Shown: piece after piece, positions 1 through 64,000 of the stretch
Numbering within the stretch: the first letter of the stretch is position 1
How the letters are laid out: each line of letters begins with the position of its first letter
DNA from: Amanita rubescens
Taxonomy: Eukaryota > Basidiomycota > Agaricomycetes > Agaricales > Amanitaceae
Length of the DNA stretch: 64,000 nucleotides
Direction of reading: 5' to 3'
NCBI GenBank assembly: GCA_015039365.1
Contig: WION01000165.1
Location: 51,066 to 115,065 of the forward strand
Made by a program: the position numbers and the translations under genes
Notes under the pieces: model-generated
Told to the model about the DNA's origin: nothing
The model's input: only the letters and a program-made list of their open reading frames with translations
Database searches by the model: none

Positions 1-1
1 T

Positions 2-1470
2 ATTTACGAGGAATCAGTTGAACTGGTACCTTTGATATTCACATGTAAACACAAATTGTCCAGAATTTGGAGTGGCGACCATGTGTGGATTCATCGGTCC
101 TCGTCACGGGCGCAAGGCTGAACACAGTTACACTTGCGTGCCAGCACCACGCCACCTTGGTGAACATTTATCTGCCCACCGACCGCGGACAAGTTCTAGC
201 ACTCTCCATCCCCTTCAGTGACATCGAGAGGCTCTCCGTCCGCCCTGTCAAATGGCTTCGATTTGTTACATTCGCCATTTGTGGAGTTCGTGGACATCTC
301 TCCGAGTCTTCGATGCCCAATGGCACCCCTGTCGACTATGACAGTATCTCCCTTGATAATATTGCCGAAGTTTACCATTATATTCATGAGAGTAATATCT
401 GTCGCTTATCGCTAATATTTTGGTTTACGCCCCTATAGGGGATTATCATCTCATCGACCACAAAGCAATGAACGATCAAACCACCTCCTCTGAGCAAACG
501 ACACGCTCTTCAAGTTTCCGCCGTGATGTCATGGCGCGCGATGGCCCTGTGTGCGTCTTCGCAGGGTCCCATGCCGATGATTGCGATGCAGCACGCCTAC
601 TCGCCAAAAGCAAGGGCGATGAGGTATGTATTCGTCGTCATTGTTCCGTGTCACCACCTTGCTAAACGCCCTTCTAGTACATTGCGGTTGTTCTCCAAGA
701 TCGTCTCAATTCATACGACTCCGCTCTAGAACCTAATAATCTAGGCATTAACTCGGTCGAGAACGGGATGTTTTTGGCCAAGAATCTGCATTCGTCGTTC
801 GTGCACGGGAGAAGGGCTTCTATAAAGGTACGTAAAGTAGACATAAGTTCCGAAAATTACTGAATCTGGTGATCTCTAGACGCCCAACTTTGCTTTGGAC
901 CCCGCCGACATCCCTAGGGTTGAGGCAGGTCCAATGCCATCCAGTCGCATCACATTGCATAATTTGGCACCAGACACTAGCTTCTATCCGATTCTGCAAG
1001 GTGACGCGCGCATCACAGGTACGGGTACATCATTGCCATCTACTGTCATCCTTGACTACATGTATGGTGTTGCTGCCTATCGACGCTGGGGCAGTGGACA
1101 GGACATCGAGGAAGTGATGGAGCAACGTTTTTCCAAGCACTATAAATCTATACCTATGCCACCAGCCTCTCCGTACTCAAGTGACAGCGATAGTTTTTCA
1201 GAACCTGATGATCCCAACGACGGCAATAGACGACCGAGAAGGAGAAATCATAGCGCGAAAATGTCAGATGGAATGCTTCGTGCGATGGACAAGGTCCTTG
1301 CGCTCTCCATGTTGCTCAAGGGAACCACTCCTGAAATGATGGCCGCAGAAAGACAGAGGCGAGAGGAGGCGGAAGAGTTGTGTGCGAAGGAGGCTAGTCG
1401 AGTGAAAGTGCAGCAGTGGATGCAAAGCTCTCCGTGCGTTCTCTCTTACCTCCGGGCTATTTCCCACTAG
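2..1470 (+). CDS. HNH-nuclease-like protein, 5' partial
   Basis: The gene enters from the left edge. Exons inferred from splice consensus and frame are 2-25, 64-391, 439-623, 678-827 and 880-1470. The exon 2 and 3 products carry a fungal HNH-type core: FRRDVMARDG, CVFAG, then DAARLLAKSKGDEYI and NGMFLAKNLHSSF. Family members normally have AHI(I/L) in the first part and NGxxL...LH in the second, so the first catalytic His is Arg here while Asn and the last His remain. The C-terminal part is acidic/Ser-rich (SSDSDSFSEPDD) and then a charged helix (AAERQRREEAEEL). Such proteins are abundant and of unknown function in Agaricomycetes. I infer the nuclease centre is damaged. The true start lies outside the window. 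Confidence 0.7.
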
Positions 1471-1590
1471 AAGCTGATCTTAGGTCAAACGGAGATAACG
1501 TACTCTAGTCAAACGCAGCTAGTGGGCTATTTCTACTTGAAGCTGATCTTAAGTCAAACGGAAATAACGCTAGTACGCAAAAACGCAGCT
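1454..1590. repeat. 70-bp imperfect tandem duplication
   Basis: Two copies start with GGGCTATTT at 1454 and 1524. Both run through AAGCTGATCTTA(A/G)GTCAAACGG and end in AAACGCAGCT (1520 and 1590). The first copy overlaps the last codons and stop of the HNH-like gene, so the second may be duplicated 3' end or UTR sequence. Confidence 0.75.
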
Positions 1591-1623
1591 ATTAAGCATC
1601 ACGAAAGTCTCCCACCCGAGAAG

Positions 1624-2097
1624 TTACCTATATACGTCCTCGTCATCGCTCTCTTCTTTATGCTTCTTTACGTTACCGCCACGCATGGCTGCCATCTGGC
1701 CGGCCAACGAATCTTCATCTGGGTCCGAGATCTCATCTTCCATCTCGTCGACGGCAGATACAGGTGCTTCTTCTAATTTCATCTTATGAATGTCGTTAAA
1801 TAAAAAGTCAAGACTTAAGTAACGACTCGGGGGGCTTACGGTGATATCTCGCGTCACGTCCCCACCCACAAAGGTGTCGCTGATGACGTACATTTTCCAT
1901 GTGATTATGCCTACGTTGGGAGGACTTTGGAACTGAATCTTATATGCTCTGTAATCGTTGGAAATATAATCCTTCTGAGCGTCCGATAACGTGAATTGCG
2001 TCACTTCGCCATCCTGGTTCGCTATGTAGTTTGCTTGATTCTTTGTGCACCTCCAATTTAAAGTAACCTTATGTTCTACTTCTGCTTCCCTTAGCAC
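1624..2097 (-). pseudogene. Sec63-like C-terminal fragment
   Basis: The minus strand encodes a Sec63/Brl-domain tail: VEHKVTL, QSPPNVGIITWKMYVISDTF, an acidic linker (DEMEDEISDPDEDS) and a last segment LAGQMAAMRGG ending in EESDDEDVYR-stop. Sec63 is an ER membrane J-protein of the Sec62/63 post-translational translocon, and this acidic tail is typical of it. An intron is likely at 1783-1839 (GTAAGC...TAAG). A second may remove the segment between TLNW and AYKIQF. The membrane segments, J domain and most of the Brl domain are not found upstream (2098-3391). I infer a detached 3' piece left by rearrangement, not a working gene. An unseen upstream exon set cannot be fully excluded. Confidence 0.6.
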
Positions 2098-3391
2098 ACT
2101 TGCACTGTGTAGTACTTTATATACGATGCATGTATCGATATCTTACCCGGATCAAGCGGAATATTCTTTCTTCATAAGGAAGTGATAGGCGGCGATAGCA
2201 CCCGGCCTACGTCACGGTACACAGAAACCTCGCTACTGTGCCGTAGTGAACGGCCTTTCTTCCTTCTTCCTCCACCCCTCAAAAGTCTGGTTCAAATACC
2301 TCAGCGCCCAGTCAACTCCCTTTTCTTCTCACTCACCGCTATCCAAACGGTATCGTTCTGCCATAGAGCCCCTGAACAAATTATGCGATCTCCCCCCTCC
2401 TCGGTCGACCTCACTGAACCCGTTGTCCACAACGTTGCTATCAAGCCTACCACCCAGCCGCTCCACATGGTAATCCAGATGAAGTATTTTTGAACGGATA
2501 TGCACAGACGGGCTGGTTTCCTCTGATGGCGTCACCGCGTCATCTAGACCTGCTACGCCCAAGACCCCTCTTCCTGTACTTATTACCTAGATTCCGGTTG
2601 AGTTGCTAACCCCGCAACTCCGCATGGATGAGCTGAAGACCAGAGGATTGGACTCCTTGAGTATAACACGAAGGTAAGTCTCGCGTCTACCAGATGGCGG
2701 CTCTATCGGCTCCTCGAAGCTCAAGTCGGCTTAGCCCCTCTGGACGTTACTCCGGGATTTTGACCTAGTCCCAAACGATTGGCCTGCTAGACAACGATAT
2801 CAGTCGTGTAGGTAATCCACGCTTTGTCTTGATCACTAACCGGAAGGGCGTCATTCTGAACCCACTACTTACGTAGCGGGAATCACCTCATCTCATCCCA
2901 ACTACACACACCGCAAATCATGATGATGGAACGTTATTGCTCTGTTTATCAATAATTTCGGATGTGGGAAGCTTGACGCCCTTAGTGAGTGTTCGCCGTA
3001 TCTGACGTGTGACCCAGTCTCCTGCAGCTGGTTCAAGTGAACAATTACTTGTAGATAGCAGGCAGATCATCTTGTCGTTTCGTTTCAAGATCCAGGAAAG
3101 TCTTGAGCCGGTTTTGATTCCTTTTTCAGTGAGGCCCGAAGGTAAATAAGGAAGAGTGCAGTTACTGAATGGAACTAAATATAAGCACGACTCACTCTGA
3201 CCGACAGGACCGATGCACACAAAGAGCGGAATTGTGCCTGACATAGCAGACACTGCCTTGCCAAATTAGGCAGTTGGACCATATCATATTGTACTTCTCC
3301 TACTACAACTCCAGGCACTGACCTTCTTAGTTTATCAATTTCATGATTACAAATGCAACGCGAGCGCTAAACTTCTTTCTCACCAACCAAC
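2098..3391. other. Intergenic, no recognised gene
   Basis: Only short unsupported frames occur here. A piece near 2610-2670 reads LRMDELKTRGLDSL, which faintly recalls a SAP motif, but no flanking domain supports it. The last part is presumably the promoter of the kinase gene starting at 3392. Confidence 0.5.
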
Positions 3392-6300
3392 ATGCAATCT
3401 CCCTCAGGCAGGCCTGAGCCGCACCGCAGCGACCCGCTGCATATCCGCGATGCAAATTTTGTGCCTACTCCAGATCTAAATGCTAAGGAATGCCCAAGGT
3501 AATGTACATTGAGCGATCAATGAAATTTATCCCAAAATTCATGTACTGTAGGTTCCGTATCCTTATCGTTGGTCGAGTAAGGCTTGTTGGCGTTTTCACT
3601 ACCTGCTCCATTTACGGACTTTCTTCAACAGACTGGCACAGGGAGATCGTCACTTATTCATGCCACGTTCAAAACTCCTCTGGCGGTATGCGCTGTTTTA
3701 TGGTTGTTTTTCAGCCATTCATCGACATTTAGAATGCTGGTGTCGCAAATGTCAACGAAGAGATCAAGTCGGCAAACAACAAATACCTAATCCTTCATGA
3801 TTCTCAGGGTTACGAGCCGGGGAACGTCGAGAAATTCCAAATCTTAGAGGAATTTATCACAGAGAGGTGTCAAAAGAAGGATATTGCGAAGAAGCTTCAT
3901 GCTATCTGGTGTGTTCGCCGACCAAAGAGAAAAACCAACTGATATTACCTCGCAGGTTGTGTATTGATGCGTCTTATGCTGGTGGTCAGATATTTGAAAA
4001 GGGCGACGAAAGAATTTTCGAGCTGAATCGAAACGAAGGTAACTACCAATTGCCATCCTTATTCTAAGCTGATCGTGACATCAGTGCCGATCATCGTCGT
4101 GTTTACAAAGTTTGACCTATTTTTAACGGCATTGCACAAGCGGGGGGAGGCCAAGGATCCGATTAGTCTGGAGTTCGCCGAGAAAATTTTCAAGAAGAAA
4201 CATGGGCCAGTATTCGACAAGTTAACCAAGAACGTTGGAGGAGCAATACCATACGCTCTTGTGTCAAGTACGCTTGTACCCGGTGGCTCTTATTTCTGTA
4301 TTAACATTAGCACGCAGTCCGGATGCCCGAAACTTTGAAACGACTGGTCAAAATCACGATGAAAAGTATACGTGCCAAGACACCGACTTTATTCAGTAGG
4401 ATCGTGCGCATTAGAGGCGCTTTATTCAATAGGTCTATTAAACGAGTTCATGCAAGAAGAGAAAATCAAGATCTAGCAGAACTTGCTTTTGCAAGGGCAC
4501 AACGTGTTGATACGGATGCCAGGATTGCCGCATCAATCGAGTAAGCTCCCATATCCGGAAATGAATAGACTTAACATTTGGGTTCTTATTACAGAGTAGC
4601 GAAAAAGGGTAAGTTGTATCTATAATCTGTTGTCGTCTATGTTGTGTATTCTTACATCAATCCAAGGACATTGGAGAACAATAGTAGCGGGCATACGCCT
4701 TCTCAATGTTAGCCTTCAAGAGTATCTATATACGATACATAAAGGCATTATCAGGTCCTGGACTTCCAATGAGGTGTGTACAATGGTGTATCCTAGATAT
4801 GCTGTTAAATCTATTCTATGACCATAGTTTTTTATTACGGATTCAGCCCATCACCGGATGATGGTTCTCGTGGGCGATCTCAATCGTCAGAATATCAGTG
4901 CGACGTGCGTGGATAGGAAACGTTGACGAATAGCCGAGCTAATAGTAGTCACCACAGGCAGAGTAAGACAGCTATAGCTTTGGTAGGGGCGGCGCTAACG
5001 AAGCTATGGAGGAAAGGCGTTTACCAACAACGGTGAGTAGCGTCATTCATCATACCAGCAGAAGTGATAGATTTCTCAACAGACCTGAGCATATGCGCTG
5101 TCTCATGGGCTACGTAGTGGATCTTACGCTTATCCAGCAAGCCATATTTCCTGCTTCACTTCAGCATCTTATCGAAGAAAAAGACTTAAAAGACCGCGTA
5201 AATGAAATCATATATGAGTTTTGTTGCTCGGGAAAGAAGGATGATATACACACCGAAATTCGGGAATTTGTCGCTACTCAGGACTGGCACTCAGAGATTA
5301 ACGTGGTAAACAAGATCGAGTCGCTGATAAAGGCAAATAAGGTGTGGCATTTGCATCTCGCTGTCATCTTATTGTTAAACGAGTGTCTCCCCTGCAGATT
5401 GACATCCGATTAGACCGAAAGAGGGATCCATTCGCATCATTGCTTATAATCCTGAGATTCGAGGTGCGAGATTCCAAGGCAACACGTTACACGATATCAT
5501 TGTTCATGATTACCAGTTGATTGCGAAGGGTCTGACGATAAATAAAACTATTCTTGACCTTGTTCGCGAACTGTTGAATTTACCAGACTGCGACGCTAGT
5601 ATTGTTTCCAGCGTGAAGAATATTTCAGACGTCGAGCTGTTACTTGATTTCTTCCTCTTTGTAAGTACACCTTCGTGCTTGACATCATTGCTTACTCTTT
5701 CTAGTTACTACGCAATGATAACTTGTCAAATTCTGGCATTCAAAATGCCAAGCGAAAAACAAGAAGTCTGATGTTCAAGCTGTTGTGCAAGGCAGATGTC
5801 GGGCCAAGAACTTTGATGATTACTGGTATTAGTTATACGGGTCCTAGTACTGGCACCGGAGACCCTAAACAAGTTTTCGAGGGCAAACACCAAGGACAGC
5901 AGATCACGCTGACGGCGCTGCGTAAAACTCGCCTTGAAGATGTAAGTGTATTTTCAGATTCGCTCCTCAAGACGTTGATTTGTCTGGTCAGGATATATTC
6001 GGAAAAAGATTCCATAAGCAGGCTCTAGAATGGAAATCGCTTGAGCATAGTTTTGTCCTCCCCCTGCTGGGAATATTTGAGCAGGATCCTTCACGCCTAT
6101 TTTTTGTGTCGCCGTCGATGATAAACGGAACATTAACTCAATGGAGGAAAATGAAAAACCCTTGTGTAGCCGTGGTGCAGACGCGGGTAATGCATCAACA
6201 TACTTATCAACATAACATTGCTGACATTCGCTAGATACTGGAGGTAGCCAAAGGGATTCAGTACATCCACGCGGAAGGGATTGTTCATGGTGACTTGCGC

Positions 6301-9300
6301 GGGGTAAGTATTAATAAAACATTTCATCACTTAACTCTTATCTTCATAAACCAGGAAAATGTCCTGCTCGACTCTGACTTCCACTGTCGAATCGCCAACT
6401 TTGGATTAGCGCAAGCTTCCGACTCCAACTTTCCACCACAATCAACCACGACACTTGATTCAAGCGATCCGAGCCCCGAACAATCTGACATAGTCGATGA
6501 AAGACCAAGAGATGTGCATGCGTTCGGTTGCCTTTACTATGAAGTAAGTGCCCTGAAATCTGCAGCGCACTTGACAGTGACTGTTCTAGGTATTTTTCGA
6601 TGTTATGCCTTCCCAAGTGCAAAACGGATCCCAAAGTGGACGACTTGGCACAGGCGAGGAACATCTTGACCAGTCGGACACTCGGACAATGGACGACAAA
6701 ATTTTGGAACTTATCAATAATTGTCGGATGAGCAATCCTTCAGAGCGACCGACAATGGAGCACGTTGTGACGATGCATATGAGATTCACTCCTCTCCCGG
6801 CCTTGCTTGCGACGCTCTGTGAAGTATGTGTTCCGGGGTCACTCCAACTTGATGCCGCTAATAACTGCTAGTTAACGATGCTCGGGCGCTCGATCGTCAA
6901 TGAGACTACCCTCCGTCTTATTGACGAAATTTTGAATCTAGCTGAACTAAATACTAAGGTTACCGAACTAAAAATTGAGTCAGACGTAGGGTTGTTGCTT
7001 GATTTTGTTCTCCGCGTCTGTATAATCTCTGTCCAGCGCACTTGCTCTATTGATCATTTATTCCATCTAGCTAATCCGCAATGGTAACCTGACAAACTTG
7101 GGCATCCAGGATGCAAATCGGATAGCCAGAAAGCTGCTGTTCAAGCTAGCATCTATGAAAAATACCATACCAAAGTCTCTGTTTATTACGGACGTCAAAA
7201 TGCATCATGAAACTATTGGTTCCGGCGGCTTTGGTCGTGTTTTCAGAGGCGAATACGAAGGATTGCAAGCAGCACTGAAAGTGGTGGACAGAGGTCGTTA
7301 CGACGTGGGTGCATTGCTATTTCTCTCCGTACAATAGATCTTGATTCCTTTTGATAAGGATTCGCTCAAAAAAGACATCTGTCGGGAAGCCATAGCATGG
7401 CGATCGCTTACACACCGTTTTATACTCCCTCTTTGGGGAATATTCGAAGAGAAATCGCAGTTGTACCTCGTATCACCACTCATGACAAATGGGACTTTGA
7501 ATCATTGGCAACAGAAGCAGAAGAGAGATGTAACTGAGATACGCAGGCTGGTAATACTCCTGTCATTATCAAAGCGGTAGAACAAATTTGCTGATGTTGG
7601 TTAGATGCTAGAGGTAGCTGAGGGCGTTCGGCATCTCCATTCGGAAGGAATTGTCCATGGTGATCTGCATGGAGTGAGTACCTTGCTACTGTGCACCCTC
7701 GTCGATTCATCCCGTTATCCATCAGCGGAATATTCTCCTCGATCCACAATTCCACTGCAAAATCACTGATTTTGGATCAACCCAACATCACGAGGTCACC
7801 GTTACACGTTCCACTGCAGCTCTTTCTATAGATTTCTCAGCGCCTGAACTATTTGGCGCATGCACTTTGTGTGGCATGTCTGATAACAAGGACTGTCATG
7901 GCAATCAAGATGAAAAGACGATACGCAAAACTAAGGAAACTGACGTTTACGCATTTGGTTGCCTTTATTATGCCGTCAGTTTCTGATTTATTTCTTCTTA
8001 CCTTATTTAGCACATTGAACAATGATCTGCAGACATTCTTTGATGCTCATTTGTTTCCTGGGAAAAGTGAATATCAAATTATGCGACTCGTTATAGAAGG
8101 AGGACGCCCTAAACGATTGGAAAAGCCAAAAATGGCAGACAACACATGGGAACTCATCCAAAGTTGTTGGCGACCTATTCCTTCTAAGCGTCCGAAGATG
8201 GAAGAAATAGTGACGGCATTGACTTTGTTTGCCGAGCTCACCACGAAGCAAAGAGTGCGTCAACTATATACACCAAGAATTGATTTATAACTAGTATTAG
8301 ACCTCAGCGGGGCTCGTAATCGTGCCAGAAGAGAAACGCCAGCGTATGTCGAAGGATCTATATGATTTGTTGCCTAGTCGTCTCCCGCCCAAATACCAGC
8401 TAGATGGGAAAGTCCAGTGGCCGGGCGAAGTGCCTACGAGGGGCGGGAAGAATGTCGACTCGAATATGTACAAGGGAAGACTCCAGGGCCAAGATGTGAA
8501 AATTAAGATCATCTCCTTGGTCAATCCGAATGATGAGAACGGAGTAATAGTACGTTCCTTGGCACTTTGGACCCGAAACTCTACAGTAACATGCATACCT
8601 TCAGAGGATTAAACGTGAAGTTGAGCTGTTAGCAAAGATAAATGAAATGGATCAGGGAAAGCATATTATACCATTTTGTGGTTATTACTCCCCCGACGGC
8701 CTTCGTCTGTAAGTGTGCTCAGCAACATCATCCATTGTGCTTCTTGCCGATGTCATATCAGTGCCCTGGTTTTGCCATGGATGGAAAACGGAGATGCGTT
8801 GGCGTATGTCAAGAAGCACAAGTATATTGACTATAAAAGCCTGGTTTGTTTCCTTTTTATTTTCGTGGTTGTCAATCGATTGTGTGGTCGTAGATCGTTG
8901 GAATTGCTCAAGGAATGAAAGTCCTCCACTCTATGGATCCACCTATAATACATGGAAATTTCAGAGCAGTTCGTGTCTTATTGCTCAAGGACCCGAAGGA
9001 GAGCGCTAATCCTATCGTAAGGAAAAGGTATTTATCGGAGATGAGGGTCAACCACTAATCTCGGACTTTGCGCTTGCCAAGGTACGTAACGTCAAGCTAC
9101 GCTCGTTTTTATCTAAACCTCTTCATCATAGTTTGATGGGAACTTGATTACCCAAGTCATTCACGTGTCGGACAACTGTCGATGGAGTGCACCAGAGATG
9201 TTCGAAGAACAAGCTACTGTGTCGGCCAAGTGCGATATCTATAGCTTTGGTATGACTATTCTGCAGGTTGGCTCGACTCCTTTGGACCCGAGACAAGGAT

Positions 9301-9523
9301 ACTGAATTTAGCCCAGTTGTTTACGCATGAGAAACCATACGCCAACAAGAAAACTGCTCAGGTCTTTTCCGAGAAGCAGACGGGTGAGCTTCCCGACCGT
9401 CCGCAAGACGAGCGTGTCGTCAGCCGCGGATTGGATGACAGAATATGGAAGCTTCTCTGCCAATGCTGGTCCAAGAATCCAACAGACAGACCTTCGATCG
9501 AGGAGCTTTTAGCAGAGTTTTGA
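3392..9523 (+). CDS. GK1: GTPase-pseudokinase-kinase-pseudokinase fusion
   Basis: Start ATG 3392; first exons 3392-3498, 3552-3576 and 3632-3685. The G domain reads FRILIVGR joined to TGTGRSSLIHATF (P-loop with Lys changed to Arg), then HDSQGYEPG (G3, 3799-3810), LHAIWLCI and TKFD (G4, 4105-4116). A helical linker follows (RPEHMRCLMGYVVDLTLI at about 5085). TKL module 1 (about 5800-6830) has ITLTA instead of VAxK, HGD at 6286 and NFG instead of DFG at 6397, so it is probably inactive. Module 2 (about 7150-8255) is complete: GSGGFGRVFRG, Lys 7278, HGD 7656, DFG 7768, APELFG. From 8310 an HK-type pseudokinase follows (HGN 8951, DFA 9064). The join at 8256-8296 is a phase-0 intron after TKQR, the position where HK genes also have an intron (MMQR). 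The modules read through in frame at each junction. A split into two genes near 8290 is possible. Confidence 0.7.
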
Positions 9524-11151
9524 CATTTATTGACATGCTAGTCAGGATACCAGAGTTCTACTTGTACGATTGAGAATGCGTAATCAATGCGGGCATATGT
9601 TCTATAGTTTGGTTAAGGGAGCTAATACCTTCTCGGGCGAAAAAGGGAGTGATAATTCCTATATGCGTCCGTTCTCGTCGGCCGGTTTCTATCGAAGACC
9701 TCATGAAGGAAGATGCCAAACTTCCCTCATCTTCGTAATCGTTCAGCCCTCGCATTCATGGTTCCCTCCCAAACAGACGGAGATTTGGGTCAAACAACCC
9801 AACTGACCCTACTTTGGCAAACCGGGTAAGCCTTTCGGAGAGTTACGGCGCTCGTGCGTTCAACAAGAACTGCAACGAGAGGTCGAGCGAGGGATGAATT
9901 ACTAGCAGTGGATGCGCTCGCCGGAAAATCAGCGAGTGGGACTTGTAGAATTCACGAAGGTAGAATTCTTAGCTGATGAGAGGCGAGGAGAGAGGACGAT
10001 GAACAGCGCTTAGCGAACGCACACGCTCCTTTTCCGAGAAAACAGTCCTGTTGATCGTATAGTTAACGCACTGTTTGCATTATCATAAGATCACCGTTTC
10101 ATGTATACAAAGCCTTTTCACACACGAGGTGGTCTGGAGGATCATCAGTGATACGTCCTTTTGGAACCTAGGTGCTCACAGTGGATAGCGTGTGGCGGAG
10201 AAAGTAGAAGCCTGACGCGCGGACGTGGTATATGGCGGATATAGAATCATAGAACAGAAATTGAACGTTGTTTATTATCGGCACACCGAAGTAACGAAAA
10301 TGACGACAGCATCTTGGTCAATGACGAGAAGTTCTAGGGTTTTATGCTGTTACTACATTAGTATTATAGTAATAGGGTTAGACTCAACACAATGACGCAA
10401 TCGTCCGAGTCGAATGATGCCTGACAACTGACTCTAGGGTAAGGGTTAAGGCTTGCAGCGGCATCCAGGCAACGACAACTGACCTGAACATGTTCCGATG
10501 GTGACTCGCCGCCCGCTCAGGACCTCGAAAGCTTCTGCTGCTTAAAGATTTGCACATTTGTCCACAAGTCTCCCGATCAGGTTAAGAGTCATAGCGTTCC
10601 TGTAGACAAACCGACATGGAACTGATGTAAGGATAAATACAGGGAAGTTCACAATGAGCAATGATACGGACTTGTTTTGAGGACATTACTGTCACATAAG
10701 GTGATGACCCGGGTGCAGAGGGAAGGCGGGACCCAGGCCTGGGATCAGCGGTGGCGGTTGTAGCGACCCGGATCGACCATCGGGTGAGATTCGAGTGGCG
10801 GAGAACTTGGCCTGAGGCCTGACATGTGGCGGGTTTAGAATCATAACACAAAACGTGAACGTTGTTTATTATTGGCACAGAAACAGGCAACGAAGATGCA
10901 AATGACGAGGCGTCGACTTTCGAAAGGGATTTACGATAGTGGAGCCGAAATGGTAACCGAGCGCACTGCCGGATTAGTAATACTAATAGGAAATGATTCG
11001 GAACACCATCATGCGGTTCTCAGGCACTCATACATACCAATAGAAGCTGGGCCGGCGCCTATCGATCACAAGCTAAACCAGCACCACGCAGCGCAAACGT
11101 GGGGATTCTCAGGATCATACTCGCATTTTGCCTTGGGATTCTTGGTCGGCT
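9524..11151. other. Intergenic with diverged direct repeat
   Basis: No gene is supported. The stretch holds a direct repeat (about 10231-10305 and 10826-10907) and two or three telomere-like words (TAGGGTTAG near 10373, AGGGTAAGGGTTAAGG near 10435), too few to be a telomere array. Confidence 0.5.
10231..10907. repeat. Pair of diverged direct repeats, about 75 bp
   Basis: Both copies contain TTTAGAATCATA or ATAGAATCATA, then GAACGTTGTTTATTAT(C/T)GGCACA and end in AAATGACGA. The first is at about 10231-10305 and the second at about 10826-10907. They probably reflect a local duplication of about 600 bp upstream of HK1. Confidence 0.6.
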
Positions 11152-14100
11152 ATGCCATTAGGCTCTTGTTTCTCTGCTATTTTTGGATGGGGACTTGCTT
11201 CACCCGTCGTGCCAAGCTTAGGACCTGCCGCAGCTCTTCTGGATGTCATCGTAGCCCTGTCCAAGAAGCTACCCCAAAACAGGTCCGTACAATCTCGCGC
11301 AGTGCAAATTTACTCGAGTCCCACATTCTTTACAGGAATGCTGCTCGTCGACTGTCTGATAGGTGTCAGTACCTATACAATACCCTAAAGCAGTATGAAA
11401 AGAAACGCCTTTCCGATCATACGGGTCGATTTCGGGATACAGTGTTCAAGTCAGTCATCGGTTCTCCGATGATGAATTAACTGACCTAAAACGGCGTGTA
11501 GATGTCTTAACCAAGTTAAGGATGCGATGCAGAAATGGTCAGAAAAAAGCTGGTTTCAGATGTTGGTGCACCAAGGCGATTTTGAGGCCGAATTCAATTA
11601 TTGTGATGCTGCGATCGCCGATTGCCTTACTTTCTTCTATGTCAGTGAGCTCTGGCTGTTCGTAACGTAAATTCATCTCTAACAATTTATTAGACTATTT
11701 CACGAATGGCCGCCTCGGCAAGCTTGAAAGAAAACGAAAAATGGACAAGGGATCTGAAAGAGAGTCTGGATGCCGACCATAAGGCTATTGTGGAACAGTT
11801 TGCCGCTATCGATTTCACGCAACGAGTGACGGAGAGCGAACTCTGGCAGCATAAAGATGACATAAGGAAAATCTTGATGATGATGCAAAAGGTGCGTGAA
11901 CTGTACACGTAGGAGGTTGGGTCGCTTGACATACAATCAGGGCCTGGCGGAGCATGATGTCGTGTCGGAAGAGGGACGCAACCGTATGGCCACGAACCTA
12001 TATAACTTACTCCGGTTGTCCAACCTGCTCCCACCGGAATGCCAACTGCACTCTGGAATGGTTGGGTGGTCGGGAGATATTCCCATTGAAGGCAGCAGGA
12101 ACGTTGATACGTACAAGGGTAGGTATCTCCAATGCGAGGACGTGAGGATCAAGGTCATGCGCACTGTCAATATGAAGAACGATAAAACAGTCAAGGTATG
12201 TTGTCATGGTGAAATCCTACCTACTGGTGACTCAAAATGTTTTCAGAGGATACGGCGCGAGGTCGAGGTATGGGGGAGGATATATGCAATTGATAAGGGA
12301 ATGCATATTACACCGTTTTATGGATTCTACAGCCCTGACGGCTTTCGTCTGTGAGTACCTCTGACAACGCCGGTACCGCTAGCACGCTAACGTCCATGCT
12401 AGTGCTTTGGTTAGTCCATGGGTTAATAATGGGAATACCCTAGCATATGTCAAGAAAAACGACAATGTTGTCAATTACAATAAGCTGGCACGTCATTTGC
12501 TGCGTCTAGTTCTCATGCCAAGAGCTTAATTGTGTCGTTCTAGATTATCGGCACTGCAGAGGGGATCAAAGTGCTGCACACGATGAGTCCTCCCATTATT
12601 CACGGGAATTTGAGAGCAGTTCGTGCCGTTGTTTATAGGAGTCAGACAGAACCATTGATGCTTTACAAGGAAAACATACTTATTGGAGATGAGGGTCAAC
12701 CACTGATCACGGACTTTGCTCTCGCCAAGGCATGTCGCGTTGACCTGCCAGCATGAGGATTGCTTATCTCACTTTTTGAAGCTTGAAGGAAATGAGGCGA
12801 CCCGATCTGGTGGCGAGTCAGACAGTTACAGATGGTTTGCACCGGAGATGTTTGAAGAATACGCCAAGATGTCGGCCAAGGGTGATATATACAGTTTTGG
12901 CATGACCATTCTGGAGGTTCACCTCGATGTTCTCTTTTTTTCATGTTAGAATGCTGATACTCCTTTAGCTGCTTACGCACGACGTACCTTATGCGAACAT
13001 TGAAAGAAATTTCCAGGTGCTTTTGAGAAAGGGAGATGGACTACTACCCAATCGTCCGCGAGATGAGCAAGTCATCAAGCGCGGATTGGACGACAGGATG
13101 TGGCACCTTCTCTCCATATGCTGGTCCAGAGACCCAATGGACAGACCTTCGATCGCTCAGTTGGTGGCGGCGCTTTCGGAAGGCTACGCTACTATACATG
13201 GACCCATCGAATCTTTGTTTGTAGCAGAGAGCGAGATGGATAGAAGCAAGTCATTGAATAAGGTTCAAGCTCATACCTTAATGTCAAATCAATTGCTGAT
13301 CGTATATCTCCCGCACTGCGTTAGACGGAGACGAACAATGATGTCCAACTTAATCAAAATAAACTTCTGACGTTTACTTGCGTCCCATTGTTACTTGCAG
13401 CCCTAAGTGAGGTATTTACTTACACACCTGAGGCACTAACCCCCCCCCACTGATAAGGATAATGACTAGTTAAAGGCACTCGGTAAATCTCCAGTTAATG
13501 AGATCACCCTACGCCATGCGCGCGAACTATTGGATCTACCAGATTTTTCTGCTATTCAAGTCCCATCCGAAACGTGGAGTAGCTCAAATGTCAAGCTATT
13601 ACTTGATTTCATCCTTTCTGTACGCTGTTCCATTTGAACCTTTGTCTGTCTTGACCTTTTCCCCCCATTTAGTTGTTTCATGAAGATAGGCTAATAAATT
13701 CCGGCATTCAAGACTCAACTCAAAAGGCCAGGCAACTGATGCTCCAGCTCACATTGACGGACGTCATGCCTGAGTCCTTATTTATTACTGGCGTTAACAT
13801 GGATTCTAAACCGTTCGCTGTCGGAGGCTATGGTCGTATTTTTAGAGGCGATTACAAGGGGAAGCAAGTGGCACTCAAGATGGTCGACAAAGGCCGTAAG
13901 GAGGTTACCTCATTGTCATTATTTTTCTTGCCTAAGCGCTAATTTGTTTGGTAAGGGTTCACTCAGACAAGACTTCTGTCGCGAAGCACTAGTTTGGCGA
14001 TCACTCTTCCACCGTTTTATCCTCCCTCTACTAGGAATATTTGACGATGGATCACAGCTATACCTCGTGTCGCCTTTCATGAGAAACAAAACGTTAAGGC

Positions 14101-14839
14101 AATGGAGAGACAAGCATAGTCCTGCAGTAGCTGATATACATAAGATGGTAAGATTACTGTAACAGTGGTTATCAGAACAGTCAAACGATATCGCTAATGC
14201 TCCTTAGATGCTAGAGGTAGCTAAGGGTGTTCAGTACGTTCATTCTGAAGGGATCGTGCACGGCGACTTACATGGAGTACGTGTTTTGACATCCAATGCT
14301 CCCCATCAGTTCATCTCATTTTCAACCAGGGAAATGTCCTTCTTGACTTCGATCTTAGCTGCAAAATCACTGATTTTGGGTCAAGTCGACACTTTGAAAC
14401 TGTCGCTTCGCGATCCACAAGAGCGCTGACTATAAATTTTGCTGCACCTGAGTTATTTGGTTTGTGCATCAAGTGTGGCCAGTCCCAGTGCAACGGATGC
14501 TATGAAGGTGACGAGAAGGAGCATCGGGGCAAAACAATGGAAACCGACGTTTATGCATTCGGTTGTCTCTATTATGAGGTGCGTTTCAGATTCTTTCTCG
14601 CTTATACAGCATTTTGAGAGACTGGTGACACAGATATTCTTTAATATCGTTCCCTTCATAAGTCCAGCGAGCATCAAATCATACGACTTATCACAAATGG
14701 AGAACGCCCAAGTCAGTTACAAAGCCCGGAAATGGGAGATAAGACATGGAATCTTATTCAGAGCTGCTGGGAGCCCGTTCCTTCTAAACGTCCGAAGATG
14801 AACGAAATAGTAGAGGTGTTGCCAACCCTACCTGCCTAG
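11152..14839 (+). CDS. HK1: MLKL-like helical domain-pseudokinase-TKL kinase, frameshifted
   Basis: ATG 11152 opens MPLGSCFSAIFGWG and a short hydrophobic helix, VPSLGPAAALLDVI, ending QNR at 11282. Exons with NAARRLSDRC, KCLNQVKDAMQKWS and LVHQGDFEAEFN form the N-terminal helical bundle. The pseudokinase has DVRIKV, HGN (12601) and DFA (12712). A phase-0 intron (13262-13322) joins SKSLNK to TETNNDVQLNQNKLL, which continues into the end of a lost TKL module (VPLLLAALSE) and then a full TKL kinase: VGGYGRIFRG, Lys 13877, HGD 14259, DFG 14372, CIKCGQSQCNGC insert. The frame breaks near 14655: after IFFNIVP one nucleotide is missing before HKSSEHQIIRLI, and the restored frame ends at TAG 14839. 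Unless the break is an assembly error, the kinase C-lobe is truncated at 14801. The activation-segment intron uses a GC donor. Confidence 0.65.
12730..12781 (+). other. GC-AG intron in HK1 pseudokinase
   Basis: The intron after FALAK starts GCATGT instead of GT and ends GAAG before CTTGAAGG. In GK1, HK3, HK4, HK5 and HK6 the same intron has a GT donor. Translation requires removal of this segment to join ALAK with LEGNE. Confidence 0.7.
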
Positions 14840-16053
14840 AGTCTATCTATGATTTGTTGCGCGACATTGCGGGTCGCATTGCTGCGATTGTAAAGTGGTA
14901 CACGTGTACGTATGTATGCTAGTCTGACATCCTCACTATGAGGTGTAGCATTTTGGATCTTAAAGTATAATCAGAGTCGTCCAACGATTGAAAGCGGTAT
15001 CGTCGCTTCCATATCTATATTCGTCTGGCCAACATGACTTTTCTCGGGACAACACTCCGTCGCGTCTGTGTTCCGACTCGGACTCCATAACGGAGGCCTG
15101 GAACAATCTATCCCCTTCCACCCGTTCAACTGATGAAAAGATGCTCTCCTGAACATCCACAAGCACTGGCACGAATCACGATTTAAGACCTAGTAAAGGT
15201 GGACCTCGCGTGGTGCATTCGGTTTTAGATAGGAAACAGAAGCACAAATGGCAACCTGGCTTTGGTAGGACCCACTGGACTCTTCGTCCGCGCTTACTCA
15301 AAAGCGACTTCATAATCTACCCGAGTGCGCGCCCTAGACGATGCAGGTCGGTCGTGTTGAGATTTGAGAGGCGAGCTATAATGGTATCAGTTATGTCTAC
15401 CATCTGGTACCAACAAGAAAAACTTACAACACATGAACGTAGCTGAACCGTGCTTCAAACACTTTCCCGAGTCTCAGGTCCCCGTCTTTAAGCGCCGATA
15501 CTACATCTGCAAGTCCCGGAAATTTTATGTTGAATTGCCGTACGAGGATATCTGTAACTTATAGGTTCTCTCCGTGCAAGGCTGGCGTTGGAGGTTGGCA
15601 GGCCTGATCAGGCGGAGTGTGAATGGGTTCAATGCTGTAGCCGAGCTCGTGACTCGGACGCGTAAATTTTTGAAATGGGACGCGCTACGTCACTAAATAG
15701 CCACAGTCCGGAACTATTCGCCTCTTTCTTCAGTTCTTGCCATCCAACGCGATCAGTTTCCTCTACTCGAGTCATTGCAGAAACACAATGTACACACCAG
15801 GATTATTACCGCGTACTCAAACATTATCGAGTGCGCATATTCCACGTCGGATACTCATGCATCGTGGTTTCGCCTAAATCTGAAGTAGGAAGGATTCGGT
15901 AGCCTTGCCTGTGTAATGCCTGAACATTATCTGACATCCTTGCCGATGCGCACCTTGACTTGGAAATTGGTCGGTCATAATCAGTTCGTTCGCCTGGCGT
16001 TTATCCAACTGCGGCATGACTTTGGGCGCTAAATGTTCTTCTCACCACCTGTC
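14840..16053. other. Intergenic, upstream block shared with GK3
   Basis: No gene is assigned. About 15280-15480 is recognisably related to about 21490-21690 in front of GK3, including matching words around TATCA(T)CTG...CAAGA(G)GAAAA(G)CTTAC. On the minus strand both look like an exon end followed by a GTAAG donor, so they may be remains of an older gene carried in the duplicated unit. Confidence 0.45.
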
Positions 16054-19000
16054 ATGGATGCCCCTCAGGCATCCACGTCCTCTCCCTCTGCCATCGAGAG
16101 AACCCTTATACCTACGACAGATGAGATTGCGGAGGAATGTCCAAGGTCACGTCAATCAAGCCACAGATGATATCCAGCTGAATATAAATACAGGTCTCGG
16201 ATCCTTATCGTTGGACGTGTAAGTCTTGTTGCCGTTCCGCCTGCGTGTTTAATTCATGGACCTCTACCCTTTCGTAGTCAGGTGTCGGGAAGTCGTCGCT
16301 TATCAAAGCTATATTCAAGGTTGATCTGGCGGTATACTGGCATCTGTCACGATTACTCTTCAGCAGCTCAATGGCACTTACTAGGATGGCCGACATTTTG
16401 GGGCTGGCTCGGCCAATATTAGCGAAGGAATTACGTCGCCTCACAACAAACACCTCATCATACACGACTCAGAATGTTATGAGCCAGGAGACGAACAAAA
16501 ATTCCGTATTTTGGAGGAATTTATCGCAGAGCGAAGTCTGAAGGAATCTATTGCTGAGAGACTCCATGCAATTTGGTGGGCTCATGATAATGCGAATCAA
16601 TCATTCAATTCATATTATTCGACAGGTTGTGCATTGCTGCGCCTTGCGTTGGTGACCCAATATTCCAAACATGGGATGAGAGGATTTTTAGTTCAAATCA
16701 ACGCAAAGGCAACTCTCCGAGATTCCTATATACACTAGTTTTGGCTGATCATGATAACAGTACCGATAATCGTCGTGTACACAAAATTTGACATTTTCAT
16801 ACAGAACAACTTGCCCGAAGGAAAGGACAGCACAACGGGGTCTAATTGTAGTTTGGAGTCTGCCGAGAGGCGTTTCAATGAGAAATATGACGAACTGTTC
16901 CGGGAATCCACGAGGAACATTGGGGGTGAGATACCATACACTGTCGTGACAAGTAGGTTCGCAATTTAGGTTGCTTCGCCCGCTTTGATGTGTGCATGTA
17001 GGTTCAATGCAGCGAACCTTGCAGCGACTGGTCGAATTGACGATGAAAAACATTGCCGAGTCTCCGAGCATCTCAAGTGGTCTTGCGCTCGGTATGAAGG
17101 ATTACTTTAATGGAAATCCTGATTAATCAGTTGACAGGGCAAGTGGAAGATTCCTTGGATGCAACACAAATTACTTTTGCTACGGCGCAGCGTATTGATA
17201 CGTCAGGTAAGATTGATGCATCAATAAAGTAAGTTTCTATCAGGAAGTGGGATAGGACTGGCGTCTTACTATTTTTATAGAGTCGGGAAAAAGAGTAAAT
17301 TGAGCCCACAGTTTGTTTTCAATCCCCTCACTTCGATTTCCAGAGTATTGGAGAGCGATAGCATCTGGGATACACTTTCTCAATTTTAGCCTTAAAAAGT
17401 GCTTAGATGTGATACACAAAGACCTTGTTTCTATATGGAATATCCGGGACATGGACGAGGTGCGCGCAGAGTGTCTTGAATATGCTATTCATCACGACTT
17501 GATAGTTCCTTCTCGGTGATGCATTCTCTCGCCAGATGCTGGTCCTCGCGGGTGATCTCATTCATCAGGACCAGGGGAATGACAGCGCACTGTAAGTGGA
17601 TATAGCACGTTGGTAGGCATTTACACAATTGACGACTGTTGCAAGGCAAGGCAAGGCAACGATGGCAGCGGCAGCAGGGGGACCAACGAATCTGTGGGCC
17701 AGCGGTATTTTCAAGAGATGGTGAGCATGTACCGGCTCTTTATGACAACACATGTTAACATCTGAACAGGCCCGAACACGTCCGTTGTATGATGGGCTAT
17801 GTAGTGGACCTCACGCTTATCCTACAAGCCGTATTCCTAGTTTCTCTTCAAGATTATTCCAAAGGCAAAGTTACACCGGATCTCATAAACGAAGTCATCT
17901 ACGAGTTTCATTTGTCGGACAAGAAAAAACGCATTCATGACGCAATCCGGGATTTTCCGAAGCCCTCGCTTTCCAAGGGTGATGTAGTGGATAAAATCGA
18001 GTCATTAATAAAGGAAAACGAGGTGTGAAGTTTCTATTTTCGCCTGAGCTCGTGACTAATCGTGTCTTCGACAATAAAACCTTACAGATGACACAGAATG
18101 ACACAAAATTTGACCAAAATAGATCTACACTTCCATCATTGCTTAGAATACTCAAGTTCGAGGTGGGGACTGCTGAAGTATCGCCGCGCCGTCACTGACG
18201 ACTACTAGCAAAGCGCTAACGGCCTGATAGTAAATCAGATGATTCTTGATCTTACGTGCAAACTGTTCAATTCACCGGACTACGACACGATTGTCGCTGA
18301 AATGAGGGACCCTTTTGATGGCGAATTATTGATTGATTTCAACCTCCTTGTACGTATCACCTTTATCCCTTGTTTTACCTCCTTACCTATTCCATAGTTA
18401 CTCCAAACCAACAGCCTATTGGATTCTGGCAATGAAGACGGCAACCGTAAAGCCAGGACGTTGATGCTCAATCTGCTAAAGAAGGCAAATGTTATACCGA
18501 AATCTCTTTTTATCGTGGACATCAAGATTGATATAGAACAAGGCATGATCAATATCGGAGGTTTTGGGCGTGGCAAATACAAAGGAGAGTTAGTCGCGCT
18601 AAAGTTGCTGGGAAAAGGCCTTAAAGACGTTAGTATCGCGCTTTTCCCTCCTCACCATACTGATTCATTTGTAAGGGCAAGTTCAGTCAAGAGCTCGTTC
18701 TGGAAGTCCTAGCGCGGCGATCGCTCTCACACCCTTTTGTTCTCCCCTTACTCGGAATATTCATAGATAGGTCCCGGCCATATTTTGTGTCGCCACACAT
18801 GAAAATTTCGTTAACTGAATGGCGAAAGACACATACACCAACCGTGCCTGAGATAAATAGGCTGGTGAGACTTCAGCGCTTGCCACGAGAGTTGAATGGT
18901 TCTATCATTGATCAGGTACAGGAGGTGGCCGCGGGCGTTCGGTACATTCACGAAGAAGGAATTGTGCATGGAGATTTGCGCGGAGTGCGTATTTTAATAT

Positions 19001-20957
19001 CGTATCCTGACCATGAATTCATGTATTGGTAGGAAAATGTCCTCCTCGATGCTGAACACCACTGCCGAATTGCCGCTGATGTTGGTTTATCCCAACAAGA
19101 TAACGCCATTGTTACGCTATCGGCCAAAGCTGGTTTGTTTAATTTTGCAGCGCCGGAACTGTTTGTCAACCTCGAAAATCGTGAAGCTCGGGTTGGAAGT
19201 AAGACGACGCAGACGGACGTATATGCTTTTGGTTGTCTTTACTATGCAGTGTGTTCCATGTGTTCCTCGACATATTAACCCACTTAAAATCGGTTTGCGC
19301 AGATATTCTTTAATACCGTTCCTTTTGAGGGGAAAAATGAATATCAGATCATGCAGCTTCTTTCGGCTGGAAAACGGCCGGATCGATTACAAAACCCGAA
19401 GATCGCAGAAGGTCCATGGAATCTCATCTTGAAATGCTGGAAAGCCCATCCTTCTGAACGTCCGTCAATGGAACGAATCGTAATGATACTGCTAAAATTT
19501 ACTCCCCTTCTATCATTACTTGCGATCCTCAAAGAGGTATACATTCCTAGGGTGTTGATGTACCGTTACTGACAACTACTAGTCAACGCCATTCGGCGGC
19601 GCGATGGTTAACAAGGGTACTCTTCGTCTCATGTGCGAATTATTCGAGCCATGCGAAGCTAAAATTACTGGGCCCGGACTGAAGAAATCTGAAGACGTTG
19701 AGCTGATACTTGACTCTCTTCTCTATGTATGTACAAGTTTGCACGGCTCGTTCCTTTATCCTCAGTATTTTCTTTCCCCTAGCTGCTTCGCAACCGTAGC
19801 CTGACGAACCTGGGCATCCGGGATGCTAACCGGAAAGCCAGGAGGCTGATGTTCAAAATAATATCCGAAACACATGTCGTACCGAAATCTCTATTTATCA
19901 ATAACGTCAAAACTTTGACACATCTTGGCACGATCGGTGCGGGTGGGTTTGGTCGTGTTTTCAGAGGCGAACATGAAGGACAGCAGGTAGCAGTGAAAGT
20001 GGTAGACAAGGGCCATAAGGATGTTCGTGCATTGCCAATTGTTTTCTTTCAGAAATACTAATCAATCTGGTAAGAATACGCTCATTAAAGCCATCCGCCG
20101 GGAAGCCTTGACATGGCGATCGCTCTCTCACCGCTTTATTCTTCCCCTGCTGGGAATATACGAGGAGAAATTACAGCTATCCCTGGTATCACCACTCATG
20201 GAAAATGGAACATTAGCCAAGTGGAGAAAACAGTGTACGCCAGACATAGCCAAGATCCATAGGGCGGTAAGATGACAGGAATTGTCACAGCAATAAAACA
20301 GATGCACTAATATCTCTCAGATGCTGGAGGTAGCTGAAGGTGTTCAGCATCTTCACTCGGAAGGCGTTGTTCACGGTGATTTACACGGAGTGCGTACTTT
20401 AATATCGAACTTTCCTATTGAGTTCACGTTATTGCCTATAAGGGAAATGTCCTCCTCGATTCCGAATTTCACTGCAAAATCACTGATTTTGGATTAACAC
20501 GACATGCTGAAGCCGCTTTTTCACGATCTACCAAAACGTTTTTGGCCAATTTTGCTGCGCCTGAATTATTTGGTTTGTGCATCAAGTGTAGTAATCCTGA
20601 TTGCGGTGGTTACCATGAGGGCCACGGGGAGCATCATATAGGAAAAACAACGGAGACGGATGTCTATGCGTTCGGTTGCCTCTATTATGCTGTACGTTTG
20701 ATGTGCTCCCGAATAGCTCGCTGGAGTTTACTGAGCAGCTACCTGCGCAGATATTCTTTAATACTGTACCGTTTCTTGACAAGAGCGATTTGCAGATTCT
20801 GGGCCTTGTCACGAAAGGAGCACGTCCAGAGCGATTAAACGGTCCAAGAATCGACGACAAAACGTGGAATCTTATCACAAGTTGTTGGATAGGCAATCCT
20901 TCTGAACGCCTAACAATGGATGTAATCGTAAAGAAAATGAAGTTGTTGTTCTCATAG
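16054..20957 (+). CDS. GK2: GTPase with tandem TKL kinase modules
   Basis: ATG 16054 (MDAPQASTSSPS...EECPR), then exons 16194-16218 (SRILIVGR) and 16278-16331 with a canonical P-loop, SGVGKSSLIKAIF. G3-like HDSECYEPGDE has lost the Gly of DxxG (DSEC); G4 TKFD is present. The linker (RPEHVRCMMGYVVDLTLI) begins near 17770. Module 1 (about 18480-19545) has a shortened Gly loop (GGFGRGKYKGE lacks about three residues), keeps Lys 18602 and HGD 18967, but has DVG (19078) instead of DFG and no Cys insert. Module 2 (about 19850-20957) is complete: GAGGFGRVFRGE, Lys 19996, HGD 20372, DFG 20485, ELFGLCIKC insert, stop TAG 20957. The modules join in frame by an intron from LAILKE to STPFGGAMVNKG (19536-19582). 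I infer a working kinase behind a weakened one. Confidence 0.75.
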
Positions 20958-21900
20958 GATACCCAGCGACTTGACATCTCCTATGGACTTGTAGGGAATG
21001 TAGCGGATCATGCATCATGTGTATATATATATATATTCATTCTTCTAATTATGCAGATTGGTGCGGTCGTTCAACTGCTCCCAACCATCAATATCCAGGT
21101 TTATCGTTTATCTCAAGCGCTAACCTTATTCTCATCTCACAGCGCTGGTTTCCCTCAAGCCTCGAAGCCATCTATTGAGTCGTTCCTCGACACCGTAACA
21201 TTTTCATCGATTAAGGGTGGTCGACGCCTACTTGCTGCCAGCCGTAATTACTGTGATCGTCAAGTCCACGCCTTCGGGTAACGCAACTACTTTCCCTTCG
21301 TGAGCGCCAGCGCGGGACGTGGATGCCATTGAGCTCGTGTATGAGATACGGAAGCAGAATACACCTATATATGCATTTCATCTTCGAAACCATTCGCTCG
21401 GTACATATGATCAGGTACACCTGTTGGATTTACAAGCCGAATTTGAGGAGGAGGGGGGGCAGAACCTGGATTCGGGTACTAAGATTCACTCGGCTTTTCG
21501 CCTGCGCTCACTCAAAAGCAATCAGATATTGACGAGGCAGATGGGTCGTTAAAAGCATGGCTTTGAGAGGCAAGCTGTGTCGATGTCAGCATGTCTAGTA
21601 TCATCTGATATCAAGAGGAAAAGCTTACCGACATTGATTTAGCGACTGCTTCCAACGTCTTTCCGACGCACACGTAAGCGAATCCTGCCTGGTCTTCAAG
21701 CAGATGCATCAACCGACGTGACAGATCCGCGTCGAGGGCAGTCAGCCATCTTTTGTTTGTTGAGGTTGACGGCATGCCAAATGATCACGGGAAACGATGT
21801 GCCTGTGTCCTGGGCCCTGTGTTTGGAACGGCCGGGAGCTTGGTTCGAGTCCGCCTACTGACCGTAGCGCTGAACGATCTTCACTGTCTCTCACTTCATC
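20958..21900. other. Intergenic upstream of GK3
   Basis: It contains a (TA)n run near 21023-21036 and the block (about 21490-21690) related to 15280-15480. On the minus strand, 21625-21750 can be read as LSRRLMHLLEDQAGFAYVC... ending at a GTAAGC donor, which may be an old exon. Nothing else is supported. Confidence 0.45.
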
Positions 21901-24900
21901 ATGGCCCCCCCTATGTCACCTGTCTGTACCGTTGAGCAATCCCTAGACCGCATTGCCGAAGAATCTCCAAGGTGGCGTTAGTTAGAGCTATCGATAACAT
22001 CCACCTGACTATCATGTAATTCCAGGTTTCGAATCCTTATCGTTGGTCGGGTACGACTAGCTGCTATTTCAATTACATGCAGTGTTCATCGTCGTTCTAT
22101 AACAGTCTGGAATGGGGAAATCGTCTCTGATCAATGCAAGACTTCTCTGGCGGTATAATCTCTTTATCGGGTATCTTTCCTCTGCTCACCGGAATCTAGG
22201 ATGTCCAACACGACCGAGCCGGTTCTGCTAACATCGACGAAGGAATTGCCTCACCTCACAACAAACATCTAATCCTTCATGATTCTCAAGGTTATGAGCC
22301 GGGGGACATAGGAAAGTTTGGTATCTTGGAGAGATTCATCACAGAACGAAGTCAGAAGGAGCCCATTGCTGAGAGGCTCCATGCAATTTGGTGTGTTCAA
22401 TGATATTAATCAATCTTTTCAACTCAAGTCGTCAAATAGGTTGTGCATTACTGCCCCTTTCTCTAGAGGTCGAATATTTGAAACAAGAGAAGAAAAGATT
22501 TTCAAGCTGAATCGCAACAAAGGTAATAAACATCCTCAATCCCTGCCTAATGCCACGCTTACCGTGACAACAGTGCCCATAATCGTCGTTTTCACAAAGT
22601 TTGACCTTTTCATAGCGTGCTTAAGCAGGCGGAATAGGGGGAAGGAAAATATTAGTATGGATTTAGCTGAAAAAAAGTTTAGAGATGAACATGGCGTGGC
22701 TTTCGAGAAGGCGACACAAAACATCTCTGGCAAGATCCCATACACAACTGTGGCGAGTACGTTTACATCTGGGGGTGTTTCGTTCGTATTGATATCCTCA
22801 CATAGTTTCGATGCCTAATACTTTGCATTGGCTTGTCGAAATTACGATGCAAAGCATAGCCGAGAGTCCCGGTCCATCGAGTATGTTCGCGTATGAGGTC
22901 ACGCCATCTGCTCTGACAGTGTGTAGGATCGACACGTAAAACCTTACAGCGTCTAGTGACGATGAACAGAGAAACCCCGATTTCATCGCTCACGCGCATT
23001 AAGAGCTTATTCGGCAGGTCTACGTGGCCGACGAGAGCAGATGGCGCTTCTTCCGCCCAAATTGCTCTCGCGCTGGCGCAACGTGTTGATATTGCGACCT
23101 GGATTGCTGCATCAATAAAGTAAGCACCCTTATCCGACTTAGAATAGATTTGACAGTTTGTTGTTGCCGCAGATTCGGAGAAAAGAGCAAGTTAAACTGA
23201 TATTATGCTGTCAACATTCTGCGTCCTTACCTCGAATCACAGGATATTTGGGTACAGTAGTATCTGGTATGCGCTATCTCAGCGTCAACATTCGAGAGTA
23301 TCTATTTGCGATACATAAGGACATTGTCATGTTTTGGAATATGGATGAGGTATGTGCAAGAAAGCGTCTTGGATGTATTGTTGTACTTATCGTACTCTGA
23401 TAGTTATTTCTCAGTGATGCGTTCTGTCATAAAATGATGGTCATCGTGGATGATCTCATCCAGCAGAATTCCAGTGTTATGTGAGTTAATATGAAACGTT
23501 GAAAATCGGCACAGCTGATGTTCATTACAAGGCAAAGAAAGGGAGTGTTGACGACGGTAGCGGCGCGTTTATCTGTCTACCAACGACGGTAAGCAGCGTC
23601 CCTCGTCATGTATCCAAGTGTGCTGGACTTCTGAATAGGCTCGAGTATACCCGTTGTCTCATGGGTTACGTGGTTGATCTTACGCTTATCTTACAAGCCG
23701 TAGCCCAGCTTTTTTCTCCGTCCCGAGTTTGGTTCACGGAAAAGGCTCAGGATCGCGTAAATGAGATCATCTACGTGTTTTGTTGCTCGGAAAAAAGGAA
23801 CCGTATCCATAAAGAAATCGTGGACTTTGTCAGCTTTCAGCGCCCATTTGGAAAGCGTAGGGTGTTGGATAAAATCGCGTCCCTGATACGTGAAAACCAG
23901 GTGTGAAGTTTGATATCTCCTCGTCAACTCGCTGCTAAACGTATCATTCATATGCTGTGCTATAGATAACGAAGGATGATGTTCAACTTGACAAAGAGCG
24001 GTCTCAAGTCCTTAAATTTGAGGTATGGGATTCTGAAGTGTCACCACATTGTCGCTCATAAATGCTAGTTATCTGTGAAAGGCCTGACAGTGAACAAGAC
24101 CATTCTTGACCTTGTCCGCAAACTGTTAGATTTGCAAGAATATGATACTATTATCTCTGAATTGGGAACTTCTGACGACATCGAACTGGTACTTGACTAT
24201 ATGCTCTATGTACGTCTTCATTTTCATTCCGATCGTTAGCATTTATCCTTACATTCCGCAGTTACTACGCAATAATGCCCTATCAGATTCTGGAATTAAA
24301 TATCCCCGAGAAGCCAGAAAACTCATGTTCCGTCTGATATCTAAGGTAAATATTATGCCCAGATGTCTGGGTATGACCGGCATAAGGACCGAGATGGATC
24401 TTATCGCCCTTGACGTGGGTGACTTTGGACGTGTTCTCGAGGGTGAGCACAATGGACAACAGGTCGCGCTGACAGCGCTGCACAAAGCCCGTCATGACGA
24501 TGTAAGCGCATTTCCTATCTTTTTCCCTTCACGATGCTGATGCATTTGGTAAGGATCTGCTCAGAAAAGATTTTCATCGGCAAGCCCTCACGTGGCGATC
24601 GGTCATACACAGTTTCATCCACCCTCTACTAGGAATATTTGAGCATAGTTCACAACTATTTCTTGTGTCACCGTTGATGAGAAATGGGACGTTAACCCAA
24701 TGGAGGAAGGACAAGACGCGAAGTATTGCCGAGATACAGACGCGGGTAATGTATTATTGCACTCATCGATATACAATAACTGATGCCTATTAGATACTAG
24801 AGGTAGCTAAAGGTGTTCAATATATCCACTCTAATGGAATTGTTCATGGCAATTTGCACGGGGTAAGTGTTACAGATACTGTACGCCATCCATTAATTCG

Positions 24901-26850
24901 TTTTTTAACCTCAGGACAATGTCTTCCTTGACTCTAACTTCCGTTGTCAAATCACTGACTTCAGTTTAACACGGTATTTTGATGCCGCCCATGTATCGTC
25001 TACTATGCCATTTTCAGCAAATTTTGCTGCACCGGAGCTTTTTGGTCGGTGTAACAAATGTGATCGCCCCAAGTGTGATACGGTTTGTAACGCAAAGAGG
25101 AAAACGACGCAGACAGATGTGTACGCATTTGGCTGCCTTTACCATGCGGTGAGTTTCGCGGTTTATTCGCTAAGCTTAATGTTGACTGATTCAGATATTT
25201 TTCGATACCGTGCCTTTCCGAGGTGAAAACGAATCTCAAATTATTCAGCTTATCACGACTGGAGCACATCCGGATCGATTGGATGCTCCAGCCATGGAAG
25301 ACTATATATGGGATCTTATCCGACTCTGTTGGATTAACAACCCTTCAAACCGTCCGACACTGGGGCAGGTCATAATGGATCATATGGAATTTACTCCCCT
25401 TCCATCGTTAATTGCGATCCTCAGTGAGATACGCATTTGCGATACATCGAGACACTATTGCTTATAGCTCTTACTAGTCAGCACAATTCGGCGACGCGAC
25501 GGTCAATAAAGACGCCCTTCACCTCATGTGCACATTATTGGATACATTTGAAGTTGAAGCGATTGTCTCCGAATTGAGCGTTACATCGGACGTTGAGTTG
25601 TTACTTGATTTTCTCCTTCATGTATGCAAAAGATTTGCATAGCTCGTTTCTTCATATTTAACATCCCCTCCCCAGCTGCTCCGTGACGGTAACCTGACGA
25701 ACTTGAGTGTTCCGGGTGCAAATCGGAAGGCTAGAAGGCTGATGTTTAAACTGATATCCGTGACAAACATCGTACCAAGGTCTCTATTTATTACTGATGT
25801 CAAGATTGAGACACATATCACGATCGGCATGGGAAGCTTTGGACGTGTTTTCAGAGGCGAACACGACGGGAAGCCGGTAGCGCTGAAGCTGGTGGAGAAG
25901 GGTCGCAAAGAGGTTCGTTCATCGCATTGCCTTCTTTTTATCAGGATAATGGTAATTGATTTGGTATTGAAGAATTCTCTCCTCAAAGACTTCTGCCAGG
26001 AAGCCCTGGCGTGGCGATCCCTTTCGCATCGCTGTATCCTTCCGCTGCTGGGGATATATGAAGAGAAATCGCAGCTATATCTTGTGTCACCGTTCATGCC
26101 AAATGATACGTTGAATCGGTGGAGAAAAAAGCATACACCTCCCGTAGCTAAAGTTGATAGACTGGTGAGACTACGGTGATTGTTAGAGAAATAAATTAAT
26201 TTACTGATATTGTTTAGATGCTAGAGATAGCTGAGGGTATGCACCATCTTCACTCGGAAGGAGTTGTTCACGGCGATTTACACGCCGTGAGTGCGTTATC
26301 TTTGATTCAAATTTCTCATCGAGCTCACGTTTTTGTCTGTCAGGGAAACGTCCTCCTTGATTCGGAACTGCACTGCAAAATCGCCGATTTTGGATTGACA
26401 CGCCATTCTGAGACTACTGTTGCAGCATCCACTAGGGCATTTTCACCGAATTTTGCTGCACCGGAACTGTTTGGCCTGTGCACCACATGTGGTCAGTCGG
26501 GTTGTGATGGATGTGATGAAGGTCGCGGTGTGCAACATAGAAGCAAAACGACGAAAACGGACGTGTATGCTTTTGGTTGCCTTTATTATGCGGTGCGTTT
26601 CGTGCTTTTTAATTTGTTTGGGGTATTGAGCATTAAGCGCAGATATTCTTTGGGGTTGCTCCTTTTCACGAGAAAAACGACTTCCAAATCTTGCGACTCG
26701 TGATGGTTGGCGAACGTCCATGTCGATTGGAAAATCCAAAAATGGCGGATGGGACATGGAAACTTAATCACGAGTTGTTGGATATCCAAACCTTCTGAGC
26801 GCCCAACAATGGCTGAAATCGTTGAGATAATGAAGTTGTTGTCTCAATAG
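21901..26850 (+). CDS. GK3: GTPase (frameshifted)-pseudokinase-kinase
   Basis: ATG 21901 (MAPPMSPVCTVEQS...EESPR) precedes FRILIVGR. The P-loop exon (22106-22152) encodes SGMGKSSLINA but is 47 nt against 54 nt in three paralogues, a 7-nt deletion that shifts the frame into the next exon (HDSQGYEPGD, LHAIW). G4 is TKFD. The linker (RLEYTRCLMGYVVDLTLI) starts near 23638. Module 1 has VALTA in place of VALK (about 24467), HGN at 24845 and DFS at 24957, so it is a pseudokinase, though it keeps a CNKCDRPKCDTVC insert. Module 2 is complete: GMGSFGRVFRGE, Lys 25886, HGD 26269, DFG 26386, CTTCGQSGCDGC, stop TAG 26850. The usual donor between modules is mutated GT to AT at 25429. A nearby GTGAGA (25424) and CAG acceptor (25481) restore frame. 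The gene may be a pseudogene at its 5' end. Confidence 0.65.
25424..25481 (+). other. Inter-module intron with displaced splice sites
   Basis: The donor used in paralogues (GAG before GTATAC) reads GAGATACGC here, so GT is lost at 25429-25430. Splicing from GTGAGA five bases upstream to the CAG at 25479-25481, four bases past the usual TAG, gives TQFGDATVNK in frame with a net loss of three codons. Without splicing a stop follows at 25467. Confidence 0.55.
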
Positions 26851-27071
26851 GGTGAATTTCGGCCAGTCGAGGTCCTACACCACCTATCTATGACAGATTT
26901 GGTATATGAGATGTAGGAGGAGAGGGAAGACGTTCACACTCTCGGAGCCTCGTATAATTACAGCCTTTCTATCTATGATCTTCCTATGCGGTTTTGCCGG
27001 TTGCACATTTACAATTGCGAAGTAGACATATACCAGTATGTACTATCGAGATTGCATTTTGTAAATTACAG
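26851..27071. other. Short spacer before truncated GK4
   Basis: GK3 and GK4 are separated by only about 220 bp. No trace of the GTPase exons expected upstream of GK4 is seen, so the 5' half of that copy is missing. Confidence 0.5.
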
Positions 27072-30000
27072 AAAGGTCTTCATGTCATTGCCTTCCTCAC
27101 GCTTATCCTCCAAGCAGTGTTCCAAATTTCGCTTGAGTATGGCCCGGAAAAAAGAGTAACACCAGACCGCGTAAACGAAATCATCTACGAATTTCATTCT
27201 TCAGAAAAGAAGAAGCGTATTCATGACGCAATCTGGGAGTTTACAAGGACTCATTCTCCGACGACGAAGGACGCTGCGGATGTAATCGAGTCATTGATAA
27301 ATGAAAACCAGGTGTGATATTCGAAGTCGGCCTGAACTTACGCTAACAGTACATTATCATACGGCACTGTAGATGACCAAGAATGATATTCAATTTGGCC
27401 AGGAAAATCCAGCTGTTCTGTTATTACTTGCGATTATTAGACTCGAGGTATGCGGTCTAGTGGCGTAACATCACCGTCGCTAATAGCTGTTAGCTAACCG
27501 TAAAGGGAAAGATAGTAAATCGAACTACCCTTCACCTCATGCGCAAGCTATTAGATTTACCGGAATACGATAGTCTTGCGTCTGAACTGAAAGCTGACTC
27601 AGACACCGAGCTACTGCTCGATTTCATCCTCTACGTACGCGTATCTCCGCTCGTTTGTTTGGCTTGATCGTTTACTCCTCGTAGCTTTTCTCAAACAATG
27701 GCCTGTCGAATTCTGACATTCAAGATGCTAATAAAAAAGCTAGACAGTTGATATTCAATTTGACATCCACAAAAAATGTCATACCCAAGTCTATATTTAT
27801 TACCGACGATGTTACAACCGAGGTGGATTCCCGTGACTTTGCCGTTGGAGGCCTCGGACGTATTTTCAGAGGAGAGCATAATAAAAAAAAGGTTACCCTG
27901 AAAATGTTCAGCAGAGATCATAAAGAAGTTGGGACATTACTTTCTTATTTGTCGCCATACTGATTCGCTTGGTAAGGGTTCAGTTATAGAAGTCCAAAGG
28001 GTCATAGCGTGGCGGTCGCTCGTGCACAGTTATATCCTTCCTCTACTAGGAATATTTGAAATGAAACCACAGCTATTCCTCGTGTCGCCGTACATGGCGA
28101 ACGGAACACTAACCCAGTGGAGAGAAAAGAATCAAGAACCGGGAATTGCAGATAAGATACACAGGATGGTAAGGTTCTGGCGCTCGTCAACACAATTTAA
28201 TGTAATATACATATGTTTAGATACGGGAAGTGGCGGAGGGCCTCGAGTATATTCACTCAGAGGGAATTGTACATTGCGACTTACGTGGAGTGCGTGTTTT
28301 TTATATTGCGCCTCGTCGATCAATTCATATCTTCGTCCAATAGGAAAACATCTTCCTCGACTCTAACCTCCATTGCAAGATCGCTGACACTGGATTAACT
28401 CAATACACTAATGCGATCATCACATTATCTGGCTCAGATTTCCAGTTCAATTATGCTGCGCCTGAATTGTTTGTCGCGCTTTCTGAGAGCGACGGACCCC
28501 ACAAAGACCACGAGATACAGGGTTGGAGCAAGACGATGCAAGCGGACGTGTATGCTTTTGGTTGCCTTTATTATGCTGTATGTTTCCAGTGTTCTTTAAT
28601 CTACATAACACATTTAACAAGTGGCGGACATAGATATTCTTTGATACTGTCCCCTTTAAGGGAAAACATGAATATCAAATCATGCAACTCCTTATAAATG
28701 GAGGACGTCCAGATAGACTGAATACCCCAAGAATGGAAGACAGCACGTGGAATCTCATCCAGAATTGCTGGAAAGGCGATCCTTCTCAACGTCCGTTAAT
28801 GCGACGAATAGTCCAGAAGTTGATTTCTCCTGGGGCGAGTCAAGATGATCTGATGATATCTCTTCCCGGAAGCATTCAAGAGGTATACATTCCTGGGGTA
28901 TTGACTTCGTTCAGTGATCTGACGACGTCTGATCCCCGCCCACTTGCCAACGTCGAAGAGGTATACGTTTCCGGGGCATCGATTTGTTGCTACTGACAAG
29001 TACTACTAGTCAGCATCGTTCTGCAACCAGATGGCTAAAAACCATACCCTTTGCCTCATACACAAACTATCCAAGCCATGCGAAACTGATATTACTGGAC
29101 TGGCTGCAGCAGACGCTGAAGGCTTACTTGATTCTCTTTCTCGTGTACGTCAAGCGTGATATAGTTCATCTTCTGTTTATATTGAATGTTTACTTTCTTC
29201 TAGCTGCTCTGTAATAACAGGTCGAGAAACTTAGGCATTCAGGATGCAAATCAGAAAGCTAGGAGGCTGATGTCTAAAATGATATCCGTTACAAATCTCA
29301 TACCGAAGTTACCGAAGTCTCTATTTATTACTGACGTCAAGATCGATACGCATCTTGGCTCGATTGGTAGGGGAGGCTTTGGACGTGTTTTCAGAGGCAA
29401 ATACAAAGGGCGGCAGGTAGCAGTGAAGGTGGTGGACAAGGGCCGTAATGTCGTTCGTGCATTGCCAATTTTTTTCCCTCGACAATACTAATTGATTTGA
29501 TAAGAATTCACTCATCAAAGACTTCTGCCAGGAAGCCTTGACATGGCGATCGCTTTCGCATCGCTTTATTCTTCCTTTATTGGGAATATATGAAGATGAA
29601 TCACAATTATGCCTCGTATCTCCGTTCATGGCAAATGGAACGTTAACCCAATGGAGAAAGGAACGTACTCCCGACGCAGTTGAAGTTCGTAGGCTGGTAA
29701 GACTACAGTGATTGTCAGGGAAATGAAGCAAATTCACTAAAATTGCTTAGATGTTAGAGGTAGCTGAGGGCATTCAACATCTTCACACGGAGGGAATTGT
29801 TCATGGCGATTTACACGGAGTACGTGATTCGATATCGAATTTTCCTTGTGAGTTCATGTCACCACCAGGGAAATGTCCTCCTTGATTCCGAATATCACTG
29901 CAAAATTACTGATTTTGGATTGACGCGTCATTGTGAGGCCACTATCGCGGCATCTACCAGAACATTTTGCCACAATTTCGCTGCGCCGGAACTGTTTGGC

Positions 30001-30365
30001 ATGTGCCCCATATGTGGCGAGCCCGAATGCAATGACAATCATGACGTTCAGCATAGAAATAAAACAATGGAAACGGACGTCTACGCTTTCGGTTGCCTTT
30101 ATTATGCCGTGAGTTTTAAGTATCACTTAATTTAAGGTATTGAGCTTTGACTGCACAGACATTCTTTGGTATTGTGCCATTTCATGACAAAACCGAGTTC
30201 CAAATCGTGCGACTGTCCATGGATGGAAAAAGCCCGGATCGATTGGAAAGTCCAGAAATGGCGGATGAAACATGGAATCTTATTCAGATATGTTGGAAAT
30301 CCAAACCCTCTGAACGCCCAACCATGGATGAAATCGTCGAGACAATGAAGTGTTTTCTTTCATAG
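27072..30365 (+). CDS. GK4: 5'-truncated tandem TKL kinase gene
   Basis: The first recognisable exon follows a TTACAG at 27066-27071 and reads KGLHVIAFLTLILQAVF, a decayed form of the linker start RPEHxRCLMGYVVDLTLILQ. No GTPase domain and no convincing start codon precede it. Module 1 (about 27700-28880) keeps a Gly loop (VGGLGRIFRGE) and VTLK (27901) but has HCD (28272) and DTG (28386), and its Cys insert is replaced by VALSESDGP. Module 2 (about 29210-30365) is complete: GRGGFGRVFRGK, Lys 29426, HGD 29802, DFG 29911, CPICGEPEC, stop TAG 30365. The intron between modules contains a second copy of the donor region (GAGGTATAC...GGGG near 28880 and 28959). Module 2 looks functional; whether the truncated gene is expressed is unknown. 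Confidence 0.65.
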
Positions 30366-31884
30366 GGTGAGCTTCCGGGGTTGTTGAGATACTACTCGCC
30401 AGTTTGAAATGTTGCCGTGCGGCGTGCGCATTTATCTGCTACAGAATTGATGTGATCGTAGCGAACAATTACTGTACAGGTGGACAGCTATACGCGTAGT
30501 GTGACGCTGATGGTTTTTTTATTGTGCCAAACATGTACAACGGTAATTCCGATGTTACCCGATGCCCTGATACAAGATTCTACCCACCGCCATCTGACTG
30601 ACAAAAACAATGCTCTCTGGCTTGCACACCGCTACCACCATCTGAGGAATACAAGATGAGCCGTAGTCTGTACAACTTTTCGATGAAACGTATCGGTGGG
30701 TGCGTGACCATAATGTTTTTGGCGATCATGACGCTGATTCTGAATTTCTGATAGGAAGGGATCCGGTCCACATACTCTACTGAACCAAGGAGTTAGGACT
30801 TGTTAGAACCGCCGCCAACGGTTCGCCGACGACGCCGACGAAGACATCATCCAGGCAAATGATGTCGAGTCGGTCCAAGACATCCTCCGCTGATCTGCCG
30901 AAGTATCACATTTACGAGTGATGTGAAATTGTGAGTGAAGGATTGATTAATTATACGAGCTATCGCACTGATTATGCGAAGAGACGAAGGCTAGGACGGA
31001 AGGAATGCAATAGTCGGTGGTGCAACCTCTACTCATTTGTTATCCAATTGCTCATCACCTTTGCTAGGTTAGCCAAGTTGGACAAATGTCTCCGTAGATG
31101 TAACAGAAGAGCACTCTGATCAGGCGAAATCACACCGGTCAATCCCCTGGTGCCTCTTTATTGACAGATCTACGGATTTCAACATCACCGATTTGGCGAA
31201 GAATAATCTCGGTACCTTGCCGAGCTGTTCTTTTTAAGCTTATTCACCCACGCTCAAACCCCACTTCAGGTTTCCTTGGATGCCTTCAGCAATGACATGT
31301 TGTCGAGAATCTACAGGTACACTATCCGGCCGGGAACGATGATAGCAATACGCGGCAAGCAAAGTTTGGAATCTGAGATGTGATTGATCGACGATTATTC
31401 AATGGCGTAAATGGAGAACCTTGCAATAATAGATTGAGGGTGGTCGGCGCTCGCTCGCTATCTGTTGTGATCGTCAATGTGTGGCACGCCTACAATGAAA
31501 AGACGCTTGGCACAGCTTGGCACTGACAGGCACTTGATTACTTAAGGAGAAGATAAATACTCACCACCCGGTTTCCCTGAGTGGCATTGTCGATTTGGTG
31601 TACCACATAAAATTTCGAACGAAGATAAGGTTTTGCTGGATTGGCGCTCGAAATTCGAATACCTGTTCGCTAGGTAATAGTTCCGACCATCTGCACTGGA
31701 CAGTGACTGGCACAGGCCAGCGGTTATCGTCTGATCGCGTGAATTGTACGGCACGACCAAATGTGCCGTAATTAGGTCCGTCACACAGACCTATTCCAGG
31801 CAGTGTAAACGTGCACATATTTTATAAAGCTGGTGACAGCACGCTGTTTACGGGCCTCCCCTGCCCAGGAGTTCCACCCCCGTC
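30366..31884. other. Intergenic, nothing recognised
   Basis: Short frames only. A minus-strand frame at 31561-31818 (GLCDGPNYGTFGRAVQF) is open for 85 codons but resembles nothing I know and overlaps the probable HK2 promoter. Confidence 0.4.
31821..31834 (+). promoter_or_regulatory. TATA-like element of HK2
   Basis: TTTATAAAGCTGGTG lies about 60 bp upstream of the HK2 ATG. HK4 on the other strand has ATAATAAAGCTGGTG at nearly the same distance (about 45425-45434 plus flank), which supports a conserved core promoter. Confidence 0.45.
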
Positions 31885-34109
31885 ATGGGTTGCTTTTCTT
31901 CCAAAGTCAACAACGTCCTTCAGGACGGGATACTGCTTGCTACTTCCATGGCTCCCGTTCCAGGCTTGGGACCTGCTGCCGCTCTTGTGATCGACATCAT
32001 CAAGCTATGCCAGGCGGTTCCACATAACAGGTGTGGATAATCATTCCCACGGTGCAACGTTACTTTCTAACTCTTCGCAGAAATGCTGCTCGCAGTCTGG
32101 CTGAAAGGTGTCAGAACCTATACAAAGCTCTAGAGCAGTACGAGAAGAAGCCTATTCCTGATAGTACAATTCAACCCCGTGATGCGGTGTTCAAGTCAGT
32201 CGCTGGTTCTTCAATGAAGGGTTTCCACTGACAACGTTTAGATGCCTCAATCGGGTCAAGGACACGATGCAGAAGTGGTCGGAGAAAAGCTCGTTTGACA
32301 TGTTGTTGTTCCTGGGCGAATTCGAGGCCGAGTTCGATTATTGTGATAACGCAATAAACGATTGCCTTAGAACCTTTAGCGTTAGTTCCTTGTTTGCAAA
32401 AGGGTGCATTTCTAACAAATTTCCAGACTGTTTTCCAAATGGAAACTCTGGTACACCAAAAAGAAACGGAAAGATGGAGAATGGACCTGAAGGAGCGTCA
32501 GGACGCCGACCATAAAGATATTATGGAACAGCTCGCTGCTGCCGATTTCACACAACGATTGACGGAGAGCAAGGTCTTGGAGGGCCAGAATGACATAAAG
32601 GGGATTTTAGTGATGATGCAAAAGGTATGTGAACTGTACACGTGGAGGCTTGGATTGTTTAACATACGCGATTAGGGCCTAGCGGAACACAAGGTCGTGT
32701 CGGATGAGGGACGCAAGCGTATGGCCAAGAATCTATACAGATTGCTTCGGTTGTCCAATCTGGTCCCACCCGAATGTCAGCTGGACTCCGGAGAGATTGA
32801 GTGGTCTGGAGAAGTTCCCATCGATGGCGGCAACAAAAACGTTGACATGTACAAGGGTCTATATCTCCAAAGCGAGGACGTGAGGATCAAGGTCATCCGC
32901 TCCGTCAATATGAAGGACGAGAATACGGTCAAGGTATGCCTTCCTAACGCTGAAATCTACCTCGCTTGTGGCTCAAAATGCTTTCAGAGGATAAGACGCG
33001 AAGTCGAACTGTGGTCAGAGATTTACGCAGTGGACAAGGGAAAACATGTTATACCATTCTATGGATTTTACAGCCCCGACGGCATTCGTCTGTGAGCGCG
33101 CTCGAGAACGTTATACAACCCTTATGCTAACGTTTCTGCCAGTGCTTTGGTTAGCCCATGGGTTGATAATGGAAATGCTTTAGCATATGTCATGAAAAAC
33201 GACAACGTTCTCGATTATAAAAAGCTGGTACATTGCCTTGCCTAGTTTTCACGCCAAGAGTTTAATTGCATCAGTAGATTATCGGCATTGCAGCAGGGAT
33301 CAAAGTCCTGCATTCTATGAAACCTCCCATTATCCACGGGAATTTGAGAGCAGTCCGTACCGTTGTTCATCAGTCACATAAGAAATCATTGATATCTTGA
33401 TCAGGAAAAGGTACTTATCAGCGATCAGGGCCAACCACTAATCGCGGACTTTGCGCTTGCAAAGGCATGTTTCCGCGATCTGTTTTCATACGTATTGCTA
33501 ATCTTATTGTTGAAGATCGAAGGAAATCCGATCACCCAAACCACTGGGGAGTCCGATAGTTGTAGGTGGTGTGCACCGGAGATGTTTGAAGAACAGGCCA
33601 CCGTGTCAACCAAGGGTGATGTCTATAGCTTTGGCATGACGATTCTCCAGGTTAGGCTCGGTTCCTTCTACTTTTTGTCTGAGATGCTCAATTCTTTTCA
33701 GTTGTATACACATGAGATGCCATACGTTAATATCAACAAAACCTTCCACGTGTATTCTAAGAAGCGGGAGGGTGACGGACTACCCGATCGCCCGCAGGAT
33801 GAGCGTGTCGTCGAGCGTGGGTTGGATGACAGAATATGGGGGCTTCTTTGCCTCTGCTGGTCCAGGGACCCGGAGCGCAGACCTTCAATTAATGACTTGG
33901 AGACGAAACTGTTGAAACCGGCTGAGCAGTTGCCTCAGGGGTCTTCTGTAGTTTTAACCGGGAATGAGCTGGTCGTAGAACCGATCACACTTTTGGCAGG
34001 GAACGCGCTGGGCGTCGAGGACGATTTCGGCGGTGAGGGTCACGGACACGACGCCGAGCATAAAGGTGTAGAGGGGGATGATACGCGAGTGCAAGCTATT
34101 GCATGCTAA
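31885..34109 (+). CDS. HK2: myristoylation-type MLKL-like pseudokinase
   Basis: ATG 31885 gives MGCFSSKVNN, a strong N-myristoylation/palmitoylation-type start. A hydrophobic helix follows (MAPVPGLGPAAALVIDIIKL), then NAARSLAERCQNLYKALEQY, CLNRVKDTMQKWSEKSS and GEFEAEFDYCD, the helical bundle found before kinase-like domains in fungi and in vertebrate MLKL. A coiled stretch (QKETERWRMDLKERQDADHK) forms the brace. The pseudokinase lacks a Gly-rich loop (IDGGNKNVDMYKGLY), keeps DVRIKVIRSV, has HGN (33335) and DFA (33447), then CRWCAPEMFEEQA and DVYSFGM. Catalysis is not expected. The C-terminal tail is Gly/His/Asp-rich (DDFGGEGHGHDAEHKG) and unique among the copies. The activation-segment intron (33465-33515) has a GC donor. 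By analogy with MLKL I infer a membrane-acting effector. Confidence 0.75.
33465..33515 (+). other. GC-AG intron in HK2 pseudokinase
   Basis: The intron begins GCATGT after ALAK and ends GAAG before ATCGAAGG. Position and donor match HK1 (12730), indicating a shared ancestral GT-to-GC change. Confidence 0.7.
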
Positions 34110-35089
34110 TATTCAGATTTATTGATACATAATAGGGTATTATATATGTAGCGACGGTGTAATCATCTAAAGGTGGCTTTACTCCATGTCCTGCCGGACT
34201 CTTTCTCAACTCCAAGTTACGTGTAAACTCCGAGTCATCCTTATTCTTCACGCCTACATGTTCCATGGTAACCGATGGCAGATCCAATTGCTGTGCAAGA
34301 ATAACAATTGTTCTGATTGCGGCTGTTCCACTCCGATGCGCGTTGTTCCACGTCGATAACAAACTTGGACCAAAATTGGCATTCGTTGACAACATATATT
34401 CGGCTCATGCGTAGGCGGTAAGCATAGTGTCACCTGCAAGTCTAATGATGCAATAAGGATAATACACGTCAATAGACTTGGGATTGCAACGGGCGGAGCA
34501 CAGATCGCTAGACAGTCCGCTAGGATTGATACTGGAATCAGTGCGTTTGTATCTTACGGATGAAGGAAGAACAACACACTTCGTCAGAAAGATAAAGACC
34601 ATTAACGGCGTTCAGGTACCAAGTCCGAGTCTGTTTGGTGCCACAATTTCTGCGAAGTTTGAACTATGAGATCCAAGATGACGCGACTTAGCATCCTGCG
34701 AGAGAAGGTGGTTGTCTGCCAAGGCGTCATGATTGCCGAGAGAAACGATCGATGATGGGCGGACCCCTCAGCTAGAGATACATGGAGTAGTAACAGAAAT
34801 CCAGATTCTTGACCGCGACGTCTTGCTTGATCCCCTTTGAAGTCCTTGCGAGGCGGGTGAAGAGGAGCTAAGTATAAATGTGACACTAGCAATTGCGAGT
34901 CCGACGTTGTCATGGTGACAGCGCAGAAGTTTCGCTGTTCTTTTCGGAGATTGAAACAAATGAAGACGTCACTTGCCTTGCCACTAGTACCACAAATCAA
35001 TGCAATGCAGCGTGGGCGTCAGACTTTGACACTTTGCTGATCTGACAGCTATGATAAACCTGGCATGATCAACGTGACCCTCCATCCCA
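34110..35089. other. Intergenic upstream of HK3
   Basis: A minus-strand frame at 34602-35000 is open for 132 codons but shows no recognisable motif. A TATA-like TATGATAAACCTGG at 35050 lies 40 bp before the HK3 ATG and resembles the element of HK2 and HK4. Confidence 0.4.
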
Positions 35090-37133
35090 ATGCCATCATC
35101 CCTTGCGAACTTCTTCTCTGCCTTTACCAGGACGGGAGTCCAGCTCACTGTATCCGTCGTGCCAATCCCTGGCCTGGGACCTGTCAGCGACCTCCTCTTG
35201 GGGATCATCGAACTTTGCGACAAGATCCCCCAAAACAGGCATGTACTGTCTGTCGCTCACGACCCGCGAGCGCAATTCATCCTTAATTTTTTTCTCACAG
35301 GAATGCCGCTCATCATCTGGCTGAACGATGTCACTATCTGTGCAAGGCTCTGGGGCAGTACGAGACGGCGCCTCTTCCCAATCGGACGGTTCAATACCAG
35401 ACAGCGGTTTTCGAGTTAGTTGTTGGTTCCTCCACGTTGGATTTCATTGATCGGATCTGTAGATGTCTCAAAGAAGTCGAGCATACGATGCGCGAGTGGT
35501 CCAAGAGAAAATGGCACTATCTGTTAGTGCACCAAGGTGATCTCGAGGCAGATTTCCACGTTTGCGATACCAAAATACTCGACTGTTTTCTTACCTTCAT
35601 GGTGAGCAGCCTGAGGTTGTATCGAAAGAGGTTTTTGTTATTGATCATCTTTCAGACCGCTTCCCAAATGGAAACGCTCGCGCGCCAGAGAGAGGATGAT
35701 GAATGGCGGACGAGCCTGAAAAGGAGTCTTGATGCTGATCGCAAGGTCATTATGGAACTGCTTGCCGCTCCCAATCTCGTGCAATGGGTGAAGGAGAGTA
35801 AACTTACGTCGTATGATCAAAAAGAGATTTCAGCGATGATCCAAAGCGTGCGTTGATTACACATATGGAAGCCCGTCCTATTAACATGACGTCCGGCTTT
35901 AGAGCTTAGCAGAACGTAACGCCATATCGGAAGGGGAACACCACCGTATGGCAAAGAATTTATACGACCTGCTTCAGTTATCCAATCAGCTTCCGCCAAA
36001 CTGCCAGCTGGACTCTAGAATGGTCGAATGGGCGGGTGAAGCACCTTTCGCAGGCGACAGGAACGCCGAAATGTACGAAGGAAGATACCTCCGCAGCCAA
36101 GATGTGAGAATTAAAGTCATCCGCTCGGTCAATGCAGGGGATGAAAAGAGTATAAAGGCGCGTTGCTCCTAACATAGAATCGTCTTTGATTGACATAACG
36201 TTCAGAGAATTAGGCGAGAGGTGGAGCTATGGTCGAAGATTCATAACACTGATCAGGGAAAACACATTATACCGTTCTGTGGTTTCTACTCTCCGGATGG
36301 CGTGCGTCTGTGGGTGCCCTCTTTGGTGTTACGTGTGTCCCTCGCGCTAATACACCTTAGTGCTCTGGTTAGCCCGTGGATAAGCAATGGAGACGCGCTG
36401 GCATATGTCGAAAGGCACGACAATCTTCTCAACTACAGAAAACTGGTGCGTTGCTTTGACCGTTTCCTGCGCCGTGTTTTAATTCCATCATTGCAGATCC
36501 TCGGCGTTGCAGAAGGGATCAAAGTCCTCCATTCCATGAATCCTCCTGTTATCCACGGAAACCTGCGAGCAGTCCGTATCTGTTATGCTAGCCAACGTAT
36601 ACAGGAGCGCTGATATCTTCAAAGAGAAAAATACTTATCGGAGACGCCAGCCAGCCCCTGATCACGGACTTTGCGCTTGCCAAGGTATAAATGTCACCTT
36701 CGGCCATGCATATGACCTAAATCGTGGCTTTATAGCTGGAAGGAAACTTGATCACTCAAACAAGCGGCGAGTCGGATAGTTGCAGATGGTCCGCCCCAGA
36801 GATGTTTGAAGATGGAGCTACCGTATCGGCCAAAAGTGATATCTACAGTTTTGGAATGACGGTTTTGGAGGTTGGTTCAAGTTTTTATAAGTTTGATATT
36901 GGGTCCTGAATTTTGCCCAGTTATTCACGCACCGGGTACCATACGCCGATATCAAGAAAAATATACAAGTGATCAAAAAAAAAGAGAAGCCAGACGGAAT
37001 ACCCAATTGGCCGCAAGATGGGCAAGCCATTGGGCGTGGACTGGACAATAGAATGTGGGGTCTTCTCTGCTTATGCTGGTCCAAGAATCCACAGGACAGA
37101 CCTTCGATTGACGAACTGGTGATGCAACTCTGA
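35090..37133 (+). CDS. HK3: MLKL-like helical domain-pseudokinase
   Basis: ATG 35090 opens MPSSLANFFSAFTRTG and VVPIPGLGPVSDLLLGII, ending QNR at a splice site. Next exons give NAAHHLAERCHYLCKAL and RCLKEVEHTMREWSKRK, then a brace helix (QREDDEWRTSLKRSLDADRK). The pseudokinase reads EWAGEAPFAGDRNAEMYEGR, DVRIKVIRSV, IIPFCGFYSPDGVRL, HGN (36554), DFA (36667), CRWSAPEMFEDGA and DIYSFGMTVLE, and ends RPSIDELVMQL with stop TGA 37131-37133. The Lys of VAxK is kept while HRD and DFG are changed, as in the other HK copies. The start lacks Met-Gly, so this copy has no myristoylation signal. The activation-segment intron has a normal GT donor. A decayed further copy lies directly downstream. Confidence 0.72.
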
Positions 37134-37189
37134 ACTTTGCTTTGTGATCCCTGGACAAGAAAGACATTATCAATACCATCAAACTGTAT

Positions 37190-37640
37190 TTGTTACCACA
37201 TGTATTGTATCCGGTTATGGAAATGGACCAAGGGCACTTCTGCCTGTTAACACATGTTTCGGCGGAGGTCTAGCATTTACCATCCTGTGGTTTTCCGATG
37301 GCCATCGTCTGTGAGCTCTTGGAACATCATCTCGGTCCTTTGTCGTAACAGTGTGCTAGTGCCCTGGCCGTTTCGAACGGACTTCGCGCCTCTTAATGCA
37401 TACAATGCCATATGCATGGCGGGCACTCAAGATCGTCGATGGAGGTTAAGGATATGTAAAAGCACGACCGATATGGAGGTCAGTTCAACTTTCCTTGTGT
37501 GATTTAACACTAGTTTCCCACTAGTTGTCGGCGCACGAGACACGGGACGTCAATATAAGGTCCAAGCATCTGCAGGATGGGTCTTCGATTGACGAACCGT
37601 TGCGCAAGTTCCAAAATTTCTCAATGATTACCTTTGCAAT
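37190..37640 (+). pseudogene. Decayed HK-type pseudokinase relic
   Basis: Pieces follow the order of HK3 but with frameshifts and gaps: GGAAATGGACCAAGGGCA recalls the MDQGKH segment, CATCCTGTGGTTTTCCGATGGCCATCGTCTGTGAG recalls IPFCGFYSPDGxRL plus donor, then TGCCCTGGCCGTTTCG (ALVS) and, at about 37575, GGTCTTCGATTGACGAACCGTTGCGCAAGTT (PSIDELLRKF). The middle of the kinase is deleted. It is probably the remnant of a tandem HK3 duplicate. Confidence 0.6.
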
Positions 37641-39825
37641 TTAAGACTAATGGTCACGAATACGAGGCTTACCATAGCAATTTCTTAAACGAAGTGACGT
37701 ACCGGAACCTGATGATCACTGCCAACCCACATACCTGATTAGAGAAACAATACTGATCTATCTAACAGATGACGAGGGAATCGATTGGATACTCACCGAA
37801 ATTACGGGAAAATTCGCTGGTGATCCGCTGAAGTAGCACTTGTGTATGTATCCTATTGGCCCAGCTGTTGACGAATTGTCGACGTCGAGACTTTCTCAGA
37901 TCGAGCAAGTTGTACATCAATCGTAAAGGCCCTTTTGCTATACTTTGACCTCGGATGGCCGCAGTGCATTCACACGAGTACGTAGTCACACCTTACCATT
38001 TATCTCTCATCTTTGTCAATTCACTCCACTGATTATTTGTCTGGTTCTGGGCGTCTTCGGGATCAAAGCAGGACAATTGCGGACGCAGCCACCATGTGAT
38101 TTTGCTGCGTCCGCAATCGGTAAAGCCAAGACCCTCAAATCATGGGCGATGTCGGAGATGCCAATATCTTCAACACGAACAAGGTGTCATCTCCGACCTC
38201 GTGGATCTGTCTAAAGATTGGTGTAAGGTGTGGATTGGACGAACTTACATAATCTTTGACTGTCTTTTTGCATGTATGATGTGTGGCATACATATGGAAC
38301 GGCGATGCTTAGGCTTGAAAATGCTTCGTTGCGCAGTACAGCAGTTTACCTTTGAGTTTCTTTGCCATTCGTTTCTTAAAATCATTCAAGTGCCGCCCGT
38401 CATTCTTCAGCTCACAATTCACGATTCCTTCCTGGAGAAAATAGAAACAGAATGAACACTCACCTAAACTCAGGGAAAATCTCGCAACCCGTATATCCTT
38501 CCCAAGCAACCCCTCGCCCATGACGACGTGCTCCTCTGAAACCCTGCTAGCCGCGAGGTCCATCTGAAACAGGGCCCCAGACGTCCTTGGAATTGGGCGA
38601 TGTGATGATGATCCACTTCTTCAACAAGCAACGTAGATTTGCGCAGCGGCGTGGAACAATGTGGTGGTAGTGTGGCTGATGATGATATGGCATATGCGGC
38701 CGCTGTGGGAGTGGACCTGGCTATAGCCGAAATGAGGCGAAATTTACGGGTGTATCCATGTCTTGGAATACACCAACCGCGTGATTATGTGCACGGGTTC
38801 CGGTGGATTCAAAGTGGAGCCTGTGAGACGGAAAAGGAGCAAGCTGTGCATATTGCGAAGTCTGTTATAAAGAGACGGGTAAAAACGGTGGATGGAAACG
38901 TGGCATCGCATGAGTCAAGGGTTCTGAAAATTTGAGCCTCCTTTTAAGGCTTTCTTGCGTTTCAACTTTTGTGATGCTCGATCATCATTCCGGCAGGCCA
39001 GAAGCTCTGGGAAGGAGTCGGGGAGAGATCCGCAGTCCCTCGTGAACACGCGCTTTACCGTAAGGAAGCGCCGAGACTCGTTGATCAGCTATCACTTGGC
39101 TCGAGTCTCATGCCAGCAGTGGCAATCTAAGGCGTCCTAGTCAGTCTCGCTAAAGCCTCGCACTCACAGCGTGGATCTGCGCCTCGTCGAATCGCGAAAT
39201 AATCCATGAACAATGTCCAGGTCCTAGCGGCGAGATTTGGATATGTCAAATATCAAGATCCAATTTTCAGCTAAGTTGTAGGTGACATGTATGTAGTAGT
39301 TAGGGCTGGCGTACTATCATGTCTTGGTTGCGAACTTCTAAGTAGCATCCGATTAGGTCACAATGTTTTTATATGCCCATCAGACATAAACGAGGAACAT
39401 AATCTAAAACTAAGAGCGAACTTAGTATAATGCCACGCTGGCGTAGAAATTGTTTACTCCACTCTTTGATGTAGGCGACGGCGTCAAATATTGCCGCGAT
39501 GCACGGTTGAACGTTTAGTCATCATGCTTCTTTCCTCTTTATTCGGTTTCTCATGGGATTGATGCATTCACCCCCGTATGGATGGAAAAAGATTCCCGGC
39601 TTCAAGCGCTGCTTGGCCAGACGACGCGGTCCAATCTGAACCTGATGCTGTCGAATATGCCGGCTTCAATTGAGTTCAATGAAGGGCCTGCCGTAATGGT
39701 CCTTCACAACATTGACATTGAACATCCACGTTCGTTTGTTCTCCGTGCCCCTTCAATCGCCCAGTGATTACTCATCACAGATGCAGGACAGCCTCGGCGC
39801 TAAACATTCTCTTCACTCCACGATC
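37641..39825. other. Intergenic; possible short exons only
   Basis: A plus-strand frame at 38639-38935 (about 98 codons) and a minus-strand frame at 38309-38563 (EGIVNCELKNDGRHLNDFKK) are open but unrecognised. The minus-strand one contains a GTGAGT...CCAG segment, yet splicing it gives a stop. I assign no gene. Confidence 0.4.
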
Positions 39826-42800
39826 ATGAATTCGGGTTGGAGTTCACGGGTGTCTCTGACCTCCGTTAATCGCACCGAGACAAATGTTGTGCCTACTACA
39901 GACCGAATCGTGGAAGAATGCCCAAGGTGATATTAGGTTGAACCATCAAAAGAATCTAGCTGAATTTGTTGTAGGTTCCGGATCCTTGTCGTCGGCCGAG
40001 TAAATCTTGTTGCCGTTCCTACACGTTTTTCCTGATGTCATTTCACAGTCTGGGATAGCGAAAGCGTCTCTCGTCAACGCTGTGTTTGGGGCTCCTTTCG
40101 AGGTGCATCCTCTTTTTGGCTGTGCTCCAACCGCTAACCACCATCTGGGAAATTCAGGGCCTACCAGGCACAATTCCCATCAATCAAGAATTCATCTCGC
40201 AACGGAACAAACGTCTGGCTATCCATTATTTTAATGATTATGAACCAGGAAGTGTGGAAAAATTCGGTATCTTGAAAAAATTTATCACAGATCGTAGTCG
40301 GAAGAAGTCTTTTGCTGAAAGGCTTCATGCTATTTGGTGTGCCTTTAAATCATGCAAAGCAACATAGTTCATGTTACCTCCCAGGTTATGCGTTCCCGCA
40401 CATTCCGCTGACTCGAAACTCGCATTGGATGAAAAGATTTTCAAGTTGAATCGAAATAAAGGCAACTATATGCAATCTTTGTCTGAATCTATACTCACGT
40501 TGATAGTAGTACCGATAATTGTCGTTTTGACTAAATCCGACACTTTTGTATCCAAGCAGGCCGAAGCGAGCAAGGGCAGTCAAGAATCTGCCGAAAGGGA
40601 ATTCAAAGAAAGATATGATCGGGTCTTCGAGACGTTGATCAAGAACGCTGTTATACCGTACACGCTCGTATCTCGTATGTATGCTTCTTGTGTCGCTTCG
40701 ACCATGTTGACATCTTCTTTCAGTCTTGCAGCCTGAAACACTCCAGCGGCTGGTTCAGACCACGATGCAAAGTGTAAGAGACGGAAATTCAAGGCCACTA
40801 TCTTTTCTCGCTCGCTTCAAGAAACGTTTATCCAGGGAGAACTATCAACCAGCAAGATTAGATGAAGAATTAGCGAGTCCAGCTCCAGCTGTTTTAGCTG
40901 CGGCACAACGTGTTGATATGACGGTTAAGATTGCAACATCAATAAAGTACGCTACCATGTCCCCAATATGCTAGATCTGACGCCTTACTATCACAGAGTA
41001 GGAAAAAAGAGTAAGCGGTAAGCTTTCAACGTTCAACGTTCTTAACGTGGCTTGCAGCAATAGTGCCTGACGCGCACTTCTCCAACACTGTTCTACAAAA
41101 ATGCCTAAACGCGATACATAAAGACATTGTCACGATCTGGAATATCGAGGATCCAGATGAGGTACGTGCCAGAATCTATATAAGCCGTTTTTTTCGGATT
41201 CATCGTACCTTAATAGTTACTTCTCAATGACACATTCCACCGCCGGATGATGGTCCTTGTGGATGATCTCGGGCAAGACGAACCAAACATTACCTCGACT
41301 ATGTGGGTGGAACGACAACCTTCTTAACAATCAGCGCAGCTGATGGTCATTGTCAGACCAAGAAATATGACAATAGCATCGACTGCGACTGCGCCGAGCT
41401 TAGCAAGCGTGCAAACGAACGGTGTTCACCACAAATTGTAAGTAGACACCTCTGTTATACCGCCCATTGTGCTGAACTTCACAGGCCCGAGCATATCCGC
41501 TGTCTCATGGGCTATGTAGTGGATCTCACACTTATCCTACAAACTGTGTTTCAAGCTTCGTTCCAAAATCAATCGACAGAGAGGGTGACACCTGACTGCC
41601 TCAGCGAAATCCTCTATGAGTTCATTTGTTCGGGAAAGAAGGATACGATTCATGCTGCTATCGTTGAATTTGTCGGACATCAACATCCACCCGCAAGTAA
41701 TGACATAGTGGATAAGATCACGTTGTTGATCGAGCAAAATGCGGTATGACACTCATATCCCGGCGTAAACGTACCTGCTAATGATACAACACAGATAAGA
41801 GAAAATGATCTACGGTTTGATCGAACAAGGCCTCTTCTGCCCACATTACTGGCCGTTCTCAGGGTCGAGGTGTGAGCTTTCAAAGTATTTTAACACTAGT
41901 ACTAATCATCAATGCCTTTCAGCTACCTGCGCGTAATGCAGTCAATCGGATCACTCTCGATTTTATGAGGGAACTGTTGAAGCCACATGATTATCACACC
42001 ATCCCTGATGAACTGACCATGAATTCGGACATTGAGCTATTCCTTGATTTCATCGTCTTTGTGCGTCGTTGTGCTCGAGCCATTAACCTTGCTAATATCC
42101 TTTTCAACTAGCTACTCCACGACGGTAGCCTGGCTAATGACGACCTTCCAGATGCAACTCGAAGAGCGCGGAGACTAATGGGCAAGCTGTCCGAAAAGGA
42201 TATCTTGCCCAAATCTCTATTTATTACCGATGTTAAGACGGATTCCACATTCAGAATCATTGGAATGGGAGGCTTTGGAAATGTTTCCACGGGCTCACGC
42301 GGAGGACAGCATGTTGCGCTAAAAGTAATATACAGAACTTCTCATCAAGAAGTCAGTGAATTACCATCGTCAACATTCTGGTGCTAATTCCTTTGTAAAG
42401 GATTCACGCCGAAGAGTTTTCTGTAGAGAAGCGCTTGCATGGCGATCGCTCTCACATAAGTTCATCCTCCCACTTCTCGGAATATATGAAGAGGAAGGGT
42501 GGCTATTCCTTGTATCACCGCTTATGGTGCATGGAACATTGTCTGAATGGAGGAGGAATCAGAAATCGGACGTAACCGAGATACATAGGCTGGTAAGATT
42601 CCATGTTTATCAGCGCGACAGGGTACTGATATCCACTAGATTCAAGAGGTTGCTGAGGGGGTTCAGTATATCCATTCGGAGGGGATTGTGCACGGCGACT
42701 TGCACCCAGTGAGTATCTTGATATCACACTGTTTGAGTGATCAATTTAAACCGTTGTGTACTAGGGGAATATCCTCCTCGATGATAATTTCCACTGCCAA

Positions 42801-43271
42801 ATCACTGATTTTGGATTAACACGACATTCCGAAGCTACCGTTGCGCGATCCACCACGACACATCTGTCATATTTTGCTGCACCAGAACTGTTTGGTACAT
42901 GCGCTCATTGTGGCCGAGCAGAGTGTGCGGGATGCTTTGTTGGTAGTGAGCAGCCCCATAGAAGCAAAACAATGAAATCGGACATATATGCATTTGGTTG
43001 TCTTTATTATGCGGTGCGTTCGAGCGCTCCTCGACTTGATCAGCACATTGAGCATTGGTTCACCCAGATATTCTTTGATACGGTTCCTTTTGAAGGAAAG
43101 ACAGACTATCAAATCACACGACTAGTTACAGCTGGAACGCGGCCAGATCGGTTAGCAAATCCAGGAATGGATGAAGATACGTGGAATCTCATCCAGAGCT
43201 GTTGGAAACATCTTCCTCTTGAACGTCCGACAATGGAAGAGATCGTTCGGATGCTACCTCGGCCTGCATAA
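39826..43271 (+). CDS. GK5: degenerate GTPase with a single active TKL kinase
   Basis: ATG 39826 (MNSGWSSRVSLTSVN...EECPR) leads to FRILVVGR and a P-loop exon (40049-40102) reading SGIAKASLVNAVFG, so the second Gly is Ala and the Ser/Thr after Lys is Ala. The G3 region is HYFNDYEPGS, without DxxG; G4 TKSD remains. Nucleotide binding is doubtful. The linker is intact (RPEHIRCLMGYVVDLTLILQ at about 41486). There is only one kinase module (about 42180-43271): GMGGFGNVSTGS, VALKVIY, HGDLHPGN, DFGLTRHSE, a CAHCGRAECAGC insert (about 42898-42933), DIYAFGCLYYA, ERPTMEEIVRM, stop TAA 43271. All catalytic motifs are present. It converges on HK4 with only 116 bp between stops. Confidence 0.78.
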
Positions 43272-43387
43272 GATCAATGGTCTATTCCCTTATTCCGCAG
43301 CCGTACTCTTTGAGTTATATAGTATTGCACTCCATTTATTATGACGATCGTATAGTGAGAGCTTTGTATGTACTTGTGTAGTCGATG

Positions 43388-45388
43388 TTAATGAATAGAA
43401 CCAAGCTGTTTCACTAAATCACCAATAGATGGTCTATCATTCGGACTCTTAGACCAGCATCGGCAGAGAAGCTCCCACATTTTGTCGTCCAACCCACGCT
43501 CGACGACACGGTCGTCTTTGGGGCGGTCAGGTAGTTCACCCTGCCCCTTCTTGAAAACCACCTGGATACTCTTTTTAACATCCGGGTAGGGCATTTCGTG
43601 TGTAAATAGCTAAACAAACTTGAGTATGCCAATATCAAACGTAAAAGAAGATCTGGTCCGACCTCTAGAATGGTCATGCCAAAGCTGTATATATCACCCT
43701 TGGCCGACACAGCAGCTTGTATTTCGAATATCTCCGGTGCACACCATCTACAACTGTCCGACTGGCTAGCAGTTTGGGTGATCAAATTACCCTCAAGCTA
43801 TAAGGGTGCGATTGAGCCATAGATACGATGCAGAATAGATTGACGTTACATACCTTCGCAAGCGCGAAATCCGTGATTAGCGGCTGACCTTCATCTCCAA
43901 CAAGCACATTTTCCTTATAAGAAGTTAGCATACTCATACGCAAGTGTCATACAAGGACACAAACGGCTCTCAAATTTCCATGAACGATAAACATAGAGTG
44001 GAGGACCTTGATGCCTTCTGCTATTCCGATAATCTACAACAATCAATATTTCAGGAAAAGTGGATGAAGTAACGTACTAGCTTTTTGTAGTCAATATCCT
44101 TGAAGTCATTCCACTTCTGGACATAACTCAGCGCATTTCCATTATCCATCCATGGGCTAACCAGAGCCCTTGTGTGATGACGTTATAACAATGGACACTG
44201 CATGACATTGCCAGGACTCACAGACGAAGACCATCAGGGGAGTAGAAACCGTAGAATGGTATGATATGCCTTCCCTTGTCCTTTTCATATATTTTCGCCC
44301 ACACTTCGACCTCACGCCTAATCCTCTGAAGGTATGTGGGTCACGAGGGAAGATCCAACGACAGTGAGACGTACCTTTACGTTGTTCTCATCCTTCATAT
44401 TGATGGAGCGGATGACCTTAATTCTGACATCTTGGCTGTTGAGATATCTCCCTTTGTACATATCAATGTTATTGCCGTCCTCCATGCGTCTCCCTCCAGC
44501 CCATTCGACTACTTTAGAGTTTAGCTGGCACTCCGGTGGGACGCGACCAGAGGATCGCAACAATTCGTATAGGTTTTCTGCCATATGTCTGCATTCCTCG
44601 TCCGATACGGTGTCTAAGCTCTATTTCCGAGTATTAAGGTAACTAGCCTAGGCTTGGATGTACACAATCGACGCACCGTTTGTATCATCGTCGAGACCAC
44701 CCTTTGATCATCTTCCGTAATTCCGCTGTCCCTTACTTGTTGCACGAAATTGGGAGAGGCAAACTGGCCCATCATATCTTTACGGTCGACATTGTGCATC
44801 TCTTCCAGTATCCTTCTCCGTTCTTCCTCTTCCTGCTGGTGTGTCAGCCCTTCCAAATGCGCAGCCGTCTAAAAGGTCGTCAAAAAGCATTCCCTCTAGA
44901 TATAGAGCGCTTACACTGAAGATAAGTAGACAGTCAGATATTCCTCTATCGCAGGCATCCAAATCCGCCTTAAAATCGGCTTGGCGCATTAGCATATAAA
45001 ACCAGTTTTTCTCAGCCCATCTCGTCATCGTATCCTTAACCTGGTTGAGACATCTACAGGTCATCAGCAAAATGGATTGTAGAGGGACAAACAACTGACC
45101 TGAACACATGATCTCGGTATTTGACTGTCCGCTTGGGGAAAGGCAGTTCTTCGTACTGCCCGAGAGAAGTGCACATGTCCTTACATCTCTGAGCGAGGTA
45201 TCGCGCAGCGCTCCTATTAACAAGTCTATTTGATTATACTGCGAGAGGTACGATACATACCTATTTAGAGAGACCATTTCGCATAATTGGATGATGATGG
45301 TGAGAACGTCTCCACCAATTGACACACCGGGAAATGGTGCAGCACTGTGGAACGCAGACTTGGCAATGGAAGAGAAAGAACCACCCAT
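43388..45388 (-). CDS. HK4: myristoylation-type MLKL-like pseudokinase
   Basis: ATG at 45388 (minus strand) gives MGGSFSSIAKSAFHSA, fitting the N-myristoylation pattern (Gly2, small residue at 6). The helical bundle follows: FPGVSIGGDVLTIIIQL, SAARYLAQRCKDM, CLNQVKDTMTRWAEKNW, DFKADLDACD, then a brace (EEEERRRILEEMHNVDRKD). The pseudokinase has MEDGNNIDMYKGRYL in place of the Gly loop, DVRIKVIRSI, HGN in a shortened HSMFIVHGNLRA, DFALAK, CRWCAPEIFEIQA and DIYSFGMTILE, and ends LVKQLGSIH-stop. An upstream in-frame ATG 17 codons earlier exists, but the MGG start fits the paralogues and is preceded by TATAATAAAGCTGGTG about 40 bp upstream. It is transcribed toward GK5. Confidence 0.74.
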
Positions 45389-47524
45389 GACGGGGATGGG
45401 ATGGGAGGTTCGGACCAACACCAGCTTTATTATACACAAGCTGCACGTTTACGCGGCATGGCACGTAGACGCCGGCCACTTGCTTTCATCAGGACATATC
45501 ACGCGATCACAAGTAGTAACACCTGCCTAGTATGTCACCCTCACACGCATCCTTCGTTCCATATCACTCAGATGATCCTCAGTCTAATTAAGACACTGTT
45601 AATTCTGACAAACTGCAACTGAATGTAGGCTCACTATCAGCAATTCAATTGTGCACGGTAATAAGCTCGATACAATGCCGCAACATCGCTCCAGGGTTCT
45701 ATCTTCGCTCGTGGACCAGATGAGATGCCATTGCACAGCTAAGCGTGTGCTAGTCATGACCTATGCATATCAGTCTTTGATGTCCATCGTTGAATATTTT
45801 ATGTCTTTTCAGCGGTGGCAGAAATATCTTTCCCTATTGATCTTAAAGTCTGAGGGTGCCACGTGTAAACACAGAGATTATCCTCACCTTGATCCCGTGC
45901 AGGAGGATCCGAACTTTGCTCGCGGTGATTTTACTAAATTTGTTCATGCACCTTTACGATAGCAACAGGACGTCAGCTCTTTCGCTAGTCCAGATCTACG
46001 ATAGACATACTCTGGAAGCCGGGTGCCGCTCTTTGACGCAGTAGTGAAAATCAGGACTCCTGGTCTAAGTCTCCAAGGAACGAGAAAAGCGTTGGAAAAC
46101 ACGGTGCGGAGCAGCCTTTCTTCCACAAGCTGCGGGATTCGGCGTATCCGTATTTGGCGTCACAGAGACGCTGTGATCAGGAAAAGAGATGGGTTGTTAA
46201 TTCATGTGATATACGCCTCGAGATGGCTCTTCTGTGATTCTTCAAGACTGTTAAGCGCCACTAAGGTTAGTCTGACAGAGATGGTGAGGCCCAGAGAACG
46301 AGTATCGAGTATCGAATAGGTATCGTACCATCCGATGATTTTGCTTCTTCCAGTCCTTTCTCCCTTTGCGGTGGCGAAATCCAGATCTAGGCAAGCCAGC
46401 TTTTCGCGCTGTAGTAGTGTGCCACTCGCGGAGGTGCAGCAGCCTTGCAAGGCGTGACCCCCACGTGTGACCGTCACAACACATCCACCACCGCGCCGGA
46501 TTCCGACTGCGCTATTCTGCGGCTCTGATCCTTCGCTAGCGGCGTGCCTCACAGTAGCAATAGGCGGTAGCTCATTGACATGAAGCTGGCGGTGACAACG
46601 GTGTGGGTGACGTAGGTCAGCGGCTAGCTTGAGCTGGAATGACTAACTAAATGTTTGTTACAGTATGCCTTATAGTATTTACGCGATGCCACTGGCAAAT
46701 CACTGGGTTTTAACGGGACCGTGAGCTCGCCCCAGCAAAAGACCGAAGCATCCATTTCATTCAACCTCGGAATACAACATATTGCCATTGTTTAGGAAAG
46801 TTTCTAAAACATCAGCTGCGGCTGCGCGGCAGAGGTGCCAATAAGATGAAGAGGCTCCGGGATAGGTGTTATCGAGGCAGTATCATGCGCCACTCCGAGT
46901 AGTTCTGCAACTATTGCATCGCCACTTGGGTTGGGTCAATGGCCTCGAGCGTCTAGCTCCGATTCAGAAAATGGACCGAAGCTCTTCACAATGAAATAGG
47001 ATCAACAATCCACTCTATGCTTTGGTCATCTGGGACGGCACCGTCTTTGACTGCGGCCTTGACCTGGTCTGCAGTCTGGAGAACTGCTAGGCCAACCTTG
47101 TGGCGAAGGTCTGTATGTATTATCAATAATGTCGGAAGGAAGGGGAACTTGCGTGGTCATAAGTGGAATAATTGCGGCCTTCCGTTCTGCGCCTCTTTGG
47201 AGACGCTTGATACGATTTGGCAGGAGGCGACCAATGCCAATATCGGACAAGTTGGCGCGTCGATCTTGAGGGTCAATGGGGTTCCAGAGTAGCCGCAATT
47301 GTAGGCAAAGGATAAAGGTGCCCCGAGGGCGAAGTTGTTGGTGTTCGATTGATATCTGTGTGGGCAAAAAAAATCCACTTGCCAGCATGATCAAGCCAAT
47401 CGATGATAATATCGATAAAGAGTGGGACGTACTCTACGCGTCAGAGTTCGAGCATAGAATAAAATTCCCCCTACGTAAGTAGTGGGTTCAGTACTGGGAG
47501 CAAGCTAAGATAAATCGTTCGTCA
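45389..47524. other. Intergenic, nothing recognised
   Basis: Several frames of 60-120 codons lie on both strands, none with a recognisable motif. The end of the stretch (47424-47463) carries a 40-bp sequence repeated at 50391-50430. Confidence 0.4.
45425..45434 (-). promoter_or_regulatory. TATA-like element of HK4
   Basis: Read on the minus strand, TATAATAAAGCTGGTG lies about 40 bp before the ATG and matches TTTATAAAGCTGGTG upstream of HK2. Confidence 0.45.
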
Positions 47525-48446
47525 TCAAACATATGGAACGATATAATTTCCAGAGCCTTCCTTGGTGTGCGTACTCCCAGCTGGACAAGGCCCGGCAACG
47601 CCTCCTCCATACCACAGCAACTGACACTTTCTACACCACGACCAATCGCTTTGACCTTGAGTTGCGGTACTGAGAACATAATTGCCGCTTCCACCAAAGT
47701 TGTGTCCACCGCCCCCCCGCGCGCAAACTCCAGTGCCGAATCCTGAGTATGCCAATCCATAACACCTGTTGCACCCTCAATAACTTTCAAAAAAAGAAAA
47801 GAAAAACACACCTGTTGCACCACTTCCAGTCAGGCTGTCCAGGCGCCTTGGGTTCATTGTTCGTGAGTTTGTAATTTAAGCTACCGATGTGCGTGTGGGC
47901 ACCACCAGACGTGCAGACTGAATATCCATCGAAGGCGAGGCATTGACACTTGAGGCACCAGCGCCACTGATCTTGGCCTCCTGTGATAGAGTTACCAAGC
48001 GTGTAATTGCCACTGCCGCTAAAAGTGTGATTTCCGCCGCTCATGCATGGTCCACTGGCAAATGTCATTGCCTGGCATTTGGAGCACCAATGCCAGTTCG
48101 GCTGTCCGGGCGCACTAGGGTTGTTGACGGGAATACTATAGTTTCCGCTGGCCGACTGCTCGTGGATTCCACCGCCTGGGCATGGACCGACCTAGGACCT
48201 AGTTGAGTTTGAAAACACTGTGCATACAAGCATAACAAAACCAACTGTCGTGCTGAAGGACATTTCTTGACATTTGTTACACCACTTCCAACCGTTTTGT
48301 TCGCCGCTAGCGGGGGGCTGAGTCGACACGCTGTAGTCTCCACTTTGCGAATGATCATGTATACCCCTTGCTGCGCAAACAGCATTTCCCGCAAACGAGA
48401 GAACTCCACATTTGTTGCACCAGTACCAATCGGTCTGGAGAGGCAT
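47525..48446 (-). CDS. Six-repeat W-x-W-C-x-K-C protein
   Basis: Three exons on the minus strand, 48446-48246, 48191-47812 and 47765-47525, join in phase (201, 380 and 241 nt) into about 273 residues. The product is almost only repeats of about 45-50 residues. Each starts DWYWCNKC, GWKWCNKC, NWHWCSKC, QWRWCLKC, DWKWCNRC or DWSWCRKC and continues CxxGGxH...SGxY. The paired CxxC with a later Cys and His per unit looks like a zinc-ribbon-type fold. Such repeats are known in fungal and bacterial proteins of unknown function, often secreted. No signal peptide is visible from ATG 48446, so either the start lies in an unseen upstream exon or the protein is cytosolic. Function unknown; structure call is inference. 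Confidence 0.75.
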
Positions 48447-48779
48447 CGCGGATGGAGTCGAGAGTTATTGGTATTGTTAGTGTCCAAATCGATGAGGATC
48501 GTCCCCATCGAGTAGCTACTTAAATACATGTCCATCTCAGCTGTCTGGCTATTTATAGATAGACAGATGTACACTAGATTGTTCTCTGCATCAGGAAACA
48601 CAAACAATGCTACCACAAGCTACATAGCTTACATAGCATGTGTAGTTTGGTAGACAAGTCCCATGTCTGTAGCAGCAGGTAGAACAGGTGGTTAGTACAT
48701 AGCAACTGGTACTTCTACATAGCTGTCTGTAGATAGCTGGTAGAACATGATAGAACATACTATTCACCTGGAATTTGTG

Positions 48780-48975
48780 ATTCAAAAATGTTAATTCTAT
48801 TCTTATATTTCTATTCCTATTTCTATTTCTATCCTATATTAAGTTTGTACTTTAGTGGCCTTTAAATGTTTGCACTGTTAGGGAATTGAACTCTCAACCT
48901 CACACATGTCACATGTCACAAGCTAGCTACATTACAACTTTACCACTGCACTATAAGGCTATGACTAACTCTCAC
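48780..48975 (-). mobile_element. tRNA-derived SINE-like element
   Basis: On the minus strand the element has an A-box-like TAGTGCAGTGGTAAAG (around 48950) and, about 50 bp on, a B box in GAGTTCAATTCCC (around 48890), the two internal RNA polymerase III promoter parts at tRNA spacing. The region between does not fold as a proper tRNA by eye. Downstream lie about 40 bp of unrelated body and a simple tail (AGAAATAGAAATAGGAATAG). This is the layout of a tRNA-derived SINE. Confidence 0.6.
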
Positions 48976-49124
48976 CACAATTTACTCAAATACCATCCAT
49001 TCCCAACATCCACTTCAACATCCACAGTGCACCTTGCCTCCACTGCACCTCCCAGGCTTCCTATGGGCCCCTAGCCTGCCTCCACTAATCTTCTTCATGC
49101 ACATATCTTAGTGAGAGGATGGGT

Positions 49125-49610
49125 GGAGGAATGGAGGAATGAGGAGGTTATGAGATGGGGTATGGGGGAATGGGGAAGAGCCTAGGGGTCTGGGATTAGA
49201 GAGATTGTGTGAGAAGGGGGATGAGGTGTGAGAGGGTGAGGGTGGAATGGGGTGATGGAGGAATGGGGAAAGTGGGAATGGGTGGGGAAGAGGGGTATAC
49301 TACTAGGAGATTGGAGAAATTTGGTAGGTGTAGGAGTGGGAGTGGGTGAGAGGTGAGAGGAGATGAGGGGGTTGGAAGTGGGTGAAAGGTGAGAGGTGAT
49401 GAAGGGGGGAAGTAGGAGTGGGGATAAGGAGTGTGGAAGATTGGGGAAAGGGGGAGGCCCAGGTGTGGGGGAATGTGTGGTGAAAGGAAGACTTGTTGGG
49501 GGAAGGGGAACTTAGGGGGGATGAGGGTGAGGGTGAGAGCAAGGGTGGGTAGGTGGGAGGGAGGAGTAAGAGAGGTGGGGTGTGAGTGTGGCTGTAGCCT
49601 GTACTAGGTG
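49125..49610. repeat. G-rich polypurine tract, about 480 bp
   Basis: The plus strand is almost only G, A and T with GGGG, GGAGG and GTGGGG words and very few C. It lacks a fixed unit length. Open frames on the complementary strand (Ser/Pro/Thr-rich, 49303-49662) follow from base composition. Confidence 0.75.
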
Positions 49611-49827
49611 AGAGGAATAATAACTCAGCAAATCCACTGACTTGTCCAAAAACCTCATTCACAACTCACCACAATCCACCATGCCACTACTATCATACAT
49701 ATATGTGCAAATAACTCTGTAAACACCAATTACACATTTTCTATGTAGCATACAATAGGGCAAAAGAATTTATGTAGATAGTAGTAGACTTACTAGAATC
49801 TACATAGGATACTGTAGAACTTTTAAA

Positions 49828-49960
49828 TCTACATAAATTCATTAAAATCTACATAAATTCATAAAAACTATAGCAGCCACATAGTTTTACAGAAACTACC
49901 ACAGCCTACCAGAGCTACATAATTCACCACAGCCTACCAAAGCTACATAATTCATGCACT
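49828..49960. repeat. Two short tandem repeat pairs
   Basis: AATCTACATAAATTCAT occurs twice back to back, followed by two copies of a 27-bp unit containing CACAGCCTACCA(G/A)AGCTACAT. Confidence 0.65.
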
Positions 49961-50518
49961 AACTACAGTAGAAAATGTGTTTCCTGATGTGGGTACGTTA
50001 CAATGCGTATCGTCCAATCACAATGCTCCCTAAAATCTTCAACACTCCCTATCAAGCTTGAAGCGAACCCACGCCTACATGAGTCGAAGGAGACGAAATT
50101 CAAATGTGATATTAGCCAACACGTGGATGCGCCCCTCTTATGCAACGCGCAAGTCTCTTAAGAAATCCAAAACCAAACACAGTTATTCCAAGAACCTCGT
50201 TCAACCACTAGTTGGCATAAAAGCGCGATAACGCCTTCGCGCGCTGCAGAAAACACCGACTCCAGCGGACGACGACATTAATGTACGTATGCGTACACAC
50301 TCCTCACATTGCTTATGCAACTTTTACAGGACAATAACGATGGATCTCGATTCTCTAACGAGCGCACTGCTGTCAATGCAGTTTATGCTTTACTCTACAC
50401 GTCAGAGTTCGAGCATAGAATAGAATCTACAATCCTGGTTCAAATTCCGTATAGGTTGAATTCGTTGTCATCTTATCGAATGGTTTGTCGTGGCACAGCC
50501 ATCTTGTGTTAGGACTCA

Positions 50519-50853
50519 CGTTGAAACGTCAGGTTCAAGTCAAGCCAGTCTATGTGAAGGGCTATGGCGTTGATGAACGCAAGATCTCAGAAATCATGAA
50601 GATAGATCCCTCAGACGGAAGGATCGATGTCGGCGTCCAGAAAATTTTGAACCACGTGGATCGCGAGTCTCATTGGCTACTCACTGGGCGTAGTCTGGAT
50701 GGGTGTTCCTATATCGTCATATCGTTCGGCAAAGACGCGTTTAGTAACAACCTGGAGGAGTTGGAGAAAAAGCCTCTCCCTTCTCCGAAATATCTTCAAG
50801 CAATGGACGTCGTATTCTATGGTCCTGCGGTGTTTGAGTTCGTCTCGTGGTAG
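50519..50853 (+). CDS. Unrecognised ORF, possibly last exon
   Basis: A TTAG acceptor at about 50510-50513 opens a frame, LTLKRQVQVKPVYVKGYG, that continues through SDGRIDVGVQKILNHVD, HWLLTGRSLDGCSYIVIS and ends FEFVSW with stop 50853. The frame has balanced composition and no low complexity, so it may be coding, but I do not recognise the family and have no sure start. The first in-frame Met is near 50597. It could be the 3' exon of a gene beginning near 50309. Confidence 0.4.
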
Positions 50854-51854
50854 AGACCATGCCACAATTTATCGTATGCATGCATTTTGTGCGTGATTGA
50901 GATAAACTTCGACTTTCACGCTGATCCATTCTTTAGCCTGCCCTTGATTGAAATTTATTCAATTATTCACTGAGGTTGTAACCTCGGAAAAGGAAAAAGA
51001 AACTTGAAGGCTAAGCGCGTGTACGCAAGCAGCCATGGGATTTCGGGTCAAAGCAGCTAGCTACCGAAATCATAGGCAAAGGTTGTTGAGGCCTCTTCTC
51101 GCAGTGGAAAGGCGGGCCTAGCGCGCTAGTTCTCATTTGTGAATTGCGAGATGCCTGTTTTTTGGGGGGAAAAAGGAGTGGAATCAACCTCGCCGCACCT
51201 AACAGCTTAGTATTCGCCATTTCGGATTTGACGGAGAGTGTACTAGTGCAATTGGACGTCCGTTTCCGAGAACCGGCCGTTCCAGCCCGCCGATCGAAAA
51301 CTCCATATCTTCGTGAAGATACCACCTATTACTGGTGAGTAGAGCCTTTTGTTCTTCAGGACGACAATAATTGATGATGACGCTTTCTTTTCCCCTGACC
51401 ATCCACTTTAACTGGTTGCCCACCCTTCGTTTCCTCACCCTCATCTTGTCATGGCTCATCGTTCACTGTCACCTCCCCCAATCCGCTAAACTCGATTGTC
51501 ATGCCCTTATTTCTTTTGTCTTCTTGCACCGTTGCCCCCCGACCATCGAACCTGGATGTACTAGAAAACATCTATTTTTGGCTGGATTAAGTAAGAGAAG
51601 ATTGTATTCCACACTATTATTCCAAAAAGAGTTGCGAGTCTACCACCGACGAGTGTTGTCGGACATATGCGGTGCTAGAGCTGTAATGATCAAAGTTATT
51701 GTTCTTGATCAGAAAACCACATATGCTCGCGTGCTCACTGCGCATAACGAGAACGGGATGCGGTGCTTTCCAGTGCCGTGTCGGTGCTTAGATTTCCGAT
51801 ATATATATATACTTAAGTTGCCTGCGACCTGCGAATTCTACATCTCGGTCTGCC
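50854..51854. other. Intergenic upstream of HK5
   Basis: A TATATATATATA run at about 51790-51811 lies some 45 bp before the HK5 ATG and is a likely TATA region. A 223-codon frame at 51371-52042 overlaps the first HK5 exon out of frame and is rejected as coding. Confidence 0.5.
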
Positions 51855-53916
51855 ATGGTTTTCTTTCAAAGTTTCTTCTCTACTATTGCCAAGACGGGAG
51901 CCCAGGTTGCTGCTGCTGCCGGGCCAATTCCGGGCCTAGGGGCCCTCGGAGAAATCGTCACTGCCATCATCATGCTATGCGACGGCGTCCCCCAAAACAG
52001 GTACGATCCATCCCTAGGCCCACGTTTCAACTTACCCTCTAACCACTTCTAACTCGTTCACAGGCATGCTGCTCGTCACCTGGCCAAAAGATGCGAGCGA
52101 CTGCGTGCTGCTCTAAAGCAGTACGAGAAGAAACCTCTCCCTGATCGTACAATCCAATACTGGAACAACATGCTTGAGTCAGTTGACCGTCCCTCATTCG
52201 TGAATCTCACTGACTGCTTGCAGGGGTCTTAAGCAAGTCAGAGACAAAATGCAGAAATGGTCAGGGAAAAGCTGGGCATATATGTTAGTGCACCAAGGCG
52301 ACTTTGAGGTGGAGATCGACGATTGCAACATGATGATAAACGACTATCTCGTTACCTTCGTTGTGAGCATCCTATATCTGATAGGGAGGCGTCCCTGACA
52401 ATCGTTCAGGCTGCTTCCCATATGGAAGCGCAAGTATACCAGAAAGAAGACGAAAAGTGGAAAAGAAACCTCAAAGAGAGTCTCGACGCCGACCATCAAG
52501 AAGTTATGAAGGAGCTAGCCGCTTCCAATTTCCCAAAACGCATAACGGAGTGTAACATTACGGAGAATGATCGAAAGACAATCTCAAGGATGATGCAAAG
52601 AGTGCGTCAACTATCATACACGCGTTTTGAGTTTAGCTTAACGTTCTCCCATTAGGGTTTAGCGATTGTATCAGAAGACGAACGCAAGCACATGGCGGAG
52701 AATTTATATGAATTGCTTTGGTCGTCTGGTCGGATTCCACCCGAGTGCCTGCTGAACTCTGGAGAGGTCGAATGGTTGGGTGATATACCTGCAGAGGGCA
52801 GCAAGAACGTCGATATTTACAAAGGAAGGTATCTTCACAGCCAAGACGTTAGGATTAAGGTAATCCGCTCCGTCAACATGAAGGACGAGAAGTGCGTGGA
52901 GGTATGTCACCCTGTCACCGAAACATAGCCCGTGACTTACATGCCCTCAGAGAATCAGGCGCGAAGTCGAACTGTGGGTGAAGATATATGAATATGATCG
53001 GGGAAGTCATATTACACCCTTCTATGGTTTCTATTCTCCCGATGGATTTCGTCTGTGGGTACTGTTGACGACACCACCCTCTGTCCATTGAGTTGATGTC
53101 ATTCCAGCGCTTTGGTCAGTCCATGGATAGACAATGGAAATGCGCTGGCATATGTCAAGACTCACGACAAGCTTGTCAATTATAAGAACTTGGTACGTTG
53201 CTTTGTTTGATTGTCGCACAAAGCTTTGACTGTCATTATAGATCCTTGGCATTGGGGAAGGGATCAAAGTCCTCCACTCTATGGATCCCTCCATTATCCA
53301 CGGAAATCTGAGAGCAGTTCGTGTCTGTTATTCATAATAAACGAGAGTACCAACGTCTTTTCAAGGAAAAGATACTCATAGGAAGTGAAGGCCAACCACT
53401 GATCACAGACTTTGCGCTTGCCAAGGTACGTCACATCAACACGTATCATATCTGTTTTGAATCCCACTTTTGTAGCTCGAGGGGAATATGATCACCCAAA
53501 CCACTGGCGAGTCGAACAGTTGCAGATGGCGCGCCCCTGAGGTATTCGAAGAAAAGGCCGCGGTATCGGCTAAAGGCGATATCTATAGCTTCGGTATGAC
53601 TATTCTCGAGGTGGGTGCGACTACTTTGCGTTTAATATCGTAACGTTGACTTTTTGCTTAGTTGTTTACACACGAAATGCCATATGCCGAGATCAAGAAA
53701 TACCTCCAGGTGGTTTATAAGAAGAAGGACGAAGACGGGGTGCCCCTCCGCCCGCTAGACCCGCGCGCCATGGAGCGTGGCTTGGACGACAGAATGTGGA
53801 ATATTCTCCGCTTGTGTTGGTCCTTCGATCCAGGGGATAGGCCTTCAATCGATGGGCTAGTCGCGCTACTTTCACGACCTAATGCCATCTTACAAGACAA
53901 ATCGGACAACATTTGA
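51855..53916 (+). CDS. HK5: MLKL-like helical domain-pseudokinase
   Basis: ATG 51855 opens MVFFQSFFSTIAKTGAQ and AAGPIPGLGALGEIVTAIIM, ending QNR at a splice site. Next come HAARHLAKRCERL, GLKQVRDKMQKWSGKSW, HQGDFEVEIDDC, then a brace helix (QKEDEKWKRNLKESLDADHQ) to MMQR. After a phase-0 intron the pseudokinase starts GLAIVSEDERKHMAENLYEL and has AEGSKNVDIYKGRYL, DVRIKVIRSV, ITPFYGFYSPDGFRL, HGN (53299), DFA (53408), CRWRAPEVFEEKA and DIYSFGMTILE. It ends about 25 residues after DRPSIDGLVALL at stop 53916. Every exon joins in frame, so this is the cleanest HK copy and a good reference for the architecture. It has no Met-Gly start, but its first helix is strongly hydrophobic. Confidence 0.78.
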
Positions 53917-54314
53917 TAACACCATTCTATCCACTTCCAAATAACTTAGGCACCGATACCTTGCCAGATCAACTTAACGTTCGTAATTAACATTTTCTAG
54001 ATACACTAGGCTGGGTTGTGGTTCATGTCTTCCTGATGACATTGACTTCGTTTGCTAGTGCACAAGGAGGATCTTGAATATTCATTTCATTCATTTCGCA
54101 TTCAATTACACATGACGTTCGTATCAGCATTACGAATAGCTATCATCTTCTGGTAGAGCCTCCACATGACTGTCGCGAATACCGTTGTTTGTAACATGCT
54201 ACATGCTATACTTTGCGCTAGCGATACATAAGATTGACTTTGGTGTCCACTACGCGTTCATAATCTCAAACGTAATGGACAGTGTGCTGATCCAATAGAC
54301 GAAAGGATCCAGCC
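53917..54314. other. Convergent spacer between HK5 and HK6
   Basis: The two stops are about 400 bp apart on opposite strands. No gene or repeat is seen. Confidence 0.5.
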
Positions 54315-57300
54315 TTACGCAAGCAACTTGGCTTCTACTGCTTTCATTGACGGACGGAGAGAAGGTTTTTGTTTCCAACATTTTTGGATAAGGTTCCAAA
54401 TATCGGCTTCCATGATCGGAGCTCCTGATTGGCTTGGGCGCTGTCCTTTTGTGACGATTGACATGATTGGATACGATTCTTTCCCCTGGAAAGGAACACT
54501 ATCATAAAATACCTGTGCAAATTATCGCTCAAGGCAGTGAATACTTGAAACATTGAAGAACGCACTGCGAAGTAAAGGCAACCAAAAGCATAGACATCTG
54601 TTCGCATTGTTCTGATGCAATTCATGTCGCCTTGACTACATCCGTTACACTCTTGTCTCGTACACGTGGCGCACATGCCAAATAGTTCCGGCGCAGTAAA
54701 GTTCGGATGGGGCGAGAAGTCAACCTTCTTATCCACGGCTATATACCGCGTTAATCCAAAATCGGCGATTTTGCAGTCGAGATCAGGTGAGAGAAGGATT
54801 GTTTCCTAGTAAGTGATGAAATGAGCTTATTTGACGAAATGCTGTATCAAATACGCACTCCGCACAAGTTACCATGCACAATCCCTTGCGAGTGAATATA
54901 GGCAACGCCCTCGGCTACTTCCCGCATCTAGGACATATTAATCATTACAGTTAGTCTTTCCATCCAAGCACAAGACTCCTACCAGCCTATGTATCTCGGT
55001 GACATCAACATCCCGCCCTTGCTTGCTTCTCCATTTCATTAATGTTAATGTTTCATTGGACATGAACGGCGACACGAGAAACAAGTTTGATTCCGCTTCA
55101 AATATTCCCAGTAAAGGAAGAATACGCTCGTGGTGGGCGAGCGATCGCCACCCCAGAGCGTCCCGCCAAAAGGATTTCGTGATTGAAACCTTTCCAAGGA
55201 ATCAGTATTGAAATGCAAACAAAGGAAATCCTCAGGATGAACCTTGCTTATGGCCTGCAGCGTAACCCGCCGTCTGCCCATATAGGTAATGTCACGAACC
55301 TTATCGGTCTTGATATCGGTAATCGAAAGAGACCTAGGCATGCCGTCTGTTTCGGATACCAATTCAAACATCAGTCTCCTCGCCTTCTGTTGGGCATCTG
55401 AAATGCCAGACCGCAACAAGGTTCCGTCCTGGAGTAACTACAGGCAATAAGCAATAGTGTCGGGCAAATACATGAAGATAAACATACACGAAGGATAATT
55501 TCAATCAGTAGCTGGACATATGAATCAAGCTGAGTGCCCGAAGAAGCTTTCAGCACTGGGATCGTCCCGTCGTAGTCTGGTAAGTTTAAGAGTTTGAGCA
55601 GAAGGTCGATTTGTTTCTGATTCGCTATGATGCCATTCGTGATTAGCTAGTAGCAACTTTAGTCACGATGCCGCAATGCTTTGGAGTAACCATACCTCAG
55701 ATACAAGCCGTGCAAGTGGCCGTGATGGATGAAAAGATCTCTCTTGGTTAGGTTGGGTATTGTTCTTCGATTGCGGCACAATCTAGGAGATATACGATTA
55801 GCAACCAATTGACGTTGAGACAAGGCCTTCATACCCCATTCTCCGCTAGCAATCCACCATTACCCTCCGATGGAAGCAAGGAACGAAAGCTCGTGACGAG
55901 TTTGTCAACCTTTATACGATTTGACGGGTTCTTGGACCAGCATTGACAAAGGATGTTCCACATTTTGTCGTCCAAACCACGCTCGATAATACGTTCGTCT
56001 TGTGGTCGGTCAGGCAATCCGCTCTCCCGCTTCTTAGCAACCACCTGCGCAGTTTTCTTGATGTTGGCGTATGGCATTTGGTGCGTAAGCAACTGGTCGA
56101 CATTCAGTTTCCTGATAGCAAAAAAGACAAGAACTGACCTCCAGAATAGTCATACCAAAACTGTAAACATCACTCTTGGTTGATACAGAAGCTTGTTGTT
56201 GGAACATCTCCGGTGCACACCATCTACAACTGTCCGTTGCGGTTAGGTTCCCCTCAAACTAAACGAGCCAGAGTTAGCAATACATACAACAATAGAATGA
56301 AATAGCGTACCTTGGTAAGCCCGTAGTCCGTAATCAGTGGCTGACCCTCATCTCCAATATATATGTTTTTCTTGCAAGAGATCAGTATGCTCTATCGTAA
56401 TGGACGGGAGTCACGAACTGCTCTCAAATTTCCGTGGACAATTGGAGGTTCCATAGAGTGAAGAATCTTGATCCCTTCCGCAATGCCGAGAATCTATAAT
56501 GGCACGTTCAAATTTTTAACATGAGAAACCAGTTAAAGCAACTCACAAGTTTTCCATAATTGATATCTTTGTCACGATTCTTAACGTATGCTAGCGCGTT
56601 GCCGTTATTCATCCATGGGCTAACAAGAGCACTGACATGGCATTAAGATGATGATGAGTATTGGATATTATGAAGGGCGCTCACAGATGAAGGCCATCAG
56701 GGGAGTAGAAACCATGGAATGGTATGATATGCTTTCCCTGATCCTGTTTGTGCAACTTTGCCCACACCTCGAACTCATCTCTAATCCTCTGGAGGTAATT
56801 GAGTCACGGGAGAGGATTCAGTGCCAGCGACATACCTGTATGCTCCCCCCATCCCTCATATCAGCGGAACGGATAACCCTCACTCTCACATCTTCACTGT
56901 GGAGGAACCTTCCTTTGTGCATATCGGCATTCTTGCTTGCCTGGCTTGACCACTCTATCTCTCCAGAGTCCAACTGGGGATTGGGTAGAAGCTGTTTGAA
57001 TACCCGAAGTAACGTATGTAGATTCTTAGCGATATGCTGGCGTTCATCGTCTGATAAGACCTTGTTTTCCGCCAAGCCCTAATTCCAGATGAGCCGAGTA
57101 ATCTGAGCTTCCGCGTGTACGGTTTACGCACTCTTTGCATCACCTTTAGTATCTCTGTTTGGTCATTCTCCAGAAGGTCACGGTCCTTTATCCATTGCAC
57201 AAAATTACGAGCGGCCAACTTTTTCATGACAGTTTGAACGTTGGTCTTTATCTGAAAAATTGTCAGAGAAACGTTACTTTGGGGCAGAGTATACTGACAG

Positions 57301-58141
57301 GAGCAGCGCTGTTATATAGGGTTTTGATAGCGGAAAGGAGATCATCGTCAGCCCGGTGTAACGCATCACTGATGGTCGGGAGCGGAGTCTCATTGGATGG
57401 TATATTCGAGGATGAAGCTGGAGGCTTAATTGCGTTCGAGGGTAAAGTCACATTGCCAGTCGAAAGTGAAGGCTTTTGGGAGACCGAGGGCAATAGCTTT
57501 TTAGGTAAAGTCACATTGCCGGTCGAGGGAGGAACCTTATTGATGGTCGGGAGCAAAGTCTCGTTGACAGTCCAGGGTGATGGTATATTGGCGGTCGCGG
57601 ATGAAGGTTTAATTGCGTTCGAGGGTAAAGTCCCATTGCCCGTCGGAAGTGAAGGCTTTTGGGAGGCCGAGGTCGAAAGCTGTTTGGCAGTCGAGGGTAA
57701 AGTCTCATTGCCGGTCGGGGGAGAAGCCTTCTTGCCGGTCGAAAGTGAAGGCTCTTGTAAGATCGAGGATGAAATATTTTTCACGGTCGAGGGTGAAGCC
57801 TTATTGACGGCAGGAGGTGAAGGCTTTTGGGAGGTTGAAGGTGAAGCCCCATTGCCGGTCGAAGATGAAGGCTTCTGGGGGGTTGAGGGTGAAGGTCCAT
57901 TGCTGGTCGAAGGTGGGGGCTTTTGGGAGGAAAGCTTTTTGGGAGGAAACTGTTTAGCAGTCGAGGTCAAAGTCTCATCGCCGGTTGAGGGTGAAGCCCC
58001 ATTGCCAGTCGAAGGTGATCGCTTTTGGGAGGTGGAGGGTGGAAGCTTTCCGGCGGTCGAGGGTAAAGTCCTTTTTCTAGTCGAGGGTGGATTCTCTTTG
58101 AGAGCCGAGCCTCGAGAAGTGCGCGAGCAAAGGCAACCCAT
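54315..58141 (-). CDS. HK6: myristoylated P/S/T-repeat double pseudokinase
   Basis: ATG 58141 (minus strand) gives MGCLCSRTSRGSALK, a dual acylation-type start. About 240 residues of Pro/Ser/Thr repeat follow (units such as LPSTGNGASPST and SQKPSPST), then ADDDLLSAIKTLYNSAAP spliced to IKTNVQTVMKKLAARNFVQW, the brace end of the HK helical region. Most of the bundle is thus replaced by the repeat. Pseudokinase 1 has DVRVRVIRSA (Lys lost), VHGNLRA, DYGLTK, CRWCAPEMFQQQA. A linker then leads in frame to a TKL-type module with no Gly loop, VTLQA (Lys to Gln), HGN and GETILLS (Asn lost), though DFGLTRY and CATCTRQECNGC remain. The last exon ends RPSMKAVEAKLLA, stop at 54315-54317. Both modules should be dead. 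The start diverges from GK6 over a 470-bp shared promoter. Confidence 0.68.
57395..58105 (-). repeat. In-frame P/S/T-coding tandem repeat
   Basis: Imperfect units of about 27-30 bp, read on the minus strand, encode xxPSTGNxxx and SQKPSxST blocks. Because the unit is a multiple of three, the opposite strand also stays open (57159-58355), which is a by-product of the repeat. Confidence 0.75.
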
Positions 58142-58611
58142 AGCAGGATATGGACGTCAACATGATGCATGCGCACTTTTGACCTTGCACCGCCACTATC
58201 ACCGCGTTACGCGAACTTCAACTCCGCTCGTTACAATCTCGAGGTCTTTACTGAACCCCCTTGCTCCCAATCCTGTAGCGCTTTTTGAGTGGGGCCGAAC
58301 TTCTGCCGGGAATAGCGCGAGCCTAATTTGCAACTCGGGTCGACCGCATCCGTAGTCATTACGGTGAGTTAACATCAGAATGATGGTTGGGATTAATAGA
58401 TTAACCTCCCAGGTTCGCAGTCCAATAAGCTATATGAAGCGGATCATCGAGGGTCGACTCCATCCTTCTACCATCATGCCGCGATAAATCACTCTCTCGT
58501 CATCTGCACTCTTAAAGTTTACAAAACTTGAACACGGGGGCTTTTTCTTTTTTCGGGTTGTGTTCACTTCACATCATCACCCATGCGGCATTACTCGAGC
58601 GCCAAGTTCGG
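58142..58611. other. Shared divergent promoter of HK6 and GK6
   Basis: The stretch between the two divergent starts is about 470 bp. No clear shared regulatory motif was found by eye. Confidence 0.45.
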
Positions 58612-61600
58612 ATGCCCTTTTTACTGGGACCACGACGAAACATGAGTTCACCTCCGACCTCACCGGCGCGCAACAGGAACCGTGGATCTCAACGATCAAG
58701 ATCGGGTACAGATACAATGTTTTCGGCGCAAATCGCTTTAGCCGCAGCGCAACATGTTGATATGCAGATCAAGGTTGATGCATCGATAAAGTATGCTCCC
58801 CGGACCCCTATGCAGAATACAACGTTGATCAACATCTTTTAATCACAGAGTTGGAGAAAAGAGTGAGTTGATGCTTAATTTGTTGTCGACACCCCTCTTA
58901 TTGAAATTCGTAGAGTGGAGAGAAATAGCGTCCGACAATCTCACGCTTGAAAATTGCGTTTGTGCGGTACACAACGACATTGTCGCCATCTGGAACATTC
59001 GTGATTTGGACGAGGTACGTATTGGTGTACTATCTCGAATGTGTATTCACCACGTGTTCCGATAGTTTCTTCTCAATGATTCATTCCGCTCGCGGATGAC
59101 TTCCATGGTGGAGGACCTCTATCGCCAATATCAAATCAATAACATGGGAGTAGCAGAGCAAGGTAGCGAAACAGTGGAATTAGGGGCGGGCGAGGCCTGG
59201 ACGAAGGTTATTCATCAAGAATGGTAAGCAGTTTGCTCCAGGCCCTACCGACAGACATGCTAAGCTTCTGAACAGGCCCAAGCACGTTCGTTGCCTTATG
59301 GCATATACGGTGGATCTCGTATTGATTCTACAAGTGCTATTCCAAATTTCACTCAGTGGAGATCAATTTCAAGGGAAAACAACATCGGACCGCGTAACCG
59401 AAGTCATCTATCAGTTTGTTTGCTCGAAAAAGAAGAGGATGATTCACGATTCTATAATCGCATTTGTCGAGAATCAGCTCGAGTGCCAGCAGATGCCCGC
59501 AAGCGATGACATAGAGAATATGATCAAGTCTTTGATAAAGCAAAATGAGGTTGGCAGTCAATTCATTGCAAATTTTACATTTTACTATCTGGTACGGCAG
59601 ATCGACGAGGATGATATGGGATTCGATCTAGCAACATCTCCTCTGTCGTCGTTACTGGAAATCCTCAAAATTGAAGTGCGGACTTGAGCGTCGATATCAA
59701 ACAACTTTCCGCTAACGGTTATGTGCTTCTAGCTATCGACACGGAACGTTGTAAACACAATCACCCTTGATCTTATGAGCAAAATATTGGATTCACCAGA
59801 ACATCTTGCTATTGCTACAGGACTAAAGGCTGATTCAGACGTTGAGCTATTACTTGATTTCATCCTTTGTGTGCGTAATTTTCCCAATCGGCTAGTTGGT
59901 CTCTGTTAACGTCGCATTTACTTTAGCTACTCCGCGACGATGGTATAGGGAACTTTGGCACTCAAGATGCAAGGCAAAAGGCCAGGAAGCTGATGCATAA
60001 ACTATCCAAAAATCGAAAGCACGTCTTACCTAGAACTCTATTTATCAGCGATGTCAAGACAAATCTTGACAAGATCGATGAGGGAGGTTTTGGAACGGTT
60101 TATAAAGGCGAACACAACAGACGGTTGGTCGCGCTGAAAATGCTGTACAAACCTCTTCATGCCCAAGTCAGTCCAATGCGATCTATACCCTTCGGCCATG
60201 CTGATGTGCTGGTGAAGGATTTACTACGAAAAGATTTCTGTCGTGAAGCCCTTGCATGGCGGTCCCTCTCACACCAGTTTGTCCTTCCTCTCCTAGGAAT
60301 ATATGAAGAGAAGTCACGACTTTTTCTCGTATCGCCATTTATGACGAACGGAACTCTGATTCAATGGAGGAAGAATCGGCAACCTGGCGTAACTGATATA
60401 TACAGAGTGGTAAGATTACTATGCTCGTAACAAAAACAAAAATTCCTAAAATCCGTTAGATGCTAGAGATAGCTCAAGGCGTTCATTATATTCACTCGGA
60501 AGGAATTGTGCATGGTGACTTGAGCGGAGTAAGTATCAACGTCATTTTTTTTTCGTGATCATTTCATTCCATCATGCACCAGGCGAACGTTCTCCTCGAT
60601 TCCGAATCACGCTGCAAGATTGCTGATTTTGGATTGTCCCGACATGTTGAGATTACCATTACCCGAACCGTTACTGCGCAGGCGCTTCATTATACTGCCC
60701 CAGAGCTGTTTGGTTTATGCAGTAAATGCTCTCGGTCCGATTGTGTCGGCTGCGGTGAAAATGAGCAAAATACAACGAAAACGATGGAAGCAGACGTGTA
60801 TGCCGTCGGTTGCCTTTATTATGCCGTGAGTTTCCCCTGCTTATTTAGAGGACTTGTTGTTGTTGTTAACCTGTGCAGGTGTTTTTCGGTATCGTACCTT
60901 ATGAAGGGGTTCCACCATTTCAAATTATGTGGCGTGTTGCGACTGGAAGATACCCGATCCGTCAAGACAATCCGAAAATGAGTGATGAAATTTGGGGTCT
61001 TATCATGCATTGTTGGTCCCGAAATCCTTCTGGCCGTCCGACAATGACGGAGATTATCGAGAAGTATTTGGCCCGTACATTACTCACTAATCTTATGAAT
61101 GAGGTATGCATCCCTACGATACCAACTCGGATGGCCACTAATTTACGTTTGTTAGCTAACGCTCAGTGACTCGATGGTTAACGAGAAAACCCTTGATCTC
61201 GTGCGCCAAGCGTCGGATCTATCTGATGATGCTATTGCCTTTGAACTGAAGTCCGTATCCAACCTCGAGTTATTACTTGATTTGTCTTTGGCGTACGTGT
61301 AGTTTCGATCACTTTTTTCATGCTGAAAACCTCTTGGCAGATATTCAAACACCGCAAAAGTACCCCGACAAATTCAGCTATTCAGGATGCAGGCCGAAAG
61401 GCCAGGATCTTGATGTCCAAACTAATATCGGCAATAAATATCGTACCAAGCTCTTTATTTATTACGGATGTTAACATAGTAGATCTTGATGCCGCTTCAA
61501 CGGCAGGGTTCGGATACGGTTTTTACAAAGGACAAGAAGTTGCGGTACAGAGGCTTTACAAAGGCAGCCATAAGGAAGTCTGTTGATTTACATCTTGGCC

Positions 61601-62496
61601 TTCCTATAGCACTGATTCCGTTTAGCCCGGAAAGGATTTACTCCGAAGAGACCCCCGTCGACTCCAAGAAATCCTTGTATGCCGGTCGCTCTCACATCGC
61701 TTTATCCTTCCCCTACTGGGAATACATGAAGAGAAATCATACCTGTTCCTCGTAACACCGTTTATGGCAAATGGGACGTTAACTCAGTGGAGAAGAGACT
61801 CGACGCAGCAGTCACCCGCTCTGGAAGATATGATTCACGATGTGGTAAGATTACGATGCTTGTTGGAATAGTTAAGGGGGATCATTGAAAAAACTGTTAG
61901 ATGCTGGAGGTAGCCTTGGGTGTTCAGTATATGCACTTGGAAGGTGTTGTACATGGCAATTTGCACGGAGTAAGCATTTTGACACATTCTTCTTATCCGA
62001 TTGGCTTATCCGGTTGTCTACCAGGGGAACGTCCTTATCGATTCTGCTCTCCATTGCCAAATCACTGGTTTCGTATCATCTGAGCAATCAGATATTTCTG
62101 TTACACCTTCCTCCTCGACATTGTTGACAAACTATGCGGCACCGGAACTATTTGACGACGTCGAGGGGGACCTCGATGTGCAGAAGAGGATGCAGATAGA
62201 CGTGTACGCGTTTGGTTGCCTGTACTACGCAGTGCGTTTCAATCGTTCCTTAACTCGTTCAGTGCATTGATTGATGACCGGTACAGGCATTCTTTGATAC
62301 AATACCTTTTCATGGGAAAAACAACTTTCAAATTATGCGACTCGTCAAAAGCGGAAGACGTCCAGATCGACTCGAACAGCCGAGAATAGATGATTGGACA
62401 TGGAATCTTATTCAGAGCTGTTGGGAATCGGATCCTTCGAAGCGCCCGACTTTGGAACAAATAGTGGAAACATTAAATCGACGGTCGTGGGCGTAA
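58612..62496 (+). CDS. GK6: GTPase-less gene with kinase then pseudokinase
   Basis: ATG 58612 (or 58642) begins MPFLLGPRRNMSSPPTSPAR and runs into FSAQIALAAAQHVDMQIKVD, which matches the segment after the GTPase domain in GK1 and GK5 (AQRVD). The GTPase exons are absent. The linker follows (RPKHVRCLMAYTVDLVLILQ). Module 1 is complete: DEGGFGTVYKGE, Lys 60137, HGDLSGAN (60511), DFG 60625, CSKCSRSDCVGC insert, DVYAVGCLYYA. Module 2 joins by an intron from LLTNLMNE to LTLSDSMVNE and is degenerate: TAGFGYGFYKGQE, EVAVQ (Gln for Lys, 61548), HGN (61952), GFV for DFG (62067), no Cys insert, ending NRRSWA with stop 62496. The order, active then dead, is the reverse of GK1 and GK3. All exons join in frame. 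Confidence 0.74.
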
Positions 62497-63189
62497 TCCA
62501 TTAGGGACTCGTCAACTCATCGTTGACGGTATGTATTACACACCTATCTATGCAGTGATGATATTGTCAGATTTACTGTACACTAAGTAGCACGAACTCC
62601 GAATACAAGTTATAACGTGGTTAACGATGCTCGGAAAGTGATGTGATGAACGTTCCAAAATAGGCTAAAAAGCTCTGACGGTCGTCCAAATTTCCTTGCG
62701 CTCGAACATGTTTTATATATTGCTGCGCGATACTCCAGACATTGGCATGTCGTCAAGAAACAAAGCACGTCCACCTGCAAAGTATGTATACTGGTAAATC
62801 TAGACATCACGAAAATTGATCATCTGCCCGTTATCATAGAAGCCTTCCCAACCGTGCTACACCACCCCCGGAAGAACTTCGCCCGTGATGGCGGGTCATC
62901 CCATCACTGCTGGTCGCGCTGGCACCAGCAGCGTGGCATTGCCCCCACCGGCACAACAAGAATTAGCTTAGGCCCGATGGCGACATATCGATGTTCATTT
63001 ATCATGCAAAGTTTACATGTAACCGACGTCGTCAACCCTGCTTGGTTGATATCCACTGTCGGCCCCGTTGCGCTGCCGCTCCCCAGTCTCTGTTGCTTAA
63101 ACATGCTCTTTTTTTTGTACGCGATACTTTCATCCACGCGTCCCGGCACCGATTATCGCTACTACTGGTACCAACCACCCAGTCGCTAC
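62497..63189. other. Intergenic, nothing recognised
   Basis: Only short unsupported frames are present. Confidence 0.4.
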
Positions 63190-63860
63190 GTTGGCATACT
63201 CTAGAGTTTTTCATCCGACATGCCTCCCCGTTTGTTCTGCCGTTGTCAGTCCAACGATGCCACTGATTACTGGCCTGGGTACCGTCGGATGTTTTTTCCC
63301 TGCCTTTACCCTTTGTGATAATGACCCGCAAAACAGGCACGTACCATTCTTTCTTCCGTCAGTACCTTCAATAATATCAACCACCATTCTTCGTTTTGAT
63401 GCCATACTGGTGCATTGGTCAGGATAATGGAGTTGAGCTGCCATATGTCAAGTTTTACGAACAAACAGCTGGTGCGTGAGTCTTTTCAGTTGCAACGCTG
63501 AAGTTCTGATTGTGCTACTCAATAAGATCGTCGGCATTGCTGATGGATCCTCCCTCATCATTTACAAGCAAAGTAGGGAAGACTGGCCGCGCTTGCCAAG
63601 GCATGTTACGTGAATCTCCACTCAAACGTGAATAAGTATCCGACCATAGGGTGCACCTGAGGCATGGAGAGGATGCTATGTCGATCCAAAGCGATATCTA
63701 CAACCTGGGCATGACTGGCATTGAACAGGTCAATTTCAGGATTAACAAGAAGCAAGTTAACTGGCTACCCAACGACGCAGGGGACGAGTGTGCCGTCAAG
63801 CGTGGATTCGATGATAATCGGGATATACTGTACGCTAAGAGTGTCAATACTACTGTAGCC
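63190..63860 (+). pseudogene. Decayed HK-type gene relic
   Basis: The order of HK exons is still visible but broken. 63259-63337 reads PLITGLGTVG...TLCDNDPQNR, like PIPGLGPVS...ELCDKIPQNR. Then the bundle and most of the N-lobe are missing. 63418-63475 recalls NGNALAYVK...KL plus donor, 63527-63545 recalls IVGIADG, CGCGCTTGCCAAG at 63590 recalls ALAK (followed by a GC, as in HK1 and HK2), 63652-63720 recalls CAPE...SDIYSFGMT, and 63775-63820 recalls DERVVERGLDD. Deletions and frameshifts throughout exclude function. Confidence 0.65.
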
Positions 63861-64000
63861 CACACACTGCCTCCCTCACTTTCGCCAACAATCAGAGAAA
63901 TTGTCCTTTCACAGATTCCCAAGCCCATTGTTTCGCGATTAATCTCTCCCATTATCCTTATTCCACAGATTATCAAGCGTCTGTATCAAAGACTTGACTT

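Follow-up and report, generated by a model that had tools for sequence, protein, structure and literature searches.

An array of MLKL-type pseudokinase genes, GTPase-linked kinase genes and their chimeras in Amanita rubescens

What kind of system is encoded where GTPase, kinase, pseudokinase and helical-bundle parts recur in changing combinations along 60 kb of a mushroom genome, and might it act in signalling or cell death? We analysed the right-hand 64 kb (hereafter the window) of the 115,065-base contig C74 from the 75.7 Mb assembly of Amanita rubescens, for which a first-pass annotation had claimed at least 12 genes and two relics within 60 kb. All-against-all comparison of open frames, a splice-aware gene finder that was trained on the window itself and forced starts recovered 12 genes and two relics, one of the relics being weak. 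The genes form two families and their fusions, namely four HK genes, five GK genes and three in-frame GK/HK chimeras, arranged in the order GK1, HGK1, GK2, GK3, GK4, HK1, HK2, GK5, HK3, HK4, HGK2 and GK6, with HK3 and HGK2 on the minus strand. HK proteins consist of a helical bundle, a brace and an HGN/DFA pseudokinase; GK proteins of an optional GTPase, a helical domain and one or two TKL kinases, with a repeated helical linker ahead of each kinase. Twenty kinase domains were counted in the window, seven HK-type and 13 GK-type; the TKL-like kinases of the earlier claim were borne out.

The gene models are supported by the agreement of HK2 with the annotated A. rubescens protein P0004 (499 of 499 aligned residues identical; 27 extra residues in the model only) and by dN below dS in 17 of the 18 allele comparisons that yielded a ratio. 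Several models contain zero-length exons and miss others, as happens in the GK2 and GK3 G domains and in a portion of the HK3 bundle. Exon ends, and with them the codon ranges behind the dN/dS values, are therefore approximate. The clearer relic, of HK type, lies at 63215–63905 (+; tblastn E 1.8e-6). The weak one, at 37295–37597 (+), matched HK2 by blastn over the 39 bases of 37559–37597 (E 8.8e-6) and at 37295–37316 (E 0.06), and gave no tblastn match at E 0.05. Positions 300–1500 of the window are part of a dispersed repeat of which the assembly has 19 further near-full-length copies (78–98% identity) and two incomplete ones, some of them perhaps each other's alleles; the repeat, probably a transposable element, borders the cluster on its left, and no Pfam match was found at 880–1467. 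Between HK3 and HK4 lies a gene on the minus strand (47528–48464) with three pieces that are 39–42% alike and by eye rich in Trp and Cys; the two stretches of it that were scanned gave no Pfam match above cut-off.

The likeness to MLKL resides in the HK genes. HK1 (31885–34109, +) and HK3 (43388–45388, −) begin with MGCFSS and MGGSFSS, respectively, followed by bundle, brace and pseudokinase, a layout also present in HK2 (35090–37133, +) and HK4 (51855–53916, +); the bundle of HK1 is of MLKL type, and the pseudokinases of HK1 and HK2 carry HGN/DFA. Domain-by-domain HMM searches, proposed earlier as a check, placed Pfam MLKL_N above its cut-off of 27 bits in HK1 (31.5) and HK4 (29.0) and below it in HGK1 (24.2), with no match to HK2 or HK3 as single sequences. 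When a profile of the family was compared with PDB sequences, MLKL (4btf) was the sole significant match (E 8.1e-5 and 3.1e-4); a Marasmius-only profile ranked MLKL third, at a non-significant E of 1.1. By sequence, HK1 matched best the kinase chains of EGFR, TNNI3K, RIPK4 and CTR1. The search with a full-length HK structure returned matches filled by kinases, and therefore the bundle was folded by itself. In the structure models of HK2 the N-terminus is predicted to be helical, the property on which the earlier proposal had been staked, and structures of HeLo, SesA and Goodbye were absent among the matches listed for the predicted bundle. PF22215 had no match in the six-frame translation of the whole genome, as expected for a domain interrupted by introns; since it matched none of 14 control genomes either, this negative carries no weight. 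Judged by MLKL_N and the family profile, the HK N-terminal domain is related to the MLKL four-helix bundle, and its union with a pseudokinase stands as claimed. The MGxxxS starts of HK1, HK3 and HGK2, which we take to be a lipid-anchor motif, suggest putative lipid anchoring.

An HGN/DFA pseudokinase had been predicted, and HGN was indeed read in all seven HK-type domains of the window, which accordingly lack the catalytic Asp; the beta-3 Lys is present in six and replaced by Arg in HGK2. Across the HK family alignment this Lys and Thr 391 of the activation loop are nearly invariant. Among the 17 sequences of the Amanita clade (eight from A. rubescens, six from five other named species and three others) the catalytic Asp is missing in 16 and the Gly of DFG likewise in 16, whereas the Marasmius relatives with a kinase in the alignment kept HGD in 11 of 12 and DFG in 12 of 12. 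In a midpoint-rooted tree the Amanita clade (100/100) is nested within Marasmius sequences and HK4 groups with A. brunnescens P0009 (100/99); HK genes occur also in other Amanita species. The motif pattern split P0016, P0032, P0034 and P0038 into doubled rows of this tree, P0016_k1 covering less than half of the columns, and P0004, P0005 and P0010 were left out, HK2 standing in for P0004. Going by these motifs and the tree, the HK kinase is a pseudokinase that lost catalysis within the Amanita clade.

A P-loop GTPase had been counted among the four parts of the locus. This held for the presence of the domain, with Pfam MMR_HSR1 above its cut-off of 21.9 bits in GK1 (23.2 bits, next to three kinase stretches) and in the relative P0033 (39.7 bits, with canonical G motifs), but only four of the six GK-type genes (GK1 included) possess a G domain. 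None of these four has all of the required motifs (P-loop GxxxxGK[ST], DxxG and [NT]KxD) canonical and in open frame, while TKxD is retained in each. In GK1 (3392–9523, +) the P-loop K is changed to R, and the GTPase is followed by helical domain, pseudokinase, kinase and an HK-type pseudokinase; its copy on contig C1 has 93% DNA identity. GK2 (16054–20957, +) reads DSEC for DxxG ahead of a helical domain and two kinases, and GK5 (39826–43271, +) has a degenerate GTPase (SGIAKAS), a helical domain and one kinase. GK3 (21901–26798, +), with GTPase, pseudokinase and kinase, is a decaying copy with its frame broken twice, once within the G domain and once close to the C-terminus. The disrupted stretch of the G domain is identical on C1 and the C-terminal one is not common to it, so the latter disruption may be local or an error. 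The G domain is absent from GK4 (26890–30365, +; helical domain and two kinases, start codon uncertain) and GK6 (58642–62496, +; helical domain, kinase and pseudokinase).

Two or more kinase or pseudokinase domains per chain occur in GK1–GK4, GK6, HGK1 and HGK2. The HxD Asp is retained in 10 of the 13 GK-type kinase domains; seven (the second of GK1, GK2, GK3 and GK4, the first of GK6, and those of HGK1 and GK5) keep Lys, Asp, Asn and DFG together, the second kinase of GK3 with a disrupted tail. Two more, the first kinases of GK2 and GK4, read DVG or DTG in place of DFG. Two Lactarius proteins, P0042 and P0043, are relatives of the N-terminal half of GK without a kinase, aligning with one third of the query at 26–29% identity; MGACCS/MGCCSS starts and low-complexity tails precede the related part, and P0042 stays below the MMR_HSR1 cut-off.

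Three genes had been called chimeras of the two lineages, and in GK1, HGK1 and HGK2 the frames are open across the junctions in the window; as read from the DNA, they are fused reading frames. In GK1 the passage from GK kinase to HK (8225–8330, +) sits at an HK intron whose donor context, CAAAGAGTGCGTCAACTAT, is identical to that of HK4. This junction was also read on contigs C1 and C22, the C1 copy having four extra single bases there. HGK1 (11152–14839, +) joins an MLKL-type bundle and HK pseudokinase through a linker to a GK kinase, its frame crossing an intron with splice sites conserved on the window and C1; it is hypervariable between locus copies. P0005, annotated as a partial protein, is HGK1 in the version found on C22/C1, where 308 of its 467 residues match in one stretch (at least 97%). 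HGK2 (54344–58141, −) lacks the bundle; instead, MGCLCS and a lipidation-like tail of Ser/Pro/Thr repeats precede the rest of the brace, the HK pseudokinase, a linker and a degenerate GK kinase. Its start and domain order equal those of P0017, an annotated protein that terminates before its GK part is complete. The repeats (57293–58141, −) differ from P0017 in length and sequence (65% identity over 282 columns). Outside A. rubescens, P0079 of Marasmius tenuissimus has the HGK1 order, its second kinase sitting on a long branch at the base of the tree's GK side, and HK and GK genes lie close together in A. brunnescens, as seen from locus tags and the lengths of the contigs.

The locus is also far from uniform within this single assembly, so that here, too, the outcome that would have told against the first-pass proposal did not arise. 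Presence/absence polymorphism, proposed earlier as a line of enquiry between strains, was found among the copies, together with structural polymorphism. Pieces of the window aligned to C1:282475–347669 at 78–99.9% identity, with gaps. Most of HK2 (window 35312–37531, from exon 2 onward) is missing on C1, the flanks meeting there. The gene is present in identical form on C74 and C334, at 98% on C129 and at 95% on C6, with nothing above 72% on C1. HGK1 varies among the contigs, with DNA identities of 90% (C6), 87% (C129) and 77% (C1/C22). Its C1 version is 86–95% like the window HGK1 over the first ~780 bases and then, for 1.4 kb, 91–97% like HK1 and 65–82% like the window HGK1. Because of this switch we conclude from the alignments that the window or the C1 version of HGK1 swapped brace and pseudokinase with a paralogue, the direction being possible either way.

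Compared with the models, C1 shows one in-frame stop each in HGK1, GK4 and GK5 and two in HGK2, and C334 one in HGK2. Close to the GK1 junction, a stretch of some 240 bases on C1 has four single-base insertions and no substitutions, which looks like sequencing error and weakens claims based on indels on that contig. A segment of ~1.4 kb with tandem repeats (window 48589–49989) is unaligned on C1, where its flanks meet, and is likely an insertion in the present copy; C1 in turn has extra segments of 2.3 kb at window 27094/27095 and 1.7 kb at about 31824. Window positions 45500–47500 match five contigs at 92–100%, and of the Rpb2-type genes in the assembly three were found twice each and two once. 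The locus copies may be nuclear haplotypes (several nuclear types) or local duplicates. The two single Rpb2-type genes, on C696 and C331, differ from the three pairs in having long open frames; both contigs are possibly bacterial or organellar.

Positive selection had been suggested as a further mark of such a locus. Of 21 allele comparisons, three were near-identical pairs without a ratio, and in 17 of the other 18 dN/dS was 0.03–0.46. Values were 0.03–0.06 in HK4, 0.12–0.25 in HK1, 0.24 in HK3 and 0.17–0.44 in HK2; GK2 and GK6 gave 0.19 and GK5 0.46. For the chimeras we obtained 0.31 (C1) and 0.43 (C22; 4 and 6 changes) in GK1, 0.33 at a dS of 0.385 in HGK1, and 0.38–0.40 in HGK2, whose model here begins in the brace. 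The exception, GK4 against C1 at 1.41, comes from 2 synonymous and 9 nonsynonymous changes. Most genes, chimeras included, are under purifying selection, and gene-wide positive selection was not seen.

Our preferred explanation, to which we give about an even chance taken as a whole, is that HK is a fungal protein of MLKL architecture, with a hydrophobic N-terminal helix, four-helix bundle, helical brace and pseudokinase. The pseudokinase would keep HK silent until phosphorylation or a conformational switch of the activation loop or pseudokinase releases the bundle, which would then bind and permeabilise membranes. GK proteins would be upstream sensors or kinases, acting in trans as separate proteins and in cis within a chimera. 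That GK senses and HK executes was already part of the first-pass annotation; we infer the same, with the four G domains of the window degenerate. Membrane killing, activation of HK by GK and the biological role are proposed by analogy. The locus itself would have been shaped by duplication in tandem, by fusions that fall at introns, and by ectopic exchange as well as deletion, which fits the expectation for an immune or self-recognition cell-death locus. A bolder version, which we consider rather unlikely, sees a separately evolved mushroom killer system analogous to RIPK3–MLKL, in which tandem kinases linked to a GTPase set off pseudokinases of MLKL type, sensor and executioner become fused and swap domains through recombination, and basidiomycetes use the polymorphic array to tell self from non-self or to defend themselves against viruses.

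The strongest competitor, itself doubtful, holds that HK and GK belong to the expanded TKL kinases of mushrooms and signal without lysing cells, working in development, mating or mycorrhiza, with bundle and MGxxxS as membrane tethers and with clustering and chimeras as by-products of unequal crossing-over. Such a role agrees with the expansion of a TK-related kinase lineage in Agaricomycetes reported in PMC3937382, with the name TKL-ccin given to a Marasmius member by its source, with the catalytic Asp retained by nearly all Marasmius relatives, and with HGK2, which has an anchor-like start and no bundle. The N-terminal domain is, however, specifically MLKL-like by profile, and the Amanita clade lost catalysis with most genes still under purifying selection, as in MLKL. 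That the array, with HK as killer, itself sets self against non-self as a somatic (in)compatibility locus seems improbable to us. The presence/absence of HK2, the divergence of HGK1 and its exchange with HK1 speak in favour, as does the description, in PMC8229728, of basidiomycete somatic incompatibility as poorly understood and modelled on ascomycetes; yet dN/dS is nearly always below 1, and the copies may be duplicates rather than alleles. Finally, many members could be non-functional and the architecture the noise of gene death. The frame disruptions of GK3, the relics, the degenerate G domains, the HK2 deletion on C1 and the in-frame stops in some copies would accord with decay, but dN is below dS for most models, chimeras included, and HK genes persist in other Amanita species, which makes this reading very improbable.

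Putative MLKL-type killing by HK can be set beside known systems. Vertebrate MLKL, the necroptosis executioner, is activated by RIPK3 (PMC12881547). HK resembles it in a bundle homologous by profile, a helical brace, and a C-terminal pseudokinase without catalytic Asp whose family keeps the activation-loop Thr nearly invariant. It differs in an extra hydrophobic N-terminal helix, in the HGN/DFA motifs with beta-3 Lys mostly kept, and in forming a multigene family in tandem, with fusions to GTPase-kinase genes; a RIPK3/RHIM counterpart was not identified, and HK killing is putative. Fungal HeLo/HELL effectors (HET-S, HELLP) and the HELL-kinase/pseudokinase proteins already mentioned in a 2025 review (PMC12881547) share an MLKL-related membrane-targeting bundle, whereas HK genes neighbour a GTPase-tandem-kinase family and form chimeras with it. 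Plant MLKL proteins such as wheat Pm13 likewise belong to an immunity setting, Pm13 (PMC10951266) being a single resistance gene. Plant tandem kinases such as the kinase-pseudokinase Yr15 (PMC6170490) combine both kinds of domain in a single chain, as do several GK proteins, which add a G domain and helical linkers. Within the parts of the literature searched, we found no description of a GTPase-kinase/MLKL cluster of this kind. For plant MLKL proteins, we know of no GTPase-kinase array. As far as that search goes, what is new comprises the GTPase-tandem-kinase partners arrayed together with HK, the fusions of the two, the disappearance of catalysis from the Amanita clade, and the mosaic and the deletion that distinguish copies of the locus.

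The comparison of Marasmius with Amanita suggests a shift from active kinase to pseudokinase inside one domain architecture, and the layout of this fast-changing cluster hints at a fungal system for cell death or self-recognition. If our explanation is true, A. rubescens would offer a concrete fungal locus for necroptosis-like killing by an MLKL-type pseudokinase, with candidate upstream kinases adjoining. To our knowledge, the genes of self-recognition in basidiomycetes are largely unknown, and the differences between its copies make this locus a candidate.
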